DNA of 56,739 nt from Bacteroidota bacterium (GTDB lineage Bacteria > Bacteroidota > Bacteroidia > Chitinophagales > Saprospiraceae): NCBI GenBank assembly GCA_030147525.1, contig JASBVF010000041.1, forward strand, positions 1-56,739. Reading direction: 5' to 3'. Below the pieces are notes generated by a model. That model saw only the letters and a program-made list of their open reading frames with translations, ran no database searches and was not told where the DNA came from. Positions 1-56,739 of the stretch are shown piece by piece (the stretch's first letter is position 1; each line of letters begins with the position of its first letter). The translations under genes were made by a program, and so were the position numbers.

Positions 1-104
1 AACGTACTTGTCTATCCCCTGAGAATGAAATGTGATCGTTTTATTGACAGAATAATCGGCATTTGTGCTGGTCTTTGGAATTACAAACTCAGCTTGAACA
101 TCGC

Positions 105-482
105 TTGAAAATCAGCTACTTATGCCCCAACAAGTCTATTATTCATGCCCACTTTCTTGAATTGTATGGTGGTCTTCCCGGCATACGTGAGCCAGAAATG
201 CTGTCTTCTGCAATATCACGTCCCTTTCAAACTTTTGATGGAGAAGATTTATACCCAACCATAATTGATAAAGGGGCTGCCCTAATGGAAAATATTGTTC
301 GAAACCATCCATTCCTTGATGGGAATAAGCGGACTGGCTATGGCCTAATGGAATTGTTGTTCATGGAAAACGGCATCGAAATCAACGCCTCCGAAGACGA
401 AAAATACGATTTCGTAATTGCAGTGGCAGAAGGCCGGCTCGATTTTGACGGCATCAAAGCCTGGGTAACTACGCATACCTAA
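105..482 (+). CDS. doc: Doc/Fic-family toxin (death-on-curing type)
   Basis: A compact Fic-fold protein of about 125 residues. The Fic core motif HPFLDGNKRTG lies near residue 68 and matches the HxFx(D/N)GNKR consensus, and the upstream YGGLPGIRE segment is typical of the Doc subfamily. Doc toxins are known to phosphorylate elongation factor Tu; that activity is inferred here from family only. No ATG starts this frame. A TTG at 105 gives an N-terminus (MKISYLC) aligned with usual Doc starts; a TTG at 63 would add 14 unlikely residues. The TTG at 105 overlaps the TGA that closes another frame open from position 1, an arrangement suggesting translational coupling. A cognate Phd- or MazE-like antitoxin is expected upstream but the visible upstream frame resembles neither. 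Confidence 0.8.
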   Translation: MKISYLCPNKSIIHAHFLELYGGLPGIREPEMLSSAISRPFQTFDGEDLYPTIIDKGAALMENIVRNHPFLDGNKRTGYGLMELLFMENGIEINASEDEKYDFVIAVAEGRLDFDGIKAWVTTHT

Positions 483-507
483 AAACGTTCTCGGCAATTA
501 AGAAAAA

Positions 508-1206
508 ATGAAAAATACAATCTTGATAATAGGAATTCTGATTCTTTCAAGTTGTGGAAATGACAACGAAAAAAGAGTAATTCCGAATTTTCAGGAGAAA
601 CAACTAAGCTTTTTACATTTACGATTTGGATATGATAAATCGAGTAATTGGATAAAGAAGCGAGAGAATATTTTGATGCTTCACGAAACTTTCAAGAAAA
701 TCGGATACGAAAACCTAATAAGCAAAGAAGATTGGGAGAGTGATTGGAATTGGTGGTTAGATGTAAATAAAAGTCCAAAGAACTTGATAGATAGTCTTGA
801 ATTAACGTATTCAAACTTTCAAGAATCACCTAAATACTACCGTGAATTTTGGCATAGAAGAATCGAAGAAAAAAATGATGAAACAGTTTATAAAGTTGTA
901 AGAGAGATAAAGCAAATTATGATAGCCGATGAAGGAATTGAAGTGAATCAAGAAGCCGTAAACGACACTCTCTTTCAATTAATGTCTTTTGAATATCCAG
1001 AAAGAGAATTGACGGAAAATGAAATGGACTCCCTGCTTAAGTATTTAATTGAGATTGGGCTTCACAAATCGGCCTATAATTTAGTTAGTGGTGAAAATGT
1101 GCAAATTTGGAATGAAGGGTGGGATAAGAAAATAGTTGAAATATTGCCATTCTTGAATAAATCAGAAACTTATCAACGACCTTGGTTTGAAGATAATACA
1201 AAATGA
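508..1206 (+). CDS. Hypothetical lipoprotein, AT-rich
   Basis: A 232-residue protein with a short hydrophobic N-terminus ending in a lipobox (LSSC, Cys16), so it is probably a lipoprotein exported by Sec. The mature part is charged, rich in Glu, Lys, Trp and Asn, with no repeat or catalytic motif I recognise; it looks mostly helical. It lies 25 bp after the Doc-type gene on the same strand. Its base composition is clearly more AT-rich than the metabolic genes to the right, as is that of the toxin gene, which suggests the two form recently acquired accessory DNA. No function can be assigned. Confidence 0.7.
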   Translation: MKNTILIIGILILSSCGNDNEKRVIPNFQEKQLSFLHLRFGYDKSSNWIKKRENILMLHETFKKIGYENLISKEDWESDWNWWLDVNKSPKNLIDSLELTYSNFQESPKYYREFWHRRIEEKNDETVYKVVREIKQIMIADEGIEVNQEAVNDTLFQLMSFEYPERELTENEMDSLLKYLIEIGLHKSAYNLVSGENVQIWNEGWDKKIVEILPFLNKSETYQRPWFEDNTK

Positions 1207-1281
1207 AAAAAAAGCCGAAAACAAAATGTAGTTACCGATACACATGCCGCCTAACTGGTAGCACGTCAGCTACACAGACCG

Positions 1282-2049
1282 CTACTCTTTCTTACTCCCC
1301 GCAATCGTAATCCCCAGCCCCCCGTCAATCCTTATCGCCTGGCCGGTAAAAAAACGGCCATTTTCACCCGCCAGAAAAAGGATGAGTTCCGCCACTTCCT
1401 CCGGCGTGCCGATGCGTTTTACGAGGTGCATGTCCACACATTCCTGATAGACCGCTTCCGGGTCGGGTGAAAGCTCGAATGCCGACCGCAGCATGGGCGT
1501 GTCAATGGTACCTGGACAGACGGCGACGCAGCGGATTTCCGGGCCATAGTCCACAGCGATGCTGCGGGTGAGGCCCAGCAGGGCTGTTTTGGAGGTGACG
1601 TAGGGCGCCACCGTTTGCTGACTGATGAACGCCTGCACGCTTGACACATTAACGACCACGCCCCCGCCTTGTTTTTGCATGGGTGGAATAGCGTGTTTGG
1701 CGCACAAAAAAGCGCTTTTCAGGTTGACGTTCATCACCAAATCCCACTCCTCCTCGCTGGTTTCGGTCACGGTGGAGTACCGTTGGATGCCCGCATTGTT
1801 AACCAAAACATCAATACCGCCGAAGGTTTGGGCGGCTTGTTCCATCGCTTTTTTTACAGCAGCTTCTTTCGAAACATCGCACTGGATGAACAGCGCCCGC
1901 TCGCCCAGTTCCGCCGCCAGGGCCTGCCCCAGCGGGTCGGTATCGAGGATGACGACATTGGCGTTTTCCCGGTAAAATGCACGGCTGCAAGCACCGCCAA
2001 TTCCCTTGGCGCCGCCGGTGATGAGTACGGTTTTGTTTTTGAAAGACAT
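1282..2049 (-). CDS. Short-chain dehydrogenase/reductase (SDR)
   Basis: A classical SDR of 255 residues with complete motifs: the nucleotide-binding TGGAKGIGG near residues 11-19, NNAG near 86, the catalytic Ser in VNVSSVQAF, the YVTSK catalytic Tyr/Lys pair and the PGTIDTPM segment after it. An Asp (VVILDTD) at the end of beta-2 suggests NAD rather than NADP preference. Members of this family oxidise sugars, sugar acids or polyols. Its place near an SMP-30 lactonase, an aldose-epimerase-like protein and a mannonate dehydratase makes a sugar or sugar-acid dehydrogenase likely, but the substrate cannot be read from sequence. Upstream of its start lies a GCTTTTGGCTGTTA direct repeat. Confidence 0.9.
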   Translation of the reverse strand: MSFKNKTVLITGGAKGIGGACSRAFYRENANVVILDTDPLGQALAAELGERALFIQCDVSKEAAVKKAMEQAAQTFGGIDVLVNNAGIQRYSTVTETSEEEWDLVMNVNLKSAFLCAKHAIPPMQKQGGGVVVNVSSVQAFISQQTVAPYVTSKTALLGLTRSIAVDYGPEIRCVAVCPGTIDTPMLRSAFELSPDPEAVYQECVDMHLVKRIGTPEEVAELILFLAGENGRFFTGQAIRIDGGLGITIAGSKKE

Positions 2050-2056
2050 TTTTTAT

Positions 2057-2112
2057 GCTTTTGGCTGTTAGCTTTTGGCTGTTAGCCCGGCCTTATAAAG
2101 CCAATTGCTAAC
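2057..2112. repeat. Word repeat GCTTTTGGCTGTTA x2 with partial inverted arm
   Basis: A 14-base word occurs twice head to tail at 2057-2084, directly upstream of the SDR start codon. A loosely complementary segment (AGCCAATTGCTAAC) follows about 15 bases later. The same word family forms a clean hairpin at 50337-50365, upstream of proB, which supports treating both as members of one repeat class. Confidence 0.6.
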
Positions 2113-2250
2113 GTTTAAGGGGTTGCGATGACGAGTAAAATTATCACAACCGTCATTCGGTAAACTGAATTCCACATTTCACATAAGGGTCTTCAAAGAG
2201 CGGAATCCTGCTATTTCATTCGCCTTGAACAAGAGATAATTTGTACTCGG

Positions 2251-2697
2251 TCAATCAGATAATGCTTTTTGAAGGTTAGGAAAAGTATTGTCAATTGTTG
2301 CATCGTCTATTTTGTTGTCATGGTTATTGTCGCCATATTCCAGTCCAACCACAATAAGCCCTGAAATATCATTCTTCTGATTTTTGGTCAGGCCATTGGT
2401 TAATTTTATGAATTCCTGTTCTCCCATTTTATGGATTATTTGTGTCAAAATATAACCAAGGTCGTAGCAACCATCCGCTGTACCACACCAAAACTCAGTT
2501 AACTGAATTAGAACGCTTTGGTCTTTGTCAAGAGTCCGTTTGATTATGCCGCAAAGGCGCTTATTTGCTGAGTAGTCCTGATTTTCATAAAGTGTGTTGC
2601 CAATAATCACGCCGTCAACATTGGTTTGTTTACATGAAGTCAATGCCAATAAGGCCAAAAAAACTATATTGAAACCAATGTTCTGTATTGTCAGCAT
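2251..2697 (-). CDS. Hypothetical lipoprotein
   Basis: A 148-residue protein with a hydrophobic leader and lipobox LTSC (Cys22), predicted to be lipidated and exported. The mature part has several Cys residues (RLCGII, FWCGTADGCYDLGY), compatible with internal disulfides, and an acidic Asn/Asp-rich tail (DNNHDNKIDD). I do not recognise the family. It is AT-richer than its neighbours and lies between the SDR and the SMP-30 gene, all on the minus strand but with large gaps, so it is probably its own transcription unit. Confidence 0.6.
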   Translation of the reverse strand: MLTIQNIGFNIVFLALLALTSCKQTNVDGVIIGNTLYENQDYSANKRLCGIIKRTLDKDQSVLIQLTEFWCGTADGCYDLGYILTQIIHKMGEQEFIKLTNGLTKNQKNDISGLIVVGLEYGDNNHDNKIDDATIDNTFPNLQKALSD

Positions 2698-2731
2698 AAC
2701 CCATGTTTTATGATTTCTGGTATCTTAAAGC

Positions 2732-3586
2732 TTACAGATGCAAATGCGACGGCAACGCCAGTCCCTTTACCCCTGCATCAATCTTCGTGATGTGCCACCG
2801 GCCGAGATTGGCAGCAAAAAGCTGGTCGAGGTGCGGGCCGCCGAAGGCGATGTTCGTGGGGTTGGACAGCGTGTGTGCCTCCCAGTCGTCGATAAAAACG
2901 GTCGTGTCTCCGCCGGGGGTGACTTTGAAAATCTTGTTCGGGGCATAGCATGATACGTACAGATTGCCATCGGCGTCGAAGGCCAGCCCGTCGGGCACGG
3001 TTTCCGGCAGGGTGCAAACCAGCGACCGCTCCCCTGCCCTGCCGTCCGGCAAAATCGCTATCCGCTCCACGCCGGGCAGGAAGGAAGTGGCCACGTAGAG
3101 GTGTTTTTCACCCGGCCCCATCGCCATACCATTGGCAAAATTGAGCGGTTCACGATTCCAGATTTCACCTTTACCATCGGGCGAAAATTTCAACACCTTG
3201 CCGTTCACCTCCCGGAATGCACCGCTCTCGCTGACGTACAAATTGCCCGTTTTATCAAAAACCGCATAGTTAGGAATGTTGAATTGGTGGCCGCCAGCGC
3301 CGTCGGCGAATTTGGAAAGTTGCAGCGAAGGCAGGTCGAGCTTCCACAAGCATTTTTTACCTAAATCGCAGATAGCCAGCCACTTGGCGCCGGGACTTAA
3401 CGCCAGTCCGAGAATAAAACCGCCCGTATTGGCGACTTCCTCGACCGTTTTTCCATCGGGTGAAATGCGGTAAATCTGTCCGGCCTCTCCCCCGGCCCAA
3501 ACGGTGCCGTCGGGGTGGCAGGCGACACATTCGGGATGGTCGAGGCCCTCAGCGAATACGGTTGATTTTGATAGAAGTGAATGCAT
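2732..3586 (-). CDS. SMP-30/gluconolactonase-like beta-propeller protein
   Basis: A 284-residue six-bladed propeller protein of the SMP-30/gluconolactonase/LRE-like family (motifs LDHPECVACHPDGTVWAG, PDGLAFDADGNLYVSCY). Such enzymes usually hydrolyse sugar lactones with a bound divalent metal. No signal peptide is seen with this start. The reading frame stays open for 29 more codons into the preceding intergenic hairpin, giving a Thr/Lys/His/Cys-rich tail typical of repeat translation; I therefore start at the ATG at 3586. It is last in a minus-strand set after the mannonate dehydratase and the aldose-epimerase-like gene. Next to a mannonate dehydratase, a mannono- or related aldonolactonase is the natural guess. 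Confidence 0.85.
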   Translation of the reverse strand: MHSLLSKSTVFAEGLDHPECVACHPDGTVWAGGEAGQIYRISPDGKTVEEVANTGGFILGLALSPGAKWLAICDLGKKCLWKLDLPSLQLSKFADGAGGHQFNIPNYAVFDKTGNLYVSESGAFREVNGKVLKFSPDGKGEIWNREPLNFANGMAMGPGEKHLYVATSFLPGVERIAILPDGRAGERSLVCTLPETVPDGLAFDADGNLYVSCYAPNKIFKVTPGGDTTVFIDDWEAHTLSNPTNIAFGGPHLDQLFAANLGRWHITKIDAGVKGLALPSHLHL

Positions 3587-3676
3587 TTTGTGTGTTTGTG
3601 TTTTTATGTGTTTGGGTGTTTGTGGGGGTGTTTCACTTCGCAAACACCCAAACACACAAACACGCAAACACATGTT
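3587..3676. repeat. C-free-arm hairpin, TGTTTGGG word family
   Basis: This fills the whole gap between the stop codon of the epimerase-like gene and the ATG of the SMP-30 gene. The left arm (3587-3633) contains only G, T and one A. The right arm (3641-3673) is an A/C-rich complement. The 15 bases of each arm nearest the loop (GTGTTTGGGTGTTTG and its complement) pair perfectly; pairing becomes imperfect further out. It occurs between co-directional genes of one apparent operon. Confidence 0.85.
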
Positions 3677-4711
3677 TTAAAAATCTCCTTCGAAGGCGCT
3701 GGCTTCCAGTTTCGTTTCCACGACTTCGCCAGCCGCAAGGCGCAGCCAGTCGCCTTCCTCGATGGCCTTTTCCGGGTCAGGCCGCCAGCGGCTGGTCCAG
3801 GGTTCGAGGGCCACGGCGTAGGCGCTACCCCACCACGGGGCGTCCTGGGTGGCGTAGCGCTCCTGCCAATACAAGACGTGCCTGAAAACCCGGGCGTCCC
3901 AACGGACGGCAAAACCGACGTTTTTTTCCTCATTTTTCAAGGCATAAAAAGCCTGCTCGTCAAAACCGGAGAGGTAGGCCAATTCGCTGTAAGGCGCTGT
4001 CGACTCCGGCGGCACGATGCTGGCGTCGACTTCTTTTCCATTGATATTCAGGGCCTTGGGGAAATCGCTCTCCACGCCGGGCTGCCACCGTCGTTTAGGT
4101 GGCATGAGCGGCTCCGCCACAAAACGGCGGGCATTGGTCGTGATTTTTGCGCCTTCTTTTAAAAAAGGAAGGCCAAAAGCAATGTGATGCCCCCAAACCA
4201 CGTCGAGGTGCGTGGCGGACTCGTTCGTCAGTTTTTCTTCGATAAAAAGCGTGGCTTTGCCTGCCTCCAGACTCAGCGTTTTTTCAATCAAAATGGGCAT
4301 TCGCAGCGGACGGGTCCAGAGTTTCACCGAAACCCTCCCCGGCGAATTTTCAAGGATGGCATGCTTCCAGGGCGTGAGCGACACCTCGCCGTGCTGCCCC
4401 AGCGATGCGCCCCGGTAGTTGAAGCCGGGGCTGTTCGGTAAAATCTCCTGCCAGCCGCCGTAGTAGTAATCCTCAAACTGGTTGGGCGTGTCCCGCATCT
4501 GCGAAAAATCCATGTTGGGGTTGAGGATGCCCTTTTGCAAACGGAGCATGAAATCCACGTCCTTCGGCTTGTACCGGAACTCAAAAATATCGCTGCCCCG
4601 TCCTGCCAGTATGCCGATGCGCAGGTAGTCGTTTTCCATCCAAACGACGTTCATGCCCTTGAGCGTCCAGTCGTCGGAGATGGTGCATTTGCCGGTAGGG
4701 AAAGGTATCAT
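3677..4711 (-). CDS. Aldose 1-epimerase-like (DUF4432-type) protein
   Basis: A 344-residue cytoplasmic protein with no signal peptide that resembles the galactose-mutarotase fold family (DUF4432/aldose-epimerase-like). Visible family features are a His-rich strand (VVWGHHIAFGLPFL) near the middle and an ALEPWTS segment containing the Glu that would act as base in mutarotases. The family handles sugar anomers or bound sugars in catabolic clusters; the exact reaction is often unknown. It sits between the mannonate dehydratase and the SMP-30 lactonase on the same strand, separated from each by a hairpin repeat. A role in presenting the right sugar anomer to a dehydrogenase is an inference. Confidence 0.75.
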   Translation of the reverse strand: MIPFPTGKCTISDDWTLKGMNVVWMENDYLRIGILAGRGSDIFEFRYKPKDVDFMLRLQKGILNPNMDFSQMRDTPNQFEDYYYGGWQEILPNSPGFNYRGASLGQHGEVSLTPWKHAILENSPGRVSVKLWTRPLRMPILIEKTLSLEAGKATLFIEEKLTNESATHLDVVWGHHIAFGLPFLKEGAKITTNARRFVAEPLMPPKRRWQPGVESDFPKALNINGKEVDASIVPPESTAPYSELAYLSGFDEQAFYALKNEEKNVGFAVRWDARVFRHVLYWQERYATQDAPWWGSAYAVALEPWTSRWRPDPEKAIEEGDWLRLAAGEVVETKLEASAFEGDF

Positions 4712-4805
4712 AATTGAAATTGAGAAATTGGAAATTGAGAAATTAGGAAATTAGGAAATTTTCGAGCACTGGCCAATTTCTCAATTTCTAATTTCCAATT
4801 TCTAA
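4712..4805. repeat. C-free-arm hairpin, GAAATTAG word family
   Basis: The left arm (4712-4762) consists of reiterated GAAATT(G/A)(G/A) words without any C; the right arm (4775-4805) is the complementary TTTC/AATT series. Pairing is imperfect because the word registers differ. The right arm overlaps the last codons of the mannonate dehydratase, including its TAG stop at 4788-4790, so the protein ends in repeat-encoded residues (LEIGN). Confidence 0.85.
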
Positions 4806-5864
4806 TGTTTGCAACACCCCCCGCATATACCCCAGCGCATACGCCTTCCCGGCATGCCAGGGAGCGCCGCAGTTCATTTCGGGCGTGTGGTCGGGGATGA
4901 TGACGCCGTCGTAGTGGTTTTTTTTCAAAATGCGCAGCGCCCGCACCATGTCGATGTCGCCCTCGTCCACGAAGGCTTCCCGGTAGTGGGGCACTTTCCC
5001 GACGACGTTGCGGAAATGGATGTAGCCGATGTTCCCGGCGGCGGAGTGCTTGTCGAGCAGGGCGTAGAGGTCGCCTTCCGGCATTTCCTGCAGGGTGCCC
5101 ATGCAAAACTCGAAGCCATTGGCGGGGCTATCGGACACGGTGAGGAGTTTTTCATACTCCCCAAAACTGTGAAACAGCCGGGCCGTTTGCCGCATTTCCG
5201 GCAGCGGCGGGTCGTCGGGATGGGCGACCAGGCGCACGCCGCACTCCTCGGCCACGGGCAGCATTTCACCCAAAAACCAACGGAGCCGCTGCCACATCTC
5301 CTCCCTCGACACCGGGCCGACCGTGCCTGCCGGGGCCGCCGTGTCGTAGGTCATGTTCCAGGCCATGCCGTTGGGAATGGCGGCCTGCGCATCGATTTTT
5401 TCTTCATCAAAAACCACAGACATGGCCTCGCCCCGGCCCACGGGCGCTGGCGTCCAGCCCCACACCCCGGCCAGGCTGAAGTAGTAGCCCATGATGGGAA
5501 TGCCCGCCTTGCCGATGTTGCGGAGCATCATTTTCAAATCCTCCATTTGCTGCTTTTTCTGCGGGCCGTCGAGCAGGATGTCGTACCAGTGGGCAGGGTC
5601 GAAGTTCTCGATGGCGGCCCAGGTGAGGCCGTGCGACTCGATTTGTTTTTTCAGGGCAAGCAGGTCGTCGAGCTGCCAGAGCTTGCCCTCGTTGGGGGTG
5701 ACGCCCCAGCCGCCGAGGTAGTTTTGGGTGAGGGTCGGGCTGTCGCCGCCTTTCACATAATCCACCAGTTGCACGACGATGTGGGTGGCGCCGCATTGTT
5801 TTGCGAAGCGGAAATTGCTGTCGTTCAACAAGCTTTTGTAGAGTCCGAGGCCGAGTTTTATCAT
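4788..5864 (-). CDS. uxuA: Mannonate dehydratase (UxuA family)
   Basis: A 358-residue TIM-barrel enzyme expected to convert D-mannonate to 2-keto-3-deoxy-D-gluconate with a divalent metal (EC 4.2.1.8). Family marks include the metal-site segment RLVAHPDDPP near residue 217, ENFDPAHW near 85, GYIHFRNV and IIPDHTPEM near the C-terminus. The length is slightly short of Escherichia coli UxuA (394). I start at the ATG at 5864 (MIKLGLGLYK); the frame extends 24 codons further, but a TACCTTTG promoter box ends only five bases before this ATG. It heads a minus-strand set with the epimerase-like and SMP-30 genes and is divergent from the DUF4185-like genes. In context it points to oxidative breakdown of mannose or to uronate use. 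Confidence 0.88.
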   Translation of the reverse strand: MIKLGLGLYKSLLNDSNFRFAKQCGATHIVVQLVDYVKGGDSPTLTQNYLGGWGVTPNEGKLWQLDDLLALKKQIESHGLTWAAIENFDPAHWYDILLDGPQKKQQMEDLKMMLRNIGKAGIPIMGYYFSLAGVWGWTPAPVGRGEAMSVVFDEEKIDAQAAIPNGMAWNMTYDTAAPAGTVGPVSREEMWQRLRWFLGEMLPVAEECGVRLVAHPDDPPLPEMRQTARLFHSFGEYEKLLTVSDSPANGFEFCMGTLQEMPEGDLYALLDKHSAAGNIGYIHFRNVVGKVPHYREAFVDEGDIDMVRALRILKKNHYDGVIIPDHTPEMNCGAPWHAGKAYALGYMRGVLQTLEIGN

Positions 5865-5869
5865 GGTTT

Positions 5870-5877
5870 CAAAGGTA
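5870..5877 (-). promoter_or_regulatory. Bacteroidota -7 box TACCTTTG for uxuA
   Basis: Read on the minus strand this is a perfect TAnnTTTG box. It ends five bases before the uxuA ATG, so transcription would begin at or very near the start codon, implying a leaderless or nearly leaderless message. The -33 element is unclear (a TTGG about 17 bases upstream). Confidence 0.5.
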
Positions 5878-5923
5878 AAACTAATGACCAAAAACCAACG
5901 GAAAGCAGGCATGTATTTTTCAC

Positions 5924-5937
5924 TATGTTCAAACAAA
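5924..5937. promoter_or_regulatory. Candidate GntR/HutC operator, degenerate copy
   Basis: TATGTTCAAACAAA matches the perfect palindrome TATGTTTAAACATA found at the GntR promoter at 12 of 14 positions. It lies in the divergent spacer between uxuA and the first DUF4185-like gene, just upstream of the plus-strand -7 box. Location and similarity suggest the same regulator binds both places; the two mismatches keep this tentative. Confidence 0.4.
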
Positions 5938-5942
5938 TGGTC

Positions 5943-5950
5943 TATCTTTG
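5943..5950 (+). promoter_or_regulatory. Bacteroidota -7 box TATCTTTG
   Basis: A perfect TAnnTTTG box, 18 bases before the ATG at 5969 of the DUF4185-like lipoprotein gene. A T-run at 5916-5920 could serve as a weak -33 element. The box overlaps the TTG that opens the longest version of the reading frame, which argues for the later ATG. Confidence 0.55.
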
Positions 5951-5968
5951 GCGAAAGTGATTTTTACC

Positions 5969-7129
5969 ATGACCAACCGCCATCCAATGTTCCTTTTTTT
6001 CAAATTCACCCTGCTGCCCCTGTTGGTGAGCACCACCCTGCTCACCGCCTGCAAGGACGAAACCGACGACTTCACCTCCAGCAATTTTTATCCCATCGAC
6101 CCCACCGAGCAAGACCCCGGCACACCCGGCGATACCACCGTCATCACCACGCCCGATACTTGCTGGAAGGCGCCCATTTCCGTGAAACATGCCGCCGACT
6201 TCAACCAGCTTTTCACCCGCTTCAGCGGCTGGACGGGCGGCGACGCCACCTACTCCGTCCCGCTGCCCGACGGGCGCACGCTGTGGCTCTTTGGCGACAG
6301 CTTCATCGGAACGGTGAACCCGAACCGTACCCGCCCGCCCGGCGCTTTTCACCGGAATGCCTTCGTGGTGCAGGACGGCGACGACCTGACGACCCTCACA
6401 GGCGCCGCTTCCGCCTACCTCGAACCGGCGGATGCAGGCTGGTGGTACTGGCCGGGCCACGGCATGGCGCATGGCGATACCCTACAGGTGGTGATGTTCG
6501 GGTTCAAATCAAGCGGGGTTGGCGGGATGTGGGATTTTGACTATGCCAGCGTGGACGTCGTGACCTTCCTGCTGCCGGATTTCACGGTGGTTTCCGTGGA
6601 GCGAAAAGTGACCGACCCGCCCGTCAACTACGGCGCCTGCCTGCTGGAAGACGGCGGTTTTACCTATATCTACGGCATGGAAAAGGTGGGTTTTCAAAAA
6701 TTCCTCCACGTGGCACGAGTGACCGGCCACGACCTGAACGGCGAGTGGGAGTATTTCACCGGCACCGACTGGACGACCGACCCCGCCGCCAGCGCTCGGG
6801 TTTTTGCCAATGTTTCGGATGAATTCACCGTGTTCAAACACGACAACCGCTTTTATTTGCTGACGCAACACCATATTCTGGGCGGTGAAATTTACCTCTA
6901 CGACTCCGACCAACCGGCCATCGGTTTTGACCGAAAGCGGACGCTGTACTGCACGCCGCAAAGCAACCAGGGCAACCTTTTCACCTACAATGCTTTTGCC
7001 CACACGCAGTTTTCCGGCAACGGCGAACTGCTCGTGTCGTACAACGTGAACAGCTCCGTTTTTGCCGATTTGTTTAAAAATGCGGACAATTACCGGCCCT
7101 TCTTCGTTCGGGTGAAGGGGTGGGAATGA
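5969..7129 (+). CDS. DUF4185/DUF5005-like propeller lipoprotein, copy 1
   Basis: A 386-residue protein with a signal sequence and lipobox LLTAC, so an outer-membrane or periplasmic lipoprotein. The mature part resembles five-bladed beta-propeller domains of the DUF4185/DUF5005 type, seen in the blade motifs LWLFGDSFIG, GWWYWPGHG and YNAFAHTQFSGNGELLVSYN. These domains are often found beside polysaccharide utilisation loci and may be glycan-binding or glycosidase-like; the activity is unproven. I start at the ATG at 5969, because a promoter box covers the upstream TTG. A second ATG at 5987 is possible. Copy 2 follows after a hairpin; the two share the YNAxAHxxxSxxGELLxSYN motif and look like an old duplication. 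Confidence 0.8.
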   Translation: MTNRHPMFLFFKFTLLPLLVSTTLLTACKDETDDFTSSNFYPIDPTEQDPGTPGDTTVITTPDTCWKAPISVKHAADFNQLFTRFSGWTGGDATYSVPLPDGRTLWLFGDSFIGTVNPNRTRPPGAFHRNAFVVQDGDDLTTLTGAASAYLEPADAGWWYWPGHGMAHGDTLQVVMFGFKSSGVGGMWDFDYASVDVVTFLLPDFTVVSVERKVTDPPVNYGACLLEDGGFTYIYGMEKVGFQKFLHVARVTGHDLNGEWEYFTGTDWTTDPAASARVFANVSDEFTVFKHDNRFYLLTQHHILGGEIYLYDSDQPAIGFDRKRTLYCTPQSNQGNLFTYNAFAHTQFSGNGELLVSYNVNSSVFADLFKNADNYRPFFVRVKGWE

Positions 7130-7223
7130 AAAAAGGTTTGAGGAGTTTGATTTGTTTGAGGAGTTTGATTTGTTGAGGAACAACGTCTCTAACCCCTCAA
7201 ACAAATCAAACTCCTCAAACAAA
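7130..7223. repeat. C-free-arm hairpin, TTTGAGGAGTTTGA word family
   Basis: An 18-base word (TTTGAGGAGTTTGATTTG) occurs twice at 7137-7172. The stretch 7121-7180, reaching back into the last codons of the preceding gene, contains no C. The right arm (7192-7223) pairs with 7151-7178, with a single-base offset. It lies between the two co-directional DUF4185-like genes. Confidence 0.85.
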
Positions 7224-7240
7224 ATAAATCACACAAAACA

Positions 7241-8413
7241 ATGCGATACCTCCTGCCAATCTGCCTGTTCCTCAGCGCCTGCGGGGTGAAGCCTGCGGCT
7301 GACACTACTCAAAAAGAACTCAAATACACCGTCGAAGCGGCGCCGGAATGGACGAACCTGTTTTACCGGAAATCCGGCTGGTTCGGGGCGGACGGCGTTT
7401 TTTCTATCCCACTTTCCGGCGTGGACAAAGTGGGCAACCTTGGCAACCAGGAAACGCTGCTGCTGTTCAGCGACACCTACATCGGCGAGGTGGATGAAAA
7501 CGGCAAACCCCGGCCCGGCAACGTGATGGTGAACAACACCTGCGCCATCGTGCAGGGCAATTCGGGGCATCCCGACAGCATCCGGTTTTTTTACAAAAAA
7601 GATGAAAACGGCGCTCCGCAAACCTTTTTCGTGCCGCAGAACACGGGCGGCAGGAAGCAGCATTTCTGGCTCGGCGACGGCTTCGTGAACCGGGAGCGGG
7701 ACAATACGCTCTACCTTTTCGGCTACCATATCGAAATGACGGGCGAAGGCGTGTTCGATTTCATCGAGCCGGATGTGTCGCTGATTGCCGTGCCCGCCGA
7801 GAGCAGCAGGCCGCCGTTTGCGAAGCAACGGCAAATGAAAACCCCGCTGCACATCAAAAATCCAGGCTTGGGCGAGGGGAATTTTGGTGCTGGCGTTTTG
7901 GTGAACACAAAATGGGCCGGGGCGCCGCACCCCGACGGCTACGTGTACGTGTACGCCTGCATCGGACCCGACAAAAACCTTGTGGCGGCACGGGTGAAGC
8001 CGAAGGATTTCGAGGATTTTGCGAAGTGGAAATACTGGAACGGCGGGGACTGGACGGAAGATATTTCACAACTGAAAGGCATCACCAACGCCGTGTCGAA
8101 CGAACTCAGCGTGACGCCGCTGCCCGATGGCAGGTTTCTCCTCGTTTTTCAGGTGATGGGACTTTCTGACAAAGTGGGCCTGCGGATTGGCGACAGCCCG
8201 GTCGGGCCGTTTGGTGAGATTCAGGAAATCTGGCGGACGCCGGAAGCTGACGAGGGGCTTTTTTGCTACAATGCCAAGGCGCACCCCAACCTCTCAAAAC
8301 CCGGCGAACTGCTCATCAGCTACAACACCATCACGCTGGATTTTTGGAACGACATCCAGCAGAATGGGCATATTTACAGGCCGAGGTTTATTAGATTGAA
8401 ATTTGGAAATTAG
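7241..8413 (+). CDS. DUF4185/DUF5005-like propeller lipoprotein, copy 2
   Basis: A 390-residue lipoprotein (lipobox FLSAC, about Cys15) with the same predicted propeller fold as the gene before it: LLLFSDTYIGEV corresponds to LWLFGDSFIG in copy 1, and YNAKAHPNLSKPGELLISYN near the C-terminus matches its final motif. Conserved aromatic and Asp residues between blades (GDGFVNRERDNTLYLFGYH) would suit carbohydrate contact. Sequence divergence from copy 1 is large, so the duplication is not recent. The stop codon TAG (8411-8413) lies within a GAAATTAG word of the following hairpin, and the final residues (KFGN) are repeat-encoded. It is convergent with the lipoprotein gene at 8474-9289. Confidence 0.8.
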   Translation: MRYLLPICLFLSACGVKPAADTTQKELKYTVEAAPEWTNLFYRKSGWFGADGVFSIPLSGVDKVGNLGNQETLLLFSDTYIGEVDENGKPRPGNVMVNNTCAIVQGNSGHPDSIRFFYKKDENGAPQTFFVPQNTGGRKQHFWLGDGFVNRERDNTLYLFGYHIEMTGEGVFDFIEPDVSLIAVPAESSRPPFAKQRQMKTPLHIKNPGLGEGNFGAGVLVNTKWAGAPHPDGYVYVYACIGPDKNLVAARVKPKDFEDFAKWKYWNGGDWTEDISQLKGITNAVSNELSVTPLPDGRFLLVFQVMGLSDKVGLRIGDSPVGPFGEIQEIWRTPEADEGLFCYNAKAHPNLSKPGELLISYNTITLDFWNDIQQNGHIYRPRFIRLKFGN

Positions 8414-8470
8414 AAATTGGGAAATTAGAGCAAGAACTCAATTTCCCAATTTCATAATTTCTAATTTCTA
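8383..8470. repeat. C-free-arm hairpin, GAAATTAG family, between convergent genes
   Basis: The stretch 8383-8430 has no C and holds the left arm of GAAATT words; the right arm (8438-8470) is the AATTTC complement. Pairing is imperfect, with register shifts. It overlaps the end and stop codon of the upstream plus-strand gene and reaches within four bases of the stop codon of the minus-strand lipoprotein gene. Confidence 0.8.
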
Positions 8471-8473
8471 AGC

Positions 8474-9289
8474 TTACTTCGGCTTCGCCGTCCACTCGAA
8501 TTTCCAATCGTAAGGCGCACCGCAACCGAACACGCTCAGGTCAATCGTTTGGGTTGACTTGATGGTGGTGTTGTTCGCTTCGGTGATGTTGTAAACTTCC
8601 GTTTGAACATCGTTCGGGTCGAAAGCGCCCACAGATACAATCGTCAGCGTAGTTTGTTCAGCATTCAACGTCCAGGTCGTTGGAACCCGGAAACCGTCAA
8701 AGTCGCACGTACCACCGCCCATGCCGGTGATGGCACCGTAGTCAAGCGTGTAGGTACCGTCAGCGTTGAAGGAGTAAACGTTGTCCTTTTCACAATCGAG
8801 GATTTGCTCCGTTTCCGGCTCGCTGTCCAGGCATTTGCCCCTTTTTGATTTCCACTGCCAGTTGAAGTTAGTCAGCAGGTACTCTGTAGAAGCTTCCGTT
8901 GTGATGATGAAATCAGCGCTGCCTGTCTGGCCTTTTTCATCTTCAGCGACGAAGCTGAAGCGAACGGGCGTGGACAAACCTTCTTCGTTCAGTTCGTAAG
9001 TCTCCGTGTGTGACTCGTGTGTAACGGTTTTGGAACCGTTCGTACCGTAGCTCGCATCCACCGTCGTACCGAGGTACTTGGTAATCGTCAGGGATTTCAA
9101 GCCGCCGGCTGCCACCACGGTAGCTGTAACGCTGGCCGTTTCGCCGGTTTTACCGGTGAAATTAGCGGCGGAAAGCGTAACCACCGGCGCTGCCACAGGA
9201 TCATCGTCTTTGTCGCAGGAGGTAGTTGTCAGGACTGCCGTTGCCAGCAATCCGGCAAAAATCGGGAACAGAAAATTTTTGAATTTCAT
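8474..9289 (-). CDS. Small surface lipoprotein with lipocalin-like C-terminus
   Basis: A 271-residue lipoprotein (lipobox TTSC, about Cys25, followed by an acidic DKDDD tract typical of surface-exported Bacteroidota lipoproteins). Residues from about 35 to 130 look like an Ig-like beta domain (APVVTLSAANFTGKTGETASVT). The C-terminal half resembles lipocalin-like domains (YSFNADGTYTLDYG, TTWTLNAEQTTLTIV), a common pattern in small Bacteroidota lipoproteins. As the last gene of the SusCD operon it occupies the place where SusE/SusF-like surface glycan-binding proteins often occur. A glycan-binding role is inferred from position only. Confidence 0.7.
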   Translation of the reverse strand: MKFKNFLFPIFAGLLATAVLTTTSCDKDDDPVAAPVVTLSAANFTGKTGETASVTATVVAAGGLKSLTITKYLGTTVDASYGTNGSKTVTHESHTETYELNEEGLSTPVRFSFVAEDEKGQTGSADFIITTEASTEYLLTNFNWQWKSKRGKCLDSEPETEQILDCEKDNVYSFNADGTYTLDYGAITGMGGGTCDFDGFRVPTTWTLNAEQTTLTIVSVGAFDPNDVQTEVYNITEANNTTIKSTQTIDLSVFGCGAPYDWKFEWTAKPK

Positions 9290-9343
9290 GATAAAAAATG
9301 ATTTTAGTTATTTAATAATAATTTGATTTACAATGGTTTAAAG

Positions 9344-12300
9344 CTATTTTCTAACAGTTTTATCTTTATTTAAAAACGTATCGGACAACGTCAAAGCTGG
9401 TTTTATCATAGAAAAAACCCGGGCCGCACGCCCGTTCACGCCCGCCACCACCAGTTGACTCCCGTTTTCCAGGCGAACCGCCCGAAGGCTTTGCACCTCG
9501 CCCTCCACATAAAATCCACTCCGGGCAGGGTTTTGTGGTAAAAAATTCCCCTTGCCGTTCCCCAGCAGCAGCAAGCCGTACGAAGCATCAATCTGACCGG
9601 TTGCGATGTGTTCGCCTAAAGAGTTGCCCGCCAGCAAAATATCCGGCAGTCCATCGGCATTGAAGTCATCGATAAAAATGGCTTTTACCGGTGCAAACTG
9701 GGCCTCCACCGCCAGAGGTTGTAGCGTGAAATGCGCATTGTTTTCATTCCAAAAAACCGCCGTTTGCAGCACGGCTGCCTCTCTTCTGTAAGCCTCCGTC
9801 AGCGCTTTTTCGCCAAATATTTCCTGCACCGAAGCAGCAGCGTACAGGGCATAGCGGGGATATTTTCTTTCGAGACCGTTGATTTGTGCCAGCAGTTCGT
9901 CCCGTTGATGCACCGGTTTTTCCTTCCCTTCCGCCCGGCGGCAGAGGATGCCATCCACGCTCCCGTTTTGATCGAAATCAGCGGCGTAAATCGTCATGGG
10001 TTCATGTTCCGAAGCCCTGAATTTTGTGTTCAAACCCATGTTTCCCGCCACCAGGTCCAGATCGCCGTCGCCGTCAAGGTCAGCTACAGCAAGCGATTTC
10101 CACCAGCCGGAAGACTGGGACAAACCCATTTCCTCCGTCGCATCGGCGAGCTTTCTATTTTTATTTTTAAAAACCGTGACCGGCATCCACTCGCCCACCA
10201 GCACGAGGCTGGGCAAGCCGTTCGGGTCGAGGTTGGTCCATTGCGCCGCCGTCACGATGCCCGGTTTTTCCAGCGCTGCCGGGGTGATGTCAGTGAACCT
10301 GCCCCCGTCGTTGCGCAACAAATAACTGCGGCATGGGAGCGGATAGCTGCCGGGCTGGGCGCTGCCGCCAATGAAAAGGTCGGTGTCGCCGTCGCCATCG
10401 AAGTCGGCAGCGGTGGCACAGGAGGCGGGTTGGCGCATCTGCGGCAAGGCGTCTTTTGCCCATTGCAGTTGGCCGGTTCCGTCGTTGAGGTACAAGCGGG
10501 TTTGGTAAAATGGGCTTTCCGGCCCAAATTCATGACTGCCGCTCACCACCAGCAGGTCGTTGCCGTTTTTGCCGTCGGCATCAAAAATCAGGGCGTCCAC
10601 ATCCTCGGCTTCGCTGCCTTCGGTCAGGTCTTTTTTCGTGAAACTTCCATCCGGTTTTTGGTAAAAAATGCGCCCTGCTTGCCCCTTGGCTCCCCCGGCG
10701 AAAAAATCCTCCAGCCCGTCGCCATTCAGGTCGCCGGTGGCAATGGGCGGGCCGTTTTCAGAGAAACCATGCGGCAGCAGCGGCTGGTGCCGGAAGTCGT
10801 TGAACACGGTTTCCCGGTGCAAAAAGTCGATGCCGTACTGCCCGGTTGCGTCTTTCATTAAGTTTAGGAAATTTTGAAAATTTCCTAAATCTGAAGTTTG
10901 CGCCAAGGGCTGGGCATCCGCCTGTTTCAGCGTCAGTGTTTGATTGGCAGCGACGTCCGTTAGCAGTTGGCGGTTGCCGTCGTTCCAGCGGATTTCGAGG
11001 GTGTCCACCAGCGTTTTTTCACCCAAACCCACGTGCAAAACGCCCGTGACCGAAGACATGAAACCCCGCACCGGGTACTGTTCCAAATATTGCCGCTGGC
11101 CATTTGAAACGATGGAAACAGCTGCACCCACTCCTGCCGGATTGCCTGCCGGGCCTTCCAATCTGACATTCAAGTAATTGTTTTTCAGCAACTTATCTGT
11201 CCTGTTTTCATAAATAAAAGCGGCGTCGTTGATGTTGTTCACCACGAGGTCGAGGTCGCCGTCGTTGTCGAGGTCAGCGTAGGCGGCGCCGTTGGAAAAA
11301 CCGGGCTGGGTCATTCCCCATGCCTCAAATTTTGGTTCGAAGGTCAAATCCCCGCTATTTCTAAAAATGCGGTTGGGCAGATTTTTACCCTTCAGTTGGC
11401 GCACGGTGGGCAGCAGTTGCCGGTCGGCTTCCTCCTGGCTTTTGAACATGGACAGGTTGTTCGAGTAGTCGATGAAATCCTTGTCGGTGATGTCCCGCAG
11501 GTAGCCGTTGGTGATGAAAAGGTCCTTCCAGCCGTCGTTGTCGAAGTCGGCGAAGAGCGGCGCCCAGCTCCAGTCGGTGGCGTGGACGCCTGCGAGCTGA
11601 CCAATTTCGCTGAATGAAGTTGTTAGTTGTTGGTTGTTAGTTGTTCGTTGGGGCACCGCCAGTTGCAAACTGTTTCGCATGTATTGCGGCTCGTAGCCAG
11701 CTTGTGCAATCATCTGCCATTTGTCCCAGGTCATGGCGCCAGCCATTGTTTTTTGCTGGCTGTCCGTTTCGGGCAGCATGTCCACGGTGATGAGGTCGGG
11801 CCGGGCGTCGTTGTTGAAATCGGCAAAATCACAGCCCATGCTGTTGTAGGTCTGGTGGGCGAAGTAGCTGGAAATTTGGTTGGAAAACACCCCCCTCCCC
11901 CCCTGAAGAGGGGAATTTCCGCCGTTGTTTATCCAAAGTAAATCATTGTAAATGAAGTCGTTAGCCACGTAAATATCCGGCCAGCCGTCGCCATTCACGT
12001 CGCTGATGGCGAGGCCGAGGCCGTAGCCTTCCGTCAGGATTCCCGCCTCACGGGTGATGTCCGTGAAGGTGTTGCCTGCCCCTGTGGGGTTGCCATTGTT
12101 TCGGTAAAATCGGTCGTTGCTGCTACCCTCGCCGCTGATTTTCTTGGGCAAAGGCGTGTTGAGCGTCGCCCGCTCGTTGGCGTGATTCATCACGTAGAGG
12201 TCGAGGTCGCCGTCGAGGTCGTAGTCGAAAAATGCGGCCTGGGTTGTGTACCCCGTGTCCGCAATGCCATATTGGGCGGCCATTTCAGTAAATGCAGGTA

Positions 12301-12754
12301 TTCCCGGTTGCCCGGCGTTGATGAAAAGCAAATTTCCACGCTGCGCTGGCCGGGAATAACCTGCAGTACTGATGTAAATGTCATTCCAGCCGTCGCCATT
12401 CACGTCTGCGATAGCGACACCGGTGCACCAAGCCGTTGTCTCAAGGCCTGCTTTTCGGGTGACATCTTCAAATTTGAGGTTTCCCTTGTTTAAATAAAGC
12501 CGGCATGAAACCTCGTTTCCGGCAAAGAAAATATCCTCCAGCCCGTCGTTGTTGAAGTCGCCGATGCCCACGCCGCCGCCGTTGTAGTAGTACACGTAAT
12601 TGAGGATGTTCAGGCTGTCGCCTTCGGCAAGCGTGTTTTTAAAATCAACACCCGTGCGGGCAGCGGGCAGCAGTTCGAACAAAGCGGGGTCTGCTTTTTT
12701 GCAACCGCAAAAAAGAAGGGGGAGTAGGAGATATTTCGTTTGCCGAATTGTCAT
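9344..12754 (-). CDS. Giant FG-GAP/VCBS and ASPIC-UnbV lipoprotein
   Basis: An 1136-residue protein with a short leader and probable lipobox (CGC, Cys18). It holds many FG-GAP/VCBS calcium-binding blades (GIGDFNNDGLEDIFFAGN, ADLDNDGDLDLVVNN, ADLDGDGDLDLVAGN) split by an ASPIC/UnbV domain near residues 525-615. Such CRTAC1-like proteins often accompany SusCD pairs and are thought to be surface or extracellular; no enzymatic role is established. It follows GH92 in the operon. Odd feature: three word-type repeats of the sort found between genes here lie in frame inside it, near residues 279-289 (NSPLQGGRGV), 368-378 (TTNNQQLTTS) and 622-630 (a 13-bp perfect palindrome encoding NFQNFLN). Confidence 0.85.
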   Translation of the reverse strand: MTIRQTKYLLLPLLFCGCKKADPALFELLPAARTGVDFKNTLAEGDSLNILNYVYYYNGGGVGIGDFNNDGLEDIFFAGNEVSCRLYLNKGNLKFEDVTRKAGLETTAWCTGVAIADVNGDGWNDIYISTAGYSRPAQRGNLLFINAGQPGIPAFTEMAAQYGIADTGYTTQAAFFDYDLDGDLDLYVMNHANERATLNTPLPKKISGEGSSNDRFYRNNGNPTGAGNTFTDITREAGILTEGYGLGLAISDVNGDGWPDIYVANDFIYNDLLWINNGGNSPLQGGRGVFSNQISSYFAHQTYNSMGCDFADFNNDARPDLITVDMLPETDSQQKTMAGAMTWDKWQMIAQAGYEPQYMRNSLQLAVPQRTTNNQQLTTSFSEIGQLAGVHATDWSWAPLFADFDNDGWKDLFITNGYLRDITDKDFIDYSNNLSMFKSQEEADRQLLPTVRQLKGKNLPNRIFRNSGDLTFEPKFEAWGMTQPGFSNGAAYADLDNDGDLDLVVNNINDAAFIYENRTDKLLKNNYLNVRLEGPAGNPAGVGAAVSIVSNGQRQYLEQYPVRGFMSSVTGVLHVGLGEKTLVDTLEIRWNDGNRQLLTDVAANQTLTLKQADAQPLAQTSDLGNFQNFLNLMKDATGQYGIDFLHRETVFNDFRHQPLLPHGFSENGPPIATGDLNGDGLEDFFAGGAKGQAGRIFYQKPDGSFTKKDLTEGSEAEDVDALIFDADGKNGNDLLVVSGSHEFGPESPFYQTRLYLNDGTGQLQWAKDALPQMRQPASCATAADFDGDGDTDLFIGGSAQPGSYPLPCRSYLLRNDGGRFTDITPAALEKPGIVTAAQWTNLDPNGLPSLVLVGEWMPVTVFKNKNRKLADATEEMGLSQSSGWWKSLAVADLDGDGDLDLVAGNMGLNTKFRASEHEPMTIYAADFDQNGSVDGILCRRAEGKEKPVHQRDELLAQINGLERKYPRYALYAAASVQEIFGEKALTEAYRREAAVLQTAVFWNENNAHFTLQPLAVEAQFAPVKAIFIDDFNADGLPDILLAGNSLGEHIATGQIDASYGLLLLGNGKGNFLPQNPARSGFYVEGEVQSLRAVRLENGSQLVVAGVNGRAARVFSMIKPALTLSDTFLNKDKTVRK
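10863..10889. repeat. In-gene perfect inverted repeat, TTTAGGAAATTTT
   Basis: Two 13-base arms separated by one base form a perfect palindrome inside the FG-GAP gene, just after its ASPIC/UnbV domain. The word belongs to the same GAAATT family as the intergenic hairpins at 4712, 8383 and 12755. It keeps the reading frame and encodes part of a linker. Confidence 0.75.
11621..11651. repeat. In-gene word repeat TGTTAGTTGT/TGGTTGTTAG
   Basis: A G/T-rich direct repeat inside the FG-GAP gene; the plus strand is almost free of C. On the coding strand it encodes a Thr/Asn/Gln run (TTNNQQLTTS) interrupting otherwise normal FG-GAP sequence, near residues 368-378. Confidence 0.6.
11887..11916. repeat. 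In-gene C-rich hairpin
   Basis: A C-run of 6-7 bases, CTGAAG and a G-run give a short hairpin within the FG-GAP gene. It encodes SPLQGGRGV, a segment that does not look like FG-GAP blade sequence. A related CCCCTGAAGGGG element lies upstream of susD. Confidence 0.5.
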
Positions 12755-12832
12755 TTATGAAATTGGGAAATTGAGGAAATTAGGAAATTGATACGGTCAA
12801 ATTTTTCAATTTCTTAATTTCCCTAATTTCAA
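12755..12832. repeat. C-free-arm hairpin, GAAATTAG family
   Basis: This fills the gap between the GH92 stop (12833-12835) and the FG-GAP start (12754). Positions 12753-12793 contain no C. The right arm (about 12805-12832) complements it with shifts in word register. The genes are co-directional, so on the transcript it would lie between two reading frames. Confidence 0.85.
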
Positions 12833-15187
12833 TCAGTCTTCATCCATCATCGAAGGCGGCGCATCGCCTTCGGCGCTGCCCCATTTTTCGTTGGGTTTGG
12901 GGCCCATTACCAGCACCAGCTTGCCGCCGTCCACGAGGTCTTTGTGGTAAAACCACAGCTTGGTCAGCGGCTTCCCGTCGAGCGTGGCAGACTGGACGTA
13001 TTTGTTTTCCCTTGAATTATTCACGGTTTCGATGGTGAAGGTGCCGCCGGGATAGTAGTTCGGGTCGAGGTGAATGGTCACTTTGTCGAAGAGCGGGCTG
13101 CCGATTTCGTACACCGGCTCCACGTCGCAGCCGCCCCGCATCTGGAAGAGACCCATGGCGCTCATCACGTACCAGCCGCCCATTTGCCCCTGGTCTTCGT
13201 CGCCGGGCCAGCCGTCCATCGGGCCGCTGCCGTAGAAGACTTCCATGATTTCCCGTGCCCATTTCTGCGTGAGCCAGGGCTTGCCGGAGTAGTTATAGAG
13301 GTAGGCCGCCTGCATGTTCGGCTGGTTGCCGTGGTTGATGGGCAGCACGCCCATGGAAAACAGGCTGTTCTCGTGAGTATATTCGGAGTTGAATTTCCAC
13401 TTGCGGGACTCCACGAATCCAGCCTCCAGGCGGCTGTTAAATTCGTCTTTTCCCATCAGTTTTATCAGCCCCTTCAGGTCGTGCGGCACGAACCAACTGT
13501 ACTGCCAGGCGTTGCCCTCCACCCAGCCCTGGCCGAGGAAGGTCGAGCAGCAGTAAGGCTCGAACGGTTTTTTGAAACTGCCGTCGGCCAGCCGCAGGTT
13601 CATGTAGCCCACGCTGGGGTCCCAGATATTTTTGTAGTTGTTCGCCCGGTGCTTGAAGTACCAATAGTCGTCCGTTTTGCCCAGCGCCTTGGCCATCTGG
13701 CTGACGGCCCAGTCGTCGAAGGCGTATTCCAGCGTGTTGGAAACGGGGCCATATTCGTGTGGCACGTAGCCGTATTTTAGGTACTCGTCGAGCCAGCGGT
13801 TGCCGGCGAAGCCGCCGCCACGGTGCGCCACGCCCTGCTCCATCTGGTTGTGCTTCATGGCCTCGAAGGCGTGTTCCGGGTCGTAAAATTTGTGGATGCC
13901 CTTCTGGTAAGCGCTGACTATCAGCTCGATTTCGTGCGAGGCGACCATGATGCCAGAGTATTCCAGCCCTTCCGGCCCCTTGCAGAGCCAGCCGCCTTTG
14001 TCGTAAAATTCGAGGAGGGAAGCCACCCACTTGTCGGCGAGGTCGGGCGTGGCGAGGGTCCAGACCTGGTTGAGGTTCCAGAAGGTGTTCCAGAACGCAT
14101 CGCCGCCGTACATGGGCAGGTCGGGGTTTTTGAGTTGCTGCACCTTCTCGTACATGTCCACGTACTTGCCGTTCACGTCGCTGTAAATCGTGCGGCCCAC
14201 GTACACCCGGTAGAGGTTGGTGTAAAATTTCTTTTTGTCCACCTCGTTTTTGCCCTCCACCTCAATCACGCTGAGCAGGTCGTTCCACACCTTGCGGGCG
14301 TGGTTGTGAACGGCGTCGAAGTCCCAACCGAATGGTTTCGTGATTTCCGTGTCAAGGTTCAGGCGGGCCTGTTCGAGGCTGACGAAGGAGATGCCGGTTT
14401 GCGTCAGGATTTGCTCGCCTTCGGTTGTTTTAAAATGAACAAAAGCGCCAAAGTCCGTGTGGTCCCATCCGCTGTGCAGCTTTTCGACATTGCGCCTAAC
14501 GCCGTCCCGGGTCCAGCCACCCATGCCGAAAAACGGTTTGTTGAAACGGATGACGAAATAAAGCTGGTACTCGTTCCAGCCCGCCCCACGCAGGCTTTGC
14601 TGGAGCGTGTAGCCCTCGATTTCCGTGTCGCTTACCTTCGTAATGTGCGCATCGTACAGTTCCGTGCCGTACTCCGACTCGATTTGCAGGTCAATCATCA
14701 CCCGTGCACTGTCGTTTTTGGGAAAAGTGTAGCGCTGAAACCCCGCCCGGGTGGTGGCCGTCACTTCCGCCTTGATTTTCGTGTCGTCCAGCATCACGGA
14801 ATAGTAGCCGGGCGTAGCCACCTCCGTTTCGTGGCGGATGCGGGAGCGGTAGCCGCCGTCGGGGTCATTTTCAGCGCCGGGCACCACCTGTAGCGGGCCG
14901 AGGGTCGGCATCATCAGCAGGCCGTCCATCGTCCAGGAGTGGATGTGGCTGAACCCGGCAATGTTCTCGATTTCGTATTCGTAGCCCGCTTTCCAGCCCT
15001 GCCGCTGGTTGTCGGGGCTGAGCTTCACCATCCCAAACGGCATGGAAGCGCCGGGGAACTGCATCCAGCGGCTGTCGTGGTTGCCAATCATGCAATCCAC
15101 GTAATCGACGGGAAGTTGCTTTTTCACCTGCCCCTGGCAGAGTGAAAGGCTGAAAACGGATAGGATTAGAAAAATTGATTGCTTCAT
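12833..15187 (-). CDS. GH92 alpha-mannosidase
   Basis: A 784-residue secreted enzyme of glycoside hydrolase family 92, calcium-dependent exo-alpha-mannosidases that invert the anomeric centre. N-terminal secretion signal (LILSVFSLSLCQGQ). Family landmarks are seen throughout: NHDSRWMQFPGASMPFGMVK near the N-terminus, GFSHIHSWTMDG, the catalytic-region motif GDEDQGQMGGWYVMSAMG near residue 660 (GNDDCGQMSAWY in well-studied homologues), and the C-terminal DGKPLTKLWFYHKDL. I start at the ATG at 15187; the frame extends 34 codons more, partly into an A/C-rich repeat arm. Located after the sugar porter in the SusCD operon, it defines the locus as acting on alpha-mannosides. Linkage (1,2 / 1,3 / 1,6) cannot be told. 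Confidence 0.93.
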   Translation of the reverse strand: MKQSIFLILSVFSLSLCQGQVKKQLPVDYVDCMIGNHDSRWMQFPGASMPFGMVKLSPDNQRQGWKAGYEYEIENIAGFSHIHSWTMDGLLMMPTLGPLQVVPGAENDPDGGYRSRIRHETEVATPGYYSVMLDDTKIKAEVTATTRAGFQRYTFPKNDSARVMIDLQIESEYGTELYDAHITKVSDTEIEGYTLQQSLRGAGWNEYQLYFVIRFNKPFFGMGGWTRDGVRRNVEKLHSGWDHTDFGAFVHFKTTEGEQILTQTGISFVSLEQARLNLDTEITKPFGWDFDAVHNHARKVWNDLLSVIEVEGKNEVDKKKFYTNLYRVYVGRTIYSDVNGKYVDMYEKVQQLKNPDLPMYGGDAFWNTFWNLNQVWTLATPDLADKWVASLLEFYDKGGWLCKGPEGLEYSGIMVASHEIELIVSAYQKGIHKFYDPEHAFEAMKHNQMEQGVAHRGGGFAGNRWLDEYLKYGYVPHEYGPVSNTLEYAFDDWAVSQMAKALGKTDDYWYFKHRANNYKNIWDPSVGYMNLRLADGSFKKPFEPYCCSTFLGQGWVEGNAWQYSWFVPHDLKGLIKLMGKDEFNSRLEAGFVESRKWKFNSEYTHENSLFSMGVLPINHGNQPNMQAAYLYNYSGKPWLTQKWAREIMEVFYGSGPMDGWPGDEDQGQMGGWYVMSAMGLFQMRGGCDVEPVYEIGSPLFDKVTIHLDPNYYPGGTFTIETVNNSRENKYVQSATLDGKPLTKLWFYHKDLVDGGKLVLVMGPKPNEKWGSAEGDAPPSMMDED

Positions 15188-15240
15188 ATTTTTAAACTTC
15201 TTGACATTGTAGCCGGACAGCCCAATTAAAGCAGCCTCAG

Positions 15241-15275
15241 CACAAACACTCAAACACAAAAACACCCAAACACCC
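15241..15275. repeat. Unpaired A/C word arm (half hairpin)
   Basis: A run of CACAAACACTC/CACCCAAACA words between the MFS stop codon and the GH92 start. It is the same word family as the hairpins at 3587, 18471 and 19499, but no G/T partner arm lies nearby. Confidence 0.7.
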
Positions 15276-15282
15276 GCTACCC

Positions 15283-16638
15283 TCACCACTCCCGCTCAAT
15301 CTCCTCCAGCGTCTTTTCCTTCGTCTCCGGCACCTGCGTCCAGACGAAGAGGAAAGCCAGCAGCGACATGCCGCCGAATATCCAGAACGTGGCCGCCGGA
15401 CCCGCCGATTCCAGCAGGATGGGGAACATCTGCGTCACCAGGTACACTGCCACCCACAGCGCAAACGTGGCCACCGACATGGCCACCCCCCGCATTTTGA
15501 TGGGGAAAATTTCGGAAATCACCACCCAGGTTACCGGGCCGTAAGACGCCGCAAAACAGGCGATATAGAACAGAATGAAAATGAGCAGTCCGTAGCCCGT
15601 CCAGCCAGTCTGAAAGGCCCACCCGACCATGGCCAGGCTGATGCCCATGCCTGCCCCACCGAGCAGCAGCAGGGTTTTCCGGCCCATTTTATCCACAAAA
15701 CCGATGGCCACGAAAGTGAACAGCACATTGATGATGCCGATGATGACGGTCTGCTGAAAGGCAGCGTCCGTGCCGGTGCCCACAGCTTTGAAAATCTCCG
15801 GCGCATAGTACATGATGGCGTTGATGCCCTGCACCTGCGAAAAGACGGACAGCACGATGCCCACGATAATCGCCTTGCGGAAGCGCCCTGCGAACAGCTC
15901 TTTCAGGGTGCCTTTTTCCTCGTGCAGCGTTTCTTTTACTTCCTGTAAAATTTTGCCGGCCCGGTCGGGCCCGTTGATGGACGAAAGCACGGCCAATGCC
16001 TCCTGCTCCCGCCCTTCCTTGGTCAGCCAGCGGGGACTTTCCGGCACAAAAAACATGGCTACGAGGAACAATCCGGCCGGCAATACCTCCGACCCCAGCA
16101 TGTAGCGCCAGCCGTATTCCACGTTCCAGGCCTCGTCGCCGCTGGCCTGGATGATGGAATTGACGAAGAAAATCAGCAGGATGCCGAGCACGATGGCCAG
16201 TTGGTAGTACGACACCAGTTTGCCCCTGATTTTGGCGGGCGCCAGCTCCGTGATGTAGAGCGGCGACACCATTGAGGCGGCCCCGATGCCCAACCCGCCG
16301 ATGAAGCGGTAGATGGCAAATTGCGTGAGGTTGGCCGGAATGGCAGAACCGATGGCCGACACGGCAAACAGCACCGCCGTCAGGATGAGCACTTTTTTTC
16401 TTCCGAAACGGTCGCTCGCCCAGCCTGCGCCCATCGCTCCGAAGATGCAGCCGATAATGGCACTTGAAGCCGCCCAGCCTTTCATGGCGGCGGTCAGTTC
16501 GAATTTGGTTTGCAAAAAACCGATAGCCCCGGAGATGACGGCCGTGTCGTAGCCGAAAAGCAAACCGCCCAGCGCCGCTACGGCTGTGAGCAGATAGACA
16601 GTGCGCATGTTGGTGGTGTCGTGAGTTGTCGTTGACAT
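15283..16638 (-). CDS. Sugar porter, MFS family (sugar:H+ symporter)
   Basis: A 451-residue inner-membrane transporter with twelve predicted helices and the sugar-porter signatures: GGLLFGYDTAVISGAI in helix 1, DRFGRKK in loop 2-3, RFIGGLGIGAASMVSPLYI, PESPRWL before the central loop, DKMGRK after helix 8 and PETKEKTLEEIE at the C-terminus. Family members import glucose, xylose, galactose, mannose or similar by proton symport. In this operon it presumably imports mannose released by GH92 in the periplasm. The start could also be the second Met, ten codons later. Its gene follows the isomerase-like gene, with a perfect inverted repeat at the junction. Confidence 0.93.
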   Translation of the reverse strand: MSTTTHDTTNMRTVYLLTAVAALGGLLFGYDTAVISGAIGFLQTKFELTAAMKGWAASSAIIGCIFGAMGAGWASDRFGRKKVLILTAVLFAVSAIGSAIPANLTQFAIYRFIGGLGIGAASMVSPLYITELAPAKIRGKLVSYYQLAIVLGILLIFFVNSIIQASGDEAWNVEYGWRYMLGSEVLPAGLFLVAMFFVPESPRWLTKEGREQEALAVLSSINGPDRAGKILQEVKETLHEEKGTLKELFAGRFRKAIIVGIVLSVFSQVQGINAIMYYAPEIFKAVGTGTDAAFQQTVIIGIINVLFTFVAIGFVDKMGRKTLLLLGGAGMGISLAMVGWAFQTGWTGYGLLIFILFYIACFAASYGPVTWVVISEIFPIKMRGVAMSVATFALWVAVYLVTQMFPILLESAGPAATFWIFGGMSLLAFLFVWTQVPETKEKTLEEIEREW

Positions 16639-16682
16639 AGATTTTTGTTGCGATTATTGTTGTTTTACAAGCATTCCCTTCC

Positions 16683-16715
16683 AAATCATGGTGATTTTAA
16701 AAATCACCATGATTT
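16683..16715. repeat. Perfect 16-bp inverted repeat at the 3' end of the isomerase gene
   Basis: AAATCATGGTGATTTT and its exact complement, separated by one base. The arm reaches into the TAA stop codon (16714-16716) of the mannose-6-phosphate isomerase-like gene. It lacks a T-run on the minus strand after the stem, so it is not a classical intrinsic terminator. Confidence 0.8.
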
Positions 16716-18519
16716 AGCACCGCACGAACGCCTTCAGCGTCGCACATTCCACCCCCTCGCTCTCGCCATATGGCCGAATGGTGTATTCACCGACTGCCGC
16801 CGGCACGATAAACGTCTCCGCATAATGCACCACGAACGGCTCGAAGGCGCCGGCCGGGCTCTCGACGATGGCTTCCCGGCCTTCCACGAGGTTGAGGACG
16901 TTCAGGTTGCCGCCTGTGTCGTGGTGGACTTTTTTGGTGAACCAATGCCGCCTTGTTTCGATGAATTCGGTTTCGTGGAGGCCCGTGCGCTCCTCCCGCC
17001 AACCGTCGCCGCTGGCAATTTTTTCTACCCGGTTGACCAGGTTCTTGGCGACCCAATCCGTCGTGCGGTCCCACTGGATATTTTCTTTGCCGTGGCCGAT
17101 GTTGATGGGGCGAGGCAGGCCGTCGAGGCCGAGGCGGCCCCAGTCCCAGAGCTTGAAGGTGAAAATGTAGGGCGTGGCGCTGATTTCAAGCACCATGCTA
17201 TTGATGCCGGAGCAATGCACCGTGCCCGCCGGGATTAGCACGTGGTCGTGCTTTTTCACCGGCCATTTTTCCACGTGTTTTTCTGCATCGAAAACACCGG
17301 ACTGCTGCGCCGCTTCCAGTTCGGCTATCATTTCACCGGGATTGACGCCCGTTTTTAAACCCAAATAAACCACGGCATCGTCCTTCACGTCGAGGAGGTA
17401 GTAGCTCTCATCCTGGGTGTAAAACATGCCGAAATGTTCCCGGATGTACTCCGTCAGCGGGTGCACTTGCAGGCTGAGGTTGCCACCATCCATCGTGTCG
17501 AGAAAGTCGAAGCGGATGGGGAACTCAGCGCCGAAGCGGGAATACACGTTTTCGCCCAACAACTGTTTAGGTTGGTAAAAAACGGCGTTGATGGACGGAA
17601 TTTCCATCGTCTTTCCACCAAAATCCAGGAGCAAACTGTTCTCCTCCGGCACGCAGTCGAAGCACCAGGCGTAGTTCACGGCGGAGCGGTCGAGGTCGCA
17701 GACTTCCTTCATCCACTGGCCACCCCAAGGCCCTGGGTCGAAAAACGGCACCACCCGGAAGGGCTGCTGCACCGTCTGCTCCAGCGCTATACGGACGGCG
17801 GCGCCGGTTGCCATTTTCGGACTTCCCTGGGTATTGGTGTCGAGGACAAAATCCCAGCGGTCCATCAGTTTTCTTTTCAAACGGTCGGCCACCCGCCAGT
17901 CCACGAAGAAGGCCCGTTTGTACTTCCGGCTCACCTCCAGCGTGTGGTTGCTGGCGCCGAGGTTGGCCACTTCATTGCACCGCATCCGAAGCTGGATTTC
18001 CCAGCGGGCCAAGTCGGCGTAAATCAGCAGGTCCCAGGTTCCGGCTACTTCCGAGGCGCCTGTGCCATACACCATCGTAATTCCGGCAGTCCCTTTCACT
18101 TGCCGCCGCATTTCACCCAGCTTTTTTTCATCAAAAAACTCGTGGATGGTCAGGCGACTCATGAAGCCAAAAATGCGGTCGTCGGTCACGTCGGGGTAGG
18201 TCAGGCGGTCTATTTCCGCTTCGCTCAAAAAGGCATCCTTCGCCTCGAAAAAAGCATCGGGTGACAGGCCGTTTTTCAGCGCTGCCGTAATTTCCTGGTC
18301 GTTTGCGCCAGGGTAGGTTTCCACCACGATGGTGGTTTTTTGCTGGCCCCGGCGAGCGATTTCAGTTTTTATTTTTCCTAAAATAGCATCCCACCCCGCG
18401 CAACATGCGTCGTCGTGGCCGGTGATTTTTACCGTTGGAAATTTGTCGTAATTCGGGTTCAAATTGCTGTATTTGAGTGTTTGCGTGTTTGTGTGTTTGT
18501 GTGTTTTGGGAGCGTTCAT
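16714..18519 (-). CDS. manA: Mannose-6-phosphate isomerase-like protein with extra N-terminal domain
   Basis: A 601-residue protein whose second half (from about residue 320) is a type I phosphomannose isomerase cupin with recognisable zinc ligands: QVHP, the Glu in QDESYY and the His in AGTVHCSG. The reaction would link mannose-6-phosphate with fructose-6-phosphate, following the ROK kinase gene next to it. The first 260 residues form another domain (VETYPGANDQEI, WDLLIYADLARWEIQ) loosely like a nucleoside-kinase fold without a visible Walker A loop. The only ATG upstream of the conserved core, at 18519, lies in the loop of a hairpin repeat, with AGGAG four bases before it; residues 5-20 (HKHTNTQTLK) are therefore translated repeat. 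A TTG near 18450 is an alternative. Confidence 0.85.
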   Translation of the reverse strand: MNAPKTHKHTNTQTLKYSNLNPNYDKFPTVKITGHDDACCAGWDAILGKIKTEIARRGQQKTTIVVETYPGANDQEITAALKNGLSPDAFFEAKDAFLSEAEIDRLTYPDVTDDRIFGFMSRLTIHEFFDEKKLGEMRRQVKGTAGITMVYGTGASEVAGTWDLLIYADLARWEIQLRMRCNEVANLGASNHTLEVSRKYKRAFFVDWRVADRLKRKLMDRWDFVLDTNTQGSPKMATGAAVRIALEQTVQQPFRVVPFFDPGPWGGQWMKEVCDLDRSAVNYAWCFDCVPEENSLLLDFGGKTMEIPSINAVFYQPKQLLGENVYSRFGAEFPIRFDFLDTMDGGNLSLQVHPLTEYIREHFGMFYTQDESYYLLDVKDDAVVYLGLKTGVNPGEMIAELEAAQQSGVFDAEKHVEKWPVKKHDHVLIPAGTVHCSGINSMVLEISATPYIFTFKLWDWGRLGLDGLPRPINIGHGKENIQWDRTTDWVAKNLVNRVEKIASGDGWREERTGLHETEFIETRRHWFTKKVHHDTGGNLNVLNLVEGREAIVESPAGAFEPFVVHYAETFIVPAAVGEYTIRPYGESEGVECATLKAFVRC

Positions 18520-18559
18520 TTTGCTCCTACCCCAAAGCACAAAAACACCAAAACACAAA
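18471..18559. repeat. Hairpin, TGTTTGTG family, enclosing the manA start codon
   Basis: The left arm (18471-18510) is made of GTGTTTG words and the right arm (18530-18559) of A/C words. On the minus strand the inner part forms GGAGC / GCTCC around a loop that holds the ATG at 18519. An AGGAG ribosome-binding-like sequence is in the inner stem. The next gene boundary (ROK stop, 18560-18562) touches the outer edge. Confidence 0.8.
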
Positions 18560-19498
18560 TCATTTCAATTGGGTAGCCAAGTATCCCATGCCCAGCACGC
18601 CTGCCCAGTCAGGTTGCTGTGCGGCTACCATCACGGCGGGCTGAGGGGGCATCCAGGCGGCTTCGCCCAGCTTTTTCTGGATGTAGGGCAAAATCACGTC
18701 CGCACTGTGCATCACCCCGCCGCCGATGACCACCCGCTCGGGGTCGTAAGCAAAGACGAGGTTCTGGATGCCCGCCGCCCAGACTTCGAGGCTGCGGTTC
18801 CGAATGGACAGCGCAAAAGGCTCCCCTTCCGCCGCCAACCGAAACACCGCTTCGAAATCGGGTTTTTCGTCCCGAGTACTCGGGACAAACGGGCTTTCGG
18901 AGTAGCCGGGCTGGCGTTTTATCAGTTCCGGAAGTGCCCACGACGAAGCCTCGCTTTCGAGGCAGCCCACGTTCCCGCAGTTGCAGCGCACCCCGTCGAA
19001 CCGGATGACCTGGTGGCCACCGAGATTGCCGGCGAGGTAGTGGCTGCCCTTCAGCAACCGCCCGTTCATCAGCGCCGCCGAACCTACGCCCGTGCCGATG
19101 GTAACCATCACGAGGTTGTCGGTTCCACGGCCTGCGCCGTACTGCCACTCGCCCACGAGGGCCGCCCTTGCGTCGTTTTCCATGACGAGCGGTGCGTTCC
19201 ACTTCGATTTTGCCCAACCAATGAGGTCGAGGTCGTTGGCGTCGTTGTATTTGACGTATTTGTACAGCAACTTCATTCGGTCGCTGTCCACGATGGTCGG
19301 AAATGCCATTCCGATGCCGTCGATTTTTTCCACGCCCGCCTCTTCCATCAGTGCCGCCACCTGTGTTTCAATCACCGGCATGACGGCAGCGAAGCTCTCG
19401 CTCGAAACGGCGATGTTGGCGGAAGCGAGCAGTTGCCCGTTTTCCACCAAACCGAATTTGATGCGGGTTCCGCCGAGGTCTAATGCGATGGTGGGCAT
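18560..19498 (-). CDS. ROK-family sugar kinase
   Basis: A 312-residue cytoplasmic kinase of the ROK family (glucokinase, mannokinase, fructokinase, N-acyl-sugar kinases). Features: the N-terminal phosphate loop ALDLGGTRIKFG, a GTGVGSAAL second phosphate segment, and the zinc-binding signature GGHQVIRF followed by CNCGNVGCLE. In this operon it most likely phosphorylates mannose so that the next gene product can make fructose-6-phosphate; glucose is possible. An 18-bp perfect palindrome (18869-18886) lies in frame and encodes VPSTRD between the zinc motif and the final domain. A hairpin separates it from susD upstream and another from manA downstream. Confidence 0.92.
   Translation of the reverse strand: MPTIALDLGGTRIKFGLVENGQLLASANIAVSSESFAAVMPVIETQVAALMEEAGVEKIDGIGMAFPTIVDSDRMKLLYKYVKYNDANDLDLIGWAKSKWNAPLVMENDARAALVGEWQYGAGRGTDNLVMVTIGTGVGSAALMNGRLLKGSHYLAGNLGGHQVIRFDGVRCNCGNVGCLESEASSWALPELIKRQPGYSESPFVPSTRDEKPDFEAVFRLAAEGEPFALSIRNRSLEVWAAGIQNLVFAYDPERVVIGGGVMHSADVILPYIQKKLGEAAWMPPQPAVMVAAQQPDWAGVLGMGYLATQLK
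18869..18886. repeat. In-gene perfect palindrome GTCCCGAGTACTCGGGAC
   Basis: An 18-bp perfect palindrome inside the ROK kinase gene. It encodes VPSTRD in a region between two structural elements, where extra residues would be tolerated. It looks like a small mobile word that entered the gene in frame. Confidence 0.6.
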
Positions 19499-19602
19499 TT
19501 TTTTGTGTTTGGGTGTTTTTGTGTTTGGGTGTTTGTGCGGGGTCTGCGAATTTTTCCAGTCATTTCACAAACACCTAAACACCCAAACACAAAAACACAA
19601 TC
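19499..19602. repeat. C-free-arm hairpin, TGTTTGGG family
   Basis: Positions 19497-19537 contain no C and hold two copies of a TGTGTTTGGGTGTTT word. Positions 19513-19534 pair perfectly (22 bp) with 19577-19598; the loop is about 42 bases. It fills the susD-ROK gap, ending directly at the ROK ATG on the minus strand. Confidence 0.87.
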
Positions 19603-19604
19603 AA

Positions 19605-21095
19605 TCAATACCCTTGATTTTGCGGCAGCAAATTCGGGTTCAGGTCAATCTCGCCTTGCGGCACGGGAAACAGGTTGTGGTACGGCGCAGGCTGTACGCC
19701 CGGCTTGGCGATGGGCACGAGTTCCTGCAATTTGCCAAACCGCACCAAATCCAGCCAGCGCTGCCCCTCGGCCACGAACTCACGGCGGCGTTCGAGCAAC
19801 AGCGCATCCTTGAACTGCTGGTAGGACAGCCCCGCCAAATCCGGCAGGATGGGCAGTTCCATCGTGCCGTTGAACCTGGCCCGTTTGCGCACCTGGTTCA
19901 CGGCGGCGTAGGCTTCGGCGTCCGGGCCGTTTTTCAGTTCGTTCAAGGCCTCAGCTTTCATGAGCAGAATGTCCGGGTAGCGGAGGTATGGGAAATCGTG
20001 TTCGGTGTTCCCGGCGGCAGGCTCAGCGATTTTGTCCCAATATTTCTGGATGTGCGGCTCGACGTCGGTGGTCGTTCCGTCCACGTTGTTGATTTGAGTC
20101 AAAAAAGTCACCTCCCGCCGGCGGTCCTGCGGGTCGAAGCTGTCGTATAGGTTTTGCGTAGCCACCTGCCAGCCCTGGGCGTTCACGCCGGGGATTTGTC
20201 CGGTGAGCTTTCTTGGTAACAAACGCACATTGAACTGACCAGCCTCCCAGAAGGAAATGCTGTTGTTGGCGGTGCCAAAACCCACGCCGAAGACGGTTTC
20301 CTTCCCATTTTCATTGGCAATACGGAAGGCCTCGGCGAAGTCGTCGTACAGGCCGTATTTTCCAGAGTTGATGACAGCGTTGCACTGGTCAATGCACTTC
20401 TGCCACTCGCCCTGCGTAAGGTAAACTTTGGCCAGCAGCCCGGTCGCTGCGCCCTTGGTTGCCCGTCCGAGGCCATTGCCAGCGGTGTAGCTGGCGGGCA
20501 GGTTTTGCTCCGCAAACTGCAGGTCTGCGATGATTTGGGCAAAAACCTCGGCCTTTGGGTTGCGGGGCGGCGTGATGTCTCCCCCCTGACTCAGCACCAA
20601 CGGCACATCCCCGAACCAGCGCACCAGGTCGAAGTAGAGCATGCCCCGCAGGTAGCGGGCCTCGCCCAACAACCGGTTTTTCAATGCTTCGTCCGCATTC
20701 ACCTTCGGAATGCCGCCGATGGCAAAATTGGCGTTGTTGATGGCCTTGTAGGCCAGCGCCCAAAAGTCGTAGAGCGAGGAATTGACGGGCCGGTGAGTGA
20801 ACGTGGCCAACTGGTCGAGGTCAGGTGAAGGCAGGCGGTTTTCCATTTCATCGGAAGCCAGTCCCGTGGCCACCCAGTAGGTGCTGAAATAAACACCCCC
20901 AAAAGTCGGCGCCGAACTCGTGGCGTTGAGGATGCCATAAATGGAGTTCACGGCAGCGATGGCGTCGTTTTCCGTTTGGAAGAAATTGTCCACGAACACC
21001 TGGTCCTTGGGGTCTTCTTCCAGCAAGTCTTTGCAGGAGAACACGGTTATTGCCCCAAGAAAAAAAAGAATTGAAAGCCGGATATATTTTTTCAT
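19605..21095 (-). CDS. susD: SusD/RagB-family glycan-binding lipoprotein
   Basis: A 496-residue SusD-like outer-membrane lipoprotein (lipobox TVFSC, about Cys21). The mature N-terminus starts CKDLLEEDPKDQV, and typical SusD helical TPR-like segments follow (ALKNRLLGEARYLRGMLYFDLVRWFGDVPLV; the C-terminal LLERRREFVAEGQRWLDLVRFG). With the SusC-like protein encoded just upstream, it would bind glycan fragments at the cell surface and pass them through the porin. I start at the ATG at 21095; the frame extends 26 codons into repeat-like sequence. A SusCD pair plus GH92 makes a mannoside as ligand likely. Confidence 0.95.
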   Translation of the reverse strand: MKKYIRLSILFFLGAITVFSCKDLLEEDPKDQVFVDNFFQTENDAIAAVNSIYGILNATSSAPTFGGVYFSTYWVATGLASDEMENRLPSPDLDQLATFTHRPVNSSLYDFWALAYKAINNANFAIGGIPKVNADEALKNRLLGEARYLRGMLYFDLVRWFGDVPLVLSQGGDITPPRNPKAEVFAQIIADLQFAEQNLPASYTAGNGLGRATKGAATGLLAKVYLTQGEWQKCIDQCNAVINSGKYGLYDDFAEAFRIANENGKETVFGVGFGTANNSISFWEAGQFNVRLLPRKLTGQIPGVNAQGWQVATQNLYDSFDPQDRRREVTFLTQINNVDGTTTDVEPHIQKYWDKIAEPAAGNTEHDFPYLRYPDILLMKAEALNELKNGPDAEAYAAVNQVRKRARFNGTMELPILPDLAGLSYQQFKDALLLERRREFVAEGQRWLDLVRFGKLQELVPIAKPGVQPAPYHNLFPVPQGEIDLNPNLLPQNQGY

Positions 21096-21099
21096 TGCT

Positions 21100-21170
21100 T
21101 GCTTTTTGCCCCTGACCCCTGAAGGGGAACCTAAATCGGGAATTACGGAATTAGATTGCCCTTCAGTGGT
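21100..21170. repeat. Word-type repeat upstream of susD
   Basis: The susC-susD gap holds CCCCTGACCCCTGAAGGGG, a short hairpin, followed by AATCGGGAATTACGGAATTAG, a word series, and CCCTTCAG. It is the C-rich family also seen within the FG-GAP gene. Extending the susD frame upstream would translate it. Confidence 0.55.
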
Positions 21171-21182
21171 CATGGTTTTTTA

Positions 21183-24100
21183 TCAAAACCCTACTTGAAC
21201 ACCCCCAATTATCGTCCTCGCCAGTGGGTAGCCGCCGTAGTCGATGCCCTGGAGGAGGTGGCTTTGGCCGAAGGCGTTTACCTCCGGGTCGTAGCCACGG
21301 TATTTGGTAAAGGTGCTGAGGTTGTTCACGCTGGCGTAGATGCGGAACTTGGCCAATTTCGAGCGCTGCAGCCAACCGGCGGGTAGGTTGTAGCCCAGCG
21401 TCACGTTTTTGATGCGGATAAAGGACCCGTCTTCCACCTGCGCATCGCTGAAGATGTTGCGCTCCGAGGGGTTGATTTTCGGGTACTCGTTGTTCGGATT
21501 TTCCGGTGTCCAGCGGTTGTCGTAAAATTCTTTTAGCACGTTGGTTTCCGCATTCAGCGAGCCGATTTCAAAGAGATAGGCGTTCACGATGTCGTTGCCC
21601 TGCACGCCCTGGATGAAAATGGACAGGTCAAAACCCTTCCACGAAAAACTGTTGGTAAGGCCCCAGGTGAAATCAGGATTTGCATCCCCGATGATGGTTC
21701 GGTCGGCCTCGTCGATGACGCCGTCGGGCTGGCCGGTCAGGTTGCCCTGGGCGTCCCGGCCGTTGATGTCCTTGTATTTGCGGTCGCCCGCTTTGGGCTT
21801 TTGCGCTTTCAGGTGCGGGCCGTTCAGGGCTTCCTCATCCGATTGGAAAAGGCCGTCGGAGAGGTAGCCGTAGAAGGTGCCGATGGGTTCGCCCTCCCGC
21901 AGGATGCTCCAGCCGGCAGGCACATTCAGCACGCCCGGCACGAAGATGTCCTCGTCGCTGGAAAGCTCGGTGATTTCGTTGCGGTTGATGGAAAAGTTCA
22001 GGTCGGTTTGCCAGGTAAATTCCCCGGTGAGGTTGCGGGAGTTGATGGCCAGTTCGAGGCCCCTGTTGCGCAAGCCGCCAATATTAAAAAGTGCGCCGGA
22101 GAAGCCCGTGGTGGTGGGCAGCGGCGTGAAGAGCAGCAGGTCGGTAGTTTGTTTTTGGTAAACATCGAAAGTAGCGCCCACCCTGCCACCGGCAAACTCC
22201 GCATCCAGGCCGAAGTCCATTTGCGAGGTGCGTTCCCATTTCAGGTCGGGGTTCGGGTAACGGAGCGGCTCCTGGCCGTTGTAGGCTTCGGTGTTGTTGA
22301 AAGTGCCCTGGCCCACCGTGCCCACCGTCGCCAGAGAGGCGTAGGGGAAGATGTCCTGGTTGCCGAGCACCCCGTAGCTCAGGCGGGTTTTCAGGCTTTC
22401 AAACACACCGAGGTTTTTCACAAAATCCTCCTCGTGCAGCTTCCAGGCAACGGAGCCGGAGGGGAAAAAGCCGTATTTGTTGTTTGCACCAAACTTGGAC
22501 GCTCCATCGGCCCGGCCCGTCAGGGTGACCAAAATCCGGTTGTCGAAGCTGTAGTTCACCCGTCCGAGGTAGGAAATGATGCCCCACTCCGCTTCGCCCG
22601 TGGCGGAAGGCTGCGGGTTCAGGGCGCTCCCGAGGTTGTGCCAGCCGGTGCGGTTGTCTGCGAAGTCAAGCCCAAACGCAAACAGGCGCTCGGAGCGGAA
22701 GCCCTGAAAGGTAGTCCCCAACAAAGCGTCGAAGGAGTGGCGGTCACTCAATTTCCGGTTGAAATTGAGGGTGTATTCCGTCAGCCAACTGTAGCCGTCC
22801 ACCGTGGCCACCACGGCATCGCCGTTGTTGTTTTGGGTTCTTTTCAGGTAGTTTGGGATAAAACGGTTGTCTTTGGATGAAAAAGCGTCCACGCCAGCGC
22901 TCGCCTTGAAGTCCAGCCCATCCGCTATTTTGTAGATGCCATAGACATTGGCGATGGCACGGGTGTAGTTGGAAATATTGTCGGTTTCGAGGGCATCGGC
23001 CACCGGGTTGCCGATGTTCCGGCCCCGGTCATCCTCGAAGGTGTAGCCGCCCGCCACCGTCGAATCAAGCACCGGCAAAGTAGGCGGAAAAAGCAGGGCG
23101 GAAGTCGTGGCGCCAGGGAGGAGCGTGCCAGTGCCAGCGCCGAGTGCCCCGGTCAGCACCCCTTTGGATTTGATGTAGCTGAGGCTGACACTGCTGCCCA
23201 CCTTGAAGCGGTTGCTGACTTTTTGGTCCAAATTGGTGCGGAAGCTGTAGCGGTTGAAATCGGAATTGATGATGATGCCCTCCTGCCGGAAATACCCTCC
23301 GCTGATGGCGTACTGCGTGTTTTCATTACCGCCGGTGGCGCTCAACTGATAGCTCTGCATGGGCGCCTGCTGGAAAATGGCCTCCTGCCAGTCGGTGCCT
23401 TTGCCGATTTTTTCAGGAATCAAATACCGGGCATCGAGCGGCAGCCCGGCATCCATGGCGAAGTTGTTCATGTAATGAGCAAACGTTTCCCCATCCAGCA
23501 TTTCCAGTTTTTTGGTCACGTCCTGCACCCCATAATAGGTATCGAAAGTGACGCTCGACCGCCCGGCCTTGCCCCGCTTGGTGGTAATCAGCACCACGCC
23601 GTTGGAACCCCGTGAGCCGTAAAGCGCCGTGGCGGAAGCATCCTTCAGGATTTCAATCCGCTCGATGTCGCTCGGGCTGATGGTGGACAAACCGTTCAGT
23701 TCGGCACCCGCCGTTCCGCCCGCATTTAGCTGCCCGTTGTCGCTAGTGATGAGCATGCCATCCACCACATAGAGCGGTTCGTTACCGGCATTGATAGAGC
23801 TGCTGCCCCGGATGCGGATGGAGGTTTGGCCACCGGGCCGTCCACTCACTTGGGTCACCTGCACGCCTGCCGCCCGGCCCTGCAAGGCCTGGTCGAGGGA
23901 GGTGGGAGCTGTCCGGTTGAGGTCTTCGGAAGAAACGGAGGAGACGGAGCCAGTGAGGTCGCTTTTTTTGACGGTTCCGTAAGCGACGACGACGATGTCT
24001 TTCAGCATCTTCGACTCAGGCTCCAGCACTACGTCGATGACCGTTTTCTCACCTGCTTCTACTTCTTTCGTTTCAAAACCGATGAAGCTGAAAACGAGGG

Positions 24101-24323
24101 TTTTGTTTTTAGCATCGCTCAGTTCGTACTTTCCGTTTTCATCCGTAATAGTACCGATCGATGTGTTTTTGACTAAAACATTGACGCCGGGAAGTGGCAA
24201 ACCATCCTCGGAGGAAGTTACAGTGCCGGTGATTGTTTGCCCTGAAAGGGTGAGTCCAAATGCTACCAGCAGCAGCGCACTCAGCGCAAGGGTGAGTAGA
24301 TTGAGTTTCATGTTTTTTACCAT
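21183..24323 (-). CDS. susC: SusC/RagA-family TonB-dependent outer-membrane transporter
   Basis: A 1046-residue TonB-dependent receptor of the SusC type. Layout: signal peptide to about residue 29; carboxypeptidase-regulatory-like domain (ITGTVTSSEDGLPLPGVNV) to about 110; the SusC signature DIVVVAYGTVKKSDLTGSV; plug domain with SIRIRGSSSINAGNEPLYVVDG; then a large beta-barrel ending in an aromatic-terminated strand (GGVQVGF). With SusD it imports oligosaccharides across the outer membrane using TonB energy. It directly follows the GntR regulator gene (43 bp gap) on the same strand. The start could also be the Met four codons later. Confidence 0.96.
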   Translation of the reverse strand: MVKNMKLNLLTLALSALLLVAFGLTLSGQTITGTVTSSEDGLPLPGVNVLVKNTSIGTITDENGKYELSDAKNKTLVFSFIGFETKEVEAGEKTVIDVVLEPESKMLKDIVVVAYGTVKKSDLTGSVSSVSSEDLNRTAPTSLDQALQGRAAGVQVTQVSGRPGGQTSIRIRGSSSINAGNEPLYVVDGMLITSDNGQLNAGGTAGAELNGLSTISPSDIERIEILKDASATALYGSRGSNGVVLITTKRGKAGRSSVTFDTYYGVQDVTKKLEMLDGETFAHYMNNFAMDAGLPLDARYLIPEKIGKGTDWQEAIFQQAPMQSYQLSATGGNENTQYAISGGYFRQEGIIINSDFNRYSFRTNLDQKVSNRFKVGSSVSLSYIKSKGVLTGALGAGTGTLLPGATTSALLFPPTLPVLDSTVAGGYTFEDDRGRNIGNPVADALETDNISNYTRAIANVYGIYKIADGLDFKASAGVDAFSSKDNRFIPNYLKRTQNNNGDAVVATVDGYSWLTEYTLNFNRKLSDRHSFDALLGTTFQGFRSERLFAFGLDFADNRTGWHNLGSALNPQPSATGEAEWGIISYLGRVNYSFDNRILVTLTGRADGASKFGANNKYGFFPSGSVAWKLHEEDFVKNLGVFESLKTRLSYGVLGNQDIFPYASLATVGTVGQGTFNNTEAYNGQEPLRYPNPDLKWERTSQMDFGLDAEFAGGRVGATFDVYQKQTTDLLLFTPLPTTTGFSGALFNIGGLRNRGLELAINSRNLTGEFTWQTDLNFSINRNEITELSSDEDIFVPGVLNVPAGWSILREGEPIGTFYGYLSDGLFQSDEEALNGPHLKAQKPKAGDRKYKDINGRDAQGNLTGQPDGVIDEADRTIIGDANPDFTWGLTNSFSWKGFDLSIFIQGVQGNDIVNAYLFEIGSLNAETNVLKEFYDNRWTPENPNNEYPKINPSERNIFSDAQVEDGSFIRIKNVTLGYNLPAGWLQRSKLAKFRIYASVNNLSTFTKYRGYDPEVNAFGQSHLLQGIDYGGYPLARTIIGGVQVGF

Positions 24324-24366
24324 TTAATGTGAGTTCATCACTGAAGCGCACGACCAGCAATGATGG

Positions 24367-25098
24367 CTATCTTCTTTCGATATCAATGGAGTAAGTAAAT
24401 CCGTCGCCTTTGTAATACACCTTATTAAATTCCACGATCCGCCCGTCCGTATCGATGACCAACCGCTGCCGGAACAGCACCGGCGACCCCGGCTCCACGC
24501 CAAATTTGGCTGCCAATGTCTCCTCCGCCATGATGGCGCTGATTTCTTCTCTTGAAACTGACACGATGACGCCCAAATCCTCTTCCAGCATTTCATACAA
24601 AGGCTTCCTGAAACGCTCGGTACCGTCCATTTTCAGGCGGGGGTGAAACCACGAAACCGACAGCAGGCTTGGCCCGTCGGAGGCGCCCCGCAGCCTCGAC
24701 AACTGAATCACTTTCGTGCCTTTTTTGATATGCATCACCTCTGCGACCTCCTCCGTAGCGGGGACGGTTTGCACATCAAGGTCGAAGTTGACTACATCCA
24801 GCCCCCTCGATTTCATCTCTTTGGTGAAACTCCACCAACTGTCCAGCCGGGTAGGGATGCGCCGGGGTACGACTTTGGTGCCGACTCCTTTTTTGCGTAC
24901 CAACAGTCCCTCGTTGACCAATTTGCTGATCGCATGGCGAACTGTATTGCGGGCAACGCCGAGCTGTTCGGCGATGTCAACTTCTTTCGGTAAAAACTCG
25001 CCGTTGCGATAGGCGGGCTGTTCGATGAGGTCACGCATCATTTTTTCCACCTTGCTGTGTAAAGGGGCTTTGCTTTCGGTGTCAATTTTTATTTGCAT
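24367..25098 (-). CDS. GntR-family regulator, HutC subfamily
   Basis: A 243-residue regulator. Residues about 12-78 form a GntR winged helix (FLPKEVDIAEQLGVARNTVRHAISKLVNEGLLVRKKGVGTKV); the rest is a UTRA ligand-binding domain of the HutC type (VIQLSRLRGASDGPSLL, GSPVLFRQRLVIDTDGRIVEF). Such regulators usually repress a catabolic operon until a sugar or sugar phosphate binds. It is first in the SusCD/GH92 operon, and a perfect palindrome carrying the HutC core GTTTAAAC lies between its promoter and its start codon, so autorepression and control of the whole operon are likely. Most PULs use hybrid two-component, ECF or AraC regulators; a GntR regulator here is less usual. Confidence 0.93.
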   Translation of the reverse strand: MQIKIDTESKAPLHSKVEKMMRDLIEQPAYRNGEFLPKEVDIAEQLGVARNTVRHAISKLVNEGLLVRKKGVGTKVVPRRIPTRLDSWWSFTKEMKSRGLDVVNFDLDVQTVPATEEVAEVMHIKKGTKVIQLSRLRGASDGPSLLSVSWFHPRLKMDGTERFRKPLYEMLEEDLGVIVSVSREEISAIMAEETLAAKFGVEPGSPVLFRQRLVIDTDGRIVEFNKVYYKGDGFTYSIDIERR

Positions 25099-25105
25099 AG
25101 GGTGG

Positions 25106-25119
25106 TATGTTTAAACATA
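25106..25119. promoter_or_regulatory. GntR/HutC operator candidate (perfect 14-bp palindrome)
   Basis: TATGTTTAAACATA is a perfect palindrome whose centre GTTTAAAC fits the HutC-subfamily operator pattern GTnTAnAC. It begins two bases downstream of the -7 box of the GntR promoter, so it should cover the transcription start. A bound dimer would block initiation. Confidence 0.65.
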
Positions 25120-25120
25120 G

Positions 25121-25150
25121 CGAAGGTAGGATAATTTTTTGCCGGTCAAA
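25121..25150 (-). promoter_or_regulatory. Promoter of the GntR-SusCD operon
   Basis: On the minus strand: TTTG (25150-25147), 18-base spacer, TACCTTCG (25128-25121). This is one mismatch from the Bacteroidota TAnnTTTG -7 consensus with correct spacing to a -33 TTTG. The start of transcription would be near 25116, about 18 bases before the ATG. Confidence 0.6.
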
Positions 25151-25451
25151 CTATTTCCGCTTTTTTTCTTGTAAAAATTCTTTGCCGGGAAGTGAAGGCC
25201 GGAAAACTTTTGGAAGGTGGCGTTTCTACAAAATTATTGCCTTCATCATGTCGAGATTACGATGTAACCTGCTGTTTTTCAGCAAAATAAAACTCAATGC
25301 CACCGTTATTGCCTTGTTGATTTGCTACCAGGCGGGAGGGCGTTTTTTCAAAAAAAACAGGCGTTAAACTGCCGGAGCCGACCATTTAGATTAGCGTAAA
25401 AAAGAAGAGAAAATTGACTTACAGGATTGTATTTATTCACTGCCGGCCGGG
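25151..25451. other. Intergenic region upstream of the GntR operon
   Basis: About 300 bases between the GntR promoter and the 3' end of the lectin gene. I see no convincing gene; an 86-codon plus-strand frame here is basic, has no family features and overlaps the promoter. No hairpin repeat of the C-free type is present. Confidence 0.5.
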
Positions 25452-27095
25452 TTATTTCATCAAAACCACATCACCCTCCAGCAAAGCAACTTTGCCATCC
25501 CTAAACTCCACTTCTGCCAGCCACACATACACCCCCTGCGCTGCTTTTTTGCCCCGGATCAAACCATTCCAGCCCTGGTCAAAACTATTCGGTTGAAAAT
25601 TTTCATTGGAAAAAACAAGCCCGCCCCAGCGGTCGTACACCCTGAAAAAGCGCACCACGCCCACGTCGCCGCCGTCGAACGGCAGGAACACGTCGTTGAT
25701 GCCGTCGTTGTTGGGTGAAAATGCGTTGGGGAAATACACCTGCCGGCAATCCTCGAAGCCCACATCGATGCTCGCTGTCGCCTCGCCGCACTCGTTGGAG
25801 ATGAGGACGGAGTAGGCGCCCGGCGTTTCGATTGTCCGGGTGGGCACGGTCAGGCCGTCGTCCCAGAGGAAGTCAAAATCGCCGCTGATGGTGGCGTCCA
25901 GCTCCAAAATTTGCTCAAAACACAGCACCGTATCCTGCCCCAGGCTGTTCGCCTTCGGCAACGGGATGACGGTGACGGACACCCGGTCATCAGCCACGCA
26001 GTAGTTGTCGATGGTCACCGTCACGGAGTAGAGGCCCGACTGCTGCACGTCGAGCGTGGCGGTTTTCGGGCCGCTGGACCACTGGTAGGTCACCGTGTCG
26101 GTACCGGAGGAGGTGGCGTCGAGCAGCAGCGGCTGCCCTTCGCAGAGGATGGTGTCCAGCCCCAGGTCAAAAAACACCGTGTCGCCATCGACGAACACGG
26201 TGATGGTGTCGTAAAACGGGTTGTTGCAAGGGTCGGTCACTTCGACGAGGTAGGTCGTCGTTTCATCCGGCTTGGCGATGGGGTTGGGGATGTTGGGATT
26301 GCTCAAGCCGGTGGCGGGCGTCCATTTATACTTTGTTCCGCCGCTTACTTTGAGTTGGTATTGGCCGCCGGGGCAAATGACCACATCCTCAAAGCCATCG
26401 AGGAAAGTGGTGTAGCTGAAACAGACCTGCTGAAGGTTGTTCGAACCGCCGGTCGAGGCGGTGAAACCCCAGAAAACCAGGGGGTCTCCGCCAAAAATTT
26501 CATTGACGATATCGCCGGTGTAGGTCAGGCGCAAATCACAGTCGAACCAGATTTCGAGCTTCATGACAGCGGCGTCCCAGTCGACCCGGAGCTTGTGCCA
26601 GTTGCAGTCTTCGATGTTGGGTTTGGTGGCATTGGCCTGTACGGGGCCTGCGAGGTTAGAAGGTCCATTGTGGTTGAGGTCACCATTTTTACTAACCGCT
26701 ATGTGGTCGTAGGACGGGTCGCCGAGGTTACCATTCTGCCAGGTGTCGAATTCGATGCCCAGCGACGGCGCCACGCCCTGAAAACCAAGCCCCTCCCCCG
26801 CCTGCCCGACGGAAGTGCTGAGCGGCTGAAATCCGAAAAGGATACCGTCAGCGCCGTCGGCGTCCTTGCACCCGAATTTGAGATCCATGATGACCTGAAA
26901 GGAGTTGTTCAGGTTGATTTTATCAACGTTCCAAATGGAGCCGGCAATGAAATTATTAGCGGTGGTCAGCGTCCAGCAGGTGTCGTTGAGGACGGTGGCC
27001 GAGCCGTTGAGGTGAAACTGTGCCTGGGCGTTTTGAATAAAAAACACCAGGCAAACGGGCAGAAAAATGCGTGCAGGGCGGAGTGTTGTTTTCAT
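25452..27095 (-). CDS. Secreted L-type-lectin protein with gliding-type C-terminal domain
   Basis: A 547-residue secreted protein. After a signal peptide (VCLVFFIQNAQAQ) comes a legume/L-type lectin domain to about residue 230 (GADGILFGFQP, PSLGIEFDTWQNGN, DCNWHKLRVDWD). Then follow Ig/PKD-like segments (ICPGGQYQLKVSGG, LCEGQPLLLDATSSG) and a gliding-motility-associated C-terminal (type B T9SS sorting) domain with YFPNAFSPNNDGINDVF and DRWGGLVF. It should be exported by the type IX system and bind carbohydrate outside the cell. It lies alone, 350 bp from the GntR operon, so a link with mannan capture is possible but unproven. Confidence 0.88.
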   Translation of the reverse strand: MKTTLRPARIFLPVCLVFFIQNAQAQFHLNGSATVLNDTCWTLTTANNFIAGSIWNVDKINLNNSFQVIMDLKFGCKDADGADGILFGFQPLSTSVGQAGEGLGFQGVAPSLGIEFDTWQNGNLGDPSYDHIAVSKNGDLNHNGPSNLAGPVQANATKPNIEDCNWHKLRVDWDAAVMKLEIWFDCDLRLTYTGDIVNEIFGGDPLVFWGFTASTGGSNNLQQVCFSYTTFLDGFEDVVICPGGQYQLKVSGGTKYKWTPATGLSNPNIPNPIAKPDETTTYLVEVTDPCNNPFYDTITVFVDGDTVFFDLGLDTILCEGQPLLLDATSSGTDTVTYQWSSGPKTATLDVQQSGLYSVTVTIDNYCVADDRVSVTVIPLPKANSLGQDTVLCFEQILELDATISGDFDFLWDDGLTVPTRTIETPGAYSVLISNECGEATASIDVGFEDCRQVYFPNAFSPNNDGINDVFLPFDGGDVGVVRFFRVYDRWGGLVFSNENFQPNSFDQGWNGLIRGKKAAQGVYVWLAEVEFRDGKVALLEGDVVLMK

Positions 27096-27318
27096 GGTGT
27101 AAATGTAGCGAAACCGGACGTGGTGAAAAAAGGGGAAAGGAGGTAAGTCATACAGGTTTCAAAAAAACAGTCCCCGGTCAGCAGGACGACATGCCCCCGG
27201 TGTGCCGTTTTTATTTTTTAAAAAAATCCATCGTTTTCTTTCGGACAACCGCTACTTTGCGCCCACGAACAACTTGTCTTGATTCTTTTTTCAAAATAAA
27301 AAACTAAACCGGTAAATC

Positions 27319-28761
27319 ATGTCAGTCAAAAATTCAACAGAAAAAAAATCCCTCAACCGCAGAGATTTTGTTAAAACCGCCGGCCTCGGTGCAGCCGGTT
27401 TTATGATCGTTCCCCGCCACGTGCTGGGCAAAGGCTACCGCCCGCCGAGCGACAAGCTTAACATCGCCCTCATCGGAGCCGGCGGCAAGGGTGAAGCCCA
27501 CCGTGACACCTTGAAAAAAGGTGAAAACTTCGTCGCTTTCTGCGATGTGGACGACGTGCGGGCGAAGAGCACCTACGAGATGTTCCCGAAAGTGCCCCGC
27601 TACCGGGACTACCGCAAAATGCTGGATGAAATGGGCAAGTCTATCGATGCCTGCGTGATCGCCACGCCCGACCATACCCACGCTGTCATCACCATGGCCT
27701 GCATGCAGATGGGCAAACACGTTTACGTTGAAAAACCGCTGACGCACAGCATCTGGGAAGCCCGGGAGTTGCTGAAAGCAGCCAAAAAATACAAGGTCGT
27801 CACGCAGATGGGTAACCAGGGTGCTTCGATGGATTGCAACCGGGAGGTCGTCGAGTGGATCCAGTCCGGCACCATCGGTGACGTAACCCGTGTGCACGTC
27901 TGGACGAACCGGCCCGTATGGCCGCAAGGCGTACCCACGCCCACCGAAAAAGTGCCCGTGCCCATCACGCTCGATTGGGACCTCTGGCAAGGCCCCGCAG
28001 CCGTGCGGGATTACAACCCGGCCTACCTCCCGTTCAAATGGCGGGGCTGGTGGGAGTACGGCACCGGCGCCTTCGGCGACATGGGCTGCCACCTCGTCGA
28101 TCCGGCTTACCGTGCGCTGAAACTGACCACGCCGACTTCCGTGGAAGCCAGCGCAACGACCGTCTGGGTCGGCGATTTTGTGGAAGCGAACTACACCGAC
28201 AGCTGCCCGCCGTCGAGTTTGGTGAAAATGCAATTCCCGGCCCGGGAAGGCATGCCCGAATGTGAGCTCTGGTGGTATGACGGCGGCATCCGCCCGATGC
28301 GGCCTGAAGAACTCGGCCCGAACGAGGAGTTCGGAAGCTGGGACGGCGGCGTGCTGTTCGAAGGCTCGAAAGGCAAGATGATGTGTGGTATTTTCGGTGA
28401 AAACCCGACCCTTCTGCCCACCTCCCGCATGAAAGAAGTGAAAGCGCCGAAGCCCTGGCTCAAGCGGGTGAAAGGCGACCACCAGGAAGTATGGGCCGAA
28501 GCCTGCAAAGGCAACGGCGAACCGACTTCCCCGTTCGAGTACGCCGTACCGCTGACCGAATCGCTGCTCATCGGCAACCTGGCCGTGCGGTGCTACGACA
28601 TCAAAAAACTGCAACCCGGCAAAACGCCGACCTCCTGGGCGCCTTACGACTACCCCGGCCGCATCCGCCTCCAATGGGACAGCGAGAACGTGCGGGTCAC
28701 GAATTTTGAAGAAGCCAATCTTTTTGTGAAACGAGAATACCGGAAGGGGTGGAGTCTTTGA
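27319..28761 (+). CDS. Tat-exported Gfo/Idh/MocA-family oxidoreductase
   Basis: A 480-residue NAD(P)-dependent oxidoreductase with a twin-arginine signal (NRRDFVKTAGLGAAGFM) and an N-terminal Rossmann fold (NIALIGAGGKGEAHRDTL). The EKP motif characteristic of the family is present (VYVEKPLTHSIWEA), followed by a Gfo/Idh/MocA C-terminal domain (WEYGTGAFGDMGCHLVD). Exported members act on sugars or glycosides, some with a tightly bound cofactor. Substrate unknown. The gene is monocistronic and convergent with murQ. Its TGA stop (28759-28761) falls at the edge of the TTTGAGG hairpin. Confidence 0.92.
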   Translation: MSVKNSTEKKSLNRRDFVKTAGLGAAGFMIVPRHVLGKGYRPPSDKLNIALIGAGGKGEAHRDTLKKGENFVAFCDVDDVRAKSTYEMFPKVPRYRDYRKMLDEMGKSIDACVIATPDHTHAVITMACMQMGKHVYVEKPLTHSIWEARELLKAAKKYKVVTQMGNQGASMDCNREVVEWIQSGTIGDVTRVHVWTNRPVWPQGVPTPTEKVPVPITLDWDLWQGPAAVRDYNPAYLPFKWRGWWEYGTGAFGDMGCHLVDPAYRALKLTTPTSVEASATTVWVGDFVEANYTDSCPPSSLVKMQFPAREGMPECELWWYDGGIRPMRPEELGPNEEFGSWDGGVLFEGSKGKMMCGIFGENPTLLPTSRMKEVKAPKPWLKRVKGDHQEVWAEACKGNGEPTSPFEYAVPLTESLLIGNLAVRCYDIKKLQPGKTPTSWAPYDYPGRIRLQWDSENVRVTNFEEANLFVKREYRKGWSL

Positions 28762-28845
28762 GGGGATTGAGGGGTTTGAATTGTTTGAGGGGTTTGAGGA
28801 GACGCCTCGAACAATTCAAACCCCTCAAACAATTCAAACTCCCAA
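28759..28845. repeat. C-free-arm hairpin, TTTGAGGGG family, between convergent genes
   Basis: Positions 28757-28802 contain no C. TTTGAATTGTTTGAGGGG-type sequence at 28775-28797 pairs perfectly over 23 bp with 28816-28838. Both neighbouring genes end inside it: the oxidoreductase stop at 28761 and the murQ stop at 28834-28836 each use the TGA inside a TTTGA word. Confidence 0.88.
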
Positions 28846-29643
28846 ATACGCATCCACGGCAGCACGCACGCTGCCATGCTGGATGAGCAATTTTTTAGCC
28901 TCCTGGTAAACGAGGCTGGTATCCTGCGCCACCATTTTGGCGCCCCGGTCGAGGAGTTTGTTGTTGGTGAGTTGCATGTCTACCATTTTATTGTCTTTGA
29001 CCCTGCCAAGCTGGATCATGAGCGAGGTGGAGATCATGTTCAGGACAAGTTTTTGAGCGGTGCCGGATTTCATGCGGGTGCTGCCGGTGACGAATTCCGG
29101 CCCGACGATCACTTCCACAGGAAAGTCGGAAGCAGCAGCCAGCGGCGAGCCGGGATTGCAGGTAATGCAGCCGGTGACGATACCGTTCTCCCGGCAATCC
29201 TGGAGGCCGCCGACGACGTAGGGCGTCGTTCCGGAGGCGGCAATTCCGATTACAATATCCTGGCTATCAATGTGGTGTAACTTCAGATCTTCCCATGCCT
29301 GGGTGAGGCTGTCTTCGGCGTGTTCAATCGACTTGCGGATGGCCTGGTCGCCTCCGGCAATGACGGCGATGACCATTTCGGGTGAAACGCCATACGTTGG
29401 CGGGCATTCGGAGGCATCCACCACAGCGAGGCGGCCGCTGGTACCGGCGCCGATGTAAAACAGGCGGCCGCCCTCCTTCACTTTTTTAACAATGGCCTCT
29501 ACCAACGGATGAATGGCAGGAATGGCCTTTTCAACGGCGAAAGGAACCGTTTTGTCTTCGTTGCTAATATTTTGAAGAATCTCTACTACCGTCATTTTTT
29601 CGAGGTGACGATGAAGAGAGGGTTGTTCGGTAACTTTTTCCAT
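28834..29643 (-). CDS. murQ: N-acetylmuramic acid 6-phosphate etherase
   Basis: A 269-residue SIS-domain enzyme that removes the lactyl ether from N-acetylmuramic acid 6-phosphate, yielding GlcNAc-6-phosphate in peptidoglycan recycling (EC 4.2.1.126). Motifs: the start EKVTEQPSLHRHLEKMTVVE, LFYIGAGTSGRLAVVDASE, SGTTPYVVGGL and the family signature ITCNPGSPLA. The SIS-domain Glu in DASECPPTYG fits the catalytic position. Length is at the lower end for the family. No other cell-wall recycling gene adjoins. Confidence 0.95.
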   Translation of the reverse strand: MEKVTEQPSLHRHLEKMTVVEILQNISNEDKTVPFAVEKAIPAIHPLVEAIVKKVKEGGRLFYIGAGTSGRLAVVDASECPPTYGVSPEMVIAVIAGGDQAIRKSIEHAEDSLTQAWEDLKLHHIDSQDIVIGIAASGTTPYVVGGLQDCRENGIVTGCITCNPGSPLAAASDFPVEVIVGPEFVTGSTRMKSGTAQKLVLNMISTSLMIQLGRVKDNKMVDMQLTNNKLLDRGAKMVAQDTSLVYQEAKKLLIQHGSVRAAVDAYLGV

Positions 29644-29738
29644 GAGCGGTGCGAGTTGGTTTTTGAAGGGGTGAAATTAAGGAATTTAACTGGACGTGGA
29701 GGAGGCTCTGCCTTCCGCAGGTGACTCTGCCGGAGGTA

Positions 29739-30338
29739 TTATTCTCTTAAAAAAACAAGCTCTTCGTCGTCAGACATGCGTGCGATGACGGAAGGTTCGC
29801 CCATTTCCTTCACCATTTGCCGGTGTTTGACCACATAATCGATGCCCTCGATGATGGCAGAACTTATTTCACCAAAATGATTAGGATAAGGTGCCCCGGC
29901 CAAATGAGCCGGTTCAGCAACCACCGGCTTACCGAAGGCCTCCAGCAAGGAAAGGCAAAAATCATCCTGCGGAATGCGGAAAGCCACACTACCGTCGGGA
30001 CTGAGAGCGTTTTGAGGAAGCTGCGTTCCCTTATCGTACACAATGGTCAGAGGCCTGGTGTGGAAAAGCAAGAGCGTCTCAATCCGTGGATGGACATTGT
30101 CAACGTACTGCTTAAGCATGTCGATGGAGGAAGACAGCAGGATAAAAGGCTCTGCATTTTTGCTGCTGCGAAGATTTCGTATTCGCTCCACAGCCGCTGT
30201 ATTGGTGGCATCGCAACCAACACACCAAATCGTGTCGGTAGGGAAGAGAATAAGTCCTCCACTTTCAAGGGTTGTGATAACTGGTTCTAAAATGTAGTTT
30301 TGAACCATGCAGGTGTTCCGGTTTGTATAAGTTTGCAT
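29739..30338 (-). CDS. Sua5/YciO/YrdC-family protein (threonylcarbamoyl-AMP synthase)
   Basis: A 199-residue YrdC-fold protein. These enzymes make threonylcarbamoyl-AMP from threonine, bicarbonate and ATP for the t6A modification of tRNA. Visible are GGLILFPTDTIWCVGCDATN near the N-terminus, the KNAEPFILL segment and SVAFRIPQDDF. The start is uncertain; the Met at codon 11 (30308) would also give a good family start. It may be a YciO-type paralogue rather than the essential TsaC/Sua5. It follows murQ upstream on the same strand with a 95 bp gap. Confidence 0.88.
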   Translation of the reverse strand: MQTYTNRNTCMVQNYILEPVITTLESGGLILFPTDTIWCVGCDATNTAAVERIRNLRSSKNAEPFILLSSSIDMLKQYVDNVHPRIETLLLFHTRPLTIVYDKGTQLPQNALSPDGSVAFRIPQDDFCLSLLEAFGKPVVAEPAHLAGAPYPNHFGEISSAIIEGIDYVVKHRQMVKEMGEPSVIARMSDDEELVFLRE

Positions 30339-30875
30339 TAGGTGACTTTAGGTGTACAGGTTGAATGAATGCCGGTTTGAAAGAAACAGAATCGTAAAAT
30401 TGATTAACGTGAAAACATCTTGCTCAATTACAGCGTGACCTCGACTTTGTCACGACATTTAACGCTTTTAATCAGTGGCAGCGCAGCGCAAACACCTAAA
30501 AATGTTGCCTATCTTGCACTTTCAATGAATGTATTTAAAAATTATTTCTGCGGTAAAATGTTTACAGTACTTTCAGGTTTTAATAATGAGTAAAAATTGT
30601 AAACTTGAATAATATTGTAAACCAGTATCAGATAATTGCATTAATTACGGCATGCTTGCTAAAATTTCCGAACCGGTGTATTTTGTCAAATTGATGCAAA
30701 GACCTGAAGAATATGCCGAATATTTAACATCCAGACAGAGAAAATGACGGAACAGTGAACATCTGAATTTTTAATTTCGAACTCACCTATCCTTACCATG
30801 AATTTCACCTGTCAATATACAAAAAACGGAGGAGGCTTCGGGAAGTTGCCAAAATCAATCCTCAAAAAATTTGTT
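30339..30875. other. AT-rich intergenic region before the PKD-protein gene
   Basis: A 537-base stretch between divergent genes. It is AT-rich, with no convincing gene. A TATCTTGC sequence near 30509 is one mismatch from the Bacteroidota -7 box. The last 78 bases form an open extension of the next reading frame that I regard as untranslated. No word-type hairpin was found. Confidence 0.5.
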
Positions 30876-33140
30876 ATGTCCAGTTTCAAAAGTCTTCAAA
30901 AGGTATTCTTCATCGCTACGACTTGGATGCTGGCTGCGCTCCAACTACAAGCTGCCCACATCATCGGCGGTGAAATAACCTACGAATGTACCGGAAGCGG
31001 CCAGTATAAATTCACGATGAAAATCTACCGGGACTGCAACGGCGGCGGTGCTCCGTTCGATTCGGGACCGGGCGCTCCCTTTGCAGGCACTGTAACAGTT
31101 TACCAGGGAAATTCAAGCGTCCCGATGCAAACACTCAACTTGAATGCACCCGACATCACCAATATTTTACCCAACCTGAGTAATCCCTGCCTCATTGCAC
31201 CACCCAACGTCTGTGTCGAACAAGGAATTTATATTTTTAACCTAAACCTTCCGGTCAGCAATCAAAGTTACCATATTGTTTATCAGCGTTGCTGCCGTAA
31301 CAACACCATCACAAACATTGTGGCGCCCGGCGAAACCGGCGCAACTTACTACATCGAACTGACACCGCTCGGACAGCAGTTCTGCAACAGCAGCCCCACT
31401 TTTAATGAATTCCCACCCATCGTTATCTGCACGGGCGAGCCCATCAATTTTGATCATTCCGCAACTGACCCGGACGGCGATATGCTGGTTTACGAACTTT
31501 GCACCCCGTTCATTGGCGGAGGAACCGACCAAACGAACGCTACTGCGCCCGACGGCGTTGCACCGAACCCGGATATGCCGCCTCCTTTTGGTGCTGTGAA
31601 TTTTGTCGCTCCGCTATATTCATTCATGAACCCCTTGGGAGGAAATCCTCCACTGGCCATTAATGCTTCAACAGGGTTTATGACAGGTGTGCCCAACATT
31701 ACCGGGCAATTTGTCGTGGGTGTCTGCGTCAAGGAATACCGGAACAATGAATTGTTGAGCATCGTCAGAAGAGATTTTCAGTTCAACATTGCCCAATGCG
31801 ACCCCACTGTGGTGGCTGACATCCGGGAAGACGAGTTAGTCGTGCTGCAGGGACAACAATATTACGTAGTGAATGCCTGCGGTGTAAACTCCGTGCAGTT
31901 TACCAATCAAAGTTTTCAACAAGCCTACATCAACACATTTAGCTGGGAGTTCGACATCAATGGCACCACTGAAACCTTCAATGCATGGAGTCCAACCGTT
32001 GAATTTCCGGGGACGGGAACTTATTTTGGCCAACTTTACCTGAACCCCGGCACGAGCTGTGGCGACACAGCCCTTATTCAGGTCAATGTTTACCCGGGAA
32101 TCGAATCCGACTTTTCGTTTCAATATGATACCTGTATCGCCGGGCCGGTTACCTTCACGGAAATGTCGTCCTCAGGAGCGGGGCCGGGTAGCATTATTTC
32201 CTGGGACTGGGAGTTCGGCGACGGCAACCTTTCCACTAACCCCAACCCTGTACATGTTTACCAAGTGCCGGGCGAGCTGCCGGTCAGCCTCATTGTCGAA
32301 GACACTAACGGTTGTACAGATACGAAAACAAAAATAGTACGCTACTTCCCGGTCCCCGAACTGCTGCTGGTGGCCCCCAGCGAGTACATCGGCTGCCAGC
32401 CAGCGGAAATATTTTTTGACAATCTTTCCTTCCCTGTCAATGAGAGTTACGATGTGCTGTGGACTTTCGGCGACGGCGGCACCAGTTTCGATATCAGCCC
32501 AACGTACGTGTACGAAGACCTGGGCGTTTTCACCGTTTCACTCAGCATCACTTCTCCGCTGGGATGCCACACGGACACAACCTGGGAGGACCTCATCACC
32601 GTACTGCCAAGCCCCATTGCCGGTTTTTCTTACATCCCAGACAAACTGAGTAACCTCAAGCCAACCGCCAGCTTTTTTGACGAATCAATCGATGCCTCAA
32701 AATGGAAATGGACCTTCGGCAACTCCGGTTTTTCAGTAGCTCAAAACCCCGTCCACACCTTTCCCGATACCGGCATTCAGGTGGTGCAATTGGTTGTGTT
32801 CCATGAAAGCGGCTGTACAGACACAGCCGTCCAAATATTGGATGTGGTACCGGAAGTGCGGTACTTCTTACCCAATGCTTTCACGCCTGATGGCGACGGT
32901 GTGAATGACGGATTTCGGGGAACCGGATCGATGGGTGGCTCTACCAACTTCAACATGACCATCTGGAACCGGTATGGTGAAAAACTTTTTGAAACCAACG
33001 ATCCTTTCCAGGCGTGGAACGGGCGAAAAAACAACACGGGCGACCTGGCACCTCAGGGCGTTTACGTCGTTGTTGTCACGTTCAGAGGCCCCAGAGGGGA
33101 ACCCTATGAATTGAGAGGTTACGCCACCTTGATCAAGTAG
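30876..33140 (+). CDS. Large secreted PKD protein with gliding-type C-terminal domain, copy 1
   Basis: A 754-residue secreted protein with a signal peptide ending LQLQAAH. The first 300 residues form a conserved domain starting HIIGGEITYECTG and containing IVYQRCCRNNTI and ATDPDGDMLVYELC. Then follow PKD-type beta domains (SWDWEFGDGNLS, VLWTFGDGGTSF, KWKWTFGNSGFS), and the protein ends with a gliding-motility-associated C-terminal domain (FLPNAFTPDGDGVNDGF ... WNRYGEKLFE) for type IX secretion. Likely a surface or matrix adhesin; function unproven. The start at the ATG at 30876 is chosen because the signal peptide follows; the open frame begins 26 codons earlier. A second copy follows directly. 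Confidence 0.88.
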   Translation: MSSFKSLQKVFFIATTWMLAALQLQAAHIIGGEITYECTGSGQYKFTMKIYRDCNGGGAPFDSGPGAPFAGTVTVYQGNSSVPMQTLNLNAPDITNILPNLSNPCLIAPPNVCVEQGIYIFNLNLPVSNQSYHIVYQRCCRNNTITNIVAPGETGATYYIELTPLGQQFCNSSPTFNEFPPIVICTGEPINFDHSATDPDGDMLVYELCTPFIGGGTDQTNATAPDGVAPNPDMPPPFGAVNFVAPLYSFMNPLGGNPPLAINASTGFMTGVPNITGQFVVGVCVKEYRNNELLSIVRRDFQFNIAQCDPTVVADIREDELVVLQGQQYYVVNACGVNSVQFTNQSFQQAYINTFSWEFDINGTTETFNAWSPTVEFPGTGTYFGQLYLNPGTSCGDTALIQVNVYPGIESDFSFQYDTCIAGPVTFTEMSSSGAGPGSIISWDWEFGDGNLSTNPNPVHVYQVPGELPVSLIVEDTNGCTDTKTKIVRYFPVPELLLVAPSEYIGCQPAEIFFDNLSFPVNESYDVLWTFGDGGTSFDISPTYVYEDLGVFTVSLSITSPLGCHTDTTWEDLITVLPSPIAGFSYIPDKLSNLKPTASFFDESIDASKWKWTFGNSGFSVAQNPVHTFPDTGIQVVQLVVFHESGCTDTAVQILDVVPEVRYFLPNAFTPDGDGVNDGFRGTGSMGGSTNFNMTIWNRYGEKLFETNDPFQAWNGRKNNTGDLAPQGVYVVVVTFRGPRGEPYELRGYATLIK

Positions 33141-33256
33141 CATAAAACCAGCTCCTCAGCACCTTATTTTTCCGGCTCCAAACCCGTCGCCGGGATCCCC
33201 GACCCTGTAAACCACAAATTGCGAAAAACAACCTTTAACACTAAAACATTCTCTGA

Positions 33257-35476
33257 ATGAAACACCTGTACCTGTTCACGCTCCTGCTATTCGTGCAGGT
33301 CCCCACTTTTGCCAAACATATTATCGGTGGCGTTTTGACCTACGAATGCCTTGGCGGCGGTAATTACCGTTTCACCATGAAAATGTACCGGGACTGCACC
33401 GACCCGACGGGCGCAGGTTTCGACTTCAACGCCCCCTTCACCATTTACAAAGGAACAAACACCCAGGTAACGACCCTTTTCGTCAGCCCCAACTCCATCA
33501 CCAGCATTGATCCTGCAGAAAATCCCTGCCTCGAACTGCCGCCAAACGTCTGCGTACAGGAAGGAATTTACACTTTTGATTACCAGTTTGCCGACTGGCC
33601 CTCCACCCAAAGTTACCACATCAGCTACCAGCGCTGCTGCCGTAATGCTACCATCACGAACATTCAAACGCCCGGCGACGTAGGCGCAACTTTTACGGTT
33701 GAAATCACTCCCGCTTCGCAAGCCGTGTGCAACAACAGCCCGGTTTACGACAATTTCCCCCCCATCGTCATCTGCGTCAATCAACCGTTGATGTACAACC
33801 ACAGCGCCGTCGATGCCGAAGGCGACCAATTGGTTTACGAACTCTGCTCTCCCCTGCTTGGCGGCGGCATGGGCGGCGGAGGCGGAGGATGTAACAGCAT
33901 CACCCCCAACCCGGCCTGTCCCCCACCCTACCAGCCGGCCAGTTTTATCAATCCGCCCTACAGCCCGCTAAACCCGATGGGGGGTAACCCTGCCGTAACC
34001 ATCAACCCGGTCACCGGTATGCTGACCGGAACGCCAACGACCACTGGCCAGTTTGTGGTGGCAATTTGCATCAGCGAGTACCGCAACGGCCAGCTGCTGA
34101 GCGTCGTCCGCAGGGATTTTCAGTTCAACGTAGCCAACTGCCAGGCCGTCATCGATGCCGACCTGATGAGCCCGGGGATGACGATTGAAAATGGAAGCTA
34201 TTACATCAAAAACTGTAACGACCTGAGTATCCAGATTGAAAACACCAGCAGCAACCCACAGAATGTGAACGATGTGCGCTGGGAGTTTGAAGTAGATGAC
34301 AGCACCTGGGTATTCGATTCATACGATTTGGATATCAATTTCCCTGAAACAGGATTTTACCAGGGACAACTGTTGCTCAACCCCAACACCCAGTGCAGCG
34401 ATTCGGCCAAAATTTTTATTGAAATATATCCGGAACTCGTAGCCTCTTTCGATTATAATTACGACACCTGCCTGGCAGGCCCCGTCAATTTTATCGACGG
34501 ATCTTTCATCAACGGGCCGGGGCAGATCGACAGGTGGCAATGGACTTTTGAACCCGGCGCCACCGACACGCTATTGAAAAATCCGGTCTACATTTACGAC
34601 CAGCCGAAGACCGTACCGGTGAAACTGGAAGTTTGGGACGCCAACGGCTGCAGCGATGACACCGTGCGATCGGTCGTTTACAAACCGGTACCGGCGCTCA
34701 TTCTCGTCAAACCGAATGACACCGTCAGCTGCCCGCCGGCCACCGTTTTTTTCAACAACCTATCCAATCCCATCGACCAAACTTACCTGATCGAGTGGGA
34801 TTTTGGCGATGGTGAAACAGGCAGCGACATCAGCCCGACCCACGTGTACCGGGAGGAAGGAACCTACGACGTCCGCCTCGAAATTACCTCGCCGATTGGC
34901 TGCTACGTCGATACTTTGTTTGAAAACCTGGTACAGATACTTTCCCCGCCGGTGGCTGATTTTTATTTTGATCCTCAAAAACCTGACAATTTCAACCCGG
35001 AGGTTAGCTTTTTTGACCAGTCATCCAACGCAGTACATTGGGATTGGTACCTCGACGGCAGGCTGATAGCGCAGGAACCCGACTTCACTTACTCCTTGCC
35101 CGACACCGGCATTCAGGAAATCATGCTCATCATCACGCATCCCGAAAAATGCCAGGACACCATGATACAGATTGTGGATGTGGAACCGAAAGTGACATTT
35201 TTCCTTCCCAATGCATTCACCCCCAACGAAGACACGGTAAATGACTACTTCCAGGGGACCGGCTACACCCGGGGCGTTACCGATTTTAAAATGGAAATCT
35301 GGAACCGTTTCGGCGATCTGATTTTTGAAACAACCAGCATGGACGAACCCTGGAACGGACGGGTGAACAACACCGGGCGGTTTGCTCAAAACGGGGTTTA
35401 CGTCTGCGTGGTAACATTTACCGAGCCCCGGGGCAAGCGATTTGAGTACCGGGGGTATGCAACCCTGCTGAGGTAA
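33257..35476 (+). CDS. Large secreted PKD protein with gliding-type C-terminal domain, copy 2
   Basis: A 739-residue paralogue of the preceding gene with the same layout: signal peptide (LLLFVQVPTFA), KHIIGGVLTYECLGG domain with ISYQRCCRNATI and AVDAEGDQLVYELC, PKD domains (WQWTFEPGA, IEWDFGDGETGS), and a type B sorting domain (FLPNAFTPNEDTVNDYF, WNRFGDLIFE). A Gly-rich loop (GGGMGGGGGGC) differs from copy 1. The two genes are tandem, 116 bp apart, and probably co-transcribed; similarity is spread over the full length, so they arose by whole-gene duplication. They are most likely cell-surface structural or adhesive proteins. Confidence 0.88.
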   Translation: MKHLYLFTLLLFVQVPTFAKHIIGGVLTYECLGGGNYRFTMKMYRDCTDPTGAGFDFNAPFTIYKGTNTQVTTLFVSPNSITSIDPAENPCLELPPNVCVQEGIYTFDYQFADWPSTQSYHISYQRCCRNATITNIQTPGDVGATFTVEITPASQAVCNNSPVYDNFPPIVICVNQPLMYNHSAVDAEGDQLVYELCSPLLGGGMGGGGGGCNSITPNPACPPPYQPASFINPPYSPLNPMGGNPAVTINPVTGMLTGTPTTTGQFVVAICISEYRNGQLLSVVRRDFQFNVANCQAVIDADLMSPGMTIENGSYYIKNCNDLSIQIENTSSNPQNVNDVRWEFEVDDSTWVFDSYDLDINFPETGFYQGQLLLNPNTQCSDSAKIFIEIYPELVASFDYNYDTCLAGPVNFIDGSFINGPGQIDRWQWTFEPGATDTLLKNPVYIYDQPKTVPVKLEVWDANGCSDDTVRSVVYKPVPALILVKPNDTVSCPPATVFFNNLSNPIDQTYLIEWDFGDGETGSDISPTHVYREEGTYDVRLEITSPIGCYVDTLFENLVQILSPPVADFYFDPQKPDNFNPEVSFFDQSSNAVHWDWYLDGRLIAQEPDFTYSLPDTGIQEIMLIITHPEKCQDTMIQIVDVEPKVTFFLPNAFTPNEDTVNDYFQGTGYTRGVTDFKMEIWNRFGDLIFETTSMDEPWNGRVNNTGRFAQNGVYVCVVTFTEPRGKRFEYRGYATLLR

Positions 35477-35598
35477 TTTTTTTTACTGAAAGTTGATTTT
35501 CAAGTACTTGGCAAGCACACGAGGTCTTGAAATCACACAAAGGCTCAATATTTTTCAACAGATTTTGATAAAAATATTCCTTCAGAAAAAAAAATCCT

Positions 35599-35606
35599 TA
35601 CCTTTG
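35599..35606 (+). promoter_or_regulatory. Bacteroidota -7 box TACCTTTG for rplS
   Basis: A perfect TAnnTTTG match, 38 bases before the rplS ATG. A TTTTG at 35563-35567 is the nearest -33-like sequence but is about ten bases too far for usual spacing. Confidence 0.55.
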
Positions 35607-35644
35607 CGCCTCTTTAAAAATTAACAACCATAAATAGCAGAAAA

Positions 35645-36013
35645 ATGGACGCCATAAAATACGTTCAGGAACAAGTAGCGAAGAAAATTGATTTTCCAAA
35701 ATTCCGCTCCGGCGATGCAGTTGCAGTGAGCTACCGCATCATCGAGGGAAACAAGGAGCGTATCCAGGTTTTCAAAGGAAACGTCATTCAAATCAAAGGC
35801 ACCGGCGCTACGAAAACTTTCACGGTTCGTAAAATTTCCAGTGGCATCGGCGTTGAGCGTATTTTCCCGTTCACTTCGCCTGCAATCGCTGAAATTGAAA
35901 TACTGAAGCGTGGTAAAGTTCGCCGTTCAAGGTTGTTCTACCTGCGTGGTGCTATCGGCGCAAAATCACGTATCAAGGAGCGCAAGTTCCTGCGTCCTAC
36001 GCCTCAGAAATAA
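35645..36013 (+). CDS. rplS: Ribosomal protein L19
   Basis: A 122-residue protein of the large ribosomal subunit, located at the interface of the two subunits. The sequence is complete and typical: FRSGDAVAVSYRIIEGNKER, FKGNVIQIKGTGATKTFTVRKIS, GIGVERIFPFTSPAI and the basic KRGKVRRSRLFYLR. It stands alone between the PKD-protein genes and malic enzyme, with its own -7 box and an intrinsic terminator after it. In many bacteria it is linked to rpsP-rimM-trmD; here it is not. Confidence 0.98.
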   Translation: MDAIKYVQEQVAKKIDFPKFRSGDAVAVSYRIIEGNKERIQVFKGNVIQIKGTGATKTFTVRKISSGIGVERIFPFTSPAIAEIEILKRGKVRRSRLFYLRGAIGAKSRIKERKFLRPTPQK

Positions 36014-36055
36014 TTGAACGGAATATTTCGCTTGTCTTCCTGAAAGAGAAAATCA

Positions 36056-36092
36056 AAAACGCCTTGCAGCAGCTGTTTGCAAGGCGTTTTTT
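36056..36092 (+). terminator. Intrinsic terminator after rplS
   Basis: GCCTTGCA (36061-36068) and TGCAAGGC (36078-36085) form a stem extended by A/T pairs, followed by a run of T bases. It is a classical Rho-independent terminator, and its form differs clearly from the word-type hairpins elsewhere in the window. The A-run on the other side could let it work in reverse for malic enzyme too. Confidence 0.85.
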
Positions 36093-36145
36093 GCGTTGGT
36101 TTTCACGAGCCGTTTTTACGGCTAAACCCGCTTCCGGCCTGCCTT

Positions 36146-38440
36146 TCAGGCCATCACCAACGTATCGACCTGTTGGGCATCCACACAGGCAATAGCCGCC
36201 AGATTAACGATGTTTGTTACCTCCGTCCCTCTTGGCAGCAAGTGAATTGGCTTCGCCAAACCGACGATGATCGGCCCGATGGAGTTAGCATTGCTCAGGT
36301 GCCGCACCAGTCGCAGACTGATGTTACCGGCATCGAGGTTTGGGAAAATCAACAGGTTTGGCCTACGTTTGATGTCGGCGAATGGGTAGTGCTCGTCCAG
36401 CAATTCCTGGTTAAGCGCCACATCGGGCTGTACGGGGCCGTCCACCGGAATGTCGCTGCGGCGCCGGCGTACCAACTCAACAGCCTCCCTGATTTTCTCC
36501 GTTTCGGGCGAACGAACGGAACCGAAATTGGAGAACGACAGCATGGCCACCCGGGGCTCCATGTGCATCCGTTCCATTTCTTCGGCCGCCATGAGCGTGA
36601 TCTCAGCCAATTGCTCCGCCGTCGGGTTGATGTTGACGGCGGCGTCGGCGAAGAAGTAGCTCTTGCGCTCGTGCTGTACCAGGTACATGCCTGCCACGAG
36701 TTTGCCGCTTTTTTTCGGCCCGATGATTTTCAGGGCAGGCCGCAGCACCTCGGGATAATGCACCGAAACGCCGGCCACCATGGCATCGGCGTGACCCATT
36801 TCCACCATCATCGTGGCGAAGTAGAAATAATTTTTCAAGCTGATCGTGGCGCCACCCCTGGTTTTTCCCTTGCGTTGCCGCAGGCGGAAATATTCGTTGA
36901 CGTAGTCCTCACGGTAGGGCCAGTTTTTCGGCTCGATGATCTCGATGCCTTCGGGATCGTGGTGGAGTTCTTCGAATTTTTTCAAAAGCTCCTCCTTGTT
37001 TTTAGCCAAAAGAATCGGCTTGGCGTAGCCTTCCTGCACGATTTCGCTGGCTGCCCAGATGATTTTCGGATCGTCGCCTTCCGGGAACACGATGCGCTTG
37101 GGATCTTTTTGTGCTGAAACGTAAATGTTGCGCATGAACTCCCGTGACCAGTCCACCTTGTCCTTCAGCGATTCCTTGTATTTTTCAATATCCACCGGCT
37201 TGCGGGCAACGCCCGTGCGCATGGCCGCTTCCGCCACTGCCGAGGAGGCCCAAACCAGTACCCGTGGGTCGAACGGTTTCGGGATGATGTAATCCGGTCC
37301 GAAGCCGAGCGTCATGTCGTCGTAGGCACGTTTCACTGAATCAGGCACTTCCTGCTTCGCAAGGTCGGCCAGGGCGTAGGCGGCGGCCAGTTTCATCTCC
37401 TCGTTGATGTGGGTGGCTTCCACGTCGAGTGCTCCCCGGAAGATGAAGGGGAAGCCGAGCACGTTGTTCACCTGGTTGGGGTAGTCGCTGCGGCCTGTGG
37501 CTACGATGGCATCCGGGCGGGTCTGCCTGGCGAGCGGGTAGGTGATTTCCGGGTCGGGATTGGCCATGGCGAAAATGACCGGGTTTTCGTTCATCAGTCT
37601 GACCATCTCTGGCTTGAGTACATCGGCCATCGATACGCCGCAGAACACATCCGCTCCACGCACAGCGTCGCCGAGTTCCCTGGCTTCTGTTTTTCTGAAA
37701 AACTTCTGCTTGTACTTGTTACGGTTTTCATCGCCCCGGCCTTCCCAAAGCACGCCTTTGCTGTCGGTCATCAAAATATTTTCGAGTGTGGCGCCGAGTG
37801 CGATGTAAAAATTAGCACAGGCGATGCCCGCAGCACCGGCCCCGCTCACCACGATTTTCACTTTTGAAATATCCTTGCCAGTCAGTTCGAGCGCATTCAT
37901 CAACGCAGCGCCGGAGATGATCGCCGTGCCGTGCTGGTCGTCGTGGAAAACGGGGATGTCAAGCTCCCGTTTCAGCGTTTCTTCGATGTAAAAACATTCC
38001 GGCGCCTTGATGTCTTCAAGATTGATGCCGCCGAAAGTGGGAGCAATACTCTTCGCCGTGCGAATGACTTCTTCGGGGTCCTCCGAGTCCACTTCGATGT
38101 CGAACACGTCGATGTCGGCGAATCTTTTAAATAAAACACCCTTGCCCTCCATCACCGGCTTGCCGGCCAGTGCGCCAATGTTGCCAAGACCGAGCACAGC
38201 AGTGCCGTTGCTGAGTACAGCGACAAGATTGCCCTTGGAGGTATACCGCCGGGCGAGCGACGGGTCACGGGCGATTTCGAGACAAGGCTCGGCTACGCCG
38301 GGCGTGTAGGCGAGGGAGAGATCGTCCTGTGTGACGCAGGGCTTGGTTGAATTGACTTCAATTTTGCCACGGCGGGGAAACTCGTGGTAGTGGAGTGCCG
38401 CTTTGCGCAGGCCTTCCTTTTTTTTATCAGGCTGGTTCAT
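36146..38440 (-). CDS. maeB: NADP-malic enzyme fused to phosphotransacetylase-like domain
   Basis: A 764-residue two-domain protein like MaeB. Residues 1 to about 430 are malic enzyme, decarboxylating malate to pyruvate: [41 protein letters not shown] (nucleotide binding) and [10 protein letters not shown]. Residues from about 440 to the end resemble phosphate acetyltransferase ([35 protein letters not shown]), which in this fusion is usually regulatory. I start at the ATG at 38440 ([10 protein letters not shown]); the frame extends 20 codons into non-conserved sequence. It supplies pyruvate and NADPH. Confidence 0.96.
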
Positions 38441-38569
38441 GATTGAAAGATTTTTTTTGAAATTGTCTGCCAAGGTGGCTCGCCAGCCGTTGCCAGGCAA
38501 TGATTTTCGACACGAAAAAACCTGAGTTTTGTGCGTATTATTTGCCGTCCGGCAACAGGGGATTTACCC

Positions 38570-38577
38570 TACCTTTA
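38570..38577 (+). promoter_or_regulatory. Probable -7 box of the mod operon (TACCTTTA)
   Basis: One mismatch from TAnnTTTG, about 33 bases before the modA ATG; a TTTG at 38541 lies upstream at a slightly long distance. No ModE-like palindrome was recognised. Confidence 0.35.
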
Positions 38578-38610
38578 CAGCGCATCCGAAGATTTTCAAA
38601 ACCTGACTTC

Positions 38611-39363
38611 ATGCGATCTATCCCACTTTTCCTCCTCCTGCTCTCGATGGTTTCCTGTGAAAACCGCAAGCCGCAGGCGCTCGTCATCGCCACGGCCGCT
38701 AACGTGCAATTCGCCATGCAGGAATTGGTCGCCACATTTGAAAAAGAAACCGGCATCCCCTGCGAAACCGTGCTGAGTTCCTCCGGCAAACTCACCGCCC
38801 AGATCCGGGAAGGCGCCCCCTTCCATGTCTTCGTTTCCGCCGACATGACCTACCCCGAAGAGCTTCACAAAAACGGCCTGACCACCGGCCCACCGGAAGT
38901 TTACGCCTACGGCAAACTCGTGCTCTGGACGCTCAGAAGCGACCTCGAACCCACCCCCGAACGACTCACGCAGAACGACGTCCGCCACATCGCCATCGCC
39001 AACCCGAAAACAGCGCCCTACGGCTCGGCAACCGTGGAAGCCATGCGGCATTTTGGTATTTTTGAAAAAACGGAACCCAAACTGGTGTACGGCGAAAGCA
39101 TTTCACAAACCAACCAGTTCATCATTTCAAAAACGGCAGATGCAGGTTTTACCGCAAAATCCGTTGTTTTATCCACGGAAATGAAAACGCAGGGCCGCTG
39201 GATTGAGGTAGATGAAACGGCTTACACGCCCATTGCCCAGGGCGCTGTCGTCATTCAACGAAACGGCAAGGCAAAAGCAGAAGCACTGGAATTTTACCGT
39301 TTTTTGTTTTCTGAAAAAGCCAAACAGATTTTACAGGCGTATGGGTATGAGGTAAAACACTGA
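38611..39363 (+). CDS. modA: Molybdate ABC transporter substrate-binding protein
   Basis: A 250-residue lipoprotein (lipobox SMVSC, about Cys15) of the ModA family, which captures molybdate or tungstate in the periplasm. Motifs: VIATAANVQFAMQELV, the binding-site Ser pair in SSSGKLTAQIREGAPFHVF, and ANPKTAPYGSATVEAM. I start at the ATG at 38611, which is followed directly by the signal sequence; the frame is open 37 codons further but that part is not conserved. First gene of modA-mop-modB-modC; the stop is two bases from the next start. Confidence 0.95.
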   Translation: MRSIPLFLLLLSMVSCENRKPQALVIATAANVQFAMQELVATFEKETGIPCETVLSSSGKLTAQIREGAPFHVFVSADMTYPEELHKNGLTTGPPEVYAYGKLVLWTLRSDLEPTPERLTQNDVRHIAIANPKTAPYGSATVEAMRHFGIFEKTEPKLVYGESISQTNQFIISKTADAGFTAKSVVLSTEMKTQGRWIEVDETAYTPIAQGAVVIQRNGKAKAEALEFYRFLFSEKAKQILQAYGYEVKH

Positions 39364-39365
39364 GG

Positions 39366-39770
39366 ATGAATATTTTAAAAGGAAAAATAACCGAAGTCAA
39401 AGTCCACGGCAACCTCTCGCTGGTTCACCTTGCAGTGGGCGAAACTTCGCTGAAAGCCGTCGTCATCGAGTCGCCGGAGCAGGCGCCCTGGCTGCGGGAA
39501 GGCAATATTGTGGACGTGATGTTCAAGGAAACCGAAGTGATTTTAGGTAAAAACCAGGATCACGCCATCAGTCTGCAAAACCGCTTCCCCTGCACGATCC
39601 TCGCCATCGAGCAGGGCGAACTGCTCAGCCGGCTGGTGATGCAACATGCTGAAGGTCGCATCGTTTCCATCATCACCTCCGCCGCCGTCCGCCAACTGGA
39701 ATTGCAGCCCGGCGACGACGTGCTGGCCATGGTTAAAACGAACGAACTGATGTTGGAAGTAGGCCGGTAA
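39366..39770 (+). CDS. Mop/TOBE-domain molybdate-binding protein
   Basis: A 134-residue protein with two TOBE (molbindin) repeats: ILKGKITEVKVHGNLSLVHLAV and FPCTILAIEQGELLSRLVMQ, each with the Ser/Thr and Val/Ile pattern of oxyanion-binding Mop domains (VKTNELMLEV at the end). Such proteins store molybdate or regulate its use in the cytoplasm. Lying two bases after modA and before modB, it is most likely a di-Mop storage protein. The role is inferred from family and position. The 118 bp to modB hold several word-type repeat arms. Confidence 0.85.
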   Translation: MNILKGKITEVKVHGNLSLVHLAVGETSLKAVVIESPEQAPWLREGNIVDVMFKETEVILGKNQDHAISLQNRFPCTILAIEQGELLSRLVMQHAEGRIVSIITSAAVRQLELQPGDDVLAMVKTNELMLEVGR

Positions 39771-39885
39771 GCAGTAGGCGAGTAGGCAGCGGAAAAATCA
39801 AAAATCAAGTATCAAAAATCGAAGAATCATAAATCAAAAGCAGTCTCCCCCCAATTCACCAATTCACTAATTCACCAATTCCTAA
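39766..39885. repeat. Composite word arms between mop-like gene and modB
   Basis: Three unpaired word series follow each other: AGTAGGC words, AAAAATC words (39791-39840) and CAATTCACC/ACTAATTCACC words (39849-39882). The segment 39811-39839 matches 29 bases in the right arm of the hairpin at 54194-54346 with one difference. Only one strand sense of each word is seen, as if these were half hairpins. Confidence 0.7.
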
Positions 39886-39888
39886 GCC

Positions 39889-40563
39889 ATGACCGACTGG
39901 ACTCCCATCACCCTCACTTTCAAGCTGGCGCTGATCACCACCGCCATCCTGTTCGTGCTGTCGGTGCCGCTGGCGTACTGGCTGGCGTTCACCCGTGCGA
40001 AGATGAAGCCGGTCGTGGAGACCCTCGTCAGCATGCCGCTGGTGCTACCGCCAACGGTGCTGGGATTTTACCTACTGGTGGCCTTCAGCCCGAATTATGC
40101 GCTGGGGCAAACGCTGGAGGAAATGTTCGGGCTGCGGCTGGTTTTTTCGTTCGAAGGGCTGGTGGCCGGCTCGATTTTGTACAGCCTGCCGTTTATGGTT
40201 TACCCGATCCAGGCGGGTTTTCGCAACCTGCCGCCATCGCTCAGCGAGGCATCGTGGGTGTTGGGCAAGTCGAAATGGACGACGCTGTTTAAAATTTTAT
40301 TGCCCAACATCAAGCCCTCGCTGCTCTCCGGCATCGTGCTGGCATTCGCCCACACGGTCGGCGAATTCGGCGTGGTGCTGATGATCGGCGGCAACATTCC
40401 CGGCCGGACGAAGGTGGCCTCCATCGCCATCTACGACGAGGTAGAAAGCCTGAACTACGCCGCCGCCAATGCGTATTCGCTCATCCTGTTCTCCGTCACC
40501 TTCGTGATTTTGCTGGCGGTGTACGTGGTGAATGGGCAGTATTTGAAGAAATTCTGGAAGTAA
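39889..40563 (+). CDS. modB: Molybdate ABC transporter permease
   Basis: A 224-residue inner-membrane permease with about five to six helices. The ModB family start (PITLTFKLALITTAILFVLSVPLAYWLA), MPLVLPPTVLGFYLL and the EAA-like loop that contacts the ATPase (EASWVLGKSKWTTLFKILLPNIKPSLLSG) are all present, followed by AHTVGEFGVVLMIGGNIPG. It forms the membrane channel for ModA-delivered molybdate. Separated from modC by a 26-bp hairpin repeat although both subunits must be made together. Confidence 0.96.
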   Translation: MTDWTPITLTFKLALITTAILFVLSVPLAYWLAFTRAKMKPVVETLVSMPLVLPPTVLGFYLLVAFSPNYALGQTLEEMFGLRLVFSFEGLVAGSILYSLPFMVYPIQAGFRNLPPSLSEASWVLGKSKWTTLFKILLPNIKPSLLSGIVLAFAHTVGEFGVVLMIGGNIPGRTKVASIAIYDEVESLNYAAANAYSLILFSVTFVILLAVYVVNGQYLKKFWK

Positions 40564-40570
40564 AATCTGT

Positions 40571-40670
40571 TGATTTAAGATTGCAGATTACATGATATCA
40601 GATTTTTGATTTTTGGTCATCGCCCAACCATCTTAAATCAAAAATCATGTAATCTGCGATCTTAAATCAT
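40571..40670. repeat. Hairpin between modB and modC, GATTTAAGATT/GATTTTTG words
   Basis: TGATTTAAGATTGCAGATTACATGAT-type left arm (40571-40596) pairs over 26 bp with 40644-40669; the only mismatch is a T opposite G, which would still pair in RNA. Between the arms are further GATTTTTGATTTTTGG words and their partial complement. No T-run follows, so it is not a standard terminator. Confidence 0.85.
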
Positions 40671-40688
40671 AAGCCATCGACGATTGCA

Positions 40689-41564
40689 ATGATTAAGCTC
40701 ACGCTTCGCAAAAAACTCAAAGCCTCCGGCGGTGAAATGCTCCTCGACGTGGATGCCACGATCGAAACAGGCTCGCTCGTCACGCTCTACGGACCGTCGG
40801 GAGCGGGAAAAACGTCGATCCTGCGCATGATCGCCGGGCTGCTGCGGCCCGATGGCGGTAGCGTCGAAGTGAACGGGCAAACCTGGTTTGACAGCGATAA
40901 AAAAATGGACCGGAAGCCGCAGCAACGCAGCATCGGCCTGGTTTTTCAGGACTACGCCCTCTTCCCCAACATGACCGTGAAGGAGAACCTTGAGTTTGCT
41001 TTGGTAAAAAAACAGGACCCCGCCATCGTCGCCGAATTGATCGACACCATCGAACTCGGCGACCTTCAACACCGCAAACCGGACACCCTCTCCGGCGGTC
41101 AGAAACAGCGGGTGGCGCTGGCCCGGGCGCTCGTCCGGCGGCCCGAAATCCTGCTGCTCGACGAGCCGCTCTCCGCCCTTGACGCCTCCATGCGCATCAA
41201 ATTACAGGACTACCTGCTGAAGGTTCACCGGCAATTTAACCTCACCACCCTGCTCGTCAGCCACGACGTGAGTGAGGTTTTAAAAATGTCGGATCAAATT
41301 ATCGTTTTGGAAAACGGGCGCATTACCCGGCAGGGTACGCCGCTGAAAATCTTCTCTGACCGGCAGGCCGGCAACAAATTCCAACTCACCGGCGAAGTCC
41401 TCAACATCGAACGGGAGGACGTGATCTATGTCGTGTCCGTGCTCATCGGCAACAACCTGCTGAAGGTCGTAGCGGCCGAAGAGGAAGTGCGGGAGCTGGC
41501 CGTTGGCGACCGGGTGCTGGTGATGTCGGCAGTGTTCAGCCCGGTGTTGCAGAAGATTGGGTAA
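40689..41564 (+). CDS. modC: Molybdate ABC transporter ATP-binding protein
   Basis: A 291-residue ATPase. Walker A is YGPSGAGKTS, the Q-loop LVFQDYALFPNMTV, the signature TLSGGQKQRVALARAL, Walker B EILLLDEPLSALD and the switch His in LLVSHDVSEV. The C-terminus carries a single TOBE/Mop-like domain (FQLTGEVLNIE), shorter than the usual ModC tail. It powers import by ModA/ModB. Its 3' end overlaps the convergent hydrolase gene by 29 bases. Confidence 0.96.
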   Translation: MIKLTLRKKLKASGGEMLLDVDATIETGSLVTLYGPSGAGKTSILRMIAGLLRPDGGSVEVNGQTWFDSDKKMDRKPQQRSIGLVFQDYALFPNMTVKENLEFALVKKQDPAIVAELIDTIELGDLQHRKPDTLSGGQKQRVALARALVRRPEILLLDEPLSALDASMRIKLQDYLLKVHRQFNLTTLLVSHDVSEVLKMSDQIIVLENGRITRQGTPLKIFSDRQAGNKFQLTGEVLNIEREDVIYVVSVLIGNNLLKVVAAEEEVRELAVGDRVLVMSAVFSPVLQKIG

Positions 41565-42342
41565 GCTGTCCTTCGCCACGGAGAAATTTTAACGCCACCT
41601 CGTTGAAATGCTGCCACTGCTCGATGTTGCAGATGTGGCCGCATTTTTCAAACACCACCAGCCGGGCTTTTTCCTGCTTCGCAACGAAGCGTTTGGCTGC
41701 TTTGAAAAAAACGTGGTCTTCGGCGCCCATCACCACCAGGCTCACTTTTTTGAGTTTCCGGTGGAAATATTCATCCAGCACCTTGAAAAATTCACCGTAC
41801 AGCCCGATCCATTTCATGTATTCGGTCTGCGTGAGTTGCTTGGCTTGCAGGCGGTAAATGCGCCTTGATTTCTGGTGGTTTTTTTTCGGTAAAATGATCA
41901 GCGAAAACAGCGTGTAGATCTGTGAATAGCTGAGGATTTTATTGAGGAACTGTGAAATATTGATCAAAAATCGCATCCGCAGCGTCGCACGGAAGATGCC
42001 GCCGGCCATCACCATTTTATCAATTAATTCAGGCCGCCGCTCATCGAGGCGCTGAAGGATGGCGCTGCCGAGCGAAAGAGAAATGAAATTCGCATGATCG
42101 ATTTTCAAATGATCGAGCACTTCCAGAATGTCGTCGCAGACGATGTCGAAATTGTAGCTCTGGAACGACGGCTCCACATTTTTTGAAAGGCCGTGATCCC
42201 GCAGGTCGAGCAGCAGCAGATTGAAAAACGGTTTGAAAGCTTCCGTCTGGTACTTCCACGTGGCAATGGCGCCACCCGCCCCGTGGATGAAAACCAGCCA
42301 GGGCGCATCATCATGAATCCGGTAAGTTTGAAAATGCAGCAT
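41536..42342 (-). CDS. Alpha/beta hydrolase
   Basis: A 268-residue alpha/beta-hydrolase-fold protein. HGAGG near residue 21 is the oxyanion-hole segment, LLDLRDHGLS the strand-4 turn, the nucleophile elbow reads SLSLGS (usual GxSxG with Ser at the first Gly), AEDHVFF holds the probable acid Asp, and KCGHICNIEQW the catalytic His. Without a signal peptide it should be cytoplasmic. Substrate unknown. I start at the ATG at 42342 because the upstream 63 codons are unlike hydrolases. Its 3' end overlaps modC by 29 bases in convergent orientation. Confidence 0.85.
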   Translation of the reverse strand: MLHFQTYRIHDDAPWLVFIHGAGGAIATWKYQTEAFKPFFNLLLLDLRDHGLSKNVEPSFQSYNFDIVCDDILEVLDHLKIDHANFISLSLGSAILQRLDERRPELIDKMVMAGGIFRATLRMRFLINISQFLNKILSYSQIYTLFSLIILPKKNHQKSRRIYRLQAKQLTQTEYMKWIGLYGEFFKVLDEYFHRKLKKVSLVVMGAEDHVFFKAAKRFVAKQEKARLVVFEKCGHICNIEQWQHFNEVALKFLRGEGQLTQSSATPG

Positions 42343-42416
42343 GCGAGGTGTAAAATTTTTCCGAAGGTAAAATAATCGAAACGTAAACAGGAAACAATGA
42401 GAAATGTTAAGCAGGC

Positions 42417-42809
42417 ATGACAAAAAATCGAGACACAGCCCTCCGGGAACTACGCCCGGAAATCCCTGCCATCCAGCAGGAACAAATGACCAGCACGGCT
42501 GAGCAATTTCAAAATGAAACCCTACGCCCAATTTTGAAACTGCAAAACGACCTGCTGCTGGCCGTTTTTAAAAGTTACATCCAAAAAAGGAAAGGCGAAT
42601 TTTACAAACTGAAACCACCAAAACGCCTCGAATGGATTGATCACAGCGTGCGTAAAGATCTGAAATTCAGGAACTTCCTCACCGGCCTCGTCGCCGGACA
42701 TTTTACCCAAAAAGAATGGGAAACCTTCACCGCCGAAGAATCGGAGCTTAGCCGCCGCATCGTGAACCTGATCGTTCAGCGGCTGTGCGACCAGGTGGAG
42801 AGGTTGTGA
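42417..42809 (+). CDS. Conserved Bacteroidota protein of unknown function
   Basis: A 130-residue helical, charged protein without signal or membrane segment. Its pattern (LRPEIP near the start, QNETLRPILKLQNDLLL, DLKFRNFLTGLVAGHFT) matches a small Bacteroidota-specific family that is often wrongly called glyoxalase in databases; it has no glyoxalase motif. Divergent from the hydrolase gene and followed by the App1-like gene after about 90 bases. No function can be given. Confidence 0.75.
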   Translation: MTKNRDTALRELRPEIPAIQQEQMTSTAEQFQNETLRPILKLQNDLLLAVFKSYIQKRKGEFYKLKPPKRLEWIDHSVRKDLKFRNFLTGLVAGHFTQKEWETFTAEESELSRRIVNLIVQRLCDQVERL

Positions 42810-42897
42810 CAACAATCCCGGCACTGCTGATGAAACTCATCGCTTTTTTACATTTTTACCGCTAAATTTTAGATCAGAAAAAAACATTTTACCAGGC

Positions 42898-43920
42898 ATG
42901 AGCGACAGCAGATTCAGAAAATTCTTTTCCCGGTCCAGACAGGGCGACCCGCTCATGATCCAACCCTACCGTGGTTACGCCAGCAGCGAGCGGCTGTTCC
43001 TGAAAGGCCGGGTACTCGAAGACGAAGGCATTTCCATTTCAAATACCCAGGGCGCCTGGCGCAACATTGTCAACTCGTTCAAGCGCTTCGAAAGCGACGA
43101 AATACCCGGCGCCAAAGTGGGCGTGCGCCTGGGCGAAAATTATTTTGAAACGATCACGGACAGGGAAGGCTATTTCACCATCGACGCCGCCTGGCAACCG
43201 CCCGAAACGCCCGGCCACCACTGGCTGAACGCCACCGTCGAACTGCTCGAAACACCCGGCCGCCCCACTCCGCAGCTCTCCACTACGGCTGACATCCTCT
43301 ACCCAGCCCACCGGCCCGTGCTCGGCGTCATCAGCGACGTGGACGACACGGTGCTGCGCACGCACGTCACTTCCCGGCTTTTTTTGAAAATGCTGTACGT
43401 CACGTTTTTTCAAAATGCCCACCAGCGCCACCCCGTGGAGGGCATGGTCGATCTGCTGCAAGCTTTCTACGCTGCGGGCAGTGGCCTGCCGAACCCCGTT
43501 TTTTATGTCTCCGACAGCCCGTGGAACATGTACGACCTGCTCACGCAATTCATGCACCTGCGCCAACTGCCTAAAGGCCCGGTGATGCTGCGGGACTACG
43601 GCCTCTTTCCCGTCTCCCGCCCGAAGGACTACCGGGGGCACAAGCTCTACACGATTGCGCATATTTTGAGAACCTTCCCCGATCTGCGTTTTATCATGCT
43701 CGGCGACACGGCGGGCAAGGACACGGATATCTACCTCACCCTCGCTGCCGAGTTTCCCGACCGCATCGACACGATCTACATACGCCACACCCGCAACACG
43801 GCCAACGCCCGCCGGGCCACCCGGCTCATCAACGAGTGCACCGGCGTGGAAGCGGTTTTGATTAAAAAATCGGGGGAGATTTGGGAGCATGCGAAGTGGA
43901 AGGGGATTTTGGCGGGGTAG
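42898..43920 (+). CDS. App1-like (DUF2183) phosphatase
   Basis: A 340-residue protein of the App1/DUF2183 family; yeast App1 is a phosphatidate phosphatase. The haloacid-dehalogenase motif SDVDDTV is near residues 146-152, with YVSDSPWNMYD as motif II and GHKLYTIAHIL / MLGDTAGKDTDIY for motifs III-IV. An N-terminal beta domain (VLEDEGISISN, DREGYFTID) is typical. No signal peptide. Bacterial members are thought to act on phospholipids or phosphoproteins, without firm proof. It appears monocistronic. Confidence 0.9.
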   Translation: MSDSRFRKFFSRSRQGDPLMIQPYRGYASSERLFLKGRVLEDEGISISNTQGAWRNIVNSFKRFESDEIPGAKVGVRLGENYFETITDREGYFTIDAAWQPPETPGHHWLNATVELLETPGRPTPQLSTTADILYPAHRPVLGVISDVDDTVLRTHVTSRLFLKMLYVTFFQNAHQRHPVEGMVDLLQAFYAAGSGLPNPVFYVSDSPWNMYDLLTQFMHLRQLPKGPVMLRDYGLFPVSRPKDYRGHKLYTIAHILRTFPDLRFIMLGDTAGKDTDIYLTLAAEFPDRIDTIYIRHTRNTANARRATRLINECTGVEAVLIKKSGEIWEHAKWKGILAG

Positions 43921-44126
43921 TTTCCCAGTATTTAGTCCACGGGGCACATCAGCCCAGTGTTCCCGCTTCCGAAAGAGTCTGCCGGACAGCGCACGGGCTT
44001 TAACGAGCATAAAGGGAAGAGAGCATGGAGGAGATTTGATCCAGCGGGCGGCAGGCACATTGGGGAAACGGGGTAGTCATCTGATTTCATCCTAAATCCT
44101 TATCTTGCAATCAAATCCATTTTTTA

Positions 44127-44492
44127 ATGACAACAAGTTTGACATTTTCGAATGAACTGAAGCAACTGAGAGACATATTGTCTAGGCGTTTCAAGCCCAA
44201 ACAAGTCTTTGTTTTTGGTAGTCATGCCTACGGCCATCCCGATGAGGAAAGTGATCTGGATATCTGTGTCATAATGGATTTGGCAGGCAGGCGAAAAATA
44301 GAATGGATGCGCGATATCCGGCGGGAGTTGGCAGATGTCATTTCCTTTCCCCTTGATATTTTGGTTTTCGAACAAAATGAATTTGACCAGAGGGCGAGCA
44401 TCCCCAGCACATTAGAACATAAAATCCTTACACAGGGAATTAAACTGTATGAGCAACCGGGAAGTAGCACAGGAATGGTTCAGGGTAGCTGA
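44127..44492 (+). CDS. MNT-type nucleotidyltransferase (antitoxin of a HEPN/MNT pair)
   Basis: A 121-residue minimal nucleotidyltransferase. The pol-beta-type motif is intact: FVFGSHAYGHPDEESDLDICV gives GSxxxG followed by the DxD metal ligands, with a third Asp in PLDILVFEQ. In HEPN/MNT systems this subunit inactivates the HEPN toxin, in known cases by adding AMP to it. The gene overlaps the HEPN gene by 44 bases, which supports coupled expression. A TATCTTGC sequence at 44101 is a near match to a -7 box. Confidence 0.88.
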   Translation: MTTSLTFSNELKQLRDILSRRFKPKQVFVFGSHAYGHPDEESDLDICVIMDLAGRRKIEWMRDIRRELADVISFPLDILVFEQNEFDQRASIPSTLEHKILTQGIKLYEQPGSSTGMVQGS

Positions 44493-44835
44493 GATGGATC
44501 TCCAATCGGCGGAGTACCTTTGCAGCATGCATCCGTTGCCGGTTGAAATTATCTGTTATCATTGCCAGCAAGCTGCCGAGAAACACCTGAAAGGCTACCT
44601 CGCTTTTCAGGGAGAAGCTGTCAGAAAAACTCATGACTTAACGCTGTTGAATAGATTATGCGAAGGGTTCGATCCGTCTTTTGGTAATATTCAAAATGAT
44701 TGCCTCGAACTCACAGATTATGGCGTTAACGTCAGGTATCCTTTCGCAATGGAGTTAGAAAAAGCAGATGCAGAAAAAGCCATTGAAAGTGCCAGACGGA
44801 TCGGGGATTTTGTCAGGATCGCTTTCGAATCATAG
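44449..44835 (+). CDS. HEPN-domain protein (toxin partner)
   Basis: A 128-residue HEPN protein with the four-helix pattern of the PF05168-like group: AQEWFRVAEMDLQSAEYL at the start, CYHCQQAAEKHLKGYL in helix 2 and the conserved RKTHDLTLL. The classical RNase motif Rx4-6H is not clearly present, so toxicity by RNA cleavage is uncertain; the RKTHDL arginine/histidine could still be the active site. Encoded downstream of, and overlapping, its nucleotidyltransferase partner. Confidence 0.88.
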   Translation: MSNREVAQEWFRVAEMDLQSAEYLCSMHPLPVEIICYHCQQAAEKHLKGYLAFQGEAVRKTHDLTLLNRLCEGFDPSFGNIQNDCLELTDYGVNVRYPFAMELEKADAEKAIESARRIGDFVRIAFES

Positions 44836-44936
44836 TTTTTTCTGCACTTCCGGTTTTTTCATCAGGCCGGCGAGTTGGACTAACTGATGGGTTTGTTCAC
44901 TTCGAAGACGTTAGCGATATGGGTTTAGGCCGGTAA

Positions 44937-45545
44937 TCATTTTCTCCGCTTAAAAATCTGCCACCACTTCCTTTTCTTTTCCATTTTAAGGTGCATCCGC
45001 ATGGGTATGTACACCGGCTGCATTTCGGCGAGACGGATTTCTGCAGTCACATGCCGGTCAGCTGAAAACACCAGAACATCCTGCATGGGCGGCACGATCA
45101 GAGAAAAGTTACCCCGGGCATCCGTTTCAACACTGACCCCGGTGTTTTTGACCTGGACGGTGCATTTGACTTGCTTATCCTCCAGTTTCGCTGCCCCTGA
45201 AACCCTGATGGGGTATTCACGCTGACAGGGTTTGTCAGCCTGCTTCAGTTCATCGTAGTACCCATACACCAAAACGACGTTCAACGTATCGGATTCGCCC
45301 AACGGCGCTTCAAATAACCACTCGAAGGAATAGTACAGTTTTTCGCAATCTTCGGGCACGGTGAGCGAGTAGGTTCCTTCCAGTGAGACCCAGGCCACTT
45401 CATCATTGGTTGGATACTCCCGGTGGCTGGCCCAGGCGCCGGGCATCGGCTCGCCTTTTTCATCCAGCACCAGCCCGGTAATGGTGCGCTGGGCGATGAG
45501 GCTCATTCCGAAAAAACAACAAGCGAGGAGGAGATGAAATTTCAT
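44937..45545 (-). CDS. Secreted carboxypeptidase-regulatory-like domain protein
   Basis: A 202-residue protein with a signal peptide (LLLACCFFGMSLIAQ) and a carboxypeptidase-regulatory-like beta domain (TITGLVLDEKGEPMPGAWA). A second beta domain of similar type follows (YPIRVSGAAKLEDKQVKCTV, VETDARGNFSLIVPP). The C-terminus is strongly basic (KMEKKRKWWQIFKRRK). No catalytic motif; probably a small periplasmic or surface structural protein. It is convergent with the HEPN gene and otherwise isolated. Confidence 0.75.
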   Translation of the reverse strand: MKFHLLLACCFFGMSLIAQRTITGLVLDEKGEPMPGAWASHREYPTNDEVAWVSLEGTYSLTVPEDCEKLYYSFEWLFEAPLGESDTLNVVLVYGYYDELKQADKPCQREYPIRVSGAAKLEDKQVKCTVQVKNTGVSVETDARGNFSLIVPPMQDVLVFSADRHVTAEIRLAEMQPVYIPMRMHLKMEKKRKWWQIFKRRK

Positions 45546-46038
45546 GTTTCAAACTTTTGGCCCTCTGTTGGGTATTTCTGATTTTTGGCAATAAAACTAA
45601 TTGAAATCTGCCAAACGGCCAGTTGGGTGGAAGGCTACCGATTGAAAACCCAAACTCACACCTACCTTAGTAGATGCCGATTTTGCAACTTAGACATCAA
45701 ATTTTTCACAGCTCAGTAGTAAAAAAAAAAAAAAAAAAACCTTCTACATTTGTTCCATACTCCAAAAGGCAGCCAAATCCAAAGTACATTAAGGAGCTTG
45801 CCTTTTTCTTTTTTCTAAAACTATTTGGGGATAAAAACAAGTCCGGAAACCATTGACAAGCTGACAGGCTGCGCCTCGTCAACTGCCAGTTCTGCGTATT
45901 ACCGGTATTGCACGAATAGTACGATTCGGCAACCGTCCTGATAGTACTTAAGTCTGCTGTCAGAAGCTGGAGATTTCGGATAAAAAAGCAAATAATAACA
46001 ATAACCATTTTAACAAATTCACAAAACCATCCAAACTC
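45546..46038. other. Intergenic region with a 19-base poly-A tract
   Basis: A 493-base gap. It contains 19 consecutive A bases at 45721-45739. Short frames across it on both strands are just poly-Lys or poly-Phe from this tract and not credible genes. TACCTTAG near 45663 is one mismatch from a -7 box, but no gene follows it closely. No word-type hairpin was seen. Confidence 0.6.
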
Positions 46039-47229
46039 ATGAAACAACTTTTACTTCTCGTTCTATTTTTCATCGCTGCCCTCAGCGCAGGCGCCCAAAA
46101 GCTCTACTGGCTCGACAGCTTCACGCAGCGCTCGTGGCGCACGAGTGATGGCTTCGGCGATATCCAGGAAATTACGCCTAACGTGCAAGGCAAACTCTGG
46201 GGCTTTGCCCTTGATCCAGTAGGCGAAAAAATCTACTACGCCACCGATGTATTTCTGGGCAGCGGCAGTCCGGCCATCATCCGCACCAACCTCGACGGCA
46301 CCGGCCTCGAAACCATCGTGGCCACTGCGGACGCCGGCCAGCCCCGCCAACTGGCGCTCGACCTGCAAAACCTGCACATCTACTGGACTTCGGGCAAATA
46401 CCCCGACGTCAGCATCCGCCGTGCCGGGCTGGACGGCTCCAATCCCGGTGTGGTTCTCGACCTTAACGGTAGCAATGCTCCTAAAGGTATCACCCTCGAT
46501 CCGGCAGGCAACCGGATGTTCTGGACACATGAATATCTCAATAGTATCTACTACGCCGACCTCGACGGCTCCGGCGTCGGTTCTTTCGAAGCAGCCAACA
46601 CTTTCGATGAAAGCTGCCTCGACCTGGCTATCCATCCGTCGGAAGGTAAAATCTATTGGGTGACGAGCGGCTCATTCGGAGAGGCTTCGAAAGTCTATAA
46701 AGCCGGCTTCGATGGCTCGGACCGGGAGGTCATCGCCGAACTCGGCAGCAAAACTCCACTCGGTATCGAAGTGGATACAGCCAACAACAAGGTGTATTGG
46801 TCCCTCTGGCTCGATGATGTAGTGCAGCGCTGCAACACCGATGGTTCCGAAAAAGAAAGCTATTTCGCTCCGGAGGATTACCTGAGCTCGAGTACCGTAG
46901 GCGATGTAAGCGATATGGCTTTCGATTACGCCGTGGTGAGCGGCCTGCGAGACTTGTTCTCCAACCAGCCAGCGGGTTTCGAACTATACCCCAACCCTGC
47001 TACCGGGCCTGACCTGACACTGAAGTTTTCGCCCGGTATCAGCACCGGCGGCGAACTCATCATCAGCGTCTTTGATGCGCAAGGCAGGCTGGCACAACGG
47101 GAAATCCATGCGGCGGGCGAGACACTGACTTTCAGGCACCACCTGCAGCCTGGCGTTTATCGAGTGGCGGTGCAGGGCGAAGCAGGAACCCTGGGCGCTA
47201 CTTGGCTCATGATAGACGGTAATCGTTGA
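46039..47229 (+). CDS. Secreted YWTD/LDL-receptor-type beta-propeller with T9SS sorting domain
   Basis: A 396-residue secreted protein. Signal peptide (LLVLFFIAALSAGAQ); residues about 20-300 carry YWTD-like blades seen as KLYWLDSF, KIYYATDVF, HIYWTSGKY, RMFWTHEYL, KIYWVTSGS and KVYWSLWLDD, each followed by a DG(T/S) segment. This gives a six-bladed propeller probably binding a protein or glycan. The C-terminal 80 residues are a type A T9SS sorting domain (FELYPNPATGPDLTLKF, HHLQPGVYRVAV). Convergent with the haloperoxidase-like gene. No enzymatic motif. Confidence 0.87.
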   Translation: MKQLLLLVLFFIAALSAGAQKLYWLDSFTQRSWRTSDGFGDIQEITPNVQGKLWGFALDPVGEKIYYATDVFLGSGSPAIIRTNLDGTGLETIVATADAGQPRQLALDLQNLHIYWTSGKYPDVSIRRAGLDGSNPGVVLDLNGSNAPKGITLDPAGNRMFWTHEYLNSIYYADLDGSGVGSFEAANTFDESCLDLAIHPSEGKIYWVTSGSFGEASKVYKAGFDGSDREVIAELGSKTPLGIEVDTANNKVYWSLWLDDVVQRCNTDGSEKESYFAPEDYLSSSTVGDVSDMAFDYAVVSGLRDLFSNQPAGFELYPNPATGPDLTLKFSPGISTGGELIISVFDAQGRLAQREIHAAGETLTFRHHLQPGVYRVAVQGEAGTLGATWLMIDGNR

Positions 47230-47318
47230 CGATAAAAAGCAGATGTTTTGATTTACTGCTGACGTAATCTTTCATTAGAAAAACTTCATTACCAGCGGTT
47301 TTTAACTGTTTTAAAAAG

Positions 47319-47366
47319 TTCAGGGGTTCAATCGGTGGCAGTGCGCCGTTGAACCCCTGAATTTTT
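47319..47366. terminator. Bidirectional hairpin between convergent genes
   Basis: TTCAGGGGTTCAA (47319-47331) pairs perfectly with 47349-47361, with an A-run before and a T-run after, so it can act as an intrinsic terminator in both directions. The 5' arm is G-rich and the 3' arm C-rich, and the GGGGTTCAA word recalls the TTTGAGGGG repeat family; it may be a repeat recruited as a terminator. Confidence 0.75.
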
Positions 47367-47387
47367 AAACCCTCAAACCAACGCCCC

Positions 47388-50114
47388 TCAAATTTTCACC
47401 ACCCTTTCCACAAACAACCTTCTCCCTTCCGCATCGCTCACCGAAATCCAGTACACGCCCTGCGGCATTTCATCCAAACGCAACTGTGCCAGCCCGCCCG
47501 CAAAATCAAGCGCCTGCGAGCTGACCATCGTGCCGTCCGTCCGGAAAACCTGCGCCGTCAGGCGGCCGGTGAATTCGTACTGGATCGTCACCCGGTCGTG
47601 CGAGGGATTCGGGAAGATTTTGACCGGTTTTTGTGAAATATCGTGTGTGGCGCTGATGCCGTCGTCCACGAGGCCGTTGCAGTCGTTGTCGAGGCTGTCC
47701 AATACTTCCACTGCATTCGGATTGATATTCGGGTTCGTATCATCACAATCGAGGTCGTTGGCCACAAAACCGGCCGGCGGATTGGTGGCACAAGTATCAA
47801 ATGTCATCACCGGGGAGCCGAAGCCGTCGCCGTCAGCATCCTCGTAGTACACGAAAAAGATGGAAGTATTATCCACGATTCCATCGCAGTTATTATCCAC
47901 GCCGTCGCAGAGTTCAACAGCTCCGGGATACTGCAAATCATTGGTATCGCCACAATCCATGGCGTTAGCGACGTAACCGGCAGGAGGAGTTTCGGCACAA
48001 GTATCAATGGTCACGTTTTCATCACCAAATCCATCCCCGTCGCTATCCAGGTAGTAGGTGCTGACAGTGAGCCCCTCATCCACTGATCCATCGCAATTAT
48101 TATCGATGCCATCACAAACCTCCACAGCGTCCGGATTTACGGCGGCGTTATTGTCGTCGCAATCCACGTAGTTGTAAAATCCGTCGCCGTCTTCGTCTTT
48201 GAAAAAATAAGTTTCCGCATAATTGAAAGCCTCCACCCCGATTTCCATCCCTATGAAACGACCGGGAATGTCGTCGGCAGGCGGGTGAATGCCGCCCCAG
48301 ATGCGGGAAAGGCTGCACTGATCGGAAGCATCCCGGTAGGTCGCCCATTGGAGAACGACATCCTGACTGGGACCGTCTTCGAAAACGAGAAATTCATTTT
48401 TGGGACAAATAAACTCGCCCATGCCGCCGGGAAAATACGCATCGCCGGTGAGCGCCGTCATCAATTCGGCGGCCGCCCGTGAGTAGGTCGAGTGACCGGA
48501 AACGTACCCGGCGAACGGCGGTGTCACGAACGACGGACGCTGGTACGGCCACCAGTTTTCAGCCAAAATCCAACCCACGCCGGCCACATCGAATTGCGGG
48601 AAGTTAATGTAGTCGGGCCCACGCCAGGCGTAGAGTTTGACCTTTCCAATGTTCTGGAGGCTGTCACCTTCCAGCGGGTCGCCGGGTTCCACGAGTTCCA
48701 CGTAGCCGGGCACGAGCGTCAGGCCGCCGGGGTGGTAATTGGGCAGGTTGGGGTCGGAACTTTGACCCAGCTCCGCCATGCCGCGAATGGCCGACACGGG
48801 CCGGATGTAATCGTACCAGCCCTTGATGCCCCAGGCCGAAATCGCCACGTCATGCATGGCGCCGCCGAGGGCGAAGTAAGCCTTCACATCCCACTCCAGG
48901 TCATTGATGATGGGCCCCTGGCCCCGGTATCTTTTTTCAAAATCGGGATGATCGTTGACGTAGTTTAAAATCGTAAACCAGTGACCCGGCGGTGTTTCAG
49001 AGTCAGGGCCATCGGCCCAAAATTCTGCCAGCACACGGGCGTAGTCACCACGAGGAACGAGCTGCGGATCGTAGGGCAGGCCGGTTTTCGGGTTTACGGG
49101 ATGTCCGGGGCTGGGGTCGCCGCCACCGATCAGGTCGTAGAATTGCTGGTATTCCGTAAAATTCGTCGGGTACGTTTGAATGTTGCCGATAGAAGCCGGT
49201 GAAATATCCCAGATTTCCGTGTCGTCCGCCTCCAGGTGGCTCGACCAGATGGAGACGAGTTCGAAGCCCCATTTGTAATAATCAGACATACCTCCACCTG
49301 TCAGCGTATCGAGGAACGGCGGTGGGCCGGGGTCGTGGTAAACCCAGTACTCATGCCCGTCCCGCTCGTGAATGGTCAGATCGTCAGACGTTAAAGAAAA
49401 CGGCACGACATTGCCCCATTCGGGGCTCAAAAAATCAGGAGTGTTGAATGGAATTACGTTGCCGCTCTGATCGATGAAAACATCAAGCGTGAGTGGTTGC
49501 CAGCGATTAAGATCAGCAAAATCCGGGTTGCCCGGCAGCTCGATCACCAGGGGCGGGTTTACCGGCTGGTAGTAAAGGTTGGCGTAGCCCAAACCTTCGT
49601 TCGAACCGTCCTGCAAACCGAATTCAATGTACTGCTGCGCAATGTAGTTGCCCAGCATGGCCGGGTCGCCGGATGCATAATTTGTGGAAACCACATTTTT
49701 ATCATACCCTAACTGAGCCATTTTGAAATCCGCCTCAGTGAACAGGTTCACAGCACCCGGCGAGGTCTGAAACCGGTGTCGCAGCAAGGTGTACGCAGCG
49801 AAACTAATGGCCTTTTTTCTCGCCGCTGTTACATCTGACGGAGCGGGCACACCGTCAAAGGCACAAGTAAACCCTGCCACCGTTTTCCCAAGCAAAAACG
49901 GCTCGGCGATAGTATCGTAAGCCGCCCAGGCATCGTACATGGCTGCCGAGATGTGAAAAAGGTTGCGGGCATGCACGGTTGGCCTGGCGAAATCCGACCG
50001 GATGCCATCGAGCAGTACTTCGTTCCATTGCCTTGCCACCGAGTGTTGCGCTTGCGCAAAACCGGTAAAAAACAGGAACAAAAGAACCAATGGTGTAATA
50101 ATTCTTGATTGCAT
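47388..50114 (-). CDS. Secreted vanadium-haloperoxidase-like protein with MopE repeats and T9SS domain
   Basis: A 908-residue secreted protein. After the signal peptide (LFLFFTGFAQAQ) comes a vanadium-dependent haloperoxidase/PAP2-like domain to about residue 630, with the two vanadate/phosphate-binding segments YVSGHSTYSRA near 540 and SRIWGGIHPPADD near 600. Three MopE-type metal-binding repeats follow (NPDAVEVCDGIDNNCDG; YPGAVELCDGVDNNCDG; NPNAVEVLDSLDNDCNG), then a type A sorting domain (VKIFPNPSHDRVTIQY). The enzyme could halogenate or dephosphorylate substrates outside the cell; distinguishing these needs biochemistry. The third MopE repeat has lost its two Cys at the DSLDNDC position in part. 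Monocistronic; divergent from proB. Confidence 0.88.
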   Translation of the reverse strand: MQSRIITPLVLLFLFFTGFAQAQHSVARQWNEVLLDGIRSDFARPTVHARNLFHISAAMYDAWAAYDTIAEPFLLGKTVAGFTCAFDGVPAPSDVTAARKKAISFAAYTLLRHRFQTSPGAVNLFTEADFKMAQLGYDKNVVSTNYASGDPAMLGNYIAQQYIEFGLQDGSNEGLGYANLYYQPVNPPLVIELPGNPDFADLNRWQPLTLDVFIDQSGNVIPFNTPDFLSPEWGNVVPFSLTSDDLTIHERDGHEYWVYHDPGPPPFLDTLTGGGMSDYYKWGFELVSIWSSHLEADDTEIWDISPASIGNIQTYPTNFTEYQQFYDLIGGGDPSPGHPVNPKTGLPYDPQLVPRGDYARVLAEFWADGPDSETPPGHWFTILNYVNDHPDFEKRYRGQGPIINDLEWDVKAYFALGGAMHDVAISAWGIKGWYDYIRPVSAIRGMAELGQSSDPNLPNYHPGGLTLVPGYVELVEPGDPLEGDSLQNIGKVKLYAWRGPDYINFPQFDVAGVGWILAENWWPYQRPSFVTPPFAGYVSGHSTYSRAAAELMTALTGDAYFPGGMGEFICPKNEFLVFEDGPSQDVVLQWATYRDASDQCSLSRIWGGIHPPADDIPGRFIGMEIGVEAFNYAETYFFKDEDGDGFYNYVDCDDNNAAVNPDAVEVCDGIDNNCDGSVDEGLTVSTYYLDSDGDGFGDENVTIDTCAETPPAGYVANAMDCGDTNDLQYPGAVELCDGVDNNCDGIVDNTSIFFVYYEDADGDGFGSPVMTFDTCATNPPAGFVANDLDCDDTNPNINPNAVEVLDSLDNDCNGLVDDGISATHDISQKPVKIFPNPSHDRVTIQYEFTGRLTAQVFRTDGTMVSSQALDFAGGLAQLRLDEMPQGVYWISVSDAEGRRLFVERVVKI

Positions 50115-50336
50115 ACATTAACAATTTACAGGTGATGATTCGACTTGGCGGGGATATTTGATCAAAAGTAGAATGTCTGGGCAAGGACACAAAACACAGA
50201 TAGATTTTTCTTCATTTTTGCCAGAAGTTGGCATTTGGCGGCTGTAAAACAGCGCTAACCTTCGCCCTCTCCGCTTGGCATTTTAGTGCGATTGGCCGTT
50301 TCTTTGCGGCTTTGTTTTACTGCATGCTGTTGGTTT

Positions 50337-50365
50337 TTGGCTGTTGGCTAAAAGCCAATAGCTAA
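50337..50365. repeat. Hairpin TTGGCTGTTGGCT upstream of proB
   Basis: A 13-base left arm pairs with 50353-50365 across a 3-base loop. Two positions are G opposite T; all others are exact. It is the same word family as the direct repeat at 2057. It ends 14 bases before the proB ATG, so it would lie in the leader of the message. Confidence 0.75.
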
Positions 50366-50379
50366 TAAAACAACATCAC

Positions 50380-51438
50380 ATGTCCTTCACCCGCATCGTC
50401 GTCAAAGTCGGTACGAATGTGCTCACCCAGCAGGACGGCACGCTCGACACGGCCCTCATCCGGGATCTGGTGGGTCAAATTGCGCAGGCCAAAGCCGCCG
50501 GACAGGAGATCATCCTCGTCAGTTCGGGGGCGGTGGGTGCAGGCCGGTCCATCCTCACGCTACCGGACAAGCTCAACCCGGTCACCAAACGGCAGGTATT
50601 CGCCTCCGTCGGGCAGGTGGAATTGATGAAAATTTACACCGAAATGTTCCGGGAGGAAGGCATTTTCTGCGCCCAGGTGTTGGCCACGAAGGAGGATTTC
50701 CGGGACCGGGAGCATTTCATCAACATGAAACGCTGCCTGCTGGCGCTGCTGCGGGACAACATCGTGCCCGTCATCAACGAGAACGACGTCATCTCCATCT
50801 CCGAACTCATGTTCACCGACAACGACGAACTGGCCGGACTGACAGCTTCGCTGGTCAACGCTGATGCGCTCGTCATCCTTTCCAACGTGGACGGGGTTTT
50901 GGATGAAAACGGCCAGGTCATCCCGGTCATCGACCCGTCCGACGAGGCGGTTTTCAGCAAGGTCACCACCCGCCGGTCGAGCTTCGGGCGGGGCGGCATG
51001 CTCACCAAACTGCGCATCTGCCAGCAATCGGCCCGGCTGGGTATCCACACGTTCATTGCCAACGGCAAAAAACGCCGTCTGCCGGAGGTGCTCGCCGGAA
51101 ACCCAACGATTTGCAGCCACTTCCCCGCCGGTAAAAAACGCTCCGGCCTAAAACACTGGATGGCCCACAACGACGGTATCGCCGAAGCGAGGGTCGTGGT
51201 GAACGACGGCGCCGCCCATATTTTAAAAAGTGAAACAAGCGTGGCGAGCCTGCTGCCGGTGGGCGTTTCAGCCATTAAAAAGAAATTTAAAAAAGGCGAC
51301 GTGATCGGCATCGAGGATGAGTTGGGCCAACTGCTGGGCATCGGCGTGGCGGCTTACGGATCGAAGAAGTTGAAATCATTGATCGGCGTGAAGGGAGGGA
51401 AGGAGTTGATTCACTACGATTATCTTTTGATATATTGA
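50380..51438 (+). CDS. proB: Glutamate 5-kinase
   Basis: A 352-residue enzyme that phosphorylates glutamate in the first step of proline synthesis (EC 2.7.2.11). The amino-acid-kinase domain shows FTRIVVKVGTNVLTQ, LVSSGAVGAGRSIL, INENDVISISELMFTDNDELAG and RGGMLTKLRICQ. A C-terminal PUA domain (residues about 270-350; VVNDGAAHILKSETSVASLLPVGV, FKKGDVIGI) is present, as in many ProB. Followed by proA after a 150 bp gap that contains a long hairpin. Upstream TTTCTTTG near 50299 could be a -7 box with one mismatch. Confidence 0.97.
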   Translation: MSFTRIVVKVGTNVLTQQDGTLDTALIRDLVGQIAQAKAAGQEIILVSSGAVGAGRSILTLPDKLNPVTKRQVFASVGQVELMKIYTEMFREEGIFCAQVLATKEDFRDREHFINMKRCLLALLRDNIVPVINENDVISISELMFTDNDELAGLTASLVNADALVILSNVDGVLDENGQVIPVIDPSDEAVFSKVTTRRSSFGRGGMLTKLRICQQSARLGIHTFIANGKKRRLPEVLAGNPTICSHFPAGKKRSGLKHWMAHNDGIAEARVVVNDGAAHILKSETSVASLLPVGVSAIKKKFKKGDVIGIEDELGQLLGIGVAAYGSKKLKSLIGVKGGKELIHYDYLLIY

Positions 51439-51450
51439 CTTGACATTAGG

Positions 51451-51563
51451 AGGATTGGATCACGGATTGGACGGATTGGACGGATTGACACGGATTTTTT
51501 AACTGAAACGTCCCTAAAATCCGTGTCAATCCGCCCAATCCGCCTAATCCGTGGTCCAATCCT
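51451..51563. repeat. Long hairpin between proB and proA, GGATTGGACGGATT words
   Basis: Two 48-base arms (51451-51498 and 51516-51563) are complementary with only four differences, all transitions. Loop 17 bases. The arms are built of CGGATTGG(A) words. The proA frame is open through the right arm, but the conserved start lies just after it. It lies between two genes of one pathway. Confidence 0.92.
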
Positions 51564-51591
51564 GTCACGAGGGCTGTTTAAAAAAATATCT

Positions 51592-52845
51592 ATGCAAGCA
51601 TCCATCCTTAAAAATCTGGACCAACTGCGGCATGACGCCCGCCAACTCTCCTCCATCACCGAGGCAAAAATCAACGCCGTGCTGCTCGACCTGGCGGACC
51701 TCGCCGTGGCCGAAACCCCGCATATTTTAACCGAAAACAAAAAAGACCTGGAACGCATGGACCCCGCCGACCCGAAGTACGACCGCCTGCTGCTCAACGA
51801 AGCACGGGTCGCCGCCATCGCCGGGGACATCCGCAACGTGGCCTCGCTACCCTCCCCGCTGGGCCTGACGCTGGAGGAACGCACCCTGCCCAACGGCCTC
51901 GAACTCAAAAAAGTCACCGTGCCGCTGGGCATCATCGGCATCGTGTTCGAGTCGAGGCCGAACGTGACGTTCGACGTGTTTTCGCTGTGTTTCAAATCCG
52001 GTAACGCCAGCGTGCTGAAGGGCAGCCGGGATGCGCATTTTTCCAACATCGCCATCGTAGGTTTGATAAAAAAAACACTCGCTGCCCACGGCCTGCCTGA
52101 ACTCGTGTACCTCGCCCCCAGCGAGCGGGAGTCGCTGAAATACATCCTCGAAGCTGACCGCCACATCGACACGATCATTCCCAGGGGGAGCCAGGGCCTG
52201 ATTAATTTTGTGCGGGAAAATGCCAAAGTGCCGGTGATCGAAACGGGCGCAGGCATCGTGCACGTGTACGTGGACCGCAGCGCCGATTTGAAAAAAGCTA
52301 CGGACATCGTGCGCAACTCAAAAACCCGCCGGGTGAGCGTCTGCAATGCGCTGGATGCGCTGCTGATCCACCGGGAGCGGCTGGTCGATCTGCCGGCGAT
52401 TTTGCAGGGTTTCGATTCGGAATTTCAATGCGGCGTTTATGCCGACGAGCGGGCATTTGATGTTTTAAAAAACAGCTACGACAGCGGGTTGCTGCACCGG
52501 GCCACGCCGGAGAGCTTCGGTACGGAGTTCCTCTCGATGAACCTGTCGGTGAAAACCGTGGACTCGATCGGCGAGGCGCTGGATCATGTTTTTCAGTACA
52601 GCTCCAACCATACGGAGAGCATCGTGGCGGAGGACGAGGAGGCAATTTTGAAATATTTAAACCAAGTGGACGCCGCCGTCGTTTTGTCGAACGCTGCCAC
52701 TTGTTTCACCGATGGGGCTCAGTTTGGCCTCGGTGCCGAGATCGGCATCAGCACGCAGAAACTGCACGCCCGTGGGCCGATGGCGTTGCGGGAACTGACG
52801 AGCTACAAGTGGGTGGTACGGGGCAGCGGGCAGACCAGGCAATGA
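51592..52845 (+). CDS. proA: Glutamate-5-semialdehyde dehydrogenase (gamma-glutamyl phosphate reductase)
   Basis: A 417-residue enzyme that reduces gamma-glutamyl phosphate with NADPH, the second step of proline synthesis (EC 1.2.1.41). Motifs: VTVPLGIIGIVFESRPNVTFD, KSGNASVLKGSRDA, IIPRGSQGLINFV, VIETGAGIVHVY, the catalytic Cys in SVCNALDALL and STQKLHARGPMAL at the C-terminus. I start at the ATG at 51592; the open frame begins 23 codons earlier but that segment is repeat-derived (RPIRLIRGP). Its stop TGA lies at the edge of an AATGAGAG word series. Confidence 0.97.
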   Translation: MQASILKNLDQLRHDARQLSSITEAKINAVLLDLADLAVAETPHILTENKKDLERMDPADPKYDRLLLNEARVAAIAGDIRNVASLPSPLGLTLEERTLPNGLELKKVTVPLGIIGIVFESRPNVTFDVFSLCFKSGNASVLKGSRDAHFSNIAIVGLIKKTLAAHGLPELVYLAPSERESLKYILEADRHIDTIIPRGSQGLINFVRENAKVPVIETGAGIVHVYVDRSADLKKATDIVRNSKTRRVSVCNALDALLIHRERLVDLPAILQGFDSEFQCGVYADERAFDVLKNSYDSGLLHRATPESFGTEFLSMNLSVKTVDSIGEALDHVFQYSSNHTESIVAEDEEAILKYLNQVDAAVVLSNAATCFTDGAQFGLGAEIGISTQKLHARGPMALRELTSYKWVVRGSGQTRQ

Positions 52846-52957
52846 GAGAATGAGAGAATGAGGGAATGAGAGAATTTTGCGCAGCTACATTCTAAACCAC
52901 TGAAAATCAGCCTCACACAAACACCCAAACACAAAAACACAAAAACACGCAAACACA
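52843..52957. repeat. Two unpaired word arms between proA and queA
   Basis: AATGAGAG words at 52843-52875 begin at the proA stop codon, and A/C words of the CACAAACACCCAAACA family occupy 52914-52957, ending just before the queA ATG. Neither has its complementary arm nearby. The two families are mixed, as at 39766-39885. Confidence 0.75.
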
Positions 52958-52960
52958 CGT

Positions 52961-54172
52961 ATGACCATTTCAACTGCGATCAATATCCACGACTACGACT
53001 ACGATCTGCCGGACGAGCGGATTGCAAAGTACCCGCTGGCGGAGCGGGATGCTTCCCGGCTGCTGGTTTGGCAGGGGGGTGAAATTGCGCACCGGCGCTT
53101 TCGGGAATTGCCGGAACTGCTGCGGGGGGACGAGGTGCTGTTTTTCAACAATACCAAAGTGATACCGGCACGGCTGCTGTTCCGCAAGGAGACGGGTAGT
53201 TTGATCGAAACTTTTTTGCTCAACCCCATCGAACCGGCCCTCGTCGAGCAAGCCATGCGGGCTGCCGGCACGACGACCTGGGCCTGCGCTGTCGGCAACC
53301 TGAAACGCTGGAAAGACGGCCAGACGCTGCAACGGGAACTGGACATCGACGGCCAGAAAATTTCACTTCGGGCCACCCTCGCCAGCCGCCCGGAGCAGAC
53401 CGTCCGCTACGACTGGGACGGCACGTTGCCCTTCGCCCGCATCGTGGAGGCTTGCGGTGAAATGCCCATCCCGCCCTATCTCAACCGCAGCGCCGAAGCT
53501 TCCGACCGCTCGACTTACCAGACGGTTTACAGCAAACGGGAAGGTGCGGTGGCTGCGCCAACGGCAGGGCTGCATTTCACTCCAACGGTACTTGAATCTT
53601 TGAAAAATAAAGGTGTCCGGCTCGAAGAACTGACCCTGCACGTCTCCGCTGGCACGTTCAAACCGGTGAGCGCTGACAACGCCCTCGACCACGAGATGCA
53701 CGCCGAGCAAGTGGCCGTAACTCGTGAAAACGTGGAGGCCTTGGCGGCAGGCCGGAAAGTCGTCGCTGTGGGCACGACTTCCATGCGGACGCTGGAAAGT
53801 CTGTACTGGTTCGGTGTGCGGCTGCTCGAAAATCCCGAAGCAGATTTCAACATCGGACAATACGAACCCTACAGCCAAGACCCTGCCGGGCTTCCGGATT
53901 TGAAAATGATTGCTGAAAAAATCCTGGATTACATGTCCCGCCACGGGCTGAAGGAATTGCACGGCAACACGCAGATTTACATTGTGCCGGGCTACCCCTT
54001 CCGGGTGGTCGATGCGCTGATCACGAATTTTCACCAGCCCTGCAGCACGCTGCTGCTGCTGGTGTCGGCCTTCACCGGTGGTGATAGCTGGAAGGAAATC
54101 TACCGGGCAGCACTGGAATACGGCTACCGGTTTTTGAGCTATGGGGACTCGTCGATGTTGATGAGGGGGTGA
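52961..54172 (+). CDS. queA: QueA-family S-adenosylmethionine:tRNA ribosyltransferase-isomerase
   Basis: A 403-residue enzyme of the QueA family, which transfers the ribosyl part of S-adenosylmethionine to 7-aminomethyl-7-deazaguanine in tRNA to give epoxyqueuosine. Conserved segments: DYDLPDERIAKYPLAERDASRLLV, FFNNTKVIPARL, VAAPTAGLHFT, HVSAGTFKPV, VGTTSMRTLES and ITNFHQPCSTLLLLVSAF. It is about 50 residues longer than typical QueA (about 350), like a Bacteroidota group that occurs as a second copy. Whether this is the queuosine enzyme or a paralogue is unclear. The stop is followed by the 35-bp inverted repeat. Confidence 0.9.
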   Translation: MTISTAINIHDYDYDLPDERIAKYPLAERDASRLLVWQGGEIAHRRFRELPELLRGDEVLFFNNTKVIPARLLFRKETGSLIETFLLNPIEPALVEQAMRAAGTTTWACAVGNLKRWKDGQTLQRELDIDGQKISLRATLASRPEQTVRYDWDGTLPFARIVEACGEMPIPPYLNRSAEASDRSTYQTVYSKREGAVAAPTAGLHFTPTVLESLKNKGVRLEELTLHVSAGTFKPVSADNALDHEMHAEQVAVTRENVEALAAGRKVVAVGTTSMRTLESLYWFGVRLLENPEADFNIGQYEPYSQDPAGLPDLKMIAEKILDYMSRHGLKELHGNTQIYIVPGYPFRVVDALITNFHQPCSTLLLLVSAFTGGDSWKEIYRAALEYGYRFLSYGDSSMLMRG

Positions 54173-54193
54173 GAATTGAAAGGATTAGGGAAT

Positions 54194-54346
54194 TGATTTA
54201 AGATTCTTCGATTTTTGATTTTTGATTTTTGATTGAAATACTGGTTTTCAAAGGTTTGACTCGATTATTTGCAAAAGAAACGAAGGGCAAGCATTTGGAA
54301 AACGGTACCCCAAATCAAAAATCAAAAATCGAAGAATCTTAAATCA
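54194..54346. repeat. Perfect 35-bp inverted repeat with 83-base loop
   Basis: Positions 54194-54228 and 54312-54346 are exact complements made of GATTTTTGATTTTT and GATTTAAGATTCTTC words. The 83 bases between them are ordinary non-repetitive sequence. The right arm is near-identical over 29 bases to 39811-39839. It separates the convergent queA and por genes. Confidence 0.93.
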
Positions 54347-54387
54347 AAAAAAATACCCACGGCCGACCTCCAACCACTCTGACCCAA

Positions 54388-55305
54388 TCACCCCACCAGT
54401 TCCATCCCCTCCATTTTTTCCAGTTTGATCAAACGGGTCCATGTCTCGTCCGTGTGTTCCTGCACGTGGTCGAGCAGGGGTTTGTTTTCCGGTAGGAAAA
54501 GAAATTTGAAACGGCCCTGGTGTTTCAGACACTCGGCCACGGGAACGCTTTTCTGCGGCCAGTAGCTGATCTTGTAGCGCTGCCGCACGACCTCGAACAA
54601 CGGGAATAGCTTCGTTTCCACCGCCAGACGGCTCACCTGGATGGACTGTGACGGTTCGTATTTGTGGCCCGGCGGGCAGGGGCCATCGATCATCAGCAGG
54701 CGGAAGCCTTCGGTGGCTTTGGCTTTTTGAATTTTCTGGCGCATGTCTTCCAGGAAGGCAAGCGAGGCAGTGGCTGCATACGGCAGGTTGTGTGCGGCGA
54801 TGATGCCCATGAGGTCTTTGGGCCAGGTTTTTTTGTAGTCTTCTCCGGCGTTGGTGGTCGTCACGGCGCCGTAGGGTGTGGCGGTGCTGGTCTGGATGCC
54901 GGTGTTCATGTAGGCGCCGTTGTTGTTGACGACGTAGAGGATATTTTCACCCCTCGCCGCTGCGCCGGAAAGCGCCTGCAAGCCGATGTCAAACGTGCCG
55001 CCGTCACCGGCAAGGATAGCGACCGTGGTGGCTTTTTTGCCCTCCCGGTCGAGCGCAGCCCGTACGCCGGTGGCAGTGGCGGGTGCTGCCGCAAAAACGG
55101 TGTGCACAATACTCGCTTTCAGTTCACTCATGGGGTAAGGCCCGGAGATGATGGAAAAACATGAAGCCGGCAACACGTAAACCGTGTCCGGCCCCAGAAT
55201 ATCGGCCAGGTGCCGCACGAGCAGCGACCAGCCGCAGCCCCGGCAACTCTGTGCGCCGGAGAATACCTGTTCATTTTTTATGAGAAAATCCATGGATGGA
55301 ATCAT
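54388..55305 (-). CDS. porB: 2-oxoacid (pyruvate):ferredoxin oxidoreductase, beta subunit
   Basis: A 305-residue thiamine-diphosphate-binding subunit. SCRGCGW near residues 20-25 gives two of the cysteines for the [4Fe-4S] cluster; a later Cys in LPASCFSI is a probable third. The TPP motif GDGGTFDIGLQALSGAAARGENILYVVNNNGAYMNTG is typical of PorB. With the alpha subunit it decarboxylates pyruvate (or another 2-oxoacid) to acyl-CoA, reducing ferredoxin. The start may be four codons later (MDFLIKNE). It follows porA with a 29-bp hairpin in the gap. Confidence 0.93.
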   Translation of the reverse strand: MIPSMDFLIKNEQVFSGAQSCRGCGWSLLVRHLADILGPDTVYVLPASCFSIISGPYPMSELKASIVHTVFAAAPATATGVRAALDREGKKATTVAILAGDGGTFDIGLQALSGAAARGENILYVVNNNGAYMNTGIQTSTATPYGAVTTTNAGEDYKKTWPKDLMGIIAAHNLPYAATASLAFLEDMRQKIQKAKATEGFRLLMIDGPCPPGHKYEPSQSIQVSRLAVETKLFPLFEVVRQRYKISYWPQKSVPVAECLKHQGRFKFLFLPENKPLLDHVQEHTDETWTRLIKLEKMEGMELVG

Positions 55306-55320
55306 GCGTCAGCTATTTTA

Positions 55321-55391
55321 GTGATTGGAGACTGGTGATTGGTGATTGGTGATCGGGTCATCCCAATCACCAATCACCAGTCTCCAATCAC
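55321..55391. repeat. Perfect 29-bp inverted repeat between porA and porB
   Basis: GTGATTGGAGACTGGTGATTGG-type words at 55321-55349 pair without mismatch with 55363-55391; the loop is 13 bases. It fills almost the whole 90-base gap between two subunit genes that must be co-expressed. Confidence 0.93.
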
Positions 55392-55395
55392 CATT

Positions 55396-56616
55396 TCATT
55401 TTTCAAAATCAATCCAGTTCACCGCTGCCGGTTCGTGTTGTGACCGGTGGATGATGCGTTCGATGGTCACCGGGGGTACGTCCTTGCCGCCGAGGCCGGT
55501 GTAAAAATCGTACATCCGGTAGCGGCGGGGGGCGTCGTATAGCGCCCGTTTCATCTCCATCATCAACGCCCCCTCCCGGTCGCCGAGGAAGTTACGTTCC
55601 ACGACAGCGAGGGTGGCGTCTTCGGGCAAGTCACGCAATGCATTTAAAATGGCTTGCTGCGGGAAGGGTTTGAACAAACGAATTTTCAGCAGCCCTACTT
55701 CCGGGTGGTTTCGGATCACACCCCGGACGGTGGACGTGATACTGGAAATCGTAACCAGCACGAGCTTGGTTTTCGGGGTGATGTTCACCGCTTCGATGTT
55801 GCCGTAGCGGCGGCCAAATTGCCCGGCGAACTCTTCCGCAATCGTTTCCGAGAGGCTCTCTACCCGGTTCATATCTTTCCAGAAATTGAAATTCAGCTTG
55901 TCGTAGTGAGCCGGTGGCACCATGCCACCGAAGGCCTTCGGGTCTTCGAGGTCGAGTTGCATGTTACGGCGTTTGGGTTTGGGTAAAAATTCATCCACCA
56001 GCTTTTGCTCGGGCACCCACACATTTTCGCTGGTGTGGCTTTGGTAAAATGCGTCGAGCACCACCATCACGGGGATGTTCAACTCCTCCGTCAGGCGGTA
56101 GGATTGGATGATCGTATCCATCACTTCCTGCGAGCTTTCGCCGTAAAACTGTATCCAACCCGTGTCCCGCTGCGCCATCGAATCGGACTGATCCGACCAG
56201 ATGTTCCAGGGGATGCTGGGCCGCCCGACGTTGCAGACGACCATCGGCAGGCGAAAATGAGCGATGGCATGCAGCACCTCGTGGGCGTAAAAAAGCCCCT
56301 GCCCCGCCGTCGCCGTGAACACCCTCGTGCCGCCGATGGAGGCGCCCATTGCGGCAGCAAAAACAGAGTGTTCGCTGTCCATGTTGACGTAGGTGGCGTC
56401 CATTTCGCCGGTGGAAGTCATTTCAGATAAGCGCTCCACGATAGAGGTCTGGGGCGTAATGGGGTACGCCGGCACGAAGCCGACCCGGCAAAGTTTGGCC
56501 GCTTCGGCGGCGGCGTGATTGCCTTTCATGACCTGCTGCCGGTGACGGGGGAACCGGGTGTTTGTTGCCAATTTGCTCGTTTTGAGCAGGGTGGTGTAAA
56601 TTGTTGCAGCTTCCAT
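55396..56616 (-). CDS. porA: 2-oxoacid (pyruvate):ferredoxin oxidoreductase, alpha subunit
   Basis: A 406-residue alpha subunit. Family segments: GNHAAAEAAKLCRVGFVPAYPITPQTSIVERL, MDSEHSVFAAAMGASIGGTRVFTATAGQGL, SMAQRDTGWIQFYGES and the C-terminal AVVERNFLGDREGALM. The SDSMAQRDTGWIQ segment is like pyruvate-specific enzymes. The Met at codon 30 (MKGNHAAAEA) matches the usual family start, so the first 29 residues may not be translated. Gamma and delta subunits are not in the window and would be expected beyond its right edge. Downstream lies porB. Confidence 0.93.
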   Translation of the reverse strand: MEAATIYTTLLKTSKLATNTRFPRHRQQVMKGNHAAAEAAKLCRVGFVPAYPITPQTSIVERLSEMTSTGEMDATYVNMDSEHSVFAAAMGASIGGTRVFTATAGQGLFYAHEVLHAIAHFRLPMVVCNVGRPSIPWNIWSDQSDSMAQRDTGWIQFYGESSQEVMDTIIQSYRLTEELNIPVMVVLDAFYQSHTSENVWVPEQKLVDEFLPKPKRRNMQLDLEDPKAFGGMVPPAHYDKLNFNFWKDMNRVESLSETIAEEFAGQFGRRYGNIEAVNITPKTKLVLVTISSITSTVRGVIRNHPEVGLLKIRLFKPFPQQAILNALRDLPEDATLAVVERNFLGDREGALMMEMKRALYDAPRRYRMYDFYTGLGGKDVPPVTIERIIHRSQHEPAAVNWIDFEK

Positions 56617-56739
56617 ATGTTTCGATTTTATCTCCCGTTGGTCAGGTTGATTTGTGAATCATTGTTAAAAATGTTTCCGCTCATCCCTTTTTAGAGGTGC
56701 AATAAGTTTTTGTCCATTTTTTCGCACCCCTGAGTGGCC
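56617..56739. other. Right-hand edge of the window, upstream of porA
   Basis: 123 bases with no recognisable gene. On the minus strand only very short open frames are present, so either the porA promoter or the end of an upstream por subunit gene is here; neither could be identified. Confidence 0.4.

Follow-up and report, generated by a model that had tools for sequence, protein, structure and literature searches.

Word-built hairpins of one geometry and many words at gene ends in a Saprospiraceae genome

Hairpins in the window

The window (the whole 56,739-nt stretch of a Bacteroidota contig that was analysed, with a G+C content of 53.7%) carries arrays of short reiterated words at many of its gene boundaries. 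An inverted-repeat scan detected 15 inverted repeats with a score of ≥14 in the window and none in five local dinucleotide shuffles. When 14 stretches were folded as single-stranded DNA, 11 (3587, 4712, 7130, 8390, 12755, 18465, 19499, 28755, 40565, 51445, and 55318) clearly beat their own shuffles, with z values of −3.2 to −13.3. With the addition of 54193-54347, recognized by its complementary arms, 12 window boundaries have a word-built hairpin; four further boundaries (2057, 15243, 39790, and 52841) have word arrays but no strong hairpin. The count in the earlier note of at least 14 boundaries with word-built inverted repeats is confirmed in part. The features are as follows; none is assigned to a strand.

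2057..2113, GGCTGTTAGC tandem duplication, named in the earlier note; weak fold only (z −1.8)
3587..3676, TGTTTGGG-word hairpin between co-directional genes, bounded by the start codon of 2732-3586 and the stop of 3677-4711; arms at 3591-3622 and 3641-3672 (inverted-repeat scan); z −6.4
4712..4808, GAAATTGAG-word hairpin flanked by co-directional genes and sharing bases with the end of 4788-5912 (scan; z −7.1)
7136..7220, TTTGAGGAG/TTTGATTTG-word hairpin between co-directional genes (scan; 7130-7240 folded, z −8.5)
8390..8473, GAAATTAG-word hairpin that includes the stop of 7241-8413, flanked by convergent genes (scan; z −7.5)
12755..12832, GAAATTGAG-word hairpin between co-directional genes (scan; z −5.2)
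15243..15275, one-sided CAAACACC array close to the stop of 15283-16608; no partner arm, no hairpin
18465..18559, weaker TGTTTG-word hairpin (score 14; z −3.2)
19499..19604, TGTTTGGG-word hairpin between co-directional genes (scan; z −6.2)
28757..28847, TTTGAGGGG-word hairpin that overlaps the stop codons of both flanking genes, which are convergent (scan; 28755-28850 folded, z −8.7)
39758..39885, mosaic with arms of three families (GTAGGC left, GATTTTTG-type right, and GTRAATTRG-type right); no hairpin (39790-39888 folded, z +1.1)
40571..40669, GATTTAAGATT-word hairpin between co-directional genes (scan; 40565-40675 folded, z −9.8)
51451..51563, ACGGAT-family hairpin between co-directional genes, with CGGAT cores every 9 bases (scan; 51445-51570 folded, z −13.3)
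52841..52958, chimeric boundary with a left array of AATGAGAG and a non-complementary right array of CAAACACC (z −0.7)
54193..54347, GATTTTTG-word hairpin between convergent genes, with two perfectly complementary 36-nt arms and an 83-nt loop; not folded
55321..55391, GTGATTGG-word hairpin between co-directional genes, with perfect 29-nt arms (scan; 55318-55395 folded, z −11.4)

All seven C-free 5′ arms described earlier are present. The C-free runs start at 3585, 4710, 7110, 8383, 12753, 19497, and 28757 and measure 49, 53, 71, 48, 41, 41, and 46 nt, respectively, giving a range of 41 to 71 nt in place of the 41 to 60 nt first reported. Because the right partner arm is G-free, the C-free 5′ arm is a feature of both strands simultaneously. 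A search of the window against Rfam gave no matches at gathering scores.

Two other inverted repeats, at 16683 and 36055, are short and not made of words. The hairpin at 47314 has no clear words; the automatic word rule (repeat identity, 0.6) nevertheless scored it as word-built. The same rule misses most elements of the ACGGAT family, including that at 51451.

Abundance, polarity, and position

The genome-wide sample comprised 800 kb of the same genome in mid-contig stretches chosen by position only. It contains 95 inverted repeats, compared to 0.67 per shuffle, and 168 C-free or G-free runs of ≥35 nt (105 of them intergenic), compared to 57.7 per shuffle; such runs are thus commoner than in shuffled sequence, the comparison proposed in the earlier note. 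Around queA relatives, a weak control (genome contigs, with coding positions unfiltered), 2 of 18 loci had a word-type inverted repeat. The genomes are drafts, some of whose contigs begin or end in repeats, but the excess lies in mid-contig stretches, and an assembly artefact is unlikely because word hairpins occur in separate assemblies, in one case with the word family unchanged at an orthologous boundary. The probability that the class reflects chance or faulty assembly is practically negligible.

The hairpins share a strict polarity. The C-poor arm is the left arm, on both strands, and two-sided arrays have the G-then-C order in 51 regions and the reverse order in 1 (20 and 0, respectively, in the unbiased stretches alone). 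No inverted repeat of score 15 covers 38 of the 61 one-sided arrays, and 31 of these 38 hairpin-less arrays are directed away from the nearest gene.

Position is similarly constrained. Hairpins lie between co-directional and convergent genes, and 55 of the 64 between co-directional genes start no more than 10 nt from the stop codon of the upstream gene, where 4% would be expected. Of 53 in the unbiased set, 4 fall between divergent genes (P = 0.05), a modest depletion. The TGA of the first word doubles as the stop codon at several loci. A stop-codon function of the words is not argued: stop triplets number 290 in the arms and 212.5 in shuffled arms, but the excess is of TGA alone, with TAG and TAA below expectation. 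Hairpins less than 5 kb apart share a word in 11 of 45 pairs, compared to 2.8 with shuffled labels, although one cluster (L012) provides 6 of the 11.

Arm pairing and word families

The earlier note held that every locus differs and that the loci have nothing but a compositional rule and words in common. The first statement stands in part but fails for at least one family, as the 51451 hairpin belongs to the ACGGAT family with at least 14 copies in the genome; the second overstates the case, because the genome has at least one dispersed family whose copies can be aligned. Stretches homologous to 54193..54347 also occur elsewhere in the genome. A plasmid search with the 51451 hairpin gave no matches.

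Thirteen ACGGAT copies were compared arm by arm, the other lacking the anchors. Their CGGAT cores are conserved and their spacers variable. Two of the 13 have arms that mirror each other perfectly over the 46 positions compared, yet these two loci differ in sequence. At six of the 13 loci the right arm of no other locus betters the locus's own, while at seven some foreign right arm fits better, and in the GTRAATTRG family the fit of own (0.93) and foreign (0.90) right arms is nearly equal; shared words therefore explain much of the pairing. Across 63 loci, arms matched at 92% in register, and a one-word shift lowered this to 76%. Of 378 positions at which adjacent words vary, 259 were mirrored. 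Both results lean upward, as the best register was chosen by scan. Chimeric arrays also occur.

Turnover between related species

At syntenic boundaries in related species the hairpins are missing or built of other words. The hairpin at 4712..4808 is absent from two relatives (G004 and G013); the gap at 4704 is 37 and 35 bases in two species, compared to 106 and 104, and that at 19502 is 11 bases in G004, compared to 116 in the window (junctions not exact in either case). Other words are found in relatives at 3587 (G004 and G013, by eye), at 7130, where G004 has a one-sided GATTTAC array across from 7136..7220 (by eye), and at 12756, where G004 has a GGTATTG-word hairpin in the place of 12755..12832. 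The boundary corresponding to 52841..52958 carries a TGAGAG-word hairpin in G010, and the array of 15243..15275 was not seen in G004 or G013. Some sequence is shared: GGAAATTAG is common to G004 at the same gene end as the 8390..8473 hairpin, and G001 and G007 hold stretches similar to 55321..55391.

Gaps that look like empty sites, the 14 ACGGAT copies and other alignable genome copies, and four matches to Y1 transposases in this genome would be consistent with small mobile palindromes, similar to REPs or MITEs, which insert beside stop codons by transposase or recombination and whose words are family signatures. Like REPs and BIMEs, the hairpins are palindromes that mostly follow genes, in co-directional and convergent gaps, with families in opposite orientation (PMC3733652). 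That literature, in the portion relevant here, describes a GTAG or CGTC tag plus a family consensus, and membership of the REP superfamilies was rejected because neither tag is enriched (GTAG at 6 of 94, compared to 4.9 at random intergenic sites; CGTC at 0 of 94, compared to 3.4). Further, there are many word families, array lengths vary, and some arrays lack an inverted partner. A further mark of the REP superfamilies is a dedicated RAYT transposase (GTAG type); Y1_Tnp matches occur in 48 of 60 relatives, this genome included (presence alone compared), but G013 and G002, with assemblies 78% and 89% complete, have word arrays and no match. Mobile palindromes are regarded as unlikely. Reverse transcriptases were rejected as a source: RVT_1 was found in 17 of 36 genomes, and G008 and G004 had no match yet hold 33 and 5 GGTGAYTGG pairs, respectively.

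Selection on RNA

Several observations would suit functional RNA hairpins maintained by selection on the transcript, as 3′ stabilizers of the upstream cistron, terminators, or translation insulators or couplers: onset at or just after stop codons, placement between co-directional and convergent genes, and folding far above shuffles. REPs in such positions are thought to act in RNA, according to the account in PMC3733652. The arms themselves give no sign of such selection. Among transition-type arm mismatches, 40 give G·U in the mRNA sense and 57 in the antisense, although with 97 informative cases weak selection would escape detection. The counts were 17 and 28 in the unbiased stretches alone and 8 and 9 in relatives, whose set consisted of 58 of 62 relative stretches taken by place (L078, L081, L093, and L096 omitted) and two syntenic G004 stretches. 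Densities in the relatives' set are biased, as several stretches (G001, G007, G014, and part of G004) were picked near earlier matches. As a control, T-tract, terminator-like hairpins of the same genome do show the G·U bias (40 sense and 23 antisense).

A T-tract follows the stem in 5 of 85 word hairpins, compared to 17 of 38 compact non-word hairpins, and intrinsic terminators are rejected for the class. The lack of an mRNA-sense G·U preference and the rarity of T-tracts leave selection on an RNA hairpin or terminator without support; in addition, hairpin presence and words turn over between species. An RNA role is accordingly considered unlikely, though worth retaining among the candidates. 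Of the two origins offered in the earlier note, an active generating process fits better (turnover, partnerless arrays, chimeras, and two perfect mirrors) than selection on the RNA hairpin.

Comparison with known arrays

The following comparisons rest on the relevant portions of the cited papers. The closest geometry is that of the Xanthomonas GGGAATC heptamer and the Nostoc GGGGA(C/T)T repeats (Rehm et al. 2015, PMC4692102). These are G-rich 7-nt words in tandem that lie largely in intergenic DNA, most often where genes are aligned and rarely between divergent ones, by stop codons on the coding strand and by starts on the other. Convergent heptamer pairs number 70 and 75 in two Xanthomonas genomes, with few inverted pairs in Nostoc; array lengths vary among close relatives, and function is open. 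The hairpins described here likewise consist of two tandem arrays with converging G-rich strands and lie near stop codons, albeit with the modest divergent depletion noted above. In contrast, the Xanthomonas and Nostoc repeats have one word per genome, chosen for G-quadruplex potential, whereas many words of 7 to 9 nt coexist in this genome. The Xanthomonas type has a GGGNATC-type word with a G-tract per unit; that does not hold here, as G-tracts are missing from many words, GAAATTAG and GTRAATTRG among them, and periods are 7 to 9 and more. The arrays are also mostly paired into hairpins and undergo word swapping at orthologous boundaries. The geometry thus matches that of convergent Xanthomonas heptamer arrays; the present genome extends this kind with its many interchangeable words, their close anchoring to stop codons, and the swapping of one word for another.

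TAACTGA repeats of Beggiatoaceae, cyanobacteria, and some Bacteroidetes are also intergenic heptamer arrays with other heptamers nearby, but their arrays are direct and in one genome mostly lie immediately before start codons, with one indirect repeat described there (PMC4679880). The hepta- and octanucleotide arrays of Geobacter metallireducens are similar in having tandem 7- to 8-nt units in opposite-strand pairs at variable distance; unlike the arrays here, they fall into four fixed consensus classes, read as global regulator sites (PMC2700814). These paired arrays, the strict convergent order, the lack of an RNA-sense wobble bias, and one family's combination of conserved CGGAT cores and variable spacers could suggest that proteins or supercoiling act on convergent gene-end arrays as paired DNA-binding or cruciform sites, as has been proposed for the octanucleotide pairs of Geobacter. 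Neighbouring loci, and likewise orthologous boundaries, have different words, however, so many different proteins would be required, and we rate the chances of this explanation as low.

Origin of the hairpins

We tentatively favor, at somewhat under even chance, an origin of the hairpins as DNA-level structures that arise repeatedly at gene ends by slippage and inverted template switching. A short C-poor word beside a stop codon would be multiplied by slippage, and inverted template switching (fold-back or quasipalindrome copying) would then write its complement across the gap, producing a hairpin in which the G-rich strand enters the centre from both sides. The process might start in ribosome-free transcribed DNA right after the stop codon. 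Hairpins would be tolerated because they lie past the stop codon and short of the A-rich region where the next gene starts, may spread somewhat to neighbouring boundaries and other loci, and could decay, lose an arm, or be overwritten by another word. This proposal draws on the observed polarity, position, and turnover, on mirrored arms at part of the loci, and on the absence of an mRNA-sense G·U bias. Quasipalindrome template-switch mutations provide a precedent for a DNA process matching the arms of imperfect inverted repeats (PMC3820800, PMC8604942, PMC7202029), but are described in the relevant part of PMC3820800 as single mutations and not as the source of hundreds of gene-end hairpins. 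The G-left polarity needs an additional assumption, e.g., that G-rich strands more readily fold or form R-loops, and tight stop-codon anchoring might equally signal function.

In the papers considered here, gene-end arrays of short words come with one or a few words each, and none has a settled function. Many words with one geometry in a single genome separate what is fixed (polarity and stop-codon anchoring) from what is free (the word), making it testable whether arrays are kept for an RNA role or are written and overwritten as DNA. If they are made as DNA, the gene ends of operons would be hot spots for new inverted repeats, which would matter for predicting terminators, for RNA predictions based on covariation, and for genome rearrangement.

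A further reading that we regard as very improbable is that a bacterial activity extends broken intergenic 3′ ends with G-rich words and then joins them, each hairpin being the scar of a healed break. The arrays would then resemble telomere-type repeats added to DNA ends, in that the words are 7 to 9 nt long, C-poor, and slightly degenerate and the G-rich strand runs 5′ to 3′ from the adjacent gene to the middle of the gap. Some boundaries have an array on one side only, others have two arrays head-to-head, and at a few an array is joined to one of a different word.

Occurrence of word hairpins

The earlier note described inverted repeats of short reiterated words at gene boundaries (here, word hairpins), seven of them with a C-free 5′ arm, and such hairpins are real in both the window and the genome. 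An ungapped inverted-repeat finder returned 15 inverted repeats at a score of ≥14 in the window and none in five shuffles, and 11 of the 14 stretches that were folded had z values of ≤−3.2. The same scan was applied to stretches of the organism's own genome (7,084,418 bases in 59 contigs): an unbiased set of 40 stretches (800 kb) chosen by position alone and, used only where stated, 20 contig starts (375,890 bases) and 9 stretches (165,198 bases) chosen for their homologues of window hairpins. The unbiased set contained 95 inverted repeats at a score of ≥15, where three shuffles averaged 0.67. Of the 95, 94 were intergenic, and 54 were word-built by an automatic rule that is imperfect (it omits 51451 and 18485 and includes 47314). 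The window is richer than the rest of the genome, with 11 counted hairpins in 56.7 kb versus 48 in 800 kb (P = 0.0015).

Position relative to genes

Genes were called with our own codon-usage caller (which places gene starts only approximately and may have missed genes in some long gaps), and the 94 G-left word-built hairpins kept from all own-genome data comprised 64 between co-directional genes, 21 between convergent genes, 6 between divergent genes, and 3 at edges. In the unbiased set, word-built hairpins of both polarities numbered 34 for 371 co-directional, 15 for 95 convergent, and 4 for 91 divergent pairs (P = 0.05 for the deficit at divergent pairs).

The 64 co-directional hairpins lie a median of 5 nt from the upstream stop codon, and 55 of them (28 of 32 in the unbiased part) are within 10 nt, overlaps included, versus 4% of points placed at random in co-directional gaps that lack a hairpin. 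Once the hairpin is subtracted, the remaining gap has a median length of 22 nt, versus 99 nt in 510 pairs without a hairpin. By eye, the array begins at or directly after the stop codon, which at several junctions is the first word's own TGA, and an A-rich stretch and then ATG often follow the right arm. TGA is the upstream stop codon in 35 of the 64 hairpin pairs versus 193 of the 510 others (P = 0.014).

Polarity

Among the 54 word-built repeats of the unbiased set, G exceeds C in 48 left arms and C exceeds G in 5; C is absent from 21 left arms and G from none. The 40 other intergenic inverted repeats of this set lean likewise (23 versus 12). Because a C-free left arm and a G-free right arm constitute a single statement on both strands, this polarity is not derivable from transcription direction alone. 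The GCAGATT word family violates the rule, with more C than G in its left arms (retrieved stretches L073:4536, L074:16581, L018:17866, and L050:7317).

Tandem arrays numbered 200 in the 768 intergenic regions of 20 to 600 bases in all own-genome data, versus 3 in shuffled regions. Where one G-type array shared a region with one C-type array, the G-type came first in 51 cases and the C-type in 1 (20 versus 0 in the unbiased part). Of 61 regions with a single detected array, some of these arrays being hairpin arms whose partner fell below the array threshold, 52 had the G-rich strand running away from the closest gene (34 of the 40 between co-directional genes, 14 of the 16 between convergent genes, and 4 of the 5 between divergent genes). 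The same held for 31 of 38 single arrays without an overlying inverted repeat of score 15 and for 27 of 32 without one of score 12. At least 21 two-strand clusters of the word pattern GTRAATTRG, hand-counted among the matches listed, all had one order (at least 12 in G000, 8 in G001, and 1 in G002, three of the genomes compared).

Selection on RNA or change in DNA

Word hairpins could be kept by selection on the transcript or could be written and changed as DNA, by slippage and inverted template switching. A selected mRNA hairpin should carry more mismatches that are G·U in the mRNA sense than mismatches that are A·C. No such excess was found in the 64 co-directional hairpins (40 in the sense direction versus 57, P = 0.10; 95% interval of the sense share, 0.31 to 0.52), in their unbiased part (17 versus 28), or in relatives (8 versus 9). 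The control, 68 terminator-like hairpins of the same genome, chosen by T-tract (which somewhat favors G·T pairs) and with convergent gaps read on both strands, gave 40 G·U mismatches versus 23 and differs from the word hairpins (P = 0.009). The corresponding counts were 97 and 74 in a further 230 non-word hairpins lacking a T-tract. A T-tract follows 5 of 85 word hairpins versus 17 of 38 compact non-word hairpins.

Past the stop codon the transcript is free of ribosomes, and RNA-DNA hybrids are favored by a G-rich nontemplate strand. A process starting in this ribosome-free zone, just 3′ of the stop codon, would account for both the hairpin position and DNA-level pairing. Reports on other systems describe imperfect inverted repeats made more perfect by template switching (PMC8604942, PMC7202029), which in yeast is linked to RNA-DNA hybrids and high transcription (PMC3820800). 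The weakest point of this mechanism is that 19 of the 40 single arrays between co-directional genes lie close to start codons and are C-rich in the sense strand, an arrangement not predicted by mRNA hybrids alone. For this reason an alternative was raised, in which G-rich words would be added to broken 3′ ends between genes and the ends then joined, as in telomere-type extension.

Comparison with known systems

The closest geometry is that of the GGGAATC heptamers of Xanthomonas, which Rehm and colleagues place in 70 and 75 convergent pairs in two genomes (PMC4692102); these pairs have the same geometry as word hairpins. The Xanthomonas arrays lie mainly between aligned genes and rarely between divergent ones; on the coding strand they are found near stops and on the opposite strand near starts. 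Nostoc has just a few convergent pairs, and the authors leave function open (PMC4692102). Paired hepta- and octanucleotide arrays of Geobacter metallireducens are listed as putative regulator sites (PMC2700814), and the TAACTGA arrays of MacGregor are direct (PMC4679880). REPs (PMC3733652) share the position of word hairpins, but the REP tag is not enriched at word hairpins. In the open-licence literature, we found no account of many words per genome under one polarity, of word swapping at orthologous boundaries, or of a wobble test.

Orthologous boundaries and individual loci

Parts of the window, 1.3 to 25 kb long, have syntenic counterparts in G004 and G013, two species of the genus. The hairpin at boundary 4704 is missing in both, and boundary 19502 has 116 bases in the window versus 11 in G004. 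Boundary 12756 carries GAAATT words in the window, a scan-confirmed hairpin of GGTATTG words in G004, and, where these two have word hairpins, a different, GGTGCAGCGCACC-type palindrome in G013 (L041:1121-1251). By eye, relatives carry different words at 3587 and 7130, in arrays that are short or one-sided (G013 is nearly empty at 7130), and boundary 2052 has a GGAATTGAG hairpin in G013 and none in G004. The window has ∼690 bases at 2053-2743, including an open reading frame at 2251-2697, where the syntenic gaps are only 20 (G004) and 87 (G013) bases.

At 8413, the word GAAATTAG overlaps the gene end and may derive from the gene itself, since GGAAATTAG of that gene end is also present in G004. 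The boundary 3′ of the gene at 51592-52845 is chimeric (52841-52958), with a TGAGAG left array and a nonpairing CAAACACC right array; in G010, TGAGAG words build a hairpin there whose arms are 70 nt long (L122:2768-2922), and no TGAGAG-type hairpin was found at this gene in G014 or G019. The gap at 39758-39885 is a mosaic in which GTAGGC words form a left array covering the gene end, alongside two right arms, one of GATTTTTGATT type and one of GTRAATTRG type. None of the three has a matching partner, and they look like the remains of hairpins that were nested or succeeded one another. Across these few boundaries, sites outlast words.

Families and arm matching

The earlier proposal that loci share only words fails for the ACGGAT family of the element at 51451-51563, whose copies are alignable. 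Fourteen copies were taken from the genome and 13 compared (1 lacked anchors); in this family a CGGAT core recurs at 9-base intervals, separated by variable spacers. Mean identity was 0.86 for arms of the same locus versus 0.81 when a left arm was set against the right arm of another locus, and two loci were perfect mirrors across the 46 positions compared. The locus's own right arm was unbeaten by that of any other locus in 6 of 13 cases and beaten in 7, with indels also depressing the fit score at some loci; better-fitting foreign arms are expected if arms were exchanged or decayed. In the GTRAATTRG family (14 loci), own and foreign right arms fit almost equally (0.93 versus 0.90). Among 45 pairs of hairpins lying no more than 5 kb apart, 11 shared words, versus 2.8 with shuffled labels (P = 0.0005), one cluster providing 6 of the 11. 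A separate dispersed palindrome family lacks tandem words and has GCCCCTGACCCCT in its arm (L011:5830, 5974, and 11679; L017:2589; L019:5098).

Distribution across relatives

Hairpin number was highest in the organism's own genome, and stretches of G001, partly chosen near earlier matches, were equally dense (7 in 80 kb). Sampling of ∼20 to 100 kb from each of 31 relatives yielded 23 word inverted repeats, of which 18 were G-left and 3 were C-left, and 12 of 19 co-directional repeats lay ≤10 nt from the stop codon. None occurred in the sampled stretches of 11 of 13 genomes from other families.

Word vocabulary differs from genome to genome. GTRAATTRG pairs numbered 224 in G000, 61 in G001, 13 in G002, and 0 to 2 in the 11 remaining genomes of this genus. 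The counts for GGTGAYTGG pairs were 143 in G016, from another genus, 62 in G001, 49 in G007, 33 in G008, and 31 in G000. G016 also has long one-strand arrays of GGTGATT units at C31:81682-81802 and C41:314165-314292 (16 and 17 matches to the pattern, overlaps included). In G010, GTRAATTRG reversed as a control gave 54 and 31 matches, so this genome seems to have its own GRTTAARTG-type word.
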